From the NCBI GenBank assembly GCA_030765065.1, contig CM060975.1, positions 201,972,007 to 202,036,006 on the forward strand: 64,000 bases of DNA, given 5' to 3'. The translations under genes were made by a program, and so were the position numbers. The notes below the pieces were generated by a model. That model ran no database searches. It worked only from the letters and a program-made list of their open reading frames with translations, and had not been told where the DNA came from. Source of the DNA: Deroplatys truncata. Lineage: Eukaryota; Arthropoda; Insecta; Mantodea; Mantidae. Positions 1 to 64,000 of the stretch are shown piece after piece; position 1 is the first letter of the stretch, and every line of letters starts with the position of its first letter.

Positions 1-170
1 TTATGCTGTTCACAGACAGACACACAGACACACACACGGACATGTTTCCAAAAATGCTTTTTTTGGATTTAGGGGATCTCAAAACATGTATTTCCGGTGA
101 AATCTCGTTATCGAATTTTTGAGTGGAATACAATACTTCCCCTACTTACTATACGTAGTAGAGAAAGTAA
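1..170 (-). mobile_element. HINE-like element, 5' part, cut by window edge
   Basis: This is the 5' end of the dominant family in reverse orientation. It runs from the segment reading 'ttatgctgttcacag', through a short CA tract, to the terminal motif GTAGTAGAGAAAGTAA. It belongs to the young subfamily, with TACGTAGTAG at the hairpin loop. The rest lies outside the window. Confidence 0.85.
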
Positions 171-497
171 AAAAAACAACAAACACACACATAAACACAC
201 GTACATTACACTGCACTAAAGTAAACTCAGTTTGGGAAATTTTAAATATTTGAGAAGCAGCTAATGCTACAAAAAATCCTATCTGATACAGTCACAAAAC
301 TTACTCTACCCATTCCAAATTCGTATGCACCTTATATATTATATAATTAAAAAGTGATTTTTCTACGTTGCATTATTCTGAGTACAATTTCGCCCAGAAA
401 TGATTTCAAATCAAGCAACCCGTACTTAGATACATACATTGTGCAGAAGCAACGTTTAAATGCTTTTTGGAACTCGGAGGAATAAATTCTGTACCCG
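171..497. other. AT-rich interval, nothing recognised
   Basis: No coding signal or repeat that I can match elsewhere in the window. Confidence 0.5.
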
Positions 498-720
498 TCC
501 ATGTGGTGTGGGGTAGCGAGTCTACCTCACATTTAAGAGGTCCCGAGTTCGAATCTCGGTTAGATGAGTAATCTGTATAAGACTTTTTCACGGGTTTTTC
601 CCTTATCATGAGAAGACTTACATATTTCGGGTAACTCTAAGCTCTAGGGTCCATTTGAGGATCATTTCAACCAGTTCGTTTATTCACCTTCCGATGTGAC
701 CTACCGGGTAATCATCAAAG
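498..720 (+). repeat. tRNA-derived SINE-like copy (type D)
   Basis: A tRNA-like head with a box-A-like stretch (gtggggtagcgagtctac) and a good box B (GAGTTCGAATCTC) is followed by a non-tRNA body containing 'cacgggtttttccc'. That phrase resembles the body of the type A SINEs here. The boundaries are approximate and I see no target duplication. The box spacing fits a pol III promoter of a SINE head, but the sequence does not close into a tRNA cloverleaf. Confidence 0.55.
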
Positions 721-1187
721 CACTATATTCAAAAGTCATAGTAACGAGGTGTTACGAAAGGAATAATAATAAAAAATTAATAAAATCGGAAACTTTGAGC
801 ATCTTCCGTCAGTTAATGCAATTATAGTCGTAGAAAAGCATACAGTATGGAATACTTCGAAAAAAGAATCTATGATACAAGTTATATATTGGTTATGATA
901 TCTTAATTTTTCTGCAGTAAGTTTCTATCACTTATGGCTTAATAGTTATATAAAATTCAATCAGAATGAAGGGTATTAGCAGAACACTCAAGATAATACA
1001 TTTTATTCTTGTGTCAGTATGGGTATATGTGTAACATCTATCATTTTAATCAAAAGAGTTAGAGACGTTTTTCAAAAAATACAAATTAAGGTCTATTTTC
1101 TCAAGAGTAGGGTAGTTTTAGGTATGGGGACTTTCGTGTAAATCCTCGTCTCACATCCTTGGTAAATGCTGGACATAGGCATATACT
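721..1187. other. AT-rich interval, nothing recognised
   Basis: Unique-looking AT-rich sequence with many stops in all frames. Confidence 0.5.
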
Positions 1188-1372
1188 AAAGGTTGATATT
1201 TATCTGGTTTTTTGAGTTATGCTCTTCCCGAGGACGTCTTCCTAAAATGCTATTTTAAATTTTAAATTAACCTCAACGTGCATTTTCGAAGAAATCTTGA
1301 TTTCGAATTTTAGAGTGAAATTTTATACTTTTTCCATTTAGCCTAGATACGTGGAAGTGAGCAGAAACGGAA
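1188..1372 (-). mobile_element. HINE-like element, old diverged 5' fragment
   Basis: It aligns to the family from 'tttttgagttatgct', through the region reading 'gaaatcttgatttcgaatttt', to a decayed hairpin end (tagatacgtggaagtgagcag). The CA microsatellite is reduced to nothing. It is more diverged than the copy at 1-170. Confidence 0.6.
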
Positions 1373-1589
1373 GAAAGAAAAAAAGGTTTAAAATTTCATT
1401 TGTGAAATTAACTCATTCAATATATGCTCCATTAGGCCCTTTCCGGGTTTGAAACACTATCCAAACAGAAAATGTTCTCAATTCCCTTCTAAAACAGCAT
1501 AATAAACCAAATTTGAACTGCTGTCTTAAAGTGAGACAGAACGAAGTTTCTCATGAGATGTAATGATTAATAATAATACAATACTTCAT

Positions 1590-1690
1590 TGCTGTGAGAA
1601 AATGGCGGATGGTGAAGCTTGCCTCTCCGCGCTTCGCGGCCAACCATTAACTTCTTCTACCGGAAGTTGTCAATTACACCTGACCTGAAA
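1590..1690 (+). promoter_or_regulatory. Candidate promoter-like motif cluster (speculative)
   Basis: Three signals fall within 70 bp. AAAATGGCGGAT (1600-1611) resembles the YY1/Pho consensus AAnATGGCGG. There is a perfect 5-bp GC palindrome, CCGCG-ctt-CGCGG, at about 1627-1639. ACCGGAAGT (about 1659-1667) matches the ETS consensus. The ATG at 1602 opens a 28-codon frame ending in TGA. The patch is more GC-rich than its surroundings. I infer a possible transcription start or a remnant of one. No downstream gene is recognisable, so confidence is low. Confidence 0.25.
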
Positions 1691-2224
1691 ATAACAACAG
1701 GGAAGTGGAGAGATAGGTGATGCATTGTTTACGCATTCACAAACACAACTAAACACCGATAGCATTGCTCCATTTAATTCTAGCCTACTTTCAACACATT
1801 AAAACACTCCGTTCTCTTCACGAATAACCCGCAGCTCAACACGCCTTCTTCAGCTCCTGTCAAAGATAAACACTGGGGGGTGAAGAATTGCACTCTTATT
1901 TTTCTTCTTCCTCCCCTCCTTCTGCTCTTCCTCTCATTTCAGTTTCAATTCCAAGGTTTCGTCTTTTCTTTATGTTGTAGTAGATATATTACGGTTTACT
2001 CTAAATATATTAAATTCTCCATTGGGCATTCCATCTATGTTGGTGAAGTTTTTACTGTTCTCAAGTATTGCATTTATTGCTTGAATATGTTTGAAGTCTT
2101 TGATAACTTATGGTATACCTAATCTAATTATACAGCAGCGTAGAGACAGACGTGAGGTTTTGTTCCACGGATCCTCTGGTATCCTAATTTTTTATTGTTT
2201 TATATCGGGGGCTTCGACCTTAGA
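1691..2224. other. Pyrimidine-rich and AT-rich interval, no gene recognised
   Basis: It contains a T/C-rich run near 1890-1970, which produces an open frame of mostly Leu and Phe with no domain character. Nothing else is recognised. Confidence 0.5.
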
Positions 2225-2372
2225 AACAACTAACTCGTTGGTTGTAGGTTGTTGCTGTTGGTTTTTCTTTTCTTATTTTCATTAGGAAACACACACACAA
2301 ACACCCACACATCCATATTTCTCGACTCTGCAAGATTTCCACACACAGTCGGGAATCGAGCCCGGGATCTCC
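2225..2372 (-). repeat. SINE type C, diverged copy
   Basis: Read on the minus strand it shows box B (ATCCCGGGCTCGATTCCCG), then the body, a CA/TG tract and the tail segment matching 'taactcgttggttg'. The same order occurs in the clearer copies at 12450-12670 and 14178-14400. The distal tail and much of box A are missing or unreadable. Confidence 0.5.
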
Positions 2373-2663
2373 TTATTTTTTACCCTAGTCTTAGAATATG
2401 ACTGTTCAGATAATAAGCACTGTGCAGTTGCTTCACAATTTGATAATTATTGGTCCTTATTAGGAAGCTTTCATAAAATGAGAACGTATTTATTTGTTTT
2501 ATGTATTGAACTCGTCAGATAACGAATTCACTTTGTAATTTAAATTCAATTTTTCATCATTAGCGTATTATTTAAATAGAAAGGTATGTCATTATCGAGG
2601 TTCAGATATATCTTTATCATTCGAATGATGTTTTGCATTTCGGCTAAGGCAAAATCCCTTCCC

Positions 2664-3190
2664 ACCAAGCAGGATGGCTCAGGAGGTAACGCCTGTAGGC
2701 CGCATTCGGGAGGTGCCGGGTTCGATTCTAGGTGGCTGCCCACTCTGACCATGGGGTTTTTCGTGGTTTTCCTTGGTCGCCAAGACGAATTACGGGGTGG
2801 TGTATTCTACCACGATTTCTCCGTTGTACCCAATTCATCTCCACTTTACGTTTCAGGTGTGTTATCAGGTCTTGCGATGTGGCGGTGCCGGGTAGATGGT
2901 GTGGATGCATGCGCGTTGGAAAGATTTCTGCATTTTAGTGGCAGAGTGAGCCGCCTGTTAAGGACGAATTTCTCGCCACTCACAAGTGCGCGGATGTTCC
3001 AACTGGAAATGTTAGCGACATCTACACGTCTCTGTGGACCTAGGACCTCCTGTGGCTCCTTCACCTCATCCCTGCCTCCCGGAGGGTGTAGCCACAATAG
3101 ATCAAGCTGGTCGCAGTGCGCGAGGTGTCCCCCTCCGATAAACACATCCTACACCTTACTCCCCTTGTGGTGTAGCCTGAAAGGCAAAGT
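2664..3190 (+). repeat. SINE type A copy 1 (tRNA-derived, about 520 bp)
   Basis: The tRNA-like head has box A (GATGGCTCAGGAGGTAACG) and box B (GGGTTCGATTC). Then comes the family body with 'gggtttttcgtggttttcc', and a GC-rich tail containing 'cttcacctcatccctgcctcccgg' and 'ggtcgcagtgcgcgaggtgt'. A 250-codon frame runs through it, but it begins upstream of the head and changes character across repeat boundaries, so I treat it as fortuitous. Confidence 0.75.
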
Positions 3191-3511
3191 GTACAAAACA
3201 AAACCTAACATGCTGGAAGAACTCGAAGGAAGAAATATTAAATTAGAAACGTTACAGTGGTCGAACCAAACGTGTCAATTAAACGTGTTTATTCGGTACA
3301 GTGCCTATTTAGCTCATCATCTCCAAGATTTCCTATAAAGTAAGATTTATAGAGTTTCAAGAAGCGAAGTTCAGAGTAAAGTCGAGGGCGGTTGTGGCAT
3401 GTCGGGTGGCCGAGATGCAAAACCGGTGCGAGCGGTAAGGACATATTAAGGAAGTCCTGTATATTTATCATTCTTTGGATCCCTGCTAATGCCTTCGTCT
3501 CTAATTCTGTT

Positions 3512-3900
3512 ACCGAGCGAGATGGCTGCGCGGTTACGTGCGAAGCTCGCATTCGAGAGGTACTGGGCTCGATTCTTGGAGCCAACCACCGTGATCATGG
3601 GTTTTTCCTGCTTGTTAAGGCAAATTTTCTTCTGAAATGAATTTCCTTTCCATTATTTCGTATCATTTCGCTTCCCCTTTCATGTTTCAAATAGACTTAA
3701 GAACCTCCCATTGTGACCGCGTCTTCAAGCTCGAAATTGTTAGGGACCTATGCGCATCTCTAGCCGGCCTGCCTGAACCTAGTAGCTTACTGCGGTTCCT
3801 TCACCTCATCCGTTCCTCCTGCGGATGGCAAACACAAAAGATCCGCGTTGAGTCGAGGTGCGATGTGTGCCCTCCGTTCCCTGGTCATACACATAGTATC
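3512..3900 (+). repeat. SINE type A copy 2
   Basis: The head begins 'taccgagcgagatggctgcg' with the box B-like element GGGCTCGATTC. The tail shares 'tgttagggacctatgcgcatc' and 'ccttcacctcatccgttcc' with the other type A copies. It lies about 320 bp downstream of copy 1 in the same orientation. Confidence 0.7.
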
Positions 3901-4122
3901 TCCAAATGTCTACACATATCACGTATATATGACGGAGAAAAGGCAAAGCGGTATCTCGTACATTAGATTTTTCTCTTTTTAAAAATATTAAAGGTTTCAT
4001 TAGAATTGTCTTAATAAATTTCTCAGCCATTTCTATATAAATGCATCATATTTAATATTGTTATGAAGTCTTATTGTAAGTACCTGCAACATTTTCTTTT
4101 GATACATGCGAGAAGTTGAAAA

Positions 4123-4943
4123 TTGATGTGCTACATTAACATGACTTTCTCTACCCTTTATCGCTTATTAATGGTTATACAAATTATTCTTACGAAAGTA
4201 TATTTTCCTATCTACTTAATTTTAATCGAGAGTAACCTTTCTGGAAATACTATATTATACATTACGTTATAGATACAAAGGGAAAGCGATAGTCAAATGT
4301 TTTAGAACTGGACGCTATACGCTGGACTTAGAATTCCATACTCTTTCCATGATATCGCGAGAAAAAGCTGAAAAAGAACAAGACTTTGAACAACTCGAAC
4401 CATTACGAGAACAGTTATCTCGGAAATGGCTGATGCCACAGAAAAGTTATTTGAAATAAATTGCGCTTTTTAAAGGGAGCTACATTTTTTGTGTAGTGCG
4501 TTTTCATCCACCGCTTAACGTTTACCAGTTATGCAAGATTATATAAATTTCCTTCTGAATGAAGAGGATTTCACAAGCTAATCAGAGAAAATTCAAGGTA
4601 TACATTTTATTTGTCATGCAAATATATTTATTATATGGTATGTTTATCGAATCCATTACGTCATTTTTCAGAAAATCAAAAAATTCGAAAAATCTTCCAT
4701 GTAAAGGATAGTTTGGGGTGGGGATTTTCTTGAAAATATTTATGTCGTATCTTTGGAAGGCACTGAACTTGAATACCAAGTTTGGTAGTTATCCAAAATT
4801 TCGTTTTGAGTTATGCTGTTCACAGACACACACAGAGAGACTACATGCCTCGAAACCTGTATTTTCGGTGAAATCTTAGTATTAAATTTTTTTATGGAGT
4901 GCAATACCTTCTCTACCTACTGTGTATGTGGTAGAGAAAGTAA
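4123..4943 (-). mobile_element. HINE-like element, old subfamily, near full length
   Basis: It begins with the reverse of the 3' hairpin region (attgatgtgctacattaacatgac) and ends at GTGGTAGAGAAAGTAA. The terminal hairpin stem is CTACC/GGTAG at its apex, where the young subfamily has CTACT/AGTAG, so pairing is kept. A CACACACAGAGAGA microsatellite remnant is at about 4828-4841. No target duplication flanks it. Confidence 0.8.
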
Positions 4944-5461
4944 AACTGCAGGTCTATATTTTAAAATGCATAGCAGGTAACTTTAATTTTTAAGTGTAAC
5001 GCAAACTGAATATATATTTCACGTAAAACAGTTGCGTATTTACATAGCTCTAGGCAAGAGCTCCTGAAAGTTTTTGGATAGGCAAATGCTTCGTACATAA
5101 GGGATGAAATCATTCTTTCACTGCGTTAGTTTATTCGAATCTTTAAGCAGAGGGCCTCGTAAAACATTTTGCAACACTGTATTCACTTAAACAATGACCA
5201 ATGTGTTGCTCTTAGAGTAGGAATGTCATTTATGCGTCATGTTTTAAGGTCAGAGGATGCTGCTGGCAATGTTCTGACATCTTTCGAAATGTAAATCATG
5301 AAAATGAACGCGATGTACTTCCGAGAGGGAACATTTACTAACTGCTCTGGTACAGCAGGGAATGGGAGAACTTGCTTTCTATGCTTGTTGTCCTTCAATG
5401 TCAGACATGCTGAGGAAGTTTGTTTTCCACCTGTGGAATTCTGGTTTTATTGCTTTCTCTA
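4944..5461. other. Interval with no recognised gene
   Basis: Unassigned sequence between an HINE-like copy and a SINE B copy. Confidence 0.5.
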
Positions 5462-5705
5462 CGCTGAATTGAATTGAGTTTTTATTTATGGACGCGCTTT
5501 ATCTGCAATGGTTGTTAGCGTCCCATTCTTTACCGGGCGTGAAAGACCGGAAATTCTGCTCAGAGGCTTCTTTATCAGGTCTGAGGTGCTTTTATGTGCC
5601 GTAAATCTACACACGGTTTTACTTCTCTTCCTATGGAAGCCATGCTAAGGATTTTTACACCCGAAAAAAACCCATCTCCCTCCGCGGGTTTCTCTACATT
5701 TATCT
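5462..5705 (-). repeat. SINE type B copy 1
   Basis: Reading the minus strand: a tRNA-like head remnant, 'agcatggcttcc', 'gaagtaaaacc', 'tagatttacggcac', 'cctgataaagaagcctctgagc', and finally 'gcgtccataaataaaaa'. The order matches the intact copy at 52605-52864. No clear target duplication. Confidence 0.75.
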
Positions 5706-5740
5706 AGAGTAAGAAGAATAAATATCGACCACTGAATATA

Positions 5741-6285
5741 AAAAGCATTTTTAGAAAGAAAAGTCCATGTTTTAGCAGTATAACTCAATACGGAAATTCG
5801 GATAAATACCAAACTTGACATTTAACTTCGTCTTTTAAAGTTGTGACACGAAGATTTTCAATAAAACTACTTTACATGGAACACCTTTCGTCATTTAGTT
5901 TCTCAAAAATGCACGTAGCACCGTTATTAAAATACAGTATGTTTAATATATTTGCATGACAAATAGGATGTGTATTTTGTATTTTCTGATAATAGAGCCT
6001 CCTCTTCATTCTGCATGAATTTTGTGTTTTTGAACAACTGGTAAACCTTAAGAGACAGAAAAAAAAGGACTTACTACAAAAAACACATAGATTAGATGTC
6101 GTTAAAGCACACATTTTATTTCAAGGTTTTTATGACATTTGCCTTTTTTCGAGATATTCGTTGTTATTGGTTTGAATTTTTTAAATACTTTATACCGCTT
6201 TTGAGGTACTAAGTCGCAAATAGGTGGGAAGAGTGGAATTTGAATGCCAGCATTTAGAGAACCTCTTTTTAAAGATTTGACACTC
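5741..6285 (+). mobile_element. HINE-like element, old internal fragment
   Basis: It matches the family from the segment after the CA tract ('agcagtataactcaatacgg', 'aaataccaaacttgacattta') through 'ttacatggaacacctttcg' to 'aaagatttgacactc'. Both termini are lost. Frames open in it are shadows. Confidence 0.65.
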
Positions 6286-7708
6286 ACTTCGACCTCGTGT
6301 GTTCCCCAGGGAAATGAGTAAGTTAACAATTTCTCTAAATATTTATCCTAATCACAGATTTTTACCAAGATATATTCTATATCATTATTTATTAATTGAA
6401 ACCAAAATAAATAAATAAGATCTATTTAATTATTAACGTAAAGTAGACAAATAAATATTTGTAAAATTAGTGAGTAGAAGAGATTTTTAAAGAAGCGGTA
6501 GTGAGTAGAGGAAGTGAAATTAATGTAGCACATTAGATTGTTGTTATAGCTACGAGTTACAAAAATGTTGACTGAATATGTTTAAATGCATGACTAAATA
6601 TCTTGGATTTTCTGTAAGTGAAGTACCCATATTTGATTGATTTTTATGTCATTTTGTATAAATAAAACCCATAATAAATGCACAAAAAGTTATTGCAGGA
6701 GAATGCAATATACAATTTGATCACACTTTTTCGTAGCGTTAGCTGTTTTCGAAGTATCCCATGTTGCAAGTGTTTTACTTTTCCCAAGCGAGTGCGTCAT
6801 TTAACAGACATGCTTGAATTTGTGGTTTCCCTCTTTCTTTCTTCCATTATGAGAGCTTGTTACCAGCTTGTTGAAAGCTATTTCTGCGTGTTATAAGCTG
6901 TCAACTTAGCTCTTTTTACTTAATTGGAAATCATTCCTTAGTAAAAAGATATATAACGTAGGGAACGCAACGAGAATACATGAATACTATAATACACACG
7001 ATTAAATGTGAATTTGTCATTGGTAGAGAAACTCGTGTGACTATATCTCACGTTTTTGCTCTGTCAGCTCTTTTCTTTACTTAGCCCTACAAATCTAATT
7101 TTGGTTCACTGTATTTGCATCTCTGAATCTTTGTACTGTTGTCCATGACAAGCTTTCATACAGCATCGGTAGTGCTACTGTTTTATAGCATTTTAGTATA
7201 TGTATAATAATACTTTTAATCATAATAATATAACAATATAAACGCATTTTATCAATTTTAGTTGCTCCTCAGATCTCGACGAAGCTATAAATCCCAAATC
7301 CCATTTTAAAATGTTGTTTGTGTATGTGTCCTTGTCTGCTTTTCATGCAAGAATGGCCAATCCGATTTTGATTACGTATTATATACCTTATCCACTTAGA
7401 AAAGAGGCTATATGTTATTTTAATTGTTTTCCCTCAAAGGGTGGGCCCTAATGAGGCGCAAAATAAAAACAAATCGAAATATCTCGCTTATTATTTATTT
7501 TTTTAACAATGCCGCATAAAAATGTATAAGGATAATAATGCTTTTGATATGTTTTTACTTACAATATTCCTATACGATGGATATTTAAGAAGCTATACTA
7601 ATTTGCGAATGTGAACTGGTTTCCTCGAGAGGCAATATACATAGTTCCGTTAGCAGAACAGATCTTTTACTTATGTTCTAACCTTTATCATTTATTTTTA
7701 AGACCACG
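6286..7708. other. Long AT-rich interval, no gene recognised
   Basis: No domain-like open frame, SINE head or known terminal repeat was found. The frame at 6678-6896 has no recognisable motif. Confidence 0.5.
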
Positions 7709-7930
7709 TGTCGTCCTTCTTGGTCTTCGTGATCATGCTAGCCTCGGGTTTCCGAGGTAGTGGGATCAAACCCGGCGGAGGACGATGGATTTTTCCGGAA
7801 TAAAAATCATTACAGGTTTTCCTTCTGAAAAGAAGTAAAGCCGTGATCCCGTAAAATGTTTATTTGCACACAAAAGAACCATAAAAGAGTGTGTCTCTGA
7901 GCAAAATTGTTGATCATTTCACCCCCGTAG
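7709..7930 (+). repeat. SINE type B copy 2
   Basis: The head 'cgtgatcatgctagcctcgg' with a box B-like element (GGGATCAAACCC) is followed by 'gaagtaaagccgtgatccc' and 'aagaaccataaaagagtg...ctctgagcaaaatt', as in the other type B copies. The tail end is decayed. Confidence 0.7.
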
Positions 7931-8794
7931 CCTCCTGCTTCTCTCCTGTGGCGCCTATCTATAGGAGGTATACCAATCCGCTGCCACTTGCGCACCTAGT
8001 GACGGAATCAGTGACTAGAAATCCAGCTGATTGTAGAAAATACCGCTAGGGTGTCCCTATTCACCAGCGGCGTGACAAGAATCTAAGACCCTAGACAAAG
8101 GCAACTTTAATATGGTTTTTAAAACATAGCATTACATCTTAGTTGCACAGAGGAGAGGGCGATGAATCTGGAGGGATTTAGGTGAGAATGAAATGGGAGA
8201 AGGGAAATAGTGGGAGAGGAAAGTGGATGATTGAGAGAAAGACGGAGACAGAGCAAGAAAGGAGAAAGACAGTGAAAAGTGAGATAAAGAATAATTAAAG
8301 AAATATCATCGAACACAACTCGAGTGGAGCTGCGGCTTTTACTGGCAAATATAGAAGCAAGGGAAGTAGGCCTTTACAGCGGGCCATAAAGCTGAAATGA
8401 TGGGAGTAAGACAAGGCGGAAGAGCGGATATTCGCTGAGCAAGAACAATTGCATTATGTGAAGGTTTAAATGAAAGAAGTCTGGCCATTCTCTTCTGATG
8501 ACTCTTGGCGATAGCAAAACGGTGGAAGAAGGAAGGAAGGAAGGAACTAAGAAGTTTATTATAAACATAACAAACACACAACACACCTGATAATGGTCAT
8601 GGATGTGACACCTTTGTATATAAATTATCTGCGTATGCATACATTTTCTTTTCTGTTTCCTCTTTCAAGCACGGCACCGAGCATTTTGGTAAACAGTGGC
8701 CCAAGTACCGTACGCAGCTCTACGGATGCAGCCTTCACGGTCTCCAACTGTTAATAAAGGCAGTAAAGCGCACTATGTCAAATATGGTACAAAC
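7931..8794. other. Interval with a purine-rich strand, no gene recognised
   Basis: From about 8150 to 8300 the + strand is strongly purine-rich (GA runs). A GGAA short repeat lies near 8530-8545. Several frames are open on the minus strand because of this bias. None resembles a known protein. Confidence 0.5.
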
Positions 8795-8795
8795 A

Positions 8796-8822
<27 letters not shown>
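8795..8822. repeat. (CT)n microsatellite
   Basis: About fourteen uninterrupted CT units. Confidence 0.95.
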
Positions 8823-8826
<4 letters not shown>

Positions 8827-9227
8827 AACTGTTAAGACACGGTTTCCGTAATTAATTCACAGTATTCCTTAAATAATCTGTTTTTCATATATTAACGATG
8901 TTTGCTTGTGTCGAATTAAATTGGTTTATTAAAAAACTAGATATCCTTGAAAACGATTAACATTTCATTACCAATTTAGAATTTCCAATATGTATGATAC
9001 AATAACTAGAATACCCAATTAAATCTTTCAAATTAGAGATAAAAAATCATAATTAATTTCAATATACCAGGATACGAAAAAAAAATGAATCTGTTTATAT
9101 CATAAATATGTAGGTTTTTGTTACTAATGAGTTAATGAGGAAAGTAACAAGAATCGCATGTTGTTAAATATGTCCTATTAGATGATGTAACTACGTAAAC
9201 CTGGAAATACGTAAACATGCCACACCG
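8823..9227. other. AT-rich interval, nothing recognised
   Basis: No repeats or coding signals that I can match. Confidence 0.5.
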
Positions 9228-9285
9228 AATATTTCGTAAATGGCTAATGCTACAAAGAAACTATTATTCATTTCTAAACTAGAAA
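9228..9285 (-). mobile_element. HINE-like element, small internal fragment
   Basis: The stretch 'atttcgtaaatggctaatgc' plus 'tacaaagaaac' matches the old-subfamily segment reading 'atggctaatgccacaaaaaa'. It may belong with the fragment at 9613-9725. Confidence 0.4.
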
Positions 9286-9289
9286 ACTC

Positions 9290-9593
9290 CGTCCAAGAAG
9301 AGGTCATACGTTTAATTGGTATGCGACCTCATTTAGCCAAAGAAAGACAAGTCGATCCTTCAATATTCACCGTTGTCAGTTTTGGTTTGTGCAAACAAAT
9401 GTTAAGGAACCATTCCAAGGCAGAGGAAGAAGTGAGGAAGGAACAACTTTACAGTAAAAGGGAAAACGTCGGGACTGTTCTCCAAAAGTCCCTGTCAAGC
9501 TTTTCTACTCGTGTATTTTATACAAATGATGTAGTTTTAATTATCTATACATTTTTGTATAGTAAGCTAGTACCTTCCCTTATAGTTTCTTAA
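9290..9593 (+). other. Unassigned open reading frame between two HINE-like fragments
   Basis: A 117-codon frame runs 9240-9593. Its first codons are repeat sequence. The remainder has a charged middle (a Glu/Arg/Lys-rich stretch near residues 60-75) and a hydrophobic C-terminus. I recognise no domain. A weak acceptor-like 'ctaaactag' precedes the non-repeat part. It could be chance or the relic of a captured exon. I do not claim a gene. Confidence 0.15.
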
Positions 9594-9612
9594 TTACTAC
9601 AAAAACATTCAT

Positions 9613-9725
9613 CAGAAATGAAGAGGACTTCATGTGTTATTCCAGAAAATTCTAGATATGCATTTTGTCACTATATTTGATTGAAAAATTGGATATTGAG
9701 ATTTCACTGGGAACACGTTTGAGGT
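9613..9725 (-). mobile_element. HINE-like element, internally deleted fragment
   Basis: It starts with 'gaaatgaagaggacttcat' and 'ccagaaaattctagatatgc', then jumps to 'gatattgagatttcactggg' and 'gaggtctccta'. These lie on either side of the CA tract in full copies, so the middle is deleted. Confidence 0.5.
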
Positions 9726-10514
9726 CTCCTAAATTGGAAAGAAAAAATTGTATAAACACAAACGTTCATATTTAAGTCACACTTTTCAAGGATGTAAAGC
9801 GAATTTTTAAACAATCTCCTCTTCCCCTAAAAAAATAATAGTGTTTAACGCCTGCTCTGACTTCATACGGCACTACAGGCGATGACATTGTTGATAAATT
9901 AAATCGAAAATGAAATTTTGGAAGGAAACGTTCCAGGACTAAAAGTTTAGGGTACCTCCCCGGCATTTGCCAGTAATGAGGACTGAGAAAAAATCTCAAA
10001 CAAAGCTTGTCACAGAAAAATCTGTTACTTTCTTGCTTCAAAATGTCTCAAATATTTTAATTATTGTGAAATCACAAAATGCTCTGAATTTATCCGCTTA
10101 CAAACCACAAAATAACTGAATAAGCATCGTCGCTTAATTATCTGGGAAGCTATGTTTGTAACTGAGAAGAATACATAAATACGAAAATAAAACTGTAGAT
10201 CTAGAATACGGTATGTCGAGCATTAAAAGAGAAAGCACTTAAAGAAACGCAGTTATAAAGTGTTAGTCGTACCACAATTGCTTTTAAGAAAAGTAGGATA
10301 CACAAATGTTCTCAACCTCATCGAACGTATCCAACAACAAACACAATTGGTACGAACACTTAGGTAATTGTATGAGTAGTAGCAGACTTCCGCGCAAACT
10401 ACGAGATTATCGACAAACTGGTAGAAGACATTTAGGAAGACCGATAACAATTTGGATTGATTACATCCAGACGAAACACACAACTTACCTAATCCGTGGA
10501 GCTGAAGAAGAATA
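9726..10514. other. AT-rich interval, no gene recognised
   Basis: The minus-strand frame at 9772-10041 and the overlapping frames near 10253-10561 have no recognisable motif. Confidence 0.5.
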
Positions 10515-11476
10515 AAAATCTGATGTGTTACATTCACATGACTTTCGTTACTCTTGTACAAACTATTTTTACAAACTCTTATTCTCCATCTATTTCATAT
10601 TAATCGAGATAAACATTTGCAGAAACGATCTTTTGACATGCAAATAGAATTACATTTTACACATAGGGACCAGTTCTAAAAATATTTGACTATCGCTTAA
10701 GGCGTACTATGTTCCCCTTGTTTTGTAATTGCAAGGGCAATATAGAAATACAGTAGTCTTTAAGCATCGACATATCTCTTAATAGCTGGTTGCTAGGTGC
10801 AGCACCATTCTCTTTGCCACAGATTAATACTCTTTGCATATCCAAGACAAAAAAAAAAAAATAATAATAACGAATTCCCATTTGAGAAAATAAGTATTGA
10901 AAAATTTAAGAGAATAACAAGCAATATCTCGAAAATGATTCACTCAACAAAAAAATGTATATGACATCAATTGTGTATTTTAACGCGATCTACATTTTTT
11001 GTGTAGTAAAATTCTGTCTATCTCTTATGGTTTACCAGTTATGCAAAAGTCGTTCACAATGAAGAATACTTTTGGAGACATTCCCAGAAAATTCAAGATA
11101 TAATTTTATTTGTCTTGAAAATATCTTAAACATATGATATTTTAATCAAAATCATTACAGTCATTTTTGAGAAACTTAAAATTTTCGAAAAATGTTCCAT
11201 GTAAAGGGTAATCTGGGGTGGGGGGGATTTTCTTGAAAACCTTCGTGTCGCATCTCTGGAAGATACTGAACCTAAATACCAAGTTTGGTGTTTATCCGAC
11301 TGTTCGTTTCTGAGTTATGCTGTTCACCGACACACACACGGACATGTTTCCAAAAATGCTTTTTTTTTTTGGATTCAGGGGGTCTCAAAACATATATTTC
11401 CGGTGAAATCTCGGTATCGAATTTTTGGGTGGAATACAATACTTCCCCTACTTACTATACGTAGTAGAGAAAGTAA
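10515..11476 (-). mobile_element. HINE-like element, young full-length copy (left arm of inverted pair)
   Basis: It is complete from the reverse of the 3' end (AAAAATCTGATGTGTTACAT) to the reverse of the 5' end (GTAGTAGAGAAAGTAAAAA). The sub-terminal repeat ACTTTC(G/T)-TACT, the 3' hairpin and the 5' hairpin are all visible. The CA tract is short (about 11331-11338). The flanks are 'gaagaagaat' and 'aaatatctctg', with no target duplication beyond shared A residues. Its 5' end faces the copy at 11521 across 44 bp. Confidence 0.9.
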
Positions 11477-11520
11477 AAATATCTCTGAATAAATGAATAC
11501 CTATCTTGAGTTGCTCTTTT

Positions 11521-12420
11521 TTACTTTCTCTACTACGTATAGTAAGTAGGGGAAGTATTGCATTCCACCCAAAAATTCGATACCGAGATTTCACCGGAAA
11601 TACATGTTTTGAGACCTCCTGAATCCAAAAAAAGCATTTTTGGAAACATGTCCGTGTGTGTGTCTGTGTGTGTGTGTGTGTGTGTGTCCGTGTGTGTGTC
11701 TGTGTGTGTGTCTGTGTGTCTGTGAACAGCATAACTCAAAAACGAACAGTCGGATAAACACTAAACTTGGTATTTAGGTTCAGTATCTTCCAGAGATGCG
11801 ACACGAAGGTTTTCAAGAAAATCCCCCCACCCCAGACTATCCTTTACATGGAAGATTTTTCGAAAATTTTAATTTTCTCAAAAATGGCTCTAACGATTTT
11901 GATGAAAATATCATATGTTTAAGATAATGTCATGAGAAATGAAATGTATATCTCGAATTTTCTGGGAATGTCTCCAAAAGTATTCTTCACTGTGAACGAC
12001 TTTTGCATAACTGGTAAACCATAAGAGATAGACAAAATTTTACTACACAAAAAATGTAGATCGCATTAAAATACACAACTTATGTCATATACATTTCTTT
12101 TGTTGAGTGAACCGTTTTTGAGATATTGCTTGTTATATCCTTAAATTTTCCAATACTTATACTTTTTCTCAAAGTCATTATTCATTTTTTATGTCCTGGA
12201 CATGCAAAGAGAATGGAATGCGCCACATAGCAACCAGCGTTAAAATATTTGACTATCGCTTAAAAGCTACCATATTCCCCTTGCATCTACAAGAAAATTA
12301 CCAATAAGATTGACATCTCGATATCTCGATTAACATGAAGCATATGGAGAATAGGCGTTTGTAAAAATAGATTGTACAAGAGTAGAGAAAGTCATGTGAG
12401 TGTAACACATCAGATTTTTT
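11521..12420 (+). mobile_element. HINE-like element, young full-length copy (right arm of inverted pair)
   Basis: It is complete from TTACTTTCTCTACTACG to CACATCAGATTTTTT. The 5' stem is TACTTTCTCTACT / AGTAGGGGAAGTA with a 10-nt loop and two G-T positions. The microsatellite at 11653-11719 is long and alternates TG runs with TCTG and TCCG. Open frames rich in Thr-His on the complement are products of this microsatellite. Confidence 0.92.
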
Positions 12421-12449
12421 ATTGTTTAATTTATAAAACTGCAATGGTA

Positions 12450-12670
12450 ATATTGCCTATCGACAATGGTGTCAACTCGTATACATTATCATTAGATTTC
12501 TGGTTTTTATTTGTGTTTTATACATTAGATCATACATACATTCATATTTTACATACTCTAGGGAGAATAGGGAATAATTTGGAGACAAATTCCTACCCTC
12601 AGCCTGGGATCGAATCCGGATCCCTCGCATAACAGGCAGGTGCTCTACCGACTGAGCTACGGGTTAGCCC
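12450..12670 (-). repeat. SINE type C copy 1 (Ala/Val-like tRNA head)
   Basis: On the minus strand the head has box A (GTAGCTCAGTCGGTAGAGCA) and box B (GGATTCGATCCC). The body contains 'ccctagagtatgtaaa', then a degenerate CATA tract, and the tail reads 'cgagttgacaccattgtcg'. The tail is shared with the copies at 14178-14400 and 12792-13053. The head does not fold to a full tRNA with its flanks, so it is a SINE, not a tRNA gene. Confidence 0.8.
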
Positions 12671-12791
12671 AATTGCTCTTATCTTGTCTAATATATTGCA
12701 TTATCCTCTATTCTCATTGGATTTGATATAACTGCGAAACCTTAGAAGATACACAAAACCTTAAAATGACGATTATAGATATCCAGATATA

Positions 12792-12936
12792 TACCACCTG
12801 TGGCCTGGCGATTAGCATGCTAGCTTCAAATCCATTGGTCTAGAGTTCGATTCCTGACTGGAGGGTGGGGAATCTTTCTTTAGTCAGGATTATTATCTAT
12901 CCTCCCTAGAGTCTGGAAGTATGAAAGAGAGTCTGA

Positions 12937-12992
<56 letters not shown>

Positions 12993-13053
12993 TTAAAGAC
13001 AACCCAAAGATTAACACAAACAGTAAACGGGTGACCACCATTGCCGATGAGCA
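12792..13053 (+). repeat. SINE type C copy with a different tRNA-like head
   Basis: The head reads 'gtggcctggcgattagcatg' and box B is GAGTTCGATTCC. This head differs clearly from that of the 12450 and 14178 copies. Downstream it rejoins the same body ('ccctagagtctggaagtatg'), then a TG tract, then the shared tail 'gaccaccattgccgat'. The TG tract has expanded to about 50 nt. Confidence 0.75.
12940..12989. repeat. (TG)n microsatellite inside SINE C
   Basis: About twenty-five TG units at the position where the other type C copies have a degenerate CA/TG tract. Confidence 0.95.
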
Positions 13054-13946
13054 ATTGTTCCAAAGGCAAAGCCGCGGATATGACCTAGATGTTGGAGGAA
13101 GCATATATAAAAACAAAAACAAAAGAAAACAACAGATATATATAATTTATTTTATACCAACTTTTTATACCATTAACTATTTCCGAAAATTTGCTGTTCG
13201 TTTGAATTTTTCCACGTTACACTCAGCAGTTCACACAAACTTGTTCAAAGAGTACGCAACATTATGGCTGGAATGTAAATATCAATATGCTCTTTTAAAC
13301 AGCTAACTGTTGTCACAGCTTACAAACTATACAGGTGTAGAAAAACAATGTACAGAAAATTGTAGAATAGAAAGACAGTACTAAAATAATTTTGTGGTTT
13401 AGGTAGCAGCATTGCTAACATTTAATTATTTCTACAGCTTTAATTAACCATTTTATATATACCCCTGCATATAAAGTAGTTTTGTCCGAAGATAACTTTA
13501 AATATTTCTGTACTAAAGATCCTAATTTATTACCTTAAGTTTTATCTCAACCAATGATCCTAACGGAACCCAGATCACACTTAGACCGCTCTTGCATAGT
13601 AAGCGCGTTAATGTAGTCAAGGGGGAAGGTTAGCGCGTAATATAGCGTAATCTTTTTCGGTCAGGTAGAGGGAGGAGGGGGAGTTCTTGACACCTCTGTG
13701 TGTGTCTGTCGCTTGTTTCTCAGGTGCGATAACAATTAGAGTCACATGCAGATGTTTGCAGGACTAGCATGCACAACAGCTGTGGCCAGTGTGTGCATTG
13801 ATACACTAGATAATCACCTCCTTTAATTTATGTCACTTAGTTGACTATTATAATGCCATTGTGGAAAGGAAAGACAGTTTTAAGCAATTTTTTAACGGTA
13901 GAGTTTAGAAATTAAGAAATGCAGCTGTCTCCTGTCGCAGAAGTGA
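13054..13946. other. Interval with no gene recognised
   Basis: Unassigned sequence. The frame at 12941-13306 starts inside the TG tract and is fortuitous. Confidence 0.5.
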
Positions 13947-14165
13947 GTTTTATTTATGGACGCTCTTTAACTGTTGTGGTCCTTAGCGTCCCATTCTATA
14001 TTGGACATGAAAGACCGGTAATTTTGCTCAGAGGCCTCTTTATCAGGCTTGAGGTTCTTTTACGTGCCGTAAATCTACGACACGAGACCACCAGCTTTGC
14101 TTCCCGCCCGCCTCAGGGCCTCGGGAACTAGAGGCTAGCATGGCTACACCACGGAGGACGACATT
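13947..14165 (-). repeat. SINE type B copy 3
   Basis: Reading the minus strand: 'cgtcctccgtggtgtagcc', a head with 'ttcccgaggccctgagg', 'tagatttacggcacgtaaaa', 'cctgataaagaggcctctg' and 'gcgtccataaataaaa'. Nearly complete. Confidence 0.8.
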
Positions 14166-14177
14166 TACTTTGGAACT

Positions 14178-14400
14178 TATTGCCTATTGGCAATGGTGTT
14201 AACTCGTGTCGTTGGGTTTCTTGTACTTTAATCATTAGATCATACACACATTCACACTCTCATTCATACTTCCAGACTCTGGAGAGGATAGGGATTAATC
14301 TTGGCTAGAAAAAAATTCACACCCCCAGCCGGGAATCGAGCGCGGGACCCCTCGCACAGCAGGCAATTGCTCTACCGACTGAGCTACAAAGCCAACCGCG
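14178..14400 (-). repeat. SINE type C copy 2
   Basis: The minus-strand head has box A (GTAGCTCAGTCGGTAGAGCA) and a box B-like element (GCGCTCGATTCCCG). The body 'ccagagtctggaagtatgaa' is followed by a degenerate GTGTGAATGTGTG tract and the tail 'cgagttaacaccattgcc'. It is the clearest type C copy. Confidence 0.85.
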
Positions 14401-14602
14401 TCAGACGATTTTGCAAAGCAGTAACTTAAACTATCGATTCTCTCCTTAAAAGCAGCCACAGACGTGGTCTTATCTATCAGTTTACCTGAATGGTCATAAG
14501 TTGTACAAGACACCGCACGATGGCTTTATTTGTTGTCTTTCTTAAATATTTGCTTGGCTTGAACTCAATTCACAACTTTTCGACTTTTTGCTGCGTATGC
14601 AT

Positions 14603-14642
<40 letters not shown>

Positions 14643-15054
14643 ATATATATCTTATGACAACCTGTAAGCAATAATGCGGCTGGATAGCAATACTAGCGAA
14701 GTTCGGGGTAATTTCGAGTGTGTTAATCCAATTTATTGCTTTAAAATAAAATGGTTAATATGGAAAAAATAATCCCGGTATTAATTTGAAAAGCCCAAAA
14801 AAATGTGCAAGAAATGTTGCTAAATAAAAAATCGAGGGAAAAAGATCGAACTGCAGACAAAAGCCTGAACGAACATTGCCAAGAGCAGAATTTTATGTTT
14901 TTATAGCAGCTTTCTGTCGCTAAAGGGTAATTACTCTTTCATATTGCATTACTGTTTGTCTAATTAGCGTCTCCATGCTTTTCTGAATGGGTAGAAGCAG
15001 AGGTAGTATAAAAAGCTATGTCGAAGTTGTGCGACTCAAATACTCTAGAGGAAA

Positions 15055-15056
<2 letters not shown>
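14401..15056. other. AT-rich interval containing an (AT)n tract
   Basis: An uninterrupted AT dinucleotide tract lies at 14606-14639. Nothing else is recognised. Confidence 0.6.

Positions 15057-15115
<59 letters not shown>
15057..15115. repeat. (TTA)n microsatellite
   Basis: About nineteen TTA units. Frames coding poly-Leu and poly-Asn over it are artefacts. Confidence 0.95.
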
Positions 15116-15706
15116 GCACAATGTTTCTAGAAAAAAATTAGTCATCTTGCAGTCTGCAATGAGGTTATTTACCTGCCTTTTTCAGTTCAAATCAAGATGG
15201 TACTAAAGGTGTCTACAATATATATTATTTATATCTGGGTCATTGTCACCCTAAATGTCAATTTTCTGGTTTCCTTTCTCTCATTTACTTTGTTTAGTGC
15301 AACAGGGAGAGACAAAGAAGCATGAACATTTTTTATCTTTTAATCCAGCTTGATCATGGTCTTTTGTCACCTGCTTTTGGAGGTGGAGGATTAACAAGTG
15401 AGACTCGCACTGTCTTTCAAAAAAGTAATAAAACCAACCAGAATAGGGGTGAATTGCTTTTACTGAAACAATGCATGCCAGCATATATTTGGAATGGAAG
15501 TTGCCCCTCCTTGTGAGTACACGTACTCTTTTAATTCTTATTATAATTCTACGAACTTAAACATTTTTGAATAGTTTCAAAATAGCATAAGGCGACACCA
15601 TGATCCGACTTCACAAATCACTTCATTCGTGCACTAGTAAACGAACCAATCTATAAATTGAAGCAGAAATTCATTCAATAACTTAATATGTCGAAAGTGT
15701 CCTTTA
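15116..15706. other. Interval with no gene recognised
   Basis: Unassigned sequence. Overlapping 60-67 codon frames on both strands at 15281-15516 show no motif. Confidence 0.5.
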
Positions 15707-16649
15707 TTACTTTCTCTACTACGTATAGTAAGTAGGGGAAGTATTGTATTCCACCCAAAAATTCGATACCGAGATTTCACCGAAAATATGTTTTGAGACC
15801 CCCTAATCAAAAAAAAACATTTTTGGAAACACGTCCGTGTGTGTGTCTGTGAACAGCATAACTCACAAACGAAAAACACCAAACTTGGTATTTAGCTTCA
15901 GTATCTTCCAGAGATGCGACACGAAGATTTTCAAGAAAATCCCCCCACTCCAGATTACCCTTTACATGGAACATTTTTCGAAAATTTCAATTTTCTCAAA
16001 AATGGCTCTAACGATTTTGATTAAAATATCATATGTTCAAGATATTTTCACGACAAAATGTATATCTTGAATTTTCTGGGAATGTCTCCTAAAGTATTCT
16101 TCATTGTGAACGACTTCTGCATAACTGGTAAACCATAAGAGATAGACAAAATTTTAATACACAAAAAATGTAGATCGCATTAAAATACACAATTGATGTC
16201 ATATACATTTTTTTTTTTTTTGTTGAGTGAACCATTTTCGAGATATTGCTTGTTATTCCCTTAAATTTTTCAATACTTATTTTCTCAAATGGGAATTCGT
16301 TATTAATTTTTTTTGTCTTGGATATGCAAAGAGTATTAATCTATGGCAAAGAGAATGGTGCTGCACCTAGCAACTAGCTATTAAGATATATGTCGATGCT
16401 TAAAGGCTATTGTATTTCTATACCCTTGCAATTACAAAACAAGGGGAACATAGTACGCCTTAAGCGATAGTCAAATATTTTTAGAACTGGTCGCTATGTG
16501 TAAAATGTAATTCTCTTTGCATGTCAAAAGATCGTTTCTACAAATGTTTATCTCGATTAATATGAAATAGATGGAGAATAAGAGTTTGTAAAAATAGTTT
16601 GTACACGAGTAGAGAAAGTCATGTGAGTGTAACACATCAGATTTTTTTT
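15707..16649 (+). mobile_element. HINE-like element, young full-length copy
   Basis: It runs from TTACTTTCTCTACTACG to CACATCAGATTTTTTTT with the intact 5' hairpin, sub-terminal repeats and 3' hairpin. The TG tract is short. The flanks (tgtcctta / gattggat) share no target duplication. Confidence 0.92.
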
Positions 16650-18092
16650 GATTGGATAGAGTTTCTGCACGCATGTCATTCATCCTGAAATGTAATCAAA
16701 ATAATGGCTTTCCTACTCGCAACTTACATGTCATGTGGTTTTTGAAAAAACGGTATTAAGACAGCATTTTCTGGAGTTTTAATAAAACTTAAAACACAAT
16801 TAAAGGGTTTTACAGTACCTAAACCTGTGTCTCATGCTTTAAACGAGACCGAAAATATACATTTTAAGGAATAAGGGTAACGAAAGATTGTTAAATATTT
16901 ATCCTATCGAAATTGTGGAAATAATATAATATAATGCCAATGCATCCATTGTTACGTTAGTATCAATTCTTAATCCACACTTTCGGTTATTTAACTGCAT
17001 AGGTATACAAATTTAGAATCTGGAGAGATCATGTATATGGGAGATCCCAGGGTTTGATGCAATAGTCGTGTGCGGTACAAAATAGGGTGATGCATAATCA
17101 TTTTTCATAACTTAGTATCTTAGGATCGCTTCAGACCAACAACCCGCACTGGCATAGAAACTTTCTGAGAACAAACGTGTTAAGCACATGCCTTTCTCAT
17201 GCTGCCCGTGCTGGAGAGGTGCCAGGCTACGCGTGCACCGGATTCTACATACCTGGTGGACCTTCTAGTCAACAAAAGAGGCAGGCGCATTGCAGTCTCA
17301 AGAATAAAAGTGGAAAAATGTGCCAAGCGGTCGAAATGAGGTTCGCTTGGCAATGGTGACTAACACACATGACAATGGTCCGCTTTTAGGACAGCGAAAC
17401 AAGCATGCCTTGCTCGCAAATATCCATTATAAGCCAAGACAGGAAAATAAGCTGAAATAAGCCAAGAACATGTTTGTTTAGCAAGTGTAAATAAGCCTAA
17501 GAAGTAAAGACGGAGTTTCAGCAATTTACATTTTGAAACAGAAATAATTTGGATGTTCTGAAGCACACGTGGATTGCTCTGTTTTGCAGACGAATGAGGA
17601 GGTATAAAGAAAACGACATCGACAAAATAAAAGTTTCTCGTATACAGCACTACTTATTTGTGTTGGTGGCAGAGCTAGAGAACTTCACAATTTAAACAGC
17701 ACCATTAAAGAAATTCGTTCTTGAATAGGACAGTAATAAGTTCAAAACAAAAGCACATAATGAGCTTATCACACTTTAGATTTCAATTTGTTCTCCTATT
17801 CAATTCCAAGTTTCGTTTACTTCAACAGCCTTTTATTATAAAATATATATAAATATGAGCAGTAGTGCACAGCATTAACGTAATTCTAGTGGCAAAATGT
17901 TAATATTTAATGATTTTTTGTTTAAACTGACAGTTCATGAAAAGCTTAACACTTTATCATAGTTCGTATCACTTTTTAATTTCTAACAAGTTTTTTTTTT
18001 AAAATGTTGTGTAGTTTTGAGGTTGGCATTTAGTTTCAGTTCTTAAATATAACAGCAATTACAAACAACCGTAAGTTTTAGATGGTTCTCCA
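16650..18092. other. Long interval, no gene recognised
   Basis: A patch at 17150-17360 is somewhat more GC-rich and carries a 60-codon frame with no recognisable domain. The rest is AT-rich. Confidence 0.5.
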
Positions 18093-18410
18093 GCCGAACG
18101 GGATGGCTCAGGCGATAACGTCTGACTGAAGATTTTTTCGGTGTTTTCCTCAATCGCTAGGCGAGGGCTGGGTTGGATAATTTGATCCGCGAATTTTCCT
18201 ATCATCCTTTTTATCACTACATTTCCATTTCCTTCTTCTTCATCGCCATACCAGGCGTTGGGCTAATCACCCATCCTGGATATGCTATAATCGAGTTTGC
18301 TTGCTCCTTGACAGACTACTGATTCAAGGCATTGGCTTGTAAGTCGTTGTGGATGTAAGTCCTCCAAAGAGGAGCATAATCTGAAGAAGAAGAAGAAGAA
18401 GAAGAAGAAA
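18093..18410 (+). repeat. SINE type A-like copy with a different tail and (GAA)n end
   Basis: The head 'cgaacgggatggctcaggcg' matches type A box A, but the box B region is deleted. After 'ttttttcggtgttttcctc' the sequence diverges from other type A copies into a separate tail ('ccaggcgttgggctaatcac', 'gtcctccaaagaggagc') and ends in about ten GAA units. It is a mosaic or a distinct subfamily. Confidence 0.6.
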
Positions 18411-20650
18411 GTTTTCACTATTTCATCCAGATTTGAAATATGGCTCGAACCGGAAACAACGATATCCTCTTGTAGTTTTTGAAACATCAGTTAAAGTTTC
18501 CATTCTAGACTTCTCAACTATTATTAGGAGAATAATTTCTAAAAAGCCTTCTTCAAGAATGTGAAAATGCGTTTGGAATGCTTAAAAATGACGTTATTTT
18601 CTACAATAAAACAGAAATATGTAGAGAATGTAGCAGCTGTTTACTGTATAAATATTTTATTTAAGAAACGCATTGCAGTTTGTTTTCTCTTATGATAGAT
18701 TTGTGAGTGAGAAAGCAGACTTATTTGAAGAAAAAAAAATTAATTAAAAAAAAGAAGATTTTATTCGATTGTTTCACGATTGAAACAAAGCATATAAGGA
18801 TTTGAAGAAATAAATGTTAACATTATAAAACTAATTATCGAACTCTAACTTCTAAGCTGCGGTTGCCACAGATATACATTTCGCTCTAACCATCTTCTGG
18901 AAATCTTTTGTAAAACAAGGAAAACTCTGTGGTACCTTTGTTTATGTAGTTTCGCTATTATTGGAACAGGTTAAGTTACTATTCACGTCTTTTCTGATAC
19001 TATTGAAAGTTTTATTGATGTTATGAACAAATTCAGTGTTTCCTTCGAAAATTTGTATTATATACTTCTAGTGAAATAACATAAAATTATTTATGCAGCC
19101 CTTCCATTATTGACAGGTTGTTACTGTATTCAGTACCAATCATAGTTGGCTCATTATAGCACGCGTACCAATAACAACATTGACATAATATCGGTTTTCC
19201 AAGTTGCCACGGCTTATTATCATGCTGTGCTGATAATAGCTACATCACAATCCATAGCACCTGCTCACTTTTCTTCCAGGAAGAGAATGCACGCAAACGG
19301 CTCTATTGTTTATTGGTTCAACACGCCAGGTAACAAAAATGAAATGCAGGGAGAGAAGTTAAATTCTCATTTATAAACATGTCAAGATGTTCTCACTTAT
19401 ATCAGCTATGGATGTCGAATTATTTCATGATTGCATAACATGCTGTATCCAACTCGTAGATAACCTCAATATAACACTCATAAAAATTCATTTACTTGTA
19501 CCATAATCATCAAGATCATCTACTTCTTGCATAAATAACTGTTTTTTTGCTTTATTGACAGTGTTTGGTCATGGAAAATGTGTAAATTTAACGCATCCAT
19601 TTTATTTTAATCTGGAGAGTCGTTCCATATATTACCAACTGAAATAACATTTATATTTCGCAACTTCTGTTCTAGTAAATGGTTTTTCAGATTAAGAACA
19701 CTTGGTAGGATCATTACTCTGTTTCGCAATTGAAAGAAGGCCAGTTTTCTCTAGAATTACACCATCTAGGACAATGAACTTTTTACTGCTTATTAAAGGT
19801 TTTCTGAGTATACTGGTATCAAGATTTTAGGTGCTTTAAATTTTTTAGTATTATGAAATATTTAAATATCGTAAAATAATTTCCAAAAAAAATTACTTTC
19901 ATTTGTAGGTACACTTTTCTCTGAAAATTAAGATCAGAACTCCGCAAAGCTTTTTTATTATGAGATTTTGTAAGTAGCTTAAGATAGCTGGTTAATTATT
20001 TGGTAATTTGAAGGACTAATTTCATTTAAAACAAAATAGTCACAAAAATAATTTGTTGGTGTAACTATTTATTTTTATAATGTTTTTATAAGAACCATGA
20101 AATATAACGAGATAAATATTCTGTACAATCACAAAGGATTTCAAACTTCTAAGTTAAATAGATTTTGAGAAAAGCAATAAATAAGAAAAGAATAAAACTT
20201 ACGGGAAATGTCAAAAATCAAGGTGAGTGCATTGTTACATACCAATACCTACTATAACGCCTCTGGACCATAAGAACCCTTTAAAGGTCCGAATAACAAA
20301 AGACATTACATAGGTGTGATCCATATAACATTTCTAATCCATTACAAAAAAAATCAATATTTTGAGCCCAAATTTCTACCAAGTGTCCTTAAGTGAATGA
20401 CCATTATTGAGATAAAGGAGGAACCTGGAGACGAAAGCTTCATCAGTGACATCGGCGGTTTGTAACACGCAGGTAACCCCGTGAGAACTTGCAGAGTAGC
20501 ACTTGCCAAGTATAGTTGAGTTGTTTGGCACGACATGCCACTTAAATATGCATGTGCGTCTCATCGCCATGTGTTTCTGAAAGTGATGTTAAGAGATTTT
20601 GACAGGCACGTACACGATTCAACATTGACGATTAAAGCACCTCATAGTGG
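18411..20650. other. Long AT-rich interval, no gene recognised
   Basis: No repeat partner in the window and no domain-like frame. Frames at 19146-19376 and 20354-20570 are short and motif-free. Confidence 0.5.
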
Positions 20651-20661
20651 TCCTAGCCTCA
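20651..20661. repeat. Target-site duplication, left, TCCTAGCCTCA
   Basis: Identical 11-mer at 21171-21181, flanking SINE A copy 4. Confidence 0.85.
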
Positions 20662-21170
20662 CAACGGAGCGAGATAACACCGTGGTAACGTATAAGGCTC
20701 GAATTCGGGAGGTTCCGGGTTCGATTCGCGTCGGGCCGGTCGTCTGACTGGGTTTTTTCATGGTTTCCCCGGATCGGTAGGCGAATGCTAGGTTAGCTCC
20801 TCTTCTACCACGAATTTCTTGTCCATTTCCCTTCATCTGTTTCACCTTTGATTCAGGGTTGAACAGGTGACGGCGATTGGTGTGTTTTGACAGGACAGCA
20901 GATGCTGGAAAGATTTCTTCCTGGCGCTTGGCGTCGCTACTGGGTCCCCTTCCTTCCTGGGAGCTTCGTCTACACCCAGGACCCCCAGGTTACGAGTGGC
21001 TAAGGCAGGGCTAGCCGACGTCAGGATTGGTGTCATGTTGGAATCGTTAGGGACCCCATCCCTGTTAGCGCACATCTTGCCCGGAGGTGCTCTTCGGGTC
21101 CTCCTTTCATCCCTTCCTCCCGGGTGACGTTGGAAGCACAAAGAGCCCACTGAAGCCTACGTGCGGTGAC
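20662..21170 (+). repeat. SINE type A copy 4, complete with target duplications
   Basis: It starts 'caacggagcgagataacacc' with box B (GGGTTCGATTCGCG). The body has 'gggttttttcatggtttccc' and the tail 'cgttagggaccccatccc', 'ctttcatcccttcctcccgg' and 'tggaagcacaaagagccc'. It is bounded exactly by an 11-bp direct repeat, so the unit is 509 bp and moved by retroposition. There is no poly-A tail, which suggests recognition of a specific 3' tail by a partner LINE (inference). Confidence 0.88.
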
Positions 21171-21181
21171 TCCTAGCCTCA
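21171..21181. repeat. Target-site duplication, right, TCCTAGCCTCA
   Basis: Partner of 20651-20661. Confidence 0.85.
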
Positions 21182-22116
21182 AAAATAGACCAAAATATTG
21201 TTTTAAATGTAATTTTTGTATATAAACAGATAGAAAAATAAATACATGCAAGAATAGTTCCTATTCCCCAGATAAACAATCAAACATGCACATTTTAAAT
21301 AAAGGAAATTCTGTTCATTGTAATTTAATTGCTCAATTTCCTTTGCTTCAAAATGTGTTGCTTTCACATTACCTGCAAAACATCGGCGTGGACTCAACAG
21401 TGCTGTCATTCGATCAGCATTTAATTACACACAATTAACAATGTAAGATCTTTTTGTAAAAACTGAAAGTATTAAATTATAGTGTGGTCGACCAAAAACA
21501 GCCTTGTTGCATAATATACTACATTCAAATTAGAAGTACTGTGTCGAAGAGTAAAACATACAAAATTCTAGTTTTTTGTTATGAAACGATACTGAAGAGT
21601 ATGGTTGAGGAACATATGTCCTGTATGTAGAAGAAACAAAAGCAAAATAGGTGCTTTTGGCCACTGTTCACGGGTAATGTCTCACGAGGCGCAGGATCGA
21701 ATCCCGCAGCTGGAGTAGTGATGTTTTACAAGCTACCAGCCTGTAATTAATTAGAGTGGCATGACAGACAAGTGACAACTCTCGTGTAGGTAAAAGCATA
21801 ACGTGTCTTAGCTATGAGGGCTCATCGTTTGTCAGAGAGATTAGAAAACCCTGACGGACATAACAATATGTGCGGGAGCAATTAAGGTTAATATGCAAAC
21901 GGGTCGATTTGCAAACAACTTGTTGAGAAGTATGCGAAAACAAACTGACAGCTGTCCTAACGGGATTAAAATTTACAAGCAGAGGATTCTATGAGAAAGG
22001 TAATATATTCTTAAAAAGTTCATTGGGGAAACCGGTTCCTAATCAGCGTTTATCCTACAAAATAAACAAGTATCAACGTGTATCTCTTTAACCTCACTCA
22101 GGTAACAGGAAACTGT
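21182..22116. other. Interval with no gene; possible SINE head near 21665
   Basis: A box B-like motif (GGATCGAATCCCGC) lies at about 21691-21704, with a weak box A about 30 bp upstream. It may be an isolated tRNA-like SINE head. Nothing else is recognised. Confidence 0.3.
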
Positions 22117-22117
22117 A

Positions 22118-22160
<43 letters not shown>
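22117..22160. repeat. (ATT)n microsatellite
   Basis: About fourteen ATT units abutting the 5' end of an HINE-like copy. Confidence 0.95.
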
Positions 22161-22161
22161 T

Positions 22162-22631
22162 AACTTTCTGTACTGCTTATCTATACTAAGCTACTAATTT
22201 GATACCAAGATGTCACCGAAATACGCGTTTTCAGTTTCTGAGCCCAGAAAAAGCATTTTAAGAAAAATGTCCATGTGTCTATCTGTGAGCAGCGTAGCTA
22301 AAAATAAACGAAAAGTTAGTTAACTACCAAACTCGGTATTTAAGTTCAGCATTTTCTAAGGATGCAATATGAAGATTTCCAAGAAAATCCCCAGTCCCAA
22401 AATACCCTTTAGATGCAAAACTTTGTTATCTTTTATTTACTCAAAATAGTTCTAATGATTTTGATTAAAAAGTTATTTGTATGGCAAATAAAATGTGCCT
22501 TGAATGTAGATGCACAATTTACATTAAATAACTGTTTTTGTGGCGTTAACCATTTCTGAGATATTTTTTGTTATTGGTTTGAATGTTCAAATATTTTATG
22601 CTTTTCCCAACTGCGAATTGCTATTCGTGTT
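22162..22631 (+). mobile_element. HINE-like element, 5' half of a host copy split by a nested copy
   Basis: It starts 'taactttctgtactgc', continues through 'ttgataccaagatgtcaccg', 'agcagcgtagctaaaa' and 'gcaatatgaagatttcc' to 'gaattgctattcgtgttt'. The sequence resumes at 23458 ('cgtgttcatggaaaatag'), so 22632-23457 is an insertion into this old copy. Confidence 0.75.
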
Positions 22632-23457
22632 TTACTTTCTCTACTTCATACTTATAGTAAGTAGAGGAAGTATTGTATTCCATTAAAATTTTTGATACAT
22701 TTCACAGGAAATACATGTTTTGAGGCCACCTGAATCCAGAAAAGGAGAATTTTTAGAAAAAGGTCTTTATATGTGTCTGTGAACAGCATACTTAAAAAAG
22801 AAATGTTGGTTAAATACCCAACTTGGTATTTAAGTTCAGCAACTTCCAAGGATGTGACGAAGATTTTCAAAAAAAAAAATGCTAGCACCCCAAACTCCCC
22901 TTACATGGAAAGTTTTCGAGAATGTTGATTTTTATAAAAAATGGTTCCAACATATTGACTAATATACTATACTAATATGACAAATGAAATGTATATCTTG
23001 AAGTTTTTGTGGTACAACCTGTGAAGTCTTCTTTATCCTGAATGACTTTTGATAACTGGTAAACTGTTAGAGATAGGGCAAAATCTTACAACAAAAATAT
23101 AGATCTCGTTAAAGCACACAATTTATTTCAAATAAAGCTTTTTGTAGCATTAAACATTTCCGAGATATTCTTTGTTATTGATTTGAATTTCCAAATATTT
23201 AAACGTTTCGCAAGAGGAAAATTGGTATTCGTTTTCTTCTCTTGGCATGCAAAGAGAACGGAACTTCAAAGTGACTCGCTCTTAGAGCCTACTGTAATTC
23301 CTTGGTCCCCTTGTACCTACAAGGAATTATGGAATAAGAGAATTTCTGCAAATGTTTATCTCAATTAACATCGTGTAGAGGCAGAAGAATACGCTTTTGT
23401 AAGAATAATTCGTTGAAAAATGTATAGAGAAAGTAATGTGAATGTAACACCTTTTTT
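22632..23457 (+). mobile_element. HINE-like element nested inside another copy
   Basis: It begins TTACTTTCTCTACTTC with a hairpin whose stem has one mismatch (TACTTTCTCTACT / AGTAGAGGAAGTA). It ends 'aagtaatgtgaatgtaacac' plus T-run. It lacks a good TG tract ('tatatgtgtctgtg'). The 22652-22888 frame is a shadow. Confidence 0.8.
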
Positions 23458-23653
23458 CGTGTTCATGGAAAATAGAACAGGATTTTAAAGCCATTACATA
23501 GCGACCAGCTTTGAAAAGATGACTATCGCTGTAGTTTATCGTATTCTTGAAATGCCTACAAGGACCATATAAGTAGATGAAAGAATAAAACGTTGTGAGA
23601 ATAGTGTACAAAAGAGTAGAAAAGTTATGTGAATGCAACACATCACAGTTTTA
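23458..23653 (+). mobile_element. HINE-like element, 3' part of the split host copy
   Basis: It contains 'gattttaaagccattac', 'gaccagctttgaaaagatg' and the 3' end 'ttatgtgaatgcaacacatc'. It continues the host copy at 22162-22631. Confidence 0.7.
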
Positions 23654-24364
23654 TTTAAAGAACTCCTTCATACAGCATACATTTTTATTTTTCTGGGTAT
23701 CAGTTGTATTCCCATTACAGAACAACGCGCACAAACTGAGGCAGTAATGCAGAACGAAACATCATGAATACCTTGTTTTTAAGGAAGGGAGAAAGTTAAT
23801 TTGCACACATGTCATTCTCCTGGCTAGAACATTAATTAAAGCAATATTAACGTTTCACAAGTCAGCGAAAATACAAACACCTTACTCTCTGATCTCATTA
23901 CTGCTGTTCAAACAAAAGAATGTTATGTAGATCTAGTGGCAATTATTCCTAGTATGATATTTAGTTATTCCGATGGCCAGGAGATAGCGTGGTGGTGGAG
24001 AAGCCCGAAGAAGCCATATTGGTAACTTAAGGATAACTCCCTTGCCTGTTTACAGAGTGTAATTGGATTTTGATGTGTGCTTTATACGGAGGCGAAGGGA
24101 GGAAAGCGGTGGTAGCAAGTTTACCTATCAATTTCTGTTTTGTGTAAACTCCAGAGTTTGGTCTCTCCACTCAAAACTGGTTTCTTCACGCTCTGATAAT
24201 CTCTGTTACACTCCGTACTTATAAATAGAACTTGCTCAGTATTTTCAGAATGAAACATTCATTTCTTATGTTTTTTCCAGCAAACATTTCTTATGGCTGT
24301 TAATGTACGTAATAAAGAGCAAGTAGAGTTTAAGATTGATTATCTGAAATTAGCATATTTGCTT
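23654..24364. other. Interval with no gene recognised
   Basis: Unassigned sequence. Confidence 0.5.
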
Positions 24365-24446
24365 AACGGGATGCTAAAAATACTGTTTTTTTTAGTCTTA
24401 TAATTTGGAATTTCCTCTTTAATTTGATATTATATATGTAATCATT
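24365..24446 (+). repeat. Unknown repeat R1, copy 1, left part
   Basis: It aligns to about 45215-45299 ('tttggaatttcctctttaat' versus 'cctgaaatttcctgtttaat'). It is interrupted by the inverted-repeat element at 24447 and continues at 25221. Confidence 0.6.
24440..24446. repeat. Target-site duplication AATCATT, left
   Basis: The same 7-mer is at 25214-25220. The paralogous R1 copy has a single ATCATT at 45294-45299. Confidence 0.75.
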
Positions 24447-25213
24447 AAGCCCCGGAATTTTAGGTTCTAAAAAGTTAAAATTAGGTTCTATGTATCAGTG
24501 TATTAGGAATTTATAGGATCTTATATGTTGAATTTAGAAATTTCTATATATATATATATTCATGCAAATCACTGGGCACTTTGTTTAAAACACTAACTTT
24601 AAATTGTAATTGTAAAAAGTTAATTTAACTGTAACTTTAGTATGTATTTGAAAGTATCAAATTCAAAATTGTCGTGTTAGAAATTCCCTATAACGGAAGA
24701 AGCAATAATGCATACTACTCAACAGCGCTATTAAAATGTTTGCCTCAAGTTTTCACCTATTGTTGCGGCATGTAAACATCACACGTTTCAGAAATGCCGC
24801 GTGCCACTGACCACCTCTTGCGACTATAGCTAGAAAATGATAACTGAAGGCGGCGAACGTTTTAATTACTTTATTATTGTGGCGGACGGTTTAATTAAAG
24901 TTTATTATTGTAAAGTATTGCGCAAGATTTCATAATCTAATTATTTAATAGTTTCCTTATTCGAACGGTCTCCCTTCGTTTTAAAAAATTTTTTATATTC
25001 ATAAATCTCTCTTATTTGCTTAAATAACCGAATTAGGCACTTATAGGTTCTATCACGAAAAATAGGTTTTATTAGGTCCTAACGTAAAATTAGGTCAATT
25101 TAGGCTATAAAATTGAAGTATATTACTCGGTAACCAAAACATTAAAATAAACCGAAGTTTGGAGTGTAGGAGGTTAGGAATAAAATAGGTCAGAACCTAA
25201 GAATCCGGGGCTT
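24447..25213. mobile_element. Terminal-inverted-repeat DNA element (non-autonomous, 767 bp)
   Basis: The left end reads AAGCCCCGGAATTTTAGG and the right end, reversed, AAGCCCCGGATTCTTAGG. Over 22 bp there are two differences. It is flanked by AATCATT on both sides. The interior is AT-rich and non-coding, with repeated AGGTTCTA-like motifs near both ends (24465, 24482, 25045, 25061, 25190). These could be sub-terminal transposase-binding sites. A 7-bp duplication does not fit Harbinger (3 bp) or mariner (TA). A hAT-like or other cut-and-paste family is possible, but I cannot assign it. Confidence 0.8.
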
Positions 25214-25220
25214 AATCATT
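25214..25220. repeat. Target-site duplication AATCATT, right
   Basis: Partner of 24440-24446. Confidence 0.75.
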
Positions 25221-25855
25221 ACACGCAATATATATTTTTAAAAATAGTACTGCATTTGCCGTTTTGTACCGTGAAATTTGTACCACTTCACAGAAAAAAT
25301 AAACATGCTACACACTCTGAAGTAGAAAGATAAACTTGAGCATATTTTTAGGGGAGATTTTGCCTAAAAATAGGTACTGCTGTTAGGTATGGCAGCTCTT
25401 GTGTGCTCAAGCATGTGGTTTCTTTCTTTGAAAATATTTGTTTTCTCCATAGTTTGCTTTGAACAGCGTTTTCTCTGAATGACATTTTCCGATATAAATA
25501 ATCTGTTTTCTTAGAAACTATTGCATATAGATATATTCAAATTTTAGGATGATAAAAGAACCCGTAAGTGCCGTTGTGGATATACTTGGGTGCTAATAAA
25601 AATATGTTTGGCTATTTACTGATAAATTTTAATCAAAGACTGGTATAATTGATTAAAAAGCATCCCATCTTCCGTAATAAACAAACGTATTCCATAAAAG
25701 TAGACTAGTTAACTTAGAAGGCATACATCTGCATCTTGTAACAATTTCAGTCTGATATTTTAAATAGTTTCTTGAATTTAACAAATTTAACATTTGTGTG
25801 ATAGGGATTTTAATCTTCCCATAAGGCAACGCATCTACGAAATTTGGCAAACAAT
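25221..25855 (+). repeat. Unknown repeat R1, copy 1, right part
   Basis: It aligns in order with 45300-46650: 'gtaccacttcacagaaaaaa', 'ttttaggggagattttgcc', 'aaataggtactgctgtt', then 'taataaacaaacgtattcc', 'ataaaagtagactagtt' and 'acaaatttaacatttgtg'. Copy 1 lacks several hundred bp that copy 2 has in the middle. No coding content is recognised. Confidence 0.65.
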
Positions 25856-27139
25856 GTGAACATTTTCGATTTGTTGTTGTTTTTTAAATTTTTATCACAC
25901 TTGTAATTTGTACTTTCAGCCTAGACAATGTTCTTTTCTTTTAATACCAATAATTTTAAAGCCAGACATGGCTATTTAATCGGACCTGTACCACTTAGGT
26001 ATACACTGAGTTGAACTTATAAGTAATTTCTTCAATTATTCCCCCAGCATTTTTCACTATTCAAAATGCTCCTTGGACCATTTATAACCATTAGCTTGAA
26101 CATTTTAGGAGAGCTTTAGAAAATGGTTATGCAAAACATTAAATAGTTCGGCTGAAATTAATTCTTTTCCAAAATTCACACTGAAAAAGTTTAAACATGT
26201 AATAACATTTATACAATTTTTTCTTCTAAAGCAATTAAAATTAAATTTAAGAAATGCTTGCACATCAAATTATTTATGTTTCTATATTAAGCTCAAATTA
26301 AACATTTGGGAGTGATACGATAAACCGTAGGGTACAAGGAGAATTTCATACCAAAAAGTAATTAGCTGTTAATATAAAAATTAATATTTTAACAACGGTT
26401 TGGCAAAGTTCTTTAATGTGTGTGCGCTGTATGTTTTATATGATAAAAAGTTCAAAGCAATCAGAAGAAAACTGTGGATTTTTGGATCTTCATAGTTACA
26501 TTGTCTTAAGTTACAATGTAATTTCAAAGTCGACGACACCTTTTTTTTCTGTCTCTAATAACAACAATTCAAGCACATTGAAAGTATTAGCAAAACATAG
26601 ATATAGTATTTGCAGAGTATGTGTGGTACAGCATTTTCAACTATGAATCACCGCTTGCCTTACCACGACGTTCTTTGATTGGTAGTCAACATAAACATTT
26701 GTGTTTACTTCGAAGGACATTGTGAATGGTTTGAAATACCAGATTACAAACATGAGCATCAATAGAAATGGTGATGCTCAGTTGATATAACAATATGTAC
26801 GGGAATTAAGTAATTACACCTAGTTTACGTCTGGTCTAGTCCAGTGTTAGTAGACCATATGCATTTATTTTGCAGTATTGATGTAGCAGAAGACAGAAAA
26901 ACCTGGTGTATAATAACAATATTACTTTCTCTATCAATTACCACAGTTAAAATATTTGATGAAATAGCTAATTTTTTATCTATTTCATGATAAACGCTCA
27001 CTAGAAACCATTTGCATTTCAACATATAAGAGCATTTAAAAAAACTGAAACGAAAGTCAGCTGTTTTAAAAGCAGCTCGGGACACGCTAGCCTTAACATT
27101 ATATTACATAGCCCTTCAAAGTGACACCTGGAAACATTT
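25856..27139. other. AT-rich interval, no gene recognised
   Basis: It includes a perfect 8-bp hairpin, GAGCATCA/TGATGCTC, with a 10-nt loop at 26754-26779. No domain-like frame. Confidence 0.5.
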
Positions 27140-27540
27140 AAAATTTCAAGTAAATAACAGCGAAGGCTAATGCCACGAAAAAAGTTGTTTGCTAAAATTG
27201 TGAATTGTAATGAGCTCTAAGTTTTCTTCCGCAATAAAATTTTATCTATGTATCACGGTTTCCCAGTTATATAAACAGGCTATTTGAAGGACCCTCAAAA
27301 TATAAAACTGTGCTATTTTAATAAAATTCTTTAGGTGTTTTCAAGAAAATAAAGGTTTATTTGGCAGGGCAGACCTTGGCCACCAACTTTTCGTTCTTGA
27401 TGCAGTTGACAGACTTGACACATATACACGTGAGCATGAGTATTTCTCAGCTCTTTTATTCCAGGGACCTCAAAACATGCATTTTCCTGAATCTCCAAAT
27501 CGAACTTTTGGATGGAATGGATAGAGAAAATACAAAAGGG
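27140..27540 (-). mobile_element. HINE-like element, old diverged copy
   Basis: Recognisable blocks are 'ggctaatgccacgaaaaaag', 'tcacggtttcccagttatat', 'cttgatgcagttgacagac' in place of the CA tract, and 'ggacctcaaaacatgcattt'. The 5' hairpin end is reduced to 'ggatagagaaaatac'. Confidence 0.5.
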
Positions 27541-27633
27541 TGTTTTAGTTAAAATATCTGAGATAAGTACGGTTTTATTATATAAATGGTACATTTCTGG
27601 TAAAAGATGCTATCTTCAACCGATGTTTAAAAA

Positions 27634-28387
27634 ATTCTGATGTGATATTATTCACATGACGTTCTTTACCCTCTATCGTTTATTAGTGGTTATACAAACT
27701 ATTCTTATTAAAGTTTATTATTCTGTCTACTACATTTTAATCCAAATAAATCTTTGCAGAAATAGCTATATTACACATTGCGTTATAGGAAAGGGGGAAA
27801 CACGATAGTCAAATGTTTAAGAACTGGACGCTATATGGTGGCCTTAAAATTTCATGCTCTTTACATGCATTCGCGAGAAACAACTGATTGTTGACAGGAC
27901 TTCAAGAGAATGACCAAATATTGAACAATTCGAACTATTTATAAGCAATATCTCAAAAATGGCTAATGCCATAAAAAAACTCATTTGAAATAAAGTGCAT
28001 GTTTTAAGAGCTCTACATTTATTGCGTAATACGTTTTCGTCTATCGTTTAACATTTACCAGTTACACAGGACTAGGACTTCACAGGCTATTCCCAGAAAG
28101 TTCAAGATATGCATTTTATTTGTGGTGTAAATATCTTAAAATGCGGTATTTTAATCAAAATCGTTAGAGCCACTTTTTAGAAAATGAAAACTTTCAACAT
28201 TTACAAAATCAAAATTCTGGTATTTATCCGTTTTTGAGTTATGCTGTTCGAACACACACACGAGGATATTTTTTCTAAAAATGATGTTTTTATTTAATGG
28301 AGCCTAAAATATGTATTTCCGGCAAAATATCGGTCTCGAAGTTTTGGGGGAATGCAATATTTTCTATGTACGTGGTAGAGAAAGTAA
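27634..28387 (-). mobile_element. HINE-like element, old subfamily, tandem copy 1
   Basis: It runs from TTCTGATGTGATATTATTCACATG (3' hairpin stem extended to six pairs, ATGTGA/TCACAT) to GTACGTGGTAGAGAAAGTAA. It is followed after about five bases by another copy in the same orientation. The 5' hairpin partner strand is decayed ('tattttctatgtacg'). Confidence 0.8.
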
Positions 28388-28392
28388 ACAAA

Positions 28393-29144
28393 TTCTGATA
28401 TGCTAAATTCACATGGCTTTCAATATCCTCTGCCTTTATTCCTGGGTATACAAATTAGCCTTACTAAAGCTTATTTTTACATCTACTTCCAAACAAACTT
28501 TTATGAAGTAGTTACATTACACATTTCGTTATACATACACAGGGAACAGCGCCAGTCAGATGTTTAAGAACATACGCTGTCCTTAAAATTCCATACTGTT
28601 TCATGGAATCGCAAGAAACAACTGAATGTTGACAGGCTTTATAAGAATGGCTAAGTATTGAACAATTCGAACCATTAATTACGGATATGTCGGTAATGGC
28701 TAATGCCACAAAAAATTATTTGAAATAAATTTTGTGTTTTAAAGAGATCTTAACGTTCACCACTTATACAAGATTATACAAAACTGCTTCCGAAGTAAAA
28801 GACTTCAAAGCTTATTCTCGGAAAATCCAAGATATACATTTTATTTGTCATGTAAATATCTTAAATTAATGGTATTTTAAATCAAAATCATTAGATTAAT
28901 TTTTCAAAATGTAAAACATTTCGAGAAATGTTCCATGTAAAGGATAGTTTGGAGTGGGGGGATTTTCTTGAAAATCTTCGTGTCGCATCTTTGGAAGGTA
29001 CTGAACTTAAATTCCAAGTATGGTGTTGATCCGACTTTTGGTTTTTGAGTTTTGTATTCAGGAGGTTCAAAACCCGTATTTCCGGTGAATTCTCGGTATC
29101 GAACTTTAGGGTGGAATGCAGTACCTACTATGTAGAGAAAGTAA
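28393..29144 (-). mobile_element. HINE-like element, old subfamily, tandem copy 2
   Basis: It runs from 'ttctgatatgctaaattcac' to 'tactatgtagagaaagtaa'. The CA microsatellite region is deleted around 29050. It is head-to-tail with the 27634 copy. Confidence 0.8.
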
Positions 29145-29990
29145 AAAGTAATTAAAGGAAATCTTTACTTACTGTAGAGGGTCATTAACAGCGGTAGAAA
29201 ACGGGTTTTGCTACTTAGCTAGCTGTTGGAATGTTTGGAGTTTCTATTGCCATCAGGATGAAATAAAAGAATACGAATTTTTTGACCTTGAATTGCCTTT
29301 TATTACTCTGTTAAAAGTAAATTGATTGGAATGTCGTAAAATCGGACTAATGTTTTTAAATTATTTGTTGCAATGAGTTTTTAAATCTTGTTCATCTACC
29401 TAATTACTGCACCAAAAATTAAGTATCATTTGCCTCCACAACCAAACTTCACACCTGAAAGTCAGGAGATCGGAACCAGCATAGTCGTATGGATTCTCTA
29501 ATTCAGCCTTATATCTGAGGACATACTTAGGCTGGTATTATCCTTATACGGATTCTTTGATACGTCCTCACGCAATGTTGTCCTCAACAGCGTAAAGCGG
29601 AAACGAAGGTCGGGAGTGAAGTGCTTTTTATTTATTTCCTTATTGGATTATCCTTTTATTCGATTGAGTAATTTTGCTCAAACTCCTCGAAAATAGTACG
29701 TAATGGAAAAGTGCACATTTGCATCAAAACAAATGACAAGAAGACAGAGACATCTGATACTGCGCATGCGCAGAACAAGGATCCAGCCGTATCTCTTACT
29801 CTTGCCAGGCATTCAATACTGCACAATACATTCTAAGTGTGGATTCTGTTTCAATCAACAACGAGAGTCTGCCAGTCTAAAATTGCCGATATTAAATTAT
29901 ACTAATAGATGCTAAACTATCTGTATTTTGATATTCAATTATTTGTAGTTAATCTACATGGCGGGATCCAACTTTTAACTAAAAAGAAAT
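29145..29990. other. Interval with no gene recognised
   Basis: The 70-codon frame at 29703-29915 has no recognisable motif. Confidence 0.5.
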
Positions 29991-29991
29991 G

Positions 29992-30667
29992 TCTGATGTG
30001 ATACATTCACATGACTTTCTAGTGGGTATACAAGCTATTGTTACTAAACCTTATTTTGAATCTACTACATTTAATCCAAATAAACTTTGCAGATAGCTAC
30101 GTTACAGGTTTCGTTAACCTTTATAACGGATATCTCAGTAATGGCTTCTTCCACCCCCACAAAAAAAACTTATTTTAAGTAAATTGTGATTTTCAAAGAG
30201 ATCTAGCTTTTTTAATGATACGTTTTCGTCTATTGCTTAACGTTTACCAGTTGCACAAGATTATACAAAATTCCTTCCGAATGAAGAGCACTTCCTAGGC
30301 TATTCCCAGAAAATTCAAGATATACATTTTATATGACATGTAAATATCTTTCATATATGGTACCTTAATCAAAATCTTTAGAGCCATTTTTTAGAAAATA
30401 AACATTTTCGATAAAGGTTCCATGTAAAGGGTAGTTGGTTTGGGGGGGATTTTATTGAAAACTTTCGTGTCGCATGCCTGGAAAATACTAAACTCAAATA
30501 CAAAGTTTGGTATTCATCCGACTTCTTGAGCTATGCACACATCTTTCAAAAATACTTTATTTGAATTCAGGGCGCCTCAAAACATGTATTTCTGTTGAAA
30601 TCTCGGTATAGAATTTTTGTGTGGAATGCAATACTTCCCCTGTTTACTATACGTAGTAGAGAAAACA
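29992..30667 (-). mobile_element. HINE-like element, old subfamily, near complete
   Basis: It runs from 'tctgatgtgatacattcaca' (six-pair 3' hairpin ATGTGA/TCACAT) to 'tatacgtagtagagaaaa'. A central part is shortened relative to other copies. The last bases of the 5' end are lost where it meets the next fragment. Confidence 0.75.
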
Positions 30668-30699
30668 TTGATGTTTTACAGTCTTATCACCTTGTTTAT

Positions 30700-30862
30700 T
30701 ACGAGTTTGGTATTATTCGGACATTTCGATTATGAGCTATGCTGTTTACAGACATACACGGGTCTTTTGGATTCAGTGGGCCTCGAAACATGTATTTCGG
30801 TGCTATATCGAATTTTTTGGTGGAAAGCAATATATTCTCTACCTTCTAGAGAAAAAGCGAAA
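30700..30862 (-). mobile_element. HINE-like element, 5' fragment
   Basis: 'gtttggtattattcggac', 'gagctatgctgtttacagac' and 'ctcgaaacatgtatttcggt', ending near 'ttctagagaaaaagc'. A partial second copy directly after the previous one. Confidence 0.6.
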
Positions 30863-31019
30863 GTATTAACACCGTGTAGCTAAGGAGGGTGTTTATAAAC
30901 TGCAAATTATTTCTGCATGAAAGAATACAGTTTTGAAGATACGAGGCGTTATAATTTTTTAAAAATAATAACATTATTTTTCAAATAATTTGTTATTATT
31001 CATTACCTTATACCTTACA

Positions 31020-31160
31020 CTATTTCTTCACATAGTCACCATCATTATTCAGACGCTTGTAACGGGAAATCAGTTTTTTATGCCTTCGTTAAAAAAGATG
31101 CCTCTTGTTTCACAACAACATCGTTGAAATGTTTTCTACCTAAGAATTTCTTCAGTTAAA
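31020..31160 (-). pseudogene. Mariner-superfamily transposase C-terminus, broken
   Basis: Minus-strand reading gives, in two frames, FLGRKHFNDVV..EASF and then RHKKLISRYKR followed by LNNDGDYVKK and a stop (31022-31020). The pattern 'F..GI.KL..R...C....GDYVEK-stop' is the usual C-terminus of mariner transposases (established family knowledge). A frameshift separates the two parts. The following 3' flank (to about 30950) matches that of the plus-strand copy at 31168-31395. Confidence 0.65.
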
Positions 31161-31167
31161 GAAAAAA

Positions 31168-31395
31168 AAAATTAAAATCGTTTGTGCCAAATCCGGACTG
31201 TTGTAAAACGAAAAGTGCAGTCTTCGCTTTCATCACAGGTGGATCACTCTTTCCGAAGGCATACAAAAACGGGTTTCCCGTTACGAGGTTTGCCTGAATA
31301 ATGGCGGCGAGTATGTGGAGAAGTAGTGCAAGGTATAAGGTAATGAATGATGATAAAATATTTGGAAAATAATGTGTTATTTTTAAAGAATTGTC
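31168..31395 (+). pseudogene. Mariner-superfamily transposase C-terminus, second copy in opposite orientation
   Basis: The plus strand reads ..ITLSEGIQKRVSRYEVC then LNNGGEYVEK and TAG at about 31309. It continues 'tgcaaggtataaggtaatga', as in the minus-strand copy ('tgtaaggtataaggtaatga'). An internal stop lies upstream (CTG TTG TAA). The two copies are arranged as an inverted repeat with their N-terminal sides facing. It encodes only the last few dozen residues and is not functional. Confidence 0.65.
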
Positions 31396-31993
31396 GGTAC
31401 TTATTTTAAAAATACGCCAATCGCCCATTTCTGTAGTGCTCTCATCGGAATAATCCAACGCAGCATTTTGGGGGAAAACAATATTTAAGAGATGAAGTTT
31501 GCTTCACGAGGGTGTGGTGCCAACTGAAACAAATGGAAATGAAGTGTAAAATATACGCGACACACACAGACCGCAACTTGTGCACAATCGACTCTACGAT
31601 CTGCATCACTTTGCAGGACGGACACCTGTGTACAATGGCCGCGTCATACATTTTCCTTACTGCTCGCTCGCTCGGGTGGACCAGCTGCAAAGGATGCTGG
31701 GAATATTTAGACTGTTGACACCTACTCCACGAGAATCAGACAATTTACGAGAAGTTGAAAAGAGTAATGGTCTACAAACTTGGAATACAATTTAAAACGT
31801 ATTGTCAGATAGTATTGAAATTAGGAAGTACTTCTTTTGTTTTCTCATCGCACGAATGGACGCTCGCGGGTAGGAACGAGAAACAAATAGGCGAGAGAAC
31901 AAAATATTTAACATTGCTTTAGAAAGCTGCTGTTATAACTTTCTTTATACGTAATCTACCTAAGAGGAATTGTTCAATTATTTGAAATGCATA

Positions 31994-31995
<2 letters not shown>
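31396..31995. other. Interval with no gene recognised
   Basis: Overlapping frames of 68-82 codons on both strands at 31442-31795 have no recognisable motif. Confidence 0.5.

Positions 31996-31996
<1 letters not shown>

Positions 31997-32061
<65 letters not shown>
31997..32061. repeat. (TG)n microsatellite
   Basis: About thirty-two TG units. Confidence 0.95.
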
Positions 32062-32064
<3 letters not shown>

Positions 32065-32192
32065 GCACAGAACTGTTTTTCTGAGCTTTGAAAGCGATCT
32101 GGAGCAGGTTATAATTTTGTAAACTTCTGCCACAGCATTAATTTCACCACTCTGCCTAATACATTGAAACCTTGGAGTTGGTGAAAATATTA

Positions 32193-33125
32193 CGCAGCGA
32201 TTTGGCACCCCGGTAACGTGCGAGGTGTTCAGGAGGTCCCGGGTTCGATTCCTGTGAGGTGGTTTTTCATTTACCGCGATTTCCTTTCCCTCATTTCGCT
32301 TTCATTCCGTTTACTTCTGAAGTTGCAGGTGTATTTCTAGATTTCCCGGAGGGGAGAGGTTCCGACTCCTTCAGCTGCCGTGGTACAGGGTCTGCGTTAC
32401 CTAGCACTGGTGGTGCTTCTGACGTTACTAGAAGTACGTCGGGCTGAACGTCTGAGCCCCTCCCGCAAGGGAGCTGTTTAGATTGGGTTGGTCTCGACGG
32501 GACAGTGGTTTTCGATACCCGTGGGAGATTGGGTGTGTCTGGGCGGTGATGCCCAGGCGGAGTTGTGAGACGCCTCAATGTCTTCCAGTACCGCCCTGGA
32601 GGGCCGGTAATGGTGTGTTAGTTCACTGTCGATCCTACCGAGATTTTCGGTAGTCTTCTCTTGGAGTTGACGTGCGTAAGTGGCGTATCCACTTCCGTCC
32701 CTGCTCAAGGGGTTCCAGGTATTGGCTTAATGGAAAGACCCACAGGAGGGAGAGTCACTCGGTTAAGGCCCACTGAAGGGAGGCTTCGGGCCCGGGTAGA
32801 CCTTTGACCCGAACTGTTATTCTAAGTTGTGATATGGGGCGGTGTCGAACAGATGGCGCGGGCGGTTGTCCAAGAAAAGAGTATTCTCCGTGGACACTAG
32901 AAGGCTGCCATGTTAAACGGGTCTTTCATCGCCCTTTCTGGGCAGCTCCAGTAGTGGGTCGGGTCTTCGAGCTAGGAACTATTAGGGACTTCTGCGCTTC
33001 TCTGTGTCCTGTCTGAAGCCGCAGCCTCCTTCACTTCACCCCTTCCCCCTAAACGGTGGTAGCCGTAATACATCGCACTAGGTCGCAGTACAGGAGATGT
33101 CTTCCTCCGTTGTATACCCTAGGTA
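32193..33125 (+). repeat. SINE type A, extra-long copy (about 930 bp)
   Basis: The head 'cggtaacgtgcgaggtgttc' with box B (GGGTTCGATTCCTG) and the body 'gtggtttttcatttaccg' are standard type A. The 3' half ('gatatggggcggtgtcg', 'gagtattctccgtggacac', 'gggtcttcgagctaggaac') aligns to the copy at 44758-45197. Between them, about 32332-32812, sits roughly 480 bp of GC-rich sequence absent from the other copies. Several overlapping open frames there reflect base composition only. Confidence 0.7.
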
Positions 33126-33366
33126 TGGTGCATGTATGCAACATCTTTTTTCAGTTTTGCGTTAGGCAGTTTAATTTAAAAACTGTATACGAAATTTTCA
33201 AGTTATGGCAATACCGCAAATCTCTGTAAGCTCAATAGGCAGGCGTGTGTTGAAATAGTACACGTAAGAAAGATTCATAAAGCAACAAATAGTGAACGGT
33301 GTTGTCTTAGAAATCATGTTAACCATGGTGATAATTGGAAAAATTTAATATAAAAATGACACTCAA
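33126..33366. other. Short interval, nothing recognised
   Basis: Unassigned sequence between the SINE and the mariner fossil. Confidence 0.4.
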
Positions 33367-33475
33367 TCAGGACACTACAACCACAGTTGGAGATGCAGCA
33401 ATTCGGCAAAATCAGAAGTGTCTATATGATAATGGTGCACATTTGGAACATCTTATGCTACTGCGAGGTCAAACA
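33367..33475 (+). pseudogene. Possible mariner-superfamily C-terminal remnant
   Basis: A short frame contains 'QNQKCLYDNGAHLEHL' and then a stop. Some Tc1/mariner-superfamily transposases end in a similar C....G.H.EHL pattern. It lies upstream of, not downstream of, the catalytic fragment at 33736, so if real it is rearranged or from a second copy. Confidence 0.3.
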
Positions 33476-33735
33476 TAAAGTTACTCTGGTCTTTAATATC
33501 TTCATATATCTAGTGATGAGTAAACCAGATATTCCTGTTGAAATATGTATTGTTTGTGATCCTCTGATTATAAAGTTTCGTACCTCTGTTAGAAAAAACA
33601 AATATTAAGATTTGAACCAATGCACTAGATGTAATCCTCAAGACGCAATTGGTCACAGTTCTGCCTCAGCCAACTTCCAAATGACCCCTAGCATTGTGAA
33701 TGTGATGTTGGGCCCTGTCTTTTGAATATAGATTC

Positions 33736-34010
33736 CTTTATTTGAACAATGGAACTGTTCAGCTTCGCAGAACCCACACACTTCTTGATATGCTGGAATT
33801 GTTCCTTATGCCAAAATTTGAGGATGATGACATCTTGGAAACGGTTATTTTCCAGCAGGATGGAGACTACACTCATTTTGCACCTGTTCTCAGCGAGTAC
33901 CGGGATGCTACATTTATCTACACTTACATGGACTGAACAGAGTCAGAAGGTATTTGGCCTCCACGTTCTCGTAACTCATACAATCGACTCTTTTTCCTTG
34001 GGGATACATT
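33736..34010 (+). pseudogene. IS630/Tc1/mariner-superfamily transposase, catalytic-domain fossil
   Basis: The frame from 33742 reads ..NNGTVQLRRTHTLLDMLELF, then IFQQDGDYTHFAPVLSEYRD, with the hallmark 'FQQDGA..H' catalytic aspartate block. A stop follows at 'YTYMD*'. In the next frame 'EGIWPPRSRNSYNRLFFLGD' matches the family block 'WPPRSPDLTPLDFFLWGY'. The aspartates of that block are replaced by Asn and Arg. With a frameshift, a stop and lost catalytic residues it is dead. N-terminal DNA-binding parts are not visible. Confidence 0.75.
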
Positions 34011-35536
34011 AAGTCGCAGCCATACAGAGTGGAGAACTTATTACATTCATTCTAATATGTATTTACTTCACAGAGTTACTGCAACACAAAAAGTATAATA
34101 GCATTTTGTTCCGAGATCAACCGGTTTCGAAAGATAGCTGCTATTCGAAATTAGATGTTTATTCCACGAGAATGTATGACGGTAATAGTTTGTTACTATT
34201 AGGGTAGAGTAACCTATTTCTGATCTGATTCAGTAGTAACTATGTGAATCACGAAGGGTTTTGAAATAATCAATAATTTTCCGAACACCGTTGTGCAAGC
34301 GTGATTTGGTTGGAGAAATAGGCAACGTTGCTAGTTCAAGGTAGGTCAGTGTGAGAACCGGCTCCCGACGTTACAAAACAGCATACCTGAACCGGGAGGT
34401 GGGGACTAGCGGTTTTGTTTTCCATACGACCCTTAATCTAAACAAACATGACGAAAGGGTGGTGTAATGTTTTGGCGAAATGACAAGTACAACTTGGTAA
34501 CTATTGGCCTATAGTAATAGTATGGAAGCAATGCCCTTATCGTCCAATAAGCGTTTCATGGTCCCTGACTGAAAAGCACACCATGTTTAGTCAAGTCCAG
34601 TGAAGTTAAGTCATTATTAGAGTGATATCGTACTACACGTTGAAACTCGTACATTTAGCGATTAAGAACCCGAGGTGTGTTTAGTGGATAATCACCACGC
34701 GCCATACGGCGAAAGTGAAACCTGTTTATGCGCTGATGTACATCTGGTTTTAAAAGTGAGAGTGCCAGCTACCGATCGGCTGCCGCTGCAAGTTCCCAAC
34801 GTGTGCGTTTTATGTTCTCGAAAAACCTAAAATATCTCCGCAGAAAGTGGTCAGAGAAAAAACTGAAAGATACAAAGTATGTTCCAAATAATGAGATCTG
34901 TAACTGGTTTAAATGAATGTAATGACTTCCCGTCCACCCGGTATAGGGCCAAGAACAACTTCATTGTTCATATAAAGGAAAGCACATGGCAGGTGGTGCT
35001 CACCATCACACGTCACATGCCTAAGAGAAAAATGTACTAGGTATGTGTCGCTATTATAAAGGTATTAATTACTGCTATCGTAAAGGTATTACAGATTTCA
35101 TACGTGTATTGGTTCCAATCTGCTATCTCTTTTTCTCAGAAATGTATCGAAAGTTTATAATAGCTCAGCTTTATTTTAAAGTATTCTTTGTAATTCTTAG
35201 GCTTTAATTCTTTTGGTAACAATACAAGGATTTGGCCTTATCTTTTAATTTAATAAAATACATTTAATCATTATAATCTAATTTGAAATAACCTTATTAT
35301 ACTCAATAATATAGTTAACTTAAAGATCAGAAATTGAAGTTCAGTGCACGGCTTGAGATATTTGTCACCACGATTATAACTAAAGATTCGTTGTTCAAAT
35401 TTGGCCTTTTCGAATCTTATTCGACTTTAGAATACAAAAAAGTAATATCTAGGTCAGATAATTAATATGTCTGCAATTCAGACTACCGTACGTGGATCTA
35501 CTTCTTAAGTAATATTAGAACCTATTCCAAGATTTT
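34011..35536. other. Long interval, no gene recognised
   Basis: Unassigned sequence. A patch around 34300-34450 and 34700-34810 is less AT-rich, but no open frame or motif stands out. Confidence 0.5.
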
Positions 35537-36446
35537 TTACTTTCTCTACTACGTATAGTAAGTAGGGGAAGTATTGTATTCCACCCAAAAATTCGATACC
35601 GAGATTTTACCGGAAATACATGTTTTGAGACCCCCTGAATCCAAAAAAAAGCATTTTTGGAAACATGTCCGTGTGTGTCTGTGTGTCTGTCTGCCTGTGA
35701 ACAGCATAACTCAAAAACGAACAGTCGGATAAACACCAAACTTGGTATTTAGGTTCAGTATCTTCCAAGGATGCGACACGAAGGTGTTCAACAAAATCCC
35801 CCCACTCCAGAGTACTCTTTACATGGAAGATTTTTCGAAAAGTTTAATTTTCTCAAAAATGGCTCTAACGATTTTGATTAAAATATCATATGTTTAAGAT
35901 ATTTTTATGACAAATAAAATGTATATCTTGAATTTCCTGGGAATGTCTCCAAGAGTAATCTTTATTGTGAACGACTTTTGCATAACTGGTAAACCATAAG
36001 AGATAGACAAACTTTTACTACACAAAAAATGTAGATCGTGTTAAAATACTCAATTTATGTCATATACAATGTTTTTGTTGAGTGAACCATTTTCGATATA
36101 TTGCTTGTTATTCCCTTAAATTTTTCAATACTTATTTTCTCAAATGGGAATTCGTTATTCATTTTTTTTGTCTTGGATATGTAAAGAGTATTAATCTGTG
36201 GGAAAGGGAATGGTGCTGCACCTAGCAACCAGCTATTAAGAGATATGTATGTGCTTAAAGGCTACTGTATTTCTATATTGCCCTTGTAAATATACATTCC
36301 CCTTACATCTACAAGAAAATTAGCAATAAGATAGAGTCTGCAAATGTTTATCTCGATTAACATGAAGTAGATGGAGAATAAGCGTTTGTATAAATAGTTT
36401 GTACAAGAGTAGAGAAAGTCATGTGAGTGTAACACATCAGATTTTT
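35537..36446 (+). mobile_element. HINE-like element, young full-length copy
   Basis: It runs from TTACTTTCTCTACTACG to CACATCAGATTTTTTT with the intact 5' hairpin, TG tract (about 35670-35697), sub-terminal repeats and 3' hairpin. The left flank 'ccaagatttt' resembles the element's own tail AGATTTTT, which could mimic a duplication. Other copies show none. Confidence 0.92.
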
Positions 36447-37322
36447 TTAATGCCAGATCTATATATGTATAGGAAAAGTTTTCCAAATGGTAAGGGGCGC
36501 GCTCGTAGCGTGAAGTTAGTAACATATAAAATAAAATATCAACATTTGGAAAACAATCACTAATTTAAAGTATAGTTTATTATAAATCCCTAACAAAGAT
36601 GCACATAAAGTCAGATATGCGACATATTGTGGGTTCCCAGCCAGGAAGCCCAGCACGCACACGTGCATATCCACCCTCTCTCTCTTCTCACCCCCCGTGG
36701 GGCTATCGCACATTAAAACGCCATATAAAAGCGATTCATTCCGCACAGCGAATTGGCCAGCAAAATAATCCCAGAGACATTTGACTGACACATTGGCCAC
36801 ACCCCCTTAGATCCCCACAAAGTGTTTCCCTTAGAGGCGGGGGATCACTTCACGCGAAAAGTAGCTTCACGCAAATGAGTTTAAATTAAAGCATGGCGGG
36901 TCCAATTCATTATCACTAGTGTGCACCAGCCAATGAATTATCCTGTATTGACCCAACTGTCGCTGATATTGGATGTGGCGCCTACGTACATGCGGTGGGC
37001 GGTCTGCTTTCTGTATCATAATATATGGCTCAAATCCACCCCCTTCTCCCATTTACCCTTACACGGAAAGGGAGTGACCGTAATATGATATTGCGAACTT
37101 ATTTGGGTTCACTGATGGCTTGCAGGGCTCAAGGGGCAGCATTTCGGAACACAGAAAACGTTCATTTGATCTTTCTATTGCACAATCTCATTCAAAACTT
37201 GATATAAAACAAACGGTTTGAAGACATTTGTAAGAATCAACACCAATAAATGATAAGTTTTACTAGAAGCTAAATTAAAGTTAAACCTCTAATTCACATT
37301 ACATTTCTCTGTCAGCAACCAC
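36447..37322. other. Interval with a GC-richer patch, no gene recognised
   Basis: 36600-37060 is less AT-rich than its surroundings and has frames on both strands, none with a recognisable domain. TATAAAA at 36724 has no well-spaced initiator. Confidence 0.4.
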
Positions 37323-37365
37323 TTTACTTTCCCTATAGCAAATAGAGGAAGTATTGTTTCGACAT
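37323..37365 (+). mobile_element. HINE-like element, terminal hairpin only
   Basis: ACTTTCCCTATagcaaATAGAGGAAGTATTG retains just the 5' hairpin, with a CTAT/ATAG apex that differs from other copies yet still pairs. Confidence 0.6.
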
Positions 37366-37675
37366 GGAGATTATTATTAAAATATGATTATGTAACCAGC
37401 AACGTATACATATAATGGCATGCCTAAGGTCGCAGCTTCTGCTACCGTTTGAATCTTGGGGCTAAGAATGAACAATAATATTCTTCTCCCTCATGAAATG
37501 TCAATCTGGCATGAACAATAGTTTTGAATTTTATTACATTTCCCTCAGAACTTAAGAGTGTTTTTTTAAAATTTATTTTAAGTTCGCTTGAACTCGCTGA
37601 TCATATCACGATTCCATAAGAATATAAACCACCATATAACAAGTTACATTGTAAATGAACATTAACCACACCACA
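37366..37675. other. Interval, probably LINE 3' flank
   Basis: It contains a T-run at about 37560-37567 that could be the poly-A tail of the minus-strand LINE fossil. No gene. Confidence 0.35.
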
Positions 37676-38520
37676 TTATAATTTGGCGTATATCTTAGTC
37701 TGTTTAATATACTTAAGTATAATTTCTTTAAACACTGAATTGCTGATGGCGTCAAACATGTTGTCCAGAACTTCACGATCTCGTCTTGCACTTCTATGGT
37801 GATGACAATCCAGAACCATATGAGGTACAGCAAGTGGACAATTACAGAAGTTACAAAGTGAAGGAGGATCATGAGATATGTAGATATATAGGTAGGAGTG
37901 AGTGATGGTTGTGTGTCCTATGCGTAATCGTGTGAGAGCAATTTGGTCGTTGAGAGGAAGGGAAATCTCTGGGTATTTAGGAGAGCGAGGATAGTAGATG
38001 CCATACAGTTTACTTGTAGATGAGCTGTTCCAATGCTGATTCCATATCTGAGTGATCTTCCTGTGGATGTACCTGAGGAAGTCACAGTATGGTATTCTAC
38101 AGTTCTTTGGAGGATGCTTGATGGTCTCTCTAGCTGCAACGTTAGCTTCCTCGTTCCTTTGGATGCCGACGTGAGACGGAGATCAAATAAGTTTGATATA
38201 TTTACCAGATTGAGTTACTGTATTGTATAACATTAATAGCTCTGCAACCAGTGGATGAGACGAAGAGTTTTGGATGTAATGCTAACAAGGCACTCAGAGT
38301 TCGTGAATATGACAAAGGAGTCATACTCTGTGTTGCCTAGGATGTATTCCAGAGCAAAACGGATTGTGTATAGCTCACACGTGTAAACGCTGAGGTAATT
38401 AGGTAGACTGTGTAGCATCGTGTGATCAGGTAACACTACTGCGCAACCGCAGTTTAAACTCATCAGTATAAATCGGAAATGAAGATGAATTTGTTGCGAA
38501 ATCTTGAAATATGCTTCACA
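37676..38520 (-). pseudogene. Non-LTR retrotransposon ORF2 C-terminus with RNase H domain (Jockey/I-like), broken
   Basis: Minus-strand reading, spliced across frames, gives in order: an RNase H start (FPIYTDEFK near 38479, the YTDGS block), GCAVVLPDH, ELYTIRFALEYI with the catalytic Glu, IFTNSE (normally an Asp-Ser), then after a frameshift SPSHVGIQRNEEAN (the 'SPSHVGI.GNE.AD' block). The zinc-knuckle-like end follows: LTRLRIGHTTITHSYL and CNFCNCPLAVPHMVLDC, then a stop at 37678-37676. There are at least two frameshifts and a TGA where the family has Trp just before SPSHVGI. RNase H plus a CCHC-like end points to the I/Jockey group of LINEs. The reverse transcriptase and endonuclease are absent. 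Confidence 0.85.
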
Positions 38521-39410
38521 TCCTCTGTAGAGGATTTGCTGTATATATCCTGTCCGATTTAAGCATTCCTTATCTATTTTTTTTCATTACTTTCCCTCCC
38601 CTGACAGTTGATTTATGTTTACTTGTCTGTTTTATTCAAAGCCCAGGTACCTTTATCTAAACGTTGTGGAAGTTCTGGATGCTTTTTGAAAATCTGCATC
38701 TGAAATGAAAGTATTTTGGATATAAACACGAGCCCTCAACAGTTACAAAATCCATTTCTAGTTAGCATAAGAAAATCTTACTGAACCACGAACATGAAGG
38801 TATACTTGCTGGTAAGAAAATCTCTGGAGAACTGGATAACAAGCTTGTGGTTAACTCATCTGGGTTGAGTGGTAGCTGGTTTTACAAATGCTCTATTTCA
38901 CATGACGTAATTCACCAGGGGTTGAACGCACTCATTTCCTTAAGAAATAGAGTTGTTTATTTAAGATTCCAAGAGAATTGCCTTGCTGTTAGTGAAAATC
39001 CTCGTCGTTCTTAATACACCTAAGCTGCTAGGGAACAATCACACTAATTGATATTCTGTCATAAAAATGGAGGAGGACGGAGTGTCTTACGTAAGTAATT
39101 GCAGTAAACCAATCCTGTGGTTGTCTATCCTTCTAGTTAAGGAGCATATACCTTTATGATCACTTCCTGCATAAAAAGCAATTTAATCATGTAATTGGAC
39201 TCCTGATAGGGGGCGAGAAAATGAGGGTTGGGGACAAGCAAATTATCCGCCGCCCTATCTCCTGAGTTTGTCCCTAGAGGTTCCATTCCTGGCACTTTCT
39301 CAATACACACAAACGTACGCATTCTCTGCAACTTGTGGACCTCGATCCCCTTTAGGGCCGCGAAGGCATAAATCAACCGACAAAAGTATACTGTTGAGGT
39401 TTATCATAAA
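38521..39410. other. Interval with no gene recognised
   Basis: The first part may be decayed LINE sequence upstream of RNase H. The remainder is unassigned. Confidence 0.45.
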
Positions 39411-39632
39411 AAATCTGATGTGTTACACTCACATGACTTTCTCTACTCTTGTACAAGCTATTTTTACAAACGTTTATTCTCCATATGCTTCATGTTAATC
39501 GAGATGTTAATCTTATTGCCAATTTTCTTGTAGATGCAAGGGGAATATGGTAGGCTATAAGCGATAGTCAAATATTTTAAGCGCTGGTTGCTATGTGGCG
39601 CATGCCATTCTCTTTGCATGTCCAGGACATAA
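39411..39632 (-). mobile_element. HINE-like element, 3' part of a host copy split by a nested copy
   Basis: It runs from AAATCTGATGTGTTACACTC to 'gtccaggacat' plus A-run. It stops exactly in the A8 tract where the inner copy begins. The host resumes at 40507. Confidence 0.88.
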
Positions 39633-40505
39633 AAAAAATCTGATGTGTTACACTCACATGACTTTCTCTACTCTTGTACAATCTAATTTTACAAACGCCT
39701 ATTCTCCATATGCTTCATGTTAATCGAGATATCGAGATGTCAATCTTATTGGTAATTTTCTTGAGATGCAAGGGAAATATGGTAGCTTTTAAGCGATAGT
39801 CAAATATTTTAACGCTGGTTGCTATGTGGCGCATTCCATTCTCTTTGCATGTCCAGGACATAAAAAAAATGAATAACGAATTTGAGAAAAAGTATAAGTA
39901 TTGGAAAATTTAAGGGAATAACAAGCAATATCTCGAAAACGGTTCACTCAACAAAAGAAATGTATATGACATAAGTTGTGTATTTTAACGCGATCTACAT
40001 TTTTTGCGTAGTAAAATTTTGTCTCTCTCTTATGGTTTACCAGTTATGTAAAAGTCGTTCACAATGAAGAATACTTTTAGAGACATTCCCAGAAAATTCG
40101 AGATATACATTTCATTTCTCATGACATTATCCTAAACATATGATATTTCCATCAAAATCGTTAGAGCCATTTTTGAGAAAATTAAAATTTTCGAAAAATG
40201 TTCCATGTAAAGGGTAGTCTGGGGTGGGGGGATTTTCTTGAAAACCTTCGTGTCGCATCTCTGGAAGATACTGAACCTAAATGCCAAGTTTGGTGTTTAT
40301 CCGACTGTTCGTTTTTGAGTTATGCTGTTCACAGACACACAGACACACACACACACACAGACACACACACGGACATGTTTCCAAAAATGCTTTTTTTGGA
40401 TTCAGGAGGTCTCAAAACATGTATTTCCGGTGAAATCTCGGTATCGAATTTTTGGGTGGAATGCAATACTTCCCCTACTTACTATACGTAGTAGAGAAAG
40501 TAAAA
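39633..40505 (-). mobile_element. HINE-like element, young full-length copy nested in another copy
   Basis: It runs from A-run TCTGATGTGTTACACTC to GTAGTAGAGAAAGTA plus A-run. The inner copy itself carries the uninterrupted target sequence at 39862-39880 ('taaaaaaaatgaataacg'), so the insertion point is seen directly. The CA tract is at about 40334-40370. Confidence 0.92.
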
Positions 40506-40506
40506 A

Positions 40507-40975
40507 TGAATTACGAATTTGAGAAAAAGTATAAGTATTGGAAAATTTAAGGGAATAACAAGCAATATCTCGAAAACGATTCACTCAACGAACAAATGTA
40601 TATACCATAAATTGTGTATTTTAACGCGATCTACATTTTTTGTGTAGTAAAAGTTTGTCTATCTCTTATGATTTACCAATTATGCAAAAGTCGTTCACAA
40701 TGAAGAATACTTTTGTAGACATTCCCAGAAAATTCGAGATATACATTTCATTTCTCATGACAATATCTTAAACATATGATATTGTAATCAAAATCGTTAG
40801 AGCCATTTTTGAGAAAATTAAAATTTTCGAAAAATGTTCCATGTAAAGGGTAGTCTGGGGTAGGGGGATTTTCTTGAAAACCTTCGTGTCGCATCTCTGG
40901 AAGATACTGAACCTAAATACCAAGTTTGGTGTTTACCCGACTGTTCGTTTCTGAGTTACATGTGCTGTTCACACA

Positions 40976-41009
<34 letters not shown>

Positions 41010-41125
41010 CATGTTTCCAAAAATGCTTATTTTTGGATTCAGGAGGTCTCAAAACATGTATTTCATGTGAAATCTCGGTATCGAATTTTTGGGTGGAATA
41101 CAATACTTCCCCTACTTACTAAACG
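40507..41125 (-). mobile_element. HINE-like element, 5' part of the split host copy
   Basis: It begins 'tgaattacgaatttgag', exactly where 39632 left off, and ends AAACGTAGTAGAGAAAGTAA. The CA tract is expanded at 40976-41006. Confidence 0.88.
40976..41006. repeat. (CA)n microsatellite inside HINE-like element
   Basis: About fifteen CA units. Confidence 0.9.
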
Positions 41126-41964
41126 TAGTAGAGAAAGTAAAAAAAGGGCGCAGAATTATCTTTAGTTTGCAATTTAACACTGGAAGCAATTTGTAAACTC
41201 CGCTGCCTATTGCAAATATGATACTTAAATAAAAAAAAAACGCAGTTATGCGCAGGATAGCTTTCCGACACCTCTCCAGATTGTGTGAATGGCTTCTTCC
41301 TCTGTGAAATTGCCACAATTATCCAACTAGCTTTTCACATGCTTCTCGTGGCTTTTGGGAAATGAAATTAACCAATGAACAGATATCTTGGAAATAAGAA
41401 GCAGCGTAGTTTGTTGCAATTGGATGTAAATGCGCTGACTCAGTATGAGGCTTACGTTATAGAGATGTGGGTGAAAGATGTGTTAACTTATTTGGCTAAA
41501 CCCATTACACCTTTTTCAATACTTTGGAAGGTGGTAGAAACACAATGCAACTAAAATGGGTTTTGAGCATTTCAATACCAGTTGCACAGAATATCTGCCA
41601 GACTTTTTGTTCGCATTTGTACACAGCACATGTAGCAGAGGTCACCTTCATATTTTTCTTTGTACACATAAACATTATGTTCTAGAGACATATTTCCACA
41701 GGAAACGGCACATTGCGCTAGATTGTTATTCAGATCTAAACGTTTTCTGATACAGAAAACCATCTAGGATATTTAAATCCCTCAGGAGTTTTGGCGTTTA
41801 ATCTTCTTAACCTCTTATTAATAATTTTGCTGCTAAAACATTGTGGTAGAATATTTTTTTATGGAAAGGATAATAGAGTGATTTATTTGGCCGTTCAACT
41901 GCAAATTTAAAATCTATCTGTCTATAACATCCTGTATATACATATACTCACACACAGAATGTTA
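41126..41964. other. Interval with no gene recognised
   Basis: Unassigned sequence. Frames at 41556-41763 on both strands are motif-free. Confidence 0.5.
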
Positions 41965-41970
41965 CAAAAT

Positions 41971-42557
41971 GGAATTCGAGCGAGGTGGCGGCGCGTTAAT
42001 GTGTGCAACTCGCATTCGGGAGCTTCCGGGTTCGATCCCCGGCGATCGCTCGCTCTGATCCATGGGTTTTTCTCGGTTTCCCGGGGTCGGCAGGCGAATG
42101 CTGGGGCGATTCATGTTCTTCCACGACTCTCCTGTACCTCACTTTCGCTACCCATCATTTTCCTTGCCATCTGTTTCGGGGTTGTAGGACCAGGAGACGG
42201 TGTTCGATGGGTTGCGGCTGGGCGGTGGCTGTGCGCGCTGTGGAGGTTCCTGACGTCGTTTCAGTTAAGAACCGCCTCCGGATGTTTTCGGGCAGGCGCT
42301 CCTTCGGGGATCCACCGGAGCCTCGGGGCTTATGGGTGGATGCGGGCGGCGTGGGATGTGTTCAGCCTGGAAATATTAGGGATCCCGTCCGTACTTGCGA
42401 CCGTCGTCATCCGGATCTACTCGCCCTTTAGGGTCTCTCCCCTCATCCCTACCTCTCAGGTGTCACGGAGGAAGCACAAGGAGCCGGTTGTTCTGCGTGC
42501 GGTATTCTGCACCGGTTTCGGGGGCCCCTCCGTTCGTCAGTACCTCCGTTCAGGGGT
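41971..42557 (+). repeat. SINE type A copy 6 (about 590 bp, GC-rich)
   Basis: The head 'gaattcgagcgaggtggcgg' has box B (GGGTTCGATCCCCGG). The body contains 'gggtttttctcggtttcccg' and 'gtcggcaggcgaatgctggg', and the tail 'cccctcatccctacctctca' and 'ggaagcacaaggagcc', as in copy 4. Six-base GTTACA occurs at both edges but is too short to call a target duplication. The 207- and 142-codon frames inside are products of high GC and lack domain features. Confidence 0.8.
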
Positions 42558-43033
42558 TACAGAGGTCAGGCGAGCACTTTGATATAGAACATTTAAGGTT
42601 TTTGAGTTCATGGTTATTTGCAATCAAAGTCAGTAACATCACTGGTGAAACTTCCCTGAGTTGTTGCTACTTGTAGATAATTGCGGTCATGCTTTGTTCA
42701 AACTTCTATGTGAATACATTCATATGCACTTAAAACTTTGAAAGAAAGGCGAAAAATTAAAATTGAGTTCACTCCAAACGTAGGAGAAAGTCTCGAATAG
42801 ATTGATGTAACGCAAGTAATTTCTGAATTTGTAATTATTAATGTTGTATTTATAATTCGTATATGGAATTAAACTTTCTAAAAAAAATAATTAAATTACA
42901 AAAAGTACAAACTAACATTAATAACAGTATTACAATTATAAATAAAAAAATATTATAAAGCTTAAAAACTTACAAACCACTTTGACTATTTTTAGCATGG
43001 TGTAGAATCTATGAAGTATTAGTAGAACTTTGT
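42558..43033. other. AT-rich interval, nothing recognised
   Basis: Long A/T runs at 42830-42960. No gene. Confidence 0.5.
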
Positions 43034-43140
43034 AAAGGTAGAATCAGACTGAAAAATTTAATGCCATAGCCGTGATTAAAGCACGGATCTACTGGTTTCC
43101 ATCCGATTGCTCTAACCACCATGGCAACACGCCGGCACGA
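43034..43140 (-). repeat. Possible SINE (type E), tRNA-like head and short tail
   Basis: The minus strand reads 'gttgccatggtggttagagc', a box A-like stretch, then 'agtagatccgtgctttaatc' and 'cagtctgattctacc'. The last part (43034-43078) recurs at 43332-43375 in the same orientation. Confidence 0.4.
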
Positions 43141-43331
43141 CATTAAATTCCCCAACCTATTCGCATTTTTCCCAGTAAATCATATGGAGATAATTTTGAG
43201 ATGACATACTCCAATGACAACTTACAATGTCTTGAGTGCTTTAGTTCCCGGGCTTCATAGTTTAACCCACTGTTAGGCAAATCAATGGTAATTAATTGCT
43301 CTTTACAAGCCATGTGTAGGACAAGATTGGA

Positions 43332-43375
43332 AAGGTAGAACCAGACTGAAAAATTCAGTGCCATAGCCACGACTT
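43332..43375 (-). repeat. Second copy of the type E tail motif
   Basis: 'aggtagaaccagactg' and 'tgccatagccacgact' match 43034-43078 with a few differences. Confidence 0.45.
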
Positions 43376-43383
43376 GATGAACA

Positions 43384-43532
43384 CTTCGAAAACACTTATG
43401 TAAAGTGTAGTTTGCAGTCGGGGGATTTTTTTGAAAATCTTTTGTGCCGCATCTTTGGAAGATGGTGAACTTAAATACCAAGTTTAGTATTTATCCGACT
43501 TTTCGTTTTTGAATTATGCTGTTCATACACTG

Positions 43533-43583
<51 letters not shown>

Positions 43584-43600
43584 ACATATGGACGTTTTTA
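43384..43600 (-). mobile_element. HINE-like element, left part of a host split by an oppositely oriented copy
   Basis: 'cggggggatttttttgaa'-type sequence, 'aaataccaagtttagtattt' and 'gaattatgctgttcatac' are followed by a 48-nt CT tract in place of the usual CA tract, then 'catatggacgttttta'. The host resumes at 44173. Confidence 0.7.
43533..43580. repeat. (CT)n microsatellite replacing the CA tract of an HINE-like copy
   Basis: Twenty-four CT units at the position where sister copies have CA. Confidence 0.9.
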
Positions 43601-44172
43601 TTTTCTCTACTACGTATAGTAAGTAGGGGAAGCATTGCATTTCACCCAAAAATTCGATACGAGATTTCACCGGAAATACATGTTTTGAGGCCCCTGAATC
43701 CAAAAAAAGTATTTCTGGAAACGTGTCCGTGTGTGTTTGTGTGTGTGTCTGGTAAACCATAAGAGATAGACAAAATTTTACTACACACAAAATGTAGATC
43801 GCGTTAAAATACACAATTTATGTCATATACATCTTTTTTTTGTTGAGTAAACCATTTCCGAGATATTGCTTGTTATTCCCTTAAATTTTCCAATACTTTA
43901 TACTTTTTTTTCAAATGGGAATTCGTTATTCATTTTTATTTTGTCCTGGTAATGCAAAGAGAATGGAATACTCCACATAGCAACCAGCGCTTAAAATAGT
44001 TGACTATCGCTTAAAGTCTACCAATTCCCCTTGCATCTACAAGAAAATTAGCAATAAGATTAACATCTCGATATCTCGATTAACATGAAGCATATGGAGA
44101 ATAAGCGTTTGTAAAAATAGTTTGTACAAGAGTAGAGAGAAAGTAATGTGAGTGTAACACATCAGATTTTTT
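43601..44172 (+). mobile_element. HINE-like element, internally deleted, nested
   Basis: It runs from TTTTCTCTACTACGTATAG to CACATCAGATTTTTT. About 300 bp between the TG tract and 'ggtaaaccataagagatag' is missing (junction near 43752). The 3' region contains 'gagtagagagaaagtaatg', a small GA insertion in the sub-terminal repeat. Confidence 0.85.
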
Positions 44173-44268
44173 CCTTATCTTTGGTGAAACCTCGATACCA
44201 AATTTTTAGGGGTAGGTAATAGAATTCTTTCTGTAGATACTACGTAGGTACATAGTAGAAAAGGTAAT
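44173..44268 (-). mobile_element. HINE-like element, 5' part of the split host
   Basis: 'tctttggtgaaacctcgata' and 'ggtaggtaatagaattc', ending 'catagtagaaaaggtaa'. It belongs with 43384-43600. Confidence 0.6.
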
Positions 44269-44750
44269 AAACCATAGAGGATGGAGTAAGTGTGACATAT
44301 CATATTTGATCAATATTTTAAGGCAATAATATCAGTTTACAAATACGTATAATCACAAAAAACGATAGCAGGAAGGAAAATAAGTGGACAGATATCCAAG
44401 AGCTAAAAATAAAATGTAATTTATGTAATATTTGAAGTCCGACACTTCAGCCAACACCTGACCATAAAACTGCATGGGCATAAAAGCGTCAAGGTGGTTC
44501 TTTAGAACATTACTAATTTAGCACAGAAGGTCCACCCGTCTTGGGTTACATTTAGAAGTCACGCTTTTATTTATACTGCAGCTCGTAATCGTCACTTATC
44601 AGGATGTATATTCATAATCCATGAAACGAGGTCGTTCTGCGCATGCTCGGAGTGACGCTATATATCTGTATGCACAAGAAGACAACATCGCTCTTCATGG
44701 AGAAGAACGGCCTAAGGTGAAGGCGGCAGCAGTGGCGGATCTCAAATTAA
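44269..44750. other. Interval with no gene recognised
   Basis: Unassigned sequence. Confidence 0.5.
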
Positions 44751-44757
44751 GAGACTA

Positions 44758-45197
44758 CCGAGCGAGAAAGCTTCGCGGTAACATGTGAGGATCGCATTCG
44801 GGAGTTCTGGGTTCGATTCCCGACGACGCCCACTCTGACCTTCGGTCATTCGTGGTTTTTCCTGGTCGGTAGGCGAATGCTGGTGCGATTTCTCATCTTT
44901 CAGGTGTGCCTCGTGGCGTATGGCGTTCAGATGTGCCTCGTGGTGTATGGCGTGCCGGATAGATGGCACGGATACTTGCAGCCAAGGAAGGAGTACTCCC
45001 GATGGACATTAGATGGTTTCTTGATCAACGGATCGTTCATCAACTTCTCTAGGCAGCTCCAACAATGGGATGGGTCTTCGAGCCTGGAACTTAAGGACTT
45101 CCGTGCATCCCTGTAGCCTGTAGTCTCCTGAAAGGTGTTAACCATAGATCTGTGTAGGTTGCAGTGTGCGGGTGTCCTCCGCTGTATAACCTAAGGG
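44758..45197 (+). repeat. SINE type A copy 7, with 7-bp target duplication
   Basis: The head 'ccgagcgagaaagcttcgcg' has box B (GGGTTCGATTCCCG). The body is 'gtcggtaggcgaatgctgg', and the 3' half shares 'ggagtactcccgatggac' and 'gggtcttcgagcctggaac' with the 32193 copy. GAGACTA flanks it at 44751-44757 and 45198-45204. A 25-bp imperfect tandem duplication lies at about 44904-44955. Confidence 0.82.
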
Positions 45198-45214
45198 GAG
45201 ACTAAACGGTGAAA

Positions 45215-46650
45215 ATTGCCACAAAAAGTGACATTTTTAGTTCTTTGTTGGTCATATAACCTGAAATTTCCTGTTTAATTTTATATGTATTTTATCATTA
45301 TAGGCACAATATTCATATTTTAAATACCTACATGTTTAAAAATTGTACTACATCTGTCATTTTGTACTACTTCACAGAAATAATCATAAGTCCTTCACTC
45401 TTTATACTCTTTGGAGCACAGAGGTAGATATTTAGCTCATGTTTTAGGGGAAGGTTTGCTCTATAAATAGGTACCACTTCTAAACAATATGGCATATTCC
45501 ATATGTCTAAGCAATGTAATATTTTCTTTGTATATGTGAGCTCTTTTATCCTTTTTACTTTGAACTGCTTTTCTGTGAATAATATTTTCTGATTATAAAT
45601 GACCAGCTTTCTCAGATACTGTTGAAAATAATTAAATAGTATTTTGATATGTTAAAGACAGTATTTCAATAGGTTCTATGTATTGTTGATGGTTTGAATG
45701 TAGCTAACTTGAAGCCAACTGCTTAAGAATTCCAATGCCTGATTATAATTAGGAAAACTTAAGGAACACTGGGACTGAGTTTTTAGGTGAAAATGACAAA
45801 ATTATGTTTTTGAATTATATAACATAATATCCTGTACACACTTTTCACGATACTCCATTTTTAAAAGCCCCGTGACATGTTTAAATCATCCATGTGCTAC
45901 CTTTTAACCCTACTGGACCTTCTGTACGTGTTTTGTTTCTCAGTTTTACATTTTTGCGTTTATTCCTTGCGTTTCAGTTTTGCTCCGACTTGTATGCAAA
46001 TTCCCATACATAAACTAAAATTTTGGCTCACAAAAATTAATTTATAATGAAAGACAAGGAACTTTTAAACAGCAACAACTTCATAAAAATAAAAGTTTAT
46101 TTCTCTACAACTAACATCAACTTCAATCAAATGCTTATATTTATTTTCACTGCGCTAAAATATTAGAAAATGCCACTATTATACTTCTCCGATAAATCTG
46201 AATACGTGAGGTAGTTTTGGAAAATTTGCGTTTCTTCGCTAAAAATGTTTAATTGTAATATATGAGAAACTATTTGAGATAGAACTTTGAGCTTCTTCAC
46301 AGGCATTTCACTATTTACTCATATTAAGTGTGCCAATTTTCAAGTGAACAGCTTTAAAATTTAAAGAAGTTATAACATTTAGTCCCAGTATACTTGAATC
46401 GCTGAGAAATTTTAATCAAAGTGTGTAATTAAGAAATAATCCTATCTTCCTTAATAAACCACATTATTGTATAAAAGTAGATCAGTGAACTTAGAATGCA
46501 TACATTTACATCCTGTAAAAATTACAGTCTGGTAATTTGAATAGTTTTTGAGATAATGAGTCGTGAAGTTAACAAATTTAACATTGGTGGGAAAGGGCTT
46601 TTAGTGTTTCTTTAATTAACTACGAAATTGAAATGTTGGCACACTTGGCA
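45215..46650 (+). repeat. Unknown repeat R1, copy 2 (uninterrupted, about 1.4 kb)
   Basis: It is co-linear with 24365-25855 apart from the 767-bp insertion in copy 1 and a region of several hundred bp present only here. The empty insertion site is at 45290-45315. It is AT-rich, has no coding potential I can see, and no terminal repeats. Confidence 0.65.
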
Positions 46651-48195
46651 TTACTCGGTTTCTGGATCTTGATCAGGTTACAGCGTAAGCAGCTTAATAA
46701 CTAGTTTAGCACTGAAATATGGAAGCAATTATTTAGTAGATAGTAAAAAAAAAACCTTTTCCCCTACCCTATCTTTAGATACCCGATTGGCAGGTTTTTT
46801 TCTTGTGCAGCAAATGGATTTGAAACAAATGACATTCCTCCCTCATTTGTTTCCTTGCAGTTCGTTGCCTTCATGCCATATATGGATTACCTCACAGCTT
46901 CACTGCTTGCGCAGCGCGAATATCAGTCGCCATCGAGAAATGTGATGTGTAATCTAATGTTCAGCCTTCGGAGCACAAATCTGTTGCTGAAAACAAAGCA
47001 TTTGCAATAATTTTTGCTTTATTAATAGCGACCGTTGAAAACTTAAAGTATGATGTTTAATTTTAACTTTTTACTTTCTCTACCCCGTGGGTACACCCGA
47101 GGACAACAAAAAAGGAGTCATGTCTTGAGCGCTACACGGCACAGTGTTTTGTTTACACCATACGCATAAAGTTGTGCAACGCTGCAGCATTAGTACGCAT
47201 TATTAAACATGCTACCTTCCATGTGTTTTCTCTGTAGCGCTGTGGCAAAGCGTGCTGTATTTCTGTATTTCTTAAGACCGCAGGTTCGCTTCTCGCATGT
47301 AGTAAACACCTTATTTTTCTTTCTTCTGTTAATAATGTTTAATCAACTCAGTGATTGTTTTCTATGTACTCCATTTCATACACAGCATTTGGCAACGTTC
47401 ATAATAGAATAGTACTAGGATGCAAAATACATGGCTTCGCAATTCCATCATGGTCGCATATATGTATGTTGTTGGATATCAAGGGACGGTCTAAGCGTGT
47501 TGTGGCAGCTTGACGATACACTGAAGAGTGCGCAATACCATGGTAATACTTGAGAATATTTTTATTCCCTGTTGAGGATAAGATATCCTTATGGAATTAT
47601 TGAATTCGTAAAGGATTCCGGGCACAAATTCAAGAAACATGGGATGTTGTAGCTTCTCGTCCATGTTACTACAGGAGTTTAATTTCATCTATAACCAGAG
47701 AATGAGGACAGTTATAGGTGCTCAAGGTTCATAACCCAATATTAATGTTTTTTATTTTTGTGTTTTAGTGTTGGAAGATGACGTTTATTTGCATTCACTT
47801 CTTTACTTATATAAAACGAGTATTTAAGTAGAGTTGTGTTCTTGTGTGCATAGATATGCCTAAAATTTGAAATGCTAAAGTTATATTAATGCAATATTAT
47901 GTTCTACACATTCAGTCATAAAATTAACAAAAATAACAATAACTAATGCGAGATTTCAAACGAGGAACTTATGAGCGCAAGCGGTACCTTCTTAATCTCT
48001 CGGCCAACGAAACGTTTTTCCGTGCTCTGTTTCCAGTAGCTTATAAACGTTACCACGAGATACAGTGCTATAAGGTGACCATTGCGTTCACAGGGCAGAG
48101 AGCATTCTACAAGTCCCTGCGTGCACGTTACGAACGCGGCTGTTTCGAAGGTACACGAAGCCCTCCGATCGTCACATGCAAGCTGGGGATACTAT
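46651..48195. other. Interval with no defended gene; one unassigned frame
   Basis: A small HINE-like terminus ('tttactttctctaccccgtgg') is at 47068-47092. The frame at 47946-48190 (about 80 codons before it enters the next repeat) is basic and aromatic but matches no family I know. The rest is AT-rich. Confidence 0.35.
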
Positions 48196-48199
48196 TTTT

Positions 48200-48967
48200 G
48201 TCCACGGGTGTACATAGTAGGTGGAGAAGGTATTGCATTCCACCCAAAAATTCGTTACCGAGATTACAAGGGAAATGCATGCCTTGAGGCCCTCTGAATC
48301 CAAAACAATCGTTTTTAGAAAAAATGTCCGTGTGCGTATGTGTCTGCAAGCAGCATAACTCAAAAGCGAAATGTAGGATAAATACCAAACTTGGTATATG
48401 AGTTCAGTACCTTCCTAAGATGCGACAGGAAGATTTTTAAGAAAATCCCCCACACCAAAACTACGCTTTACATTGAACGTTTTTCCAATTTTTTGATTTT
48501 CTGAAAATAGCTGTAACGATTTTGATTAAAACGTCATATATTAAATATATTTACATGAAAAATAAAACGTACATTTTGAATTTTCTGCGACTAACATCTG
48601 AAGTCATCTTCATTCAGAAGGAATCTTGTATAATCTTGTATAACTTGTAAGCGTTAAGCGATAATCGAAAATGCACTACACGAAGGATGTGGATCTCAAA
48701 ACACATAATTTATTTCAAACAACTTTTTTGTGGCATTTCTTAGATATCCGTCATTAATAGTCTGAATTGTTCAATGCTAGTTCTTAAACATTTGATTATC
48801 TCTATTCCCTTTGTATCTATAACGAAATGTGTAATGCAACTAGTTCCGGATATGTTTGGATAAAAATGAAGTAGAATAGGAAAACATTCCGTAAGAACAA
48901 TTAGTATACCCACTAATAAGCGATAAAGGGTAGAGAAAGTAATGAGAATATAACACATCAGATTTTT
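48200..48967 (+). mobile_element. HINE-like element, old subfamily, near complete
   Basis: The 5' hairpin is degraded ('gtccacgggtgtacatag'), then 'ggagaaggtattgcattcca' onward. It ends 'agaatataacacatcagatt'. The 3' sub-terminal repeat GGGTAGAGAAAGT is present. It is directly followed by another copy. Confidence 0.8.
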
Positions 48968-49698
48968 AGAAAAAGGCCTGTGGGTATGCTGTGAACAGCG
49001 TAACTCAAAAACGAAAAGTTGGTTAAATACCAATCGTACTATTTAAGTTCATTATCTTCCAAAGATGCAACACGAAGATTTTCAAGAAAATCCTCCCACC
49101 CCAAACTATCCTTTACATGGAAAAGTTTTCGAAAATTTCTATTTCCTCGAAAATGGCTCTAGCTATTTTGATAAAAATAACATAATTAAGTTATAGATAT
49201 TTTTATGCCAAATTAAATGTACGTATGTCTTGAATTTTTTGGGAATAGCCTGTGAAATCCTCTTCATTCTGAGTGACTTCTGCATAACTGTAAACCCTAG
49301 TAGATAGACAAAATCTTAATCTTACCACATAAAAAATATTGTCTTGTTAAAGCACACATTTATATTAGATTTTTTTAGTTAACCATTTCCAAGATATTCC
49401 TTATTTTTATTTTGTATTTTAAAATACTTTTCACGAATGGGAACTCATTTTTCTTTATTTCTCTTCTTGGTTATGCAAAGACTAAGGAATTTTAAAGCCA
49501 ATACCACCAATCCGCTCTTAAAAGATTTGACTATGGCTTAAAGCCTACTGTATTCCCCTAATCTCGTTATACCTACACGGAAATATGCAGAAAATAATTC
49601 CTGCTAATGTTTATCTTGATTAATATAAGTATTTAGAAGAAACGTTTGTACAAGAGAGGGTAGAGAAAGTTATGTGAGTGTAACGCATGAGATTTTTT
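48968..49698 (+). mobile_element. HINE-like element, old subfamily, 5'-truncated
   Basis: It starts after the 5' end at 'aaaaaggcctgtgggtatgc' and ends 'gttatgtgagtgtaacgcat' plus GAGATTTTTT. It is in tandem with the preceding copy. Confidence 0.8.
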
Positions 49699-49751
49699 AA
49701 CTCTCGTGTCCGTTTGAATACCAACGTACACATTTGTTTAAAAATTTATTT

Positions 49752-50490
49752 AACTTTCTCTAACTACCAGGTGCTAACAGTTAAAGAAGGTATTGTATTC
49801 CACCCAAAAATTCGATATCAAAATCGGAAATGAATAAAAATACATTTGTATAAAACGGCCTGTGTTTGTGTATATGTGTATGTGAACAGAATAACTCAAA
49901 AACCAAAATTCGGTTAAACACTAAACTTGGTATTTAAGTTTAGTATCTTCCAAAGATGCGACACGAAGTTTTTCAAGAAAATTTCCCATCCCCAAACTAC
50001 CTGTTACATAATTTTTTTTTAAATTTTTAATTTTCTCAAAATTGGCTCTAACGATTTTTATTAAATTATCACAAGTTAAAGAGATTCGTATGGAAAAATA
50101 AAATGTTTATCTTGAACTTTCTAGTAATATTTGTGAAGTCCGCTTCATTAAAAAAAAATAGTGTAACGTTAGGAGATAGACTGAAAAGTAGTGCACAAAA
50201 CATGTAGATTCTTTAAAATGCACAACTTCATATTTCAAATAACGTTTTTAGTGGCATCAGCCATTTCCGAGATATTCTGTTAATATTGGCTTCAATAGTT
50301 CAGTACTTCGTAATTATTTTAAAGTCGCTATTCATTTGTTTCTTGCGATGTCATGGAAAGAGTATGGACTTTTAAAGCCAGTCATTGCGGGCCGCTTTGA
50401 AACATCTGACTAGCCCAATGAAGCATATCTGTAAATGTTTATCTCGTTCTATGAAACCGATAGAAAAATAAGCTTGCGTAACGCAATTTT
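49752..50490 (+). mobile_element. HINE-like element, old variant with altered hairpin
   Basis: It starts 'taactttctctaactaccag'. The hairpin apex is CTAAC/GTTA, unlike other copies but still paired. It loses similarity near 'gcttgcgtaacgcaatttt', without a clear 3' hairpin. Confidence 0.7.
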
Positions 50491-51854
50491 AAGGGATAAA
50501 TTTAGTACTTTAATTATGATTCTCCGTCAGGAACAACGAAGGCGGTTGCGCAGCATCTAAAACTAAGCGATGTCATAGTCACCTGCATCCTAACCATTTA
50601 GCGGTAGTCTCTTTCAGAGTGAGTTTGTGTTAACCTCCTCGCTGTTTAACAATGACATGGGACAATTTCGAGCTATAAATCAACACTGTGCAGACGTCTT
50701 CGGGAGTTGGACTCTGAAGGCGTATCGAACAACGAAGAATAAGATAAGATATGTATCATGTGATTATTAAGGTTTAACTTCAAAATAATGTGTCATCCTG
50801 TTCACTTGCTAGCTATTTTGCAACAGTTTACATGCTTATTTGTAATTTATTTATTCGCGATGGAGGCTATATCTAATAGTGGAGGTCATAGATATCAGAG
50901 ATGAATTAATTTATAAAATTGACGTGCAAATGAAATCGGAAATCTATGGATCTAAAGCTAACAGATATTCATTCTAAGAACTGAGGAAAAACATAACTAA
51001 CCAGGTTTCGAACTTGGACCTGGAGATTCAGAACAAGAAATTGTCCCTGCAAAACCACGATGGCTAATTGAGGTTTTTATTCGAGTTCGAGAGTTCCAAA
51101 AAAGAAGAAACGTTTGTCACAATTGTTATGGTGCGCCTAACATTGAAAAAATAGTATAAGGCTAATGAGACATGCATTTTACTGTACAAACATCTTTATA
51201 TGCAAGTTAAGAATTTAACTTTAGGTTTTATCTGATGTAGAAACATTATGAAATCTATGGGTAAAAGCGAATTGTATTATGTACAGCCCAACTGCTATTT
51301 CTTCTTACAACAGCTTTACTTTTAAAATTTAGTGTACCCAGCACATTAGATGGAACAGCCATGCCAATGCTGCCAAGCAGAACGCGTGCCCTGTACAGGA
51401 GTATAGTGTTTGCTATTTACTCACATGTGTGAGATAAGTAAAAATGGAAAAGAAAAGGAGGGGCAAATAATAAGCAGAATAAAGAATGAAACACTGAGTG
51501 GCAATTCTGGGGGGAAAAAAAATACTGCACCTCCACATGTAGAAATACAAATGAATACTACTGCCGCGTATATCCTTTCATGTACAACGCTGTTGCCATT
51601 AGTCTGTACTGTTTTATCAACGTTGGTGGAATTATAAAACATTTTTTAACGCAAATACGACATATAGGTTACCTTTTAGTGAATCTGAAACCTACAAACA
51701 GTTACTAATGGCCAATACAATCATACCTGCTCATTATTAAAAAGATATTCTGATATTAATATCAAGCAACAAGCAGTAAACAATTAGTGTTTTGTTAAAT
51801 TTTCCAAAATTAAGTGATTGTGCGTATTACTTGTCTTATGTATGTTCCAGTCTT
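50491..51854. other. Interval with no gene; possible SINE head near 51000
   Basis: On the minus strand around 51000-51068, 'gccatcgtggttttgcaggg' followed by a box B-like AGTTCGAAACCTGG suggests a tRNA-like SINE head. Otherwise unassigned. Confidence 0.3.
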
Positions 51855-52585
51855 AAAAATCTGATGTGTTGAATTCACATGGCTTTTTCTACATACTATC
51901 GTTTATTTTATATAGCTTCTACAAACTATTCTAAAGAAAGTTTATTTTTCTACTTCATGCTAATCGAGATAAATCTTTATAGAAATACTTTCATTACACG
52001 TTTTGTTTTGAAGGTACAAGGGGAGCAGAGGAAAGTGAATCGATGATCAGATGTTTAATGTAGGATCGCTATACTCTGCCCTAGAAATTCCGCACTCTTT
52101 CTGTGACAACACCAGAAACAACCGAAAAGCGACAGCGCTTTAAAAAAATTCAAGTATTGAAAATTCAAAATAATAACGGGTACCTCGGAAATTGCTGATT
52201 TCGCAAAAAAGGTATAGGAAATAAATTGCTATACAGAGATCTTAATGTTTTGTGTATTAGTTTTTCGTCAATCTCTTATGGTTTGCCAGTTACACAAAGT
52301 TCCTTCCGAATGAAGAGGTTATCACAGGCTATTCCCAGAAAATTCTAGACATGCATTTTATTTGCCATTTAATATCTTAAACGCATGGTAACATAAATAG
52401 CAAGTTCGGGATTTATCGGACATTTCGTTTTAGAGTTATGATCACAGACAATCACACACTTTTTCTTAAAATGTTTTTTTTTTTATTCGGGGGCTTCGAA
52501 CAAGTATTTCTGGTGAAATCGCCATATCGAATATTTGGGTGGAATGTGGTACCTTCTCTACCTAAAGTACGTGGTAGAGGAAGTA
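51855..52585 (-). mobile_element. HINE-like element, old subfamily, full length
   Basis: It runs from AAAAATCTGATGTGTTGAATTC to GTGGTAGAGGAAGTAAC. The 3' hairpin is ATGTG-aattcaa-CACAT and the 5' hairpin apex is CTACC/GGTAG. The CA tract is nearly lost ('cacagacaatcacacac'). A SINE B inserted 8 bp beyond its end. Confidence 0.85.
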
Positions 52586-52592
52586 ACAATAC

Positions 52593-52604
52593 TTGAACGG
52601 TTTA
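52593..52604. repeat. Target-site duplication TTGAACGGTTTA, left
   Basis: Identical 12-mer at 52865-52876. Confidence 0.92.
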
Positions 52605-52864
52605 GTCGTCCTCCGAGGACTAGTGGTACCGTGCTAGCCTCTAGTTCCCAAGGTCGCGGGTTCAAATCGTTAGCACGGCTTCCTTCGGAAGGGAAGTAAA
52701 GCCGGTGGTCCCATGTCGTAGATTTACGGCACGTAAAAGAACCTCAAGCCTGATAAAGAGGCCTCTGAGCAAAATTACAGGTGTTTCACGCCCAATATAG
52801 AATGGGACGCTAAGAACCATAGTAGTTAAAGAGCGTCCATAAATAAAAAAAAAAAAAAAAAAAA
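52605..52864 (+). repeat. SINE type B copy 4, intact, with poly-A tail
   Basis: The head reads 'gtcgtcctccgaggactagt' and box B is GGGTTCAAATCG. The body is 'gaagtaaagccggtggtccc', 'tagatttacggcacgtaaaa' and 'cctgataaagaggcctctga'. The tail 'gcgtccataaata' is followed by about 20 A. The perfect 12-bp duplication and the long pure A-tail suggest a recent, LINE-mediated insertion. Confidence 0.93.
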
Positions 52865-52876
52865 TTGAACGGTTTA
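52865..52876. repeat. Target-site duplication TTGAACGGTTTA, right
   Basis: Partner of 52593-52604. Confidence 0.92.
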
Positions 52877-54800
52877 AAATGGAACTGAAAATAAGGTGTT
52901 ATAAATGCATTTGAAACAACTCTCAAATTCAAAAACCCTGAAACGCTCCTGCATAGCGCAAATAATTATCTTTCAGTTTCTATGCCTCTTTCTTTCTTCT
53001 TTTTCGTTGGATGGAAAAAATTAATTAAAACATGCGATCGTGAGTAAATTTAACTCTTCCTCATGACAACATCCATAAAATACACAAGTTAGAGCGTTCA
53101 CACATTCACAAAAATGTTTGGCAGCACTTTCGGTAGGGTAATTGCGTTAACAAAGATCTTTCGCACATAATTCCGTGGGAGTAAATACAACCACTGTTTT
53201 TCCGCATGTCATTTGTTTTCATTCTTTTGTCTTTTTGAGTGCACCAGTTATCTTACTTCAGGCATAAAGAGCCTATATTTATGTGTCTGTGAGAAAACGT
53301 CATGCATGTAAATTATCTCAGGTATTTCTTATTGAAATATTTGTTATTCCACATTCAGAAAGTCCGCATTCTAATTTTCAGATCTTTATTTCCTTGTCTG
53401 CTGCCAATATGTATACAACTGTCGCCAAGATGACATGTTTCTTTTGTTTTATCTGTAAAAACAAAATAAGAACGTTATCAGAAGCTTACGTGACTGTGAA
53501 ACAAATTTGTTGCGGTCACTGCCGAGCTGTATTGTATTTAATTCCACACGCAGGTTGAGAATATAATTTAAGCTTTCCTAAACGATTCTACAGGGGAGAT
53601 AATCTTTTCCTTGACCGAGCATAAACAATAAGACTTGTGTGTTGGCTGATGGCCTAAATGTGATGATGCTAACACGCTTCGCTACCACCAGCAAAACGAG
53701 TTCCTCGGCCCCCACGCTTTTCTGTATCTGTGGAACACTTAAATGCAGTGTGCATGGGTGCGTTCCTCGCTTGTGTATAATCAGAGAAATTGTTTCACCA
53801 CGCAGTAAACTGCACATATTTCCAAATTTGTGGCATTCAGAGCGAGGAAATAGGGAAGAAATATAGGGATTGGTGGTTTTACTGCTGAAACTAATTCCAA
53901 GTTTTACTTTTCAAAAATACTTCTATTTTTCCCCTTCGAGTACATGAGCGAGAAAAAAAGTGTGGGTTTTGCTGAATTCCTAACTTTCTAACGATTTAAA
54001 ATTTTCAACGTTTGGCAATTTCCGAAACACTATAATGAGAAAAGTTGAGGAGCTTTTTACTTTAAATTTATCACATAATTTTGAACAGATTTTAGATTTG
54101 AATGATTAAAGAAAGGCAAATTTCTGAGGAAGTTTTGTAGATTTTTCAGTGATCTGCAGAAATTACGTATTTTGTAAATGATTTTAAAATAATGTAAGGA
54201 ATGATTACAAATTTTCCTCTGAAAGGTACAGGTTTATATAAACAACAAGCGCTTATGCTTTTAGGTACAAATTTAAGGAACATTTTAAATTTTAATGTGT
54301 TTACTTTTAAAAAAAATTGAGTAGTTGTGACATTTTTATAAAGCAATACATAAATTATGATAATATTTAATTGCTTAAAGTTATTCAAAATAGAAATATC
54401 AATATTTTACAGTTGATAAATAATTAATTACAAAAGTACCTATTTACATAAAGTATATGGTAAAATTTATGAATTGTGGATGACAACTTAAAGATAGAAA
54501 TTTCCCCATTCTCTTAATTTTGTTCTCTTTTTTTAAGTAAAATCTGGGAGGGGGAAAGAGGCTTGTTAGGAATGGACAGGGCCTTTTAGTTACCTAGTCA
54601 AAAATCACATTAATCATATTTTTTTACAGAACAAAGAACTTCTCAAAATACACCATATGCATAATTTTTAAAAATTAGGCTATCGGCTGGGTCACTGCAT
54701 AAGAAAGGATTGCCAAGAAATGCACTAGAAGGAACGATGAACGCGTAAAGTACGGGATGTTTCTCTCGCTCTCTCTCACTCTGTGTATTTATTTTACGTC
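52877..54800. other. Long interval, no gene recognised
   Basis: Frames at 53283-53558 and 53578-53866 (both strands) lack any domain. 53870-54500 is very AT-rich. Confidence 0.5.
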
Positions 54801-54940
54801 GTCACGTGTCCACAGAGGTGTTAGTGCTAGACAACTGTGCCCCCGGTAGCTGTGACGGGCAAATGGCAGCTTCGACACGTGTCCATAGGGACCTTAGTGC
54901 TAGGCAGCTGTATCTCACGTGCCAGGAGATGGCATTAGGG
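54801..54940 (+). repeat. Imperfect two-unit tandem repeat, about 70 bp per unit
   Basis: 'cacgtgtccacagaggtgtt' with 'agtgctagacaactgt', then 'acacgtgtccatagggacct' with 'agtgctaggcagctgt'. The patch is open on both strands for about 62 codons, which I take as coincidence. Confidence 0.55.
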
Positions 54941-56623
54941 GTCATCCAGTTGTACCTGCTTTCACTATCTAAGGATAGATGGCAGAGCATTTGATGTTAC
55001 CATCTATTTTCATTTTTATTATCGTTTTAGACTTAAGGTGGAACTTGGGGTCGTGGTATTAAATATCCAATGCTGTATTTACCACGGAAAAAAACACCAG
55101 TCAGATTGGTCGACCTACGGTTGAATCGGGCCACGTTATGGGAATAGAAGTAGAAATAGAAATAGCGGTTTTTCCTCTTCTCTATGTCTGCGCATATCAA
55201 ACATTTGTCTATCATCTGATAGCTTCCTCAGTTCGTAAACATTTCTTCCAAAATAATGAGATAATATAACCCTTTGAAACATAGTATGTTCACTTCCTTA
55301 AGATCACTGTATACGTAATAGGTATTTGAATTTTGTGCTAATAAGTATTTGAGTAATACTAAAACATCATAAAATACATTATATTTTAATTTTTCACTGT
55401 AAATAACTAAATACACAATGTTTGCAATCTTAATTTCAAAATGTGTCAAATACAAAATTAAATTCTAAATATTCCGTAAATAACAATCTATAAATAAACC
55501 CTCCGTATTAAGAATGATTTGACAGAGCAGTTATTGCTGTATAGATTTTTTTTTTTGGGGGGGGAGTCACCAGTGTTTAGATTACTCAGCTTGAAATTGC
55601 TAGCCTTTATCCTTTCGTCTGCTTAAAAAAAATGAACGCCATTAAAATCAAACTTCGCAGGAGCAGAAAATAAACTCCTTGTGTATTTCTATATTTCATT
55701 TGTATAATAAGTAAGATTATATTGTTCTACTGCTTTAGACATGTAAATAAGTTAGATGATTTTTCATTCTCACAAAGTTTTTCCAAGTCACATGTGTAAA
55801 ACTGCAACTGGCATAGAAGTTTTCATTTTCGTTTAAATATTTATTAAAATCTTATAAGTTTATTTAAGAAAAACATACCTTATTTTAAACCAGTATATTA
55901 TTATTATTATTATTATGATTATTATTATTATTATTATTGTGTATGAGAGGGAAATGATGATGCATTACAAAGCAAATAGCGGTTATAACTAAATAATAAA
56001 CAGGTATTTTGGAAAATTTTGTATATATTATGCAGTTCTACTTAATTTAGGACACAAAACTTGTTCCCCTTGAATCCGCCACTGGAAAACCGTTGTCTAA
56101 TAAAGAGCAGAGGGTAATCATTTGCCGTGACATGTGGACACGCGAACCTGTGGTTTACCACACCACCCTCTCACACACTTTCGTGACTAACCCAATCCGA
56201 CAACAGGAATGACGTGCGGCCGATACTTACCTTGTTAGGGCCATTCATAAATTACATTGCACGCTTTTTAAACGCTTCTCATTAATTAAATCACTAACTT
56301 CACAAAAATACCTCTAGCTCTTGGCAGTTACCTCTTCTAGCAATATTTTTCTTGTTTGACAATGTCTTAAAATTCAGCGAGGGGGAAAAAAACCCTTAGT
56401 ATGTCAGCGATTACAAGAATTTCTTCGCCGATTTGGTAGTACATATTCAAAACCAGAAAAGGGGCGGGGTGGGCTTCAGTGGGTTGTAGTCCATCGACAA
56501 CAAATGTTCAATCCACCCTTAATCCTTTCAGGATGAAACGAACGTTAGGTGGATAGTTATATTACATTATTTAAACTAATCTAAAATGACATCGCACTGG
56601 AATTTTCCACTAGAAGTCTCTAT
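54941..56623. other. Interval with (ATT)n tract, no gene recognised
   Basis: (ATT)n with one ATG interruption lies at 55896-55939. A G-run of eight to ten bases lies at about 55556-55565. No coding sequence recognised. Confidence 0.5.
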
Positions 56624-56638
56624 TAAGGATTAATCCTA
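56624..56638. repeat. Probable target-site duplication, left (15 bp)
   Basis: TAAGGATTAATCCTA-like sequence repeated at 56835-56849. Part of it (AAGGATT) also occurs in the SINE B consensus, so microhomology may contribute. Confidence 0.5.
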
Positions 56639-56834
56639 CAGAAAAATTAAAGGAAATCGGTTTTTATCTATGGATGCTCTTTAACTGCTGTGGTCCTTAG
56701 CGTCGCATTCTATATTGGGCGCGAAAGACGGTAATTTTGCTAAGCGGCCTCTTTATCAGGCTTGAGGTTCTTTTACGTGCCGTAAATCTACGACACGGGA
56801 CCACTGGCTTTACTTCCTCCGAAGGAAACCATGC
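56639..56834 (-). repeat. SINE type B copy 5, 5'-truncated
   Basis: The minus strand reads 'agcatggtttccttcggagg', 'agtaaagccagtggtcccg', 'tagatttacggcacgtaaaa' and 'gagcatccatagataaaaa'. The tRNA head is missing. Confidence 0.75.
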
Positions 56835-56849
56835 TAAGGATTAATCCTA

Positions 56850-57291
56850 TATAAAGATTATTATCAATCTTGCAGCTCTGTTCGGGTTATTGCGTTATAT
56901 GCGGAAATTATTATTTCTCTCACTTTTTTTCCTTACTTCTGTCATCTTCTAGACCTCACCTCTCCAACGCTCCCTTTTTACTACCCCTTTCTCACTGTTG
57001 ACTCTTCCTTCATCGCCTCTCTAATGCTGCCTGTGCAACATAGATCTTTGCGATGTTTCGAGAATCAATAATAAAAGTATTTGTTCTGGGTGTTAATAAG
57101 ATTAAAATACAAATAAAGGGTTTAACAGTGCGAACGGAGATATGCTGTTTCACGCGGCTATCGGTTTAGTAGATACACAAATGCAATTTGTACAACTTCT
57201 TAAATGTTTATCTTATTGAAATTCTATGGGTTAACAAAACTAGTGAAAATTATATGCGTATAAACTTTTATGCATTACTTTTTACTTTCCC
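56850..57291. other. Interval with no gene recognised
   Basis: Pyrimidine-rich near 56910-57020. Otherwise unassigned. Confidence 0.5.
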
Positions 57292-57720
57292 TACTAGTTG
57301 TATTTAATAAATAGAGGAAGTATTTGCATTTCACCCAAAATTTCGATACCAAGATTTCACCGGATATACGCGTTTTGTGACTTCCAAATAAAATTAATTA
57401 GAAAATGGTACGTTTGTGTTTGTGAGCAGCATAACTCAAAAACAAAACGTCAGTTAAATACCAAATTTGGTATTTAAACTTAGCATCTTCCAAGGATGCG
57501 ACACGAAGATTTTCAAGAAAATCACCCCATCCCAAACTACCCTTTACATGCAACATTTTTCGAAAATTTATTTTCTAAAAAATAGCTCTAATGATTTTGT
57601 TTAAAATACCCCGTGTGTAAGATATTTTCAAGATGAAATGTAGATCTTGAATGTTATGGGAATAGTCTCTGAAGTCCTTTTCATTCTGAATGACTTTTGC
57701 ATAATTGCTAAACTGTAAAG
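57292..57720 (+). mobile_element. HINE-like element, 5' half
   Basis: It starts 'ttactttccctactagttg' with a paired second arm 'ataaatagaggaagtatt'. It continues to 'gcataattgctaaactgtaa' and stops. The TG tract is reduced to 'gtttgtgtttgtg'. Confidence 0.75.
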
Positions 57721-58228
57721 CACGATCAAACCTTTTTTTTTCAATTCAAGGGTTTACATAAAAAATTGTTAAATCTTTTCAACATTTGACAAGATTGGAC
57801 AACACGAGACAAGAACTGGCAAGGCTTGACAATGCGATAAATGTGTATTCACACGTTGTCTCTTTGCCGAAGTTAACCTGTTCAGAACACATTGATAATT
57901 TATCATATGCATTGTAAATTACTATTAGCGCCACTATATAACAATTAGCAATGAAATATTGTTATCTACGTAATATTACATAGCACTTTCACGTATTATA
58001 GCCCAAGAAATCAGAATAGAATACAATGGAAATAATACGACTTGATAGATTAACTACATTGCATTAATGCATTACTGTACACCTCGGAAATCTGTCCGGT
58101 GATTTCTTCATATGCTCTTGTTTTCATCCTGTGGTAATCCACGAAGCCCACTACGTACGGACATGGCCAGCTTTCGTATAACCTAATCATCTTGCATATG
58201 ACATGCCTTGCCCAGATAGCCATTTTTG
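57721..58228. other. Interval with no gene recognised
   Basis: It contains a short imperfect repetition of 'ttgacaa/actggcaaggcttgacaa' near 57782-57830. Otherwise unassigned. Confidence 0.4.
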
Positions 58229-58358
58229 TTACTTTCTCTACTACGTACAGTAAGTAGGGGAAGTATTGTATTCCACCCAAAAATTCGATATCGGAATTTC
58301 ACCGGAAATACATGTTTTGAGACACCCTGAATCTAAAAAAAGCATTTTTGGAAATATC

Positions 58359-58402
<44 letters not shown>

Positions 58403-59158
58403 TGTCCGTGAACAGTATAACTCAGAAACGAACAGTCGGATAAACACCAAACTTGGTATTTAGGTTCAGTATCTTCCAGAGATGCGACATGAAGGTTTTT
58501 AAGAAAATCTCCCCACCCCAGATTACCCTTTACATGGAAAATTTTTCGAAAAGTTTAATTTTCTTAAAAATGGCTCTAACGATTTTGATTAAAATATCAT
58601 AGGTTTAAGATATTTTCATGACAAATAAAATGTATATCTTGAATTTTTTTGGGAATGTCTCCAAAAGTATTCTCCATTGTGAACGACTTTTGCATAACTG
58701 GTAAACCATAAGAGATAGACAAAAATTTTTACTACACAAAAAATGTAGATCGCGTTAAAATACACAATTTATGTCATATACATTTTTTTGTTGAGTGAAC
58801 CATTTTCGAGATATTGCTTGTTATTCCCTTAAATTTTTCAATACTTATTTTCTAAAATGGGAATTCGTTATTCATTTTTTTGTCTTGGATATGCAAAGAG
58901 TTATAATCTGTGGCAAAGGGAATGGTGCTGCACCTAGCAACCAGCTATTAAGAGATATGTATGTGCTTAAAGGCTACTGTTTTTCTATATTGCCCTTGTA
59001 AATATATTTTCCCCTTACATCTACAAGAAAATTGGCAATAAGATAGAGTCTGCAAATGTTTAACTCGATTAACATGAAGTAGATGGAGAATAAGCGTTTG
59101 TAAAAATAGTTTGTACAAGAGTAGAGAAAGTCATTTGAGTGTAACACATCAGATTATT
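58229..59158 (+). mobile_element. HINE-like element, young full-length copy
   Basis: It runs from TTACTTTCTCTACTACG to CACATCAGATTATTTT. The TG tract is expanded to about 39 nt at 58362-58400. The 5' hairpin is intact. Confidence 0.92.
58362..58400. repeat. (TG)n microsatellite inside HINE-like element
   Basis: About nineteen TG units. Confidence 0.95.
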
Positions 59159-59450
59159 TTACTTTTCGCTTTCAAACATGTTGCAGATTTCGTGATGCAT
59201 TGTAAACAGTCGCATTTCATTGGCCAAAGCCACCAAATCATTGTTGAGCGTTTGGGCGTGTCCTTATCTGCTTTCAAGGCTTCCAAAGACTTTAAAAATA
59301 CTGGAAGCAATTTGGCAAGAAAAGTTGTAAGTTGTGAGAACTCTTGGAAAGTCTTGTAAAGCATTGAATTTGACAAACATTTGATCGTGTACACGGAGCT
59401 TAAGAGAGAGAGAGAGAGGCAAAATCTTACTACACAAACAAAACAAAAAA

Positions 59451-60332
59451 ATTTCTGTCGTGTTACACTCACATGACTTTCTCTACTCTTGTACAAACTA
59501 TTTTTACCAACTCTTATTCTCCATATATTTCATATTAATCGAGATAAACATCTACATTTTAATCCAAATAAACCTTTGCAGAAATAGCTGCATTACACAT
59601 TTTGTTATAGATACAAAGGGAACAGCGATAGTCAAGTGTTTAAGAACTGGACGCTCTATACTGGACTTTAAATTCCATACTGTTTCCATGCAATTGAGAG
59701 AAACGATGTTGAAAAGACTTCAAGTAATGAACAATTCGAACCATTAATAATGGATATATCGGAAAGATCTATGACACAAAAAAGATATTTGAAATAAACT
59801 GTGTGTTTTAAAGAGATCTACATTTCTTATTGCAGTACGTTTTCTTCTATCACTTAACGATTACAAGTTATACAATATTATACAAAATTCCTTCTGAATG
59901 ATGTGGACTTCAAAGGCCATTCCAAGAGAATTCAAGATATACATTTGATTTTTTTATTTAAGTATCATTAATATACGGTATTTTAATCAAAATCCTTAAA
60001 GCCATTTTTTAGAAAATCAAAAATTTCAAAAATGTTCCATGTAAATGGTAGTTTGGGTGGAGGAATTTTTTTTAAAATCTTCGTGTCGCATCTTCAGAAG
60101 GTACTGAACCTAAAGCCAGGTTTAGTGTTTATCCCACTTTTCGCATTTGAGTTATGCTGACCAAAGACACACACACGGACCTGTTTCTAGAAATGCTTTT
60201 TTTTTTTTTTAACTTTTATTTTTTTTATTCAGGCAGTCTCAAAGCATGTATTTCCGGTGAAATCTCGGTATCGAACTTTTGGGTGGAATACAATACCTTC
60301 TCTACCTAATATGTGCGTAGTAGAGAAAGTAA
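59451..60332 (-). mobile_element. HINE-like element, mosaic of young and old subfamilies
   Basis: The first 100 bp (TTCTGTCGTGTTACACTCAC to 'cgagataaacatct') are young-type. From about 59550 ('acattttaatccaaataaac') it is old-type to the end GTAGTAGAGAAAGTAA. A part of the alignment is duplicated at the join. The 5' hairpin has an old-type second arm (GGTAGAGAAGG). Confidence 0.85.
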
Positions 60333-60392
60333 AAATCAATTAAAAATAGGAGAATCGAAGATTTTCGATAAAAAGCATTTTATGCTCTACAG

Positions 60393-60636
60393 GTTCGTTT
60401 CTCGAGGAGTTTCGTTTGGCATTTCACGATTATTTAAAATTACGCAACAATTGCATGAAGTGCTGGATGTGAAAGAACATTTTCAGATAAAAGGTGTGCA
60501 AAACATAGATAGCTATTGTCACAGCGATCTTGCGGTAATTGTAATGGAAATTTCAGCAGCTAAAGTGATAGATATTGAGATTATAATAGACGACTCAACT
60601 CTTATTATAACAATCAGCAGAAGAAATGTCAATAGG
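60393..60636 (+). other. Unassigned open frame with splice-like edges
   Basis: A 118-codon frame (60313-60669) begins inside the HINE-like copy and continues through unique sequence. 'tttatgctctacag|g' at 60392 and 'aatagg|gtaagg' at about 60637 look like an acceptor and a donor bounding an 81-codon open stretch. The protein has a hydrophobic, Ile-rich second half and no motif I recognise. It could be a host exon or chance. Confidence 0.2.
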
Positions 60637-60669
60637 GTAAGGTTTTATTTGATAAGAATAAATTGTTAA

Positions 60670-62766
60670 TGACGGGTTCATATTGGTTTATCGTATATGT
60701 AATCCCACAAGAGGTTACAAGTTTTTCGATAGATTCGCGAGTGCGAAGCACGAACACAGTTATCTGAAGAAACTCGAAACTTTGAATGGGGTTTATTAAG
60801 GCTATTGCATGAATAAAATGTAACATGTTCTATAAATAATAATAATAATCACTTTCTTACATGCGTTATTTAAAATCAAATCGCCATTGTGTCTGCTGTC
60901 AGAACACGGCACAATAAATGAATCCACCATCAAATGTGTTACGAAACGCCAACCAATGCTACCAACAGTGCGAATGAGAGAATAGTTAAGCACAAAATTA
61001 AGACAAACTAAAATTAGAGCACAATAAAGGCAGGTTTTCTTCAAGAATATAATGCATTTGGAAAGTGACACTATTTGATATGTATAATTTAATTAAGTAC
61101 CTCAAAAGAATGCACAGAAACCCCAGAATCATTCCGTACCAGAAGGTGGGGAAAAATAAATTTAGCGAAATGCGGCTACCTAAGACCACTTTTCACCCAA
61201 AATATTTTAGAAAGGGACAGTCTCCGCGCATGTCACTCCGTGCAAGCGTTCTGCACTATTTCAAACTAGATTAAGAAAATCTAATTTAAATTAAATTATT
61301 TTTGCACGAATTTGTGTAATACACACGTTCATAGGTTCCTTATTTTTAAAAAAAATATATAATAATGCCTTATGTGCCTTACTTCAAACAAATATAATTA
61401 TGGTTTCTTTTTAAATAATCCACCTTAGTGCAAGTTTTATTCAGTTTAAACATGGCTTTCTTTAAACATAAAAATTAGTGAAAATAAATGTATTTTGCTG
61501 CTGTAAGTGGAAGGTGCAAATCTTTAAAAAAAAATGTTAAAATGAATACGAAATGTATTAAATTACGTTTTGATCCTCAGGCTGTAACTATGAAATATAT
61601 CTGTAAAATGCTTATTCTTACTTTCTGCTGTGTGCTAATGTAAGTAACTTATCAGCTTAACATCGTAATGATACCAATCATTGTCATCTTCCCAGTCACC
61701 AAACAATCTAACTTCAACAATTTGTGGAAATACCTTTCCGTTAGCAAACCCGAGCAAAGAAGAACTCTAACCATTACGTATCTCCAAACATATAAAAAAG
61801 GAAGAATTCCCCCTTTCCGCCAAAAATAAATAATCTGAGACCAATAAATTGCACGAATTATGTGGATAGCAGCGAGTAGACATTTAACAGATCAATCCTA
61901 AAGTTCACTATGGAAGCTAATTTTCAGATCCAAAAGTACCAACAGCAAAGTAAACAGTAAAATGGATGGATTCTAAAGTGTATTGGAAATATCCAATAAA
62001 GGGGCAATACAGTATAACATTTTGGTTTTTCACAATTACTACTCCATTTCGTCGTTAAACGTCATTAATTATACAGTTGATTCTGAATGCAAAGAAGCTG
62101 ATATCCGTTATTGCTCTGAAGTGATAAAGTACAATAATGTAATGGAAATATCACAAAAGTATGCACCACCCGTGAGCACGGAGTATTTAAACAGCTTAAC
62201 AATGAGTGGAAAAACGGACAGTGATGTGCCATACTTTGATTAGAAAATGTTTCAGGAGCAATGCATGTTTTCAGATATAGTAACACATTTATACAATATT
62301 CATAATCTTTGTAATTGTATGATCATAACAGAATAAGATCTAACCATCTGTAGTTAACATCCTCATGTGTATATCTAAGTGCAAGAAACAGATACACCCA
62401 AAGCAAATGCTTTTATTTACTTTATATCTAAGAAAAAAAATGTAAGACAACACAAAATAGAAAGTACCTTCATTATGGATATTTTAATGTCCATGTTTAA
62501 AGTACCTATTGTAAATGTTTATCTTTTCTCAAAACTTCATTTTCTCATTATCTGGTTCTTGCAATCAGGTCTTCAATCAACTAATGCTTGTACATACTCA
62601 TTTTAAGATGATATCTCATACTTAACTCCTCTGAAGTGTGTACGTCACCTACCTGAAACAGAAAACAGGGGTTATTGCATTGGCATGTCACGAACTAAAT
62701 GCGTTTAAGCAACATATGTTCAAATTTATTGTAAATACAGCGCGTTCCACTCGATACCAGTATGAG
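60670..62766. other. Long AT-rich interval, no gene recognised
   Basis: Frames at 61065-61274 and 61983-62243 have no known domain. No repeat partners were found in the window. Confidence 0.5.
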
Positions 62767-62769
62767 TAA
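62767..62769. repeat. Target-site duplication TAA, left
   Basis: Matches TAA at 63745-63747. A 3-bp TWA duplication is typical of Harbinger. Confidence 0.85.
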
Positions 62770-62927
62770 GGCCCGGTTTCACAGTATAAGCTTAAACTTC
62801 GAATCGGGCTTAACCAGAGAGTTAAGCTACAGCTGAGTTTTACAGTGCGTAGTTCAAGCGCTAAGCCGAGATTATACGGGACTCGACTTAAACTGTACTG
62901 ATCTGCGGTTTAAGTTAAGGAGTTGCC

Positions 62928-63086
62928 ATGTTATCTGAGGACGACGATTTTAGTGACGAGGAAATGCAAATTATTTTAAACCATATTCACAACAGAAGAC
63001 GGCCTAATCTGTTTAGAATGCGTCCAAATCATTTCCACATATGGAATGATCGAGAATTCTACGAGAGGTTTCGGTTAAGTAAATAG
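62928..63086 (+). pseudogene. Harbinger transposase, N-terminal remnant (52 codons)
   Basis: It begins MLSEDDDFSDEE, an acidic start, followed by NRRRPNLFRMRPNHF and ending with DREFYERFRLSK and a TAG. 'EF..RFR(L/M)SK' followed by a helix is the conserved N-terminal block of HARBI1/Harbinger transposases (family knowledge). The stop falls right after it. Continuing in the same frame past the TAG gives about 19 more codons, ending in TAA at 63144-63146. This may be the fused C-terminal tail, left by a deletion of the whole catalytic domain. The final TAA overlaps the stop of the convergent Myb-like gene. Confidence 0.75.
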
Positions 63087-63142
63087 TCTGCGATGATGGT
63101 ACTAGAGATTATTGATGATGCAATTAAACATAACACAGACTG

Positions 63143-63481
63143 TTAATCCTTTATTTCCTCGTCGATTGGCGTAATTAACGATGGCATAGCTGGACCTCCA
63201 CCTGTACCCTGAATAGCACGTTTCTCGTCGGCGTATTTCTTTTTTGTAACTTTCTTCAAATTGACATATTTCTTCTTCAACACGGTAGCATCTTTGTATA
63301 TTATTCCGCTCTTTGCATTGAATAACTCCGCAATTTTCCCCCATATTTGGTTCTTCCTGCTCCACAGTACCTTATCAGATTGCTTGCACTCTATTATGTG
63401 TTTATACTGCTTTACAATTTCTAACAGAATTTCTTGAGAAGTGAAGTTAGCAGTACGTTTTGGCTCTGATTTTTCGGTCAT
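63143..63481 (-). CDS. Myb/SANT-like DNA-binding protein of Harbinger element (112 aa, intact)
   Basis: A complete frame runs from ATG at 63481 to the stop at 63143. Features: a basic start, the motif 'NFTSQE' at residues 12-17 with Phe13, then V..YK.IIE.K at 23-33. Trp40 and Trp47 lie in 'W.RK...W..I...FN', Lys-Lys-Lys-Tyr is at 69-72, a basic helix follows at 75-88, and TGGGP is at 93-97. This pattern fits the Myb/SANT-like (Myb_DNA-bind_5 type) proteins encoded as the second gene of Harbinger transposons. Those proteins help the transposase reach the nucleus and bind the termini. The frame is undamaged while the partner transposase is gutted. It could be recently active, or a supplier of Myb-like protein to relatives. 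An exapted host role is possible but not shown. Confidence 0.8.
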   Translation of the reverse strand: MTEKSEPKRTANFTSQEILLEIVKQYKHIIECKQSDKVLWSRKNQIWGKIAELFNAKSGIIYKDATVLKKKYVNLKKVTKKKYADEKRAIQGTGGGPAMPSLITPIDEEIKD

Positions 63482-63744
63482 TTTAATGTGTGTATCTGAA
63501 TAACCTATAAAACCTTACGAGTCACGAGCAGGCGCCGCCATTAACAAATGATGGGAATTCGCTCGATGCGCATGCGCAAGCGTTACCAACTTTAAAGTTC
63601 CGAGGAGGTGTTCAGCTCAGTAAAGCCAAACGTGGTTGCCCTACTGTGAAACTCGCAAAGCTTTAACCAAAGCTTAAGTTTTGTTTAAGCTGCGTCCGTA
63701 GCTTAGTAAAGGTTCGACTTAAGCCTGAACTGTGAAACCGGCCC

Positions 63745-63747
63745 TAA
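63745..63747. repeat. Target-site duplication TAA, right
   Basis: Partner of 62767-62769. Confidence 0.85.
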
Positions 63748-64000
63748 ATGAAGCGATGACATCACAACTTGTGCTAGAAGTGCCCATCGTCTATATCCAT
63801 ATAGAACTGAATCTGGTGCAATATGTTTTGGCAACTCCTTGGTAGTACATCCAAGACGTTCCTTTTCTTTTAACAATAAACACTTAGGGTATTCCAATAA
63901 AAATAGGGTCTTATTTTAGGTGAGGGCATGGCTAATGTCTAGAAAATGACTAGGTTGCAAAATAAGGACCCAATTTTAAGTTTTGAATACGCTTTAAATG
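63748..64000. other. Window end, nothing recognised
   Basis: Unassigned sequence. Confidence 0.4.

Follow-up and report, generated by a model that had tools for sequence, protein, structure and literature searches.

What kind of element fills so much of this stretch of mantid DNA, and what moves it? The window, by which we mean the whole 64-kb stretch analysed here, had been proposed in a preliminary description to carry a dense HINE-type family occupying about a quarter of its length in about thirty copies or pieces. A profile HMM built from six full window copies gives 40 matches at E<1e-6, which cover 17,674 bases, i.e., 27.6% of the window, while coverage of the reversed window, used as a control, is 0.09%. 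The same matches lie on both strands, as had been claimed, and include 19 5' ends and 19 3' ends, which makes the original count a fair one. The copies and pieces are as follows:

1..170, minus strand: HINE 5' part with its 5' end at 170, truncated by the window edge
858..1357, minus strand: old HINE piece
4123..4943, minus strand: old HINE copy with both ends
5731..6542, plus strand: old HINE piece with 3' end
10514..11476, minus strand: full HINE copy with inverted internal segment, 3% from the plus-strand copy at 15707
11521..12420, plus strand: full HINE copy, differing by 2% from that at 40503; 95% identity to the Helentron outer 5' end
15707..16647, plus strand: full HINE copy with inverted internal segment
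22196..22505, plus strand: HINE piece
22632..23451, plus strand: older HINE copy with an 8-base flank match
23495..23652, plus strand: HINE 3' piece
27630..28387, minus strand: old HINE copy adjoining the 3' T-tail of the copy at 28390..29144
28390..29144, minus strand: old HINE copy
29988..30099, minus strand: HINE 3' piece
30129..30865, minus strand: two HINE 5' pieces (30129-30664 and 30702-30865)
35537..36447, plus strand: full HINE copy, 4% from the plus-strand copy at 58229
39633..40503, minus strand: full HINE copy nested in a T-run of the element at 39408..41140
39408..41140, minus strand: host HINE copy, interrupted by the nested copy at 39633..40503 into model 2-641 and 638-901
43378..43532, minus strand: HINE piece
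43598..44172, plus strand: HINE copy with internal deletion, both ends present
48214..48967, plus strand: old HINE copy with 3' end
48979..49698, plus strand: old HINE piece with 3' end
49753..50411, plus strand: old HINE piece with 5' end
51855..52586, minus strand: old HINE copy
57282..57720, plus strand: HINE 5' piece
58229..59159, plus strand: full HINE copy
59450..60332, minus strand: older HINE copy with both ends

The anatomy of these copies is that of the DINE-1/HINE elements described in the accessible parts of PMC4067079, namely a pair of subterminal inverted repeats, the 5' one of which holds a further, nested inverted repeat, together with a microsatellite and a 3' stem-loop, and the preliminary description had named each of these parts. 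The subterminal inverted repeats are TTACTTTCTCTACT and AGTAGAGAAAGT. With at most two mismatches TTACTTTCTCTACT occurs at 34 places in the window, a count made up of 5' ends and many inverted 3' partners (shuffle mean 0.77, maximum in shuffles 3), and GTAACACATCAGATTTTT, with at most three mismatches, at 15 against 0.24. According to the same source, such repeats measure 12-15 bp, the 3' one lies 38-60 bp from the end in mite families and the 3' palindrome 8-35 bp from it; in intact mantid copies the 3' 12-mer starts 39 nt from the end, and its inner edge is therefore closer to the end than in the mite families, while the palindrome ATGTG-n7-CACAT lies about 9 nt from the end. This palindrome is found at 11 places in the window, ten of which are HINE 3' ends, and nine of the 19 3' ends have CAGATTTTT without a mismatch. 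One correction to the preliminary description is that the T count varies at both ends. The GT microsatellite occupies about 134-214 of the model, and a few short HMM matches fall within this part.

The 5' hairpin, which has the nested form known from DINE-1, was recovered in all three folded copies (z -3.1 to -6.1), and in an alignment of 16 of the 19 5' ends (12 distinct rows) 92% of its cells are paired, compared with 45-63% in slid controls; covariation among these 16 ends is not above shuffles. The alignment leaves out the old 5' ends at 28387, 29144 and 30865, in which a good second hairpin arm is, by eye, seemingly absent. The 3' stem-loop folds weakly (z -0.3 to -2.4 in three copies), and two of the three copies fold no better than many shuffles. 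The window contains no Rfam match and no tRNA, and a Myb/SANT-like domain at 63143-63514 is the sole Pfam match above cut-off in the 26 of 87 filtered frames of at least 75 aa that were scanned. Exact scans gave no match for the HINE 5' 40-mer in viral contigs or for the HINE 3' end in bacterial and archaeal contigs, and in the available portions of literature text at least one of four terminal 12- to 15-mers occurs in 5 papers, whose titles do not concern transposons.

The absence of a consistent target duplication, also claimed at the outset, bore up under comparison with permutations: for 14 window copies the mean longest non-poly-T flank match is 1.07, against 1.14 in permutations, the exceptions being the plus-strand copy at 22632 (8 bases) and the minus-strand copy at 11476 (4 bases). 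For 12 genome copies, in a raw comparison, the longest flank match is 3 bases, and neither sample shows the reproducible duplication that would have spoken against a HINE-type family. Three autonomous copies lying inside a HINE provide empty sites (model 639/640 and 638/640) with T's alone at the join. Window copies, genome copies and nested empty sites all show insertion into T-runs without target duplication, in the manner of the DINE-1/HINE targets of variable T number reported in the same parts of PMC4067079. One internal T-run of earlier copies is a repeated insertion target, with 19,321 junctions.

A search of the genome for a Rep/helicase/endonuclease gene between ends of the same kind, proposed as a check in the preliminary description, succeeded. 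In the 4.29-Gb genome from which the window comes, intact Helentrons with long open reading frames form a small set. The one that was fully read (L031 and L032, G000:C4:193695001-193709000) is about 10.8 kb long and has HINE-type ends, 5' TTACTTTCTCTACTACGTATAGTAAGTAGGGGAAG and 3' GTAGAGAAAGTTATGTGAATGTAACACATCAGATTTT, around a frame of 2,441 codons that encodes, in this order, a herpes-tegument-like domain (Herpes_teg_N, 2.7e-11), followed by a charged tandem-repeat region, Rep (Helitron_like_N, 3.9e-28), PIF1 helicase (1.5e-28) and an endonuclease (Exo_endo_phos_2, 1.6e-6, barely above cut-off at 28.4 vs 27.4 bits). The frame contains the motifs PHEHM, YIIKY, GSAGVGKS, GDFN and SDHKP, and it unites Rep, PIF1 helicase and a C-terminal AP-type endonuclease in one protein, as in Helentrons. 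A putative catalytic Asp-x-His (DPH) is visible in the sequence. A phmmer search of the endonuclease domain against PDB returned a single match (E 0.4), and a model of this domain built without alignment was useless (pLDDT 35). No domain of a DDE transposase or of a reverse transcriptase is among the Pfam matches of the frame; either had been named beforehand as pointing to another kind of element. A match to PF14529, whose name is 'Endonuclease-reverse transcriptase', corresponds to the endonuclease part.

The same 3' end is present in all ten further Helentron copies, which were selected for long frames, and divergence in the Rep region across 10 loci is 0.08-2.40%. The inner of two 5' ends was considered as the true Helentron start and ruled out because the flank upstream of it is nearly identical in 8 of 10 copies. 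The HINE and the Helentron have about 680 nt of 5' end in common: the window copies at 40503 and 11521 match the outer Helentron 5' end at 91% and 95% identity, respectively, whereas the copy at 35537 is 84% identical to the outer end and 89% to the inner one. Exact 3' ends number 46 for the autonomous element and 116,226 for the HINE type, i.e., about 2,500 HINEs per autonomous copy and well over a hundred thousand HINEs in the genome.

With ends and T-run targets shared between the two and very little divergence among the autonomous copies, we take the window repeats to be HINEs, non-coding and non-autonomous Helentrons about 0.9 kb long, whose movement is most likely driven in trans by Helentrons resident in this genome (probability about 0.93). 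Other kinds of transposon fit far less well. A canonical Helitron family, with 5' TC and 3' CTRR and insertion between A and T, is very improbable: Rep proteins that belong to another lineage and score higher on PF14214 do occur in the genome (L001-L020), but the HINE ends are TTACTTTC and CAGATTTTT, no CTRR was seen by eye at any of the 19 3' ends, as the preliminary description had noted, the targets are T-runs, the copies have subterminal inverted repeats, and the autonomous partner carries a C-terminal endonuclease. That the repeats are MITEs or other TIR transposons moved by a DDE transposase can be virtually dismissed, since the right repeat is internal, target duplication is not reproducible and ends of the same kind flank a Rep/helicase gene, even though inverted repeats of 12-14 bp do lie near both ends.

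The identity of the driver is a closer question. HINE and Helentron subterminal repeats are identical over at least 11 bp, which places them in one family, and the last 60 nt are 72-75% identical (three copies), below the 80% that defines a subfamily in the available text of PMC4067079; the HINE thus belongs to another subfamily than the Helentron. It is doubtful, though a serious possibility, that HINE movement depends chiefly on another Helentron subfamily, which may be extinct, rather than on the copies found: apart from the 3' difference, HINE groups are 8-15% apart and older copies about 20% or more, compared with at most 2.4% for the autonomous Rep loci, and the direct partner of the HINE may be a relative that is lost or unread. 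Yet the subterminal repeat and stem-loop are common to both, and the youngest HINE type is 91-95% identical to the outer Helentron 5' end. Judged from sequence, mobilisation by exactly these Helentrons is likely.

Of 11 autonomous copies tested, 10 carry a HINE 5' half stacked ahead of their own 5' end; L021 appears, from its 5' type and HINE right flank, to be the one 'simple' copy. Stacks contain two to five 5' ends, and threefold stacks in L084, L088 and L090 have 200 nt of non-HINE flank on either side. The loci L089-L093 and L097-L101 were chosen for their stacked look and therefore yield no frequency; the random genome sample was drawn with small contigs left out and the lengths of C11 and C12 guessed. 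Stacked 3' ends and 3' halves also occur. Among the listed places, 29 of 100 5' junctions lie in runs and a further 12 of the 100 follow a second spacing, vs 18 of 73 3' junctions in runs, the latter being those of 100 listed 3' places that lie below 30.6 Mb. A one-way rule, from the outermost 5' end to the first 3' end, was dropped: stacking is no evidence for it because 3' ends stack as well. An origin of the stacked 5' ends by local tandem duplication or through assembly error is unlikely. Simple nests do exist, such as 41140-39408 with 40503-39633 in the window, and among listed places a partner was found for only 39 of 100 5' and 34 of 73 3' junctions; against this, the 34-mer of the compound junction is found 30 times, in 14 cases paired with the autonomous 3' end about 10 kb away, and flanks of the outer 5' ends differ from copy to copy. 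Units joining the outer 5' end of one nested element to the inner 3' end of another were also found between unrelated flanks.

The evidence supports the assignment to a known kind of element, with unusual composite forms. Within the accessible parts of PMC4067079, which report autonomous partners of HINEs from several species, DINE-1/INE-1 and other HINEs have the same anatomy and T-run targets and likewise outnumber their Helentron, whereas the mantid family differs in sequence, is amplified in a 4.29-Gb genome, and has 72-75% identity to its Helentron in the last 60 nt where some published pairs exceed 95%. The idea of composite rolling-circle units and of bypassed termination is shared with the tandem and composite Helitrons mentioned there, which are ascribed to missed termination; the recurrent T-run hot spot and the stacks of two to five 5' ends, seen in most autonomous copies tested, distinguish the mantid. 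The Helentrons with a VTD (herpes tegument-like deubiquitinase) domain in the available part of PMC9741609 also join it to Rep, a helicase and a C-terminal endonuclease within a single protein, to which the mantid Helentron adds charged tandem repeats and a stacked second 5' end. A link to tandem repeats is shared with the oyster HINEs, which carry satellite-like repeats (PMC7492417, in part); in the mantid, a 3.4-kb macrosatellite unit close to the beginning of contig C1 contains a full HINE. Lepidopteran Helitrons, on the portion of PMC4344730 at hand, have CTRR ends and are not the mantid HINE family.

Homology and the absence of duplication suggest rolling-circle transposition via a single-strand intermediate. 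The Helentron protein would nick the 5' terminus within a T-run, replication would displace a single strand up to the 3' terminator (subterminal repeat, stem-loop and CAGATTTT), and the copy would be joined into a T-run without target duplication. Nests probably move as units, because initiation and termination would choose loosely among stacked ends. We lean towards a further reading in which new elements are actively being born by nested insertion into a T-run hot spot that the elements themselves supply, through 5'-end takeover and early terminators. A Helentron that landed in a HINE may have captured the HINE 5' end and given rise to the prevailing autonomous form; HINEs landing inside that Helentron may have acted as early terminators, generating new multi-ended non-autonomous families. 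The rolling-circle machinery would be loose in its choice of ends, and nests, intermediates and mobile products would all be found in one genome.

Autonomous copies with Rep regions as little as 0.08% apart, hugely numerous HINEs and a ladder of nests and composites coexist in this one genome. Given its size, its apparent recency and its stacked multi-ended forms, the HINE family is well suited to understanding how such elements start, stop and multiply. If these readings are true, three questions would become testable within a single system: which end sequences initiate and terminate Helentron transposition, by what route non-autonomous families arise, and how far HINE/Helentron elements can swell a genome.

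The preliminary description placed a dense HINE family over about a quarter of the window, and this was confirmed: a profile built from six full copies gave 40 matches at E<1e-6, with 19 ends of each type (5' and 3') distributed over both strands, and covered 27.6% of the window (0.09% in the reversed-window control); the feature list of HINE parts omits some of the short matches. The 5' 14-mer with up to two mismatches is seen at 34 places versus a shuffle mean of 0.77, a tally of both 5' ends and numerous inverted 3' partners, and the 3' 18-mer at 15 versus 0.24. After masking of the 452 microsatellite columns (of 1,250), copies of the young groups diverge by 2-4% within a group (6-9% for two more members) and by 8-15% between groups, and the older copies are mostly at least 20% divergent; HINE thus came in several waves. 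In the copies at 10514-11476 and 15707-16647 an 86-bp internal segment lies in the opposite orientation to that in the copy at 11521 (77-79% identity). By eye, the frames at 37679-38583 (minus strand) and 33691-34009 (plus strand) resemble remnants of a non-LTR retroelement and a mariner-type transposase, respectively; Pfam gave nothing in those of these frames that were scanned. Other features of the window are as follows, the short repeats lying outside HINE matches and having 3-4 self-matches each.

63143-63514, minus strand, open frame with a Myb/SANT-like domain (Pfam PF13873, 5.7e-19)
2701-2790, short repeat
5479-5615, short repeat
13948-14084, short repeat
20684-20789, short repeat
42011-42123, short repeat
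44757-44878, short repeat
52686-52848, short repeat
56662-56817, short repeat

Intact HINE copies begin with TTACTTTCTCTACT-loop-AGTAGGGGAAGTA, followed by a GT-rich microsatellite and AT-rich blocks, and finish with AGTAGAGAAAGT-n-ATGTG-n7-CACAT-CAGATTTTT. The 5' hairpin folds well in all three copies tested; the 3' hairpin is weak when folded alone. An alignment of 16 of the 19 5' ends has 12 distinct rows, in which the 5' hairpin cells are 92% paired versus 45-63% when slid, and covariation in the same rows is not above shuffles; the excluded ends at 28387, 29144 and 30865 seem to be without a good second arm. The earlier claim that there is no consistent target duplication holds for the 14 two-ended copies, whose flanks are T-rich and share bases at chance level. 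Only one of the 14 (22632-23451) has flanks that share an 8-base match, which may reflect chance or an odd insertion. The HINE at 40503-39633, nested within that at 41140-39408 (both minus strand), lies in a T-run, and no base outside this run is duplicated.

Across the genome, the exact 5' 14-mer is found at 264,403 places (reversed pattern, 214), and all ten of its places in the window are 5' ends; the 34-place 3' pattern is found 116,226 times (reversed, 0). HINE makes up 9.97% of 20 random 2.5-kb stretches (bootstrap 95% range 3.0-18.6%; reversed, 0), seven of which contain any, and thus the window seems denser than average. Near the start of contig C1 (G000:C1:20,514-119,397), HINE 3' ends recur every ~3,409 bp as a macrosatellite, one fetched unit of which (L063) contains a full HINE at 2718-3558.

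A search of the 4.29-Gb, 818-contig genome with the rolling-circle replication domain Helitron_like_N (PF14214) gave at least 152 matches, a lower bound as 150 of 291 candidates were scored, and none in 14 control genomes; 18 open frames of at least 2,000 aa are among the matches listed. An element with ends of the same kind enclosing a Rep/helicase/endonuclease gene, as the preliminary description had proposed to seek, was found in the fully read Helentron L031+L032, which starts with the HINE 5' end and terminates with a HINE-type 3' end. The frame of this element has 2,441 codons, or 2,404 aa when counted from the first likely methionine, and encodes a herpes-tegument-like (VTD) domain, a charged tandem-repeat region, DUF6570, Rep, a PIF1 helicase and a C-terminal endonuclease, with motifs that we take to be typical of HUH Rep and AP-type endonuclease. 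VTD domains in Helentrons have already been published (PMC9741609). All ten additional copies, which were selected because their frames are long, have the same type of 3' end, and the autonomous 3' 34-mer occurs 46 times in the genome (reversed, 0). Rep regions of ten loci, five with frames of at least 2,000 aa, diverge by 0.08-2.40%, which points to very recent Helentron activity. Another PF14214 lineage, represented by loci L001-L020, scores higher, and most of its frames are short or broken.

The outer 680 nt at the Helentron 5' end are 91%, 95% and 84% identical to window copies E40503, A11521 and C35537, respectively, and the last 60 nt are 72-75% identical between HINE and Helentron. By the rule in PMC4067079 (family, at least 11 bp of identical subterminal repeats; subfamily, 80% over 60 bp), the two are classed on sequence as one family with separate subfamilies, and it is likely that HINE is mobilized in trans by these very Helentron copies.

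The internal T-run at model position ~640 is an insertion hot spot, with 19,321 5' and 13,580 3' junctions by pattern counts (reversed, 0), the ratio of which proves nothing because the two patterns are unequal in strictness. Of the 11 autonomous copies examined, 10 start with a HINE 5' half, and the Helentron's own 5' end lies ~640 model positions further on; flanks of the outer 5' ends differ from copy to copy, which suggests that the compound moves as one unit. Three autonomous copies lie within a HINE at model 639/640 | 638/640, joined by T's only; L021 looks like a Helentron within a complete HINE, and L049 on contig C8 has an extra HINE inserted behind the inner 5' end. Of the 30 places with the compound junction, 14 are paired with the autonomous 3' 34-mer ~10 kb on; one of the other 16 adjoins a listed Rep match, and five loci fetched for the remaining 15 (covering six) all consist of a 5' half, an inner 5' part and a full HINE. 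L084 and L088 have this form, and in L090 two 5' parts precede a full copy; all three are bordered on each side by non-HINE sequence and lack leftover 3' halves. L086 carries a run of five 5' ends; the window's own nest is simple, with a single 5' half and a single 3' half. Since mixed stacks (L091, L093, L101) and stacks of 3' halves (L097, L100) also exist, the choice of end looks loose rather than one-way. Locus L096 (G000:C1:13833000-13842999) holds a ~9.2-kb palindrome with arms 99.75% identical, HINE pieces in both and a central stretch of tandem repeats with a 76-bp step, which may be a real element or an assembly fold-back; inverted junction pairs are similarly arranged on C1 at 22.03 Mb and 26.12-26.13 Mb.

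All defining features that were tested, for HINEs as for Helentrons, are present, and a canonical Helitron is indeed the poorer fit, failing on ends and target. This kind of element is already known; the family had no match in the viral or bacterial/archaeal contigs or literature searched, Repbase/Dfam lying outside the comparison, and to our knowledge its scale and composite forms are unusual. Judging by homology and anatomy, the Rep/endonuclease protein would most likely nick the T-rich 5' terminus, after which the helicase would displace the strand until it halts at the 3' terminator and the copy is joined into a T-run. The composite structures suggest two further outcomes: a HINE inserted in a Helentron would provide a terminator ahead of the gene and could thereby found a shorter family, and copying of a Helentron inserted in a HINE could begin at the start of that HINE.
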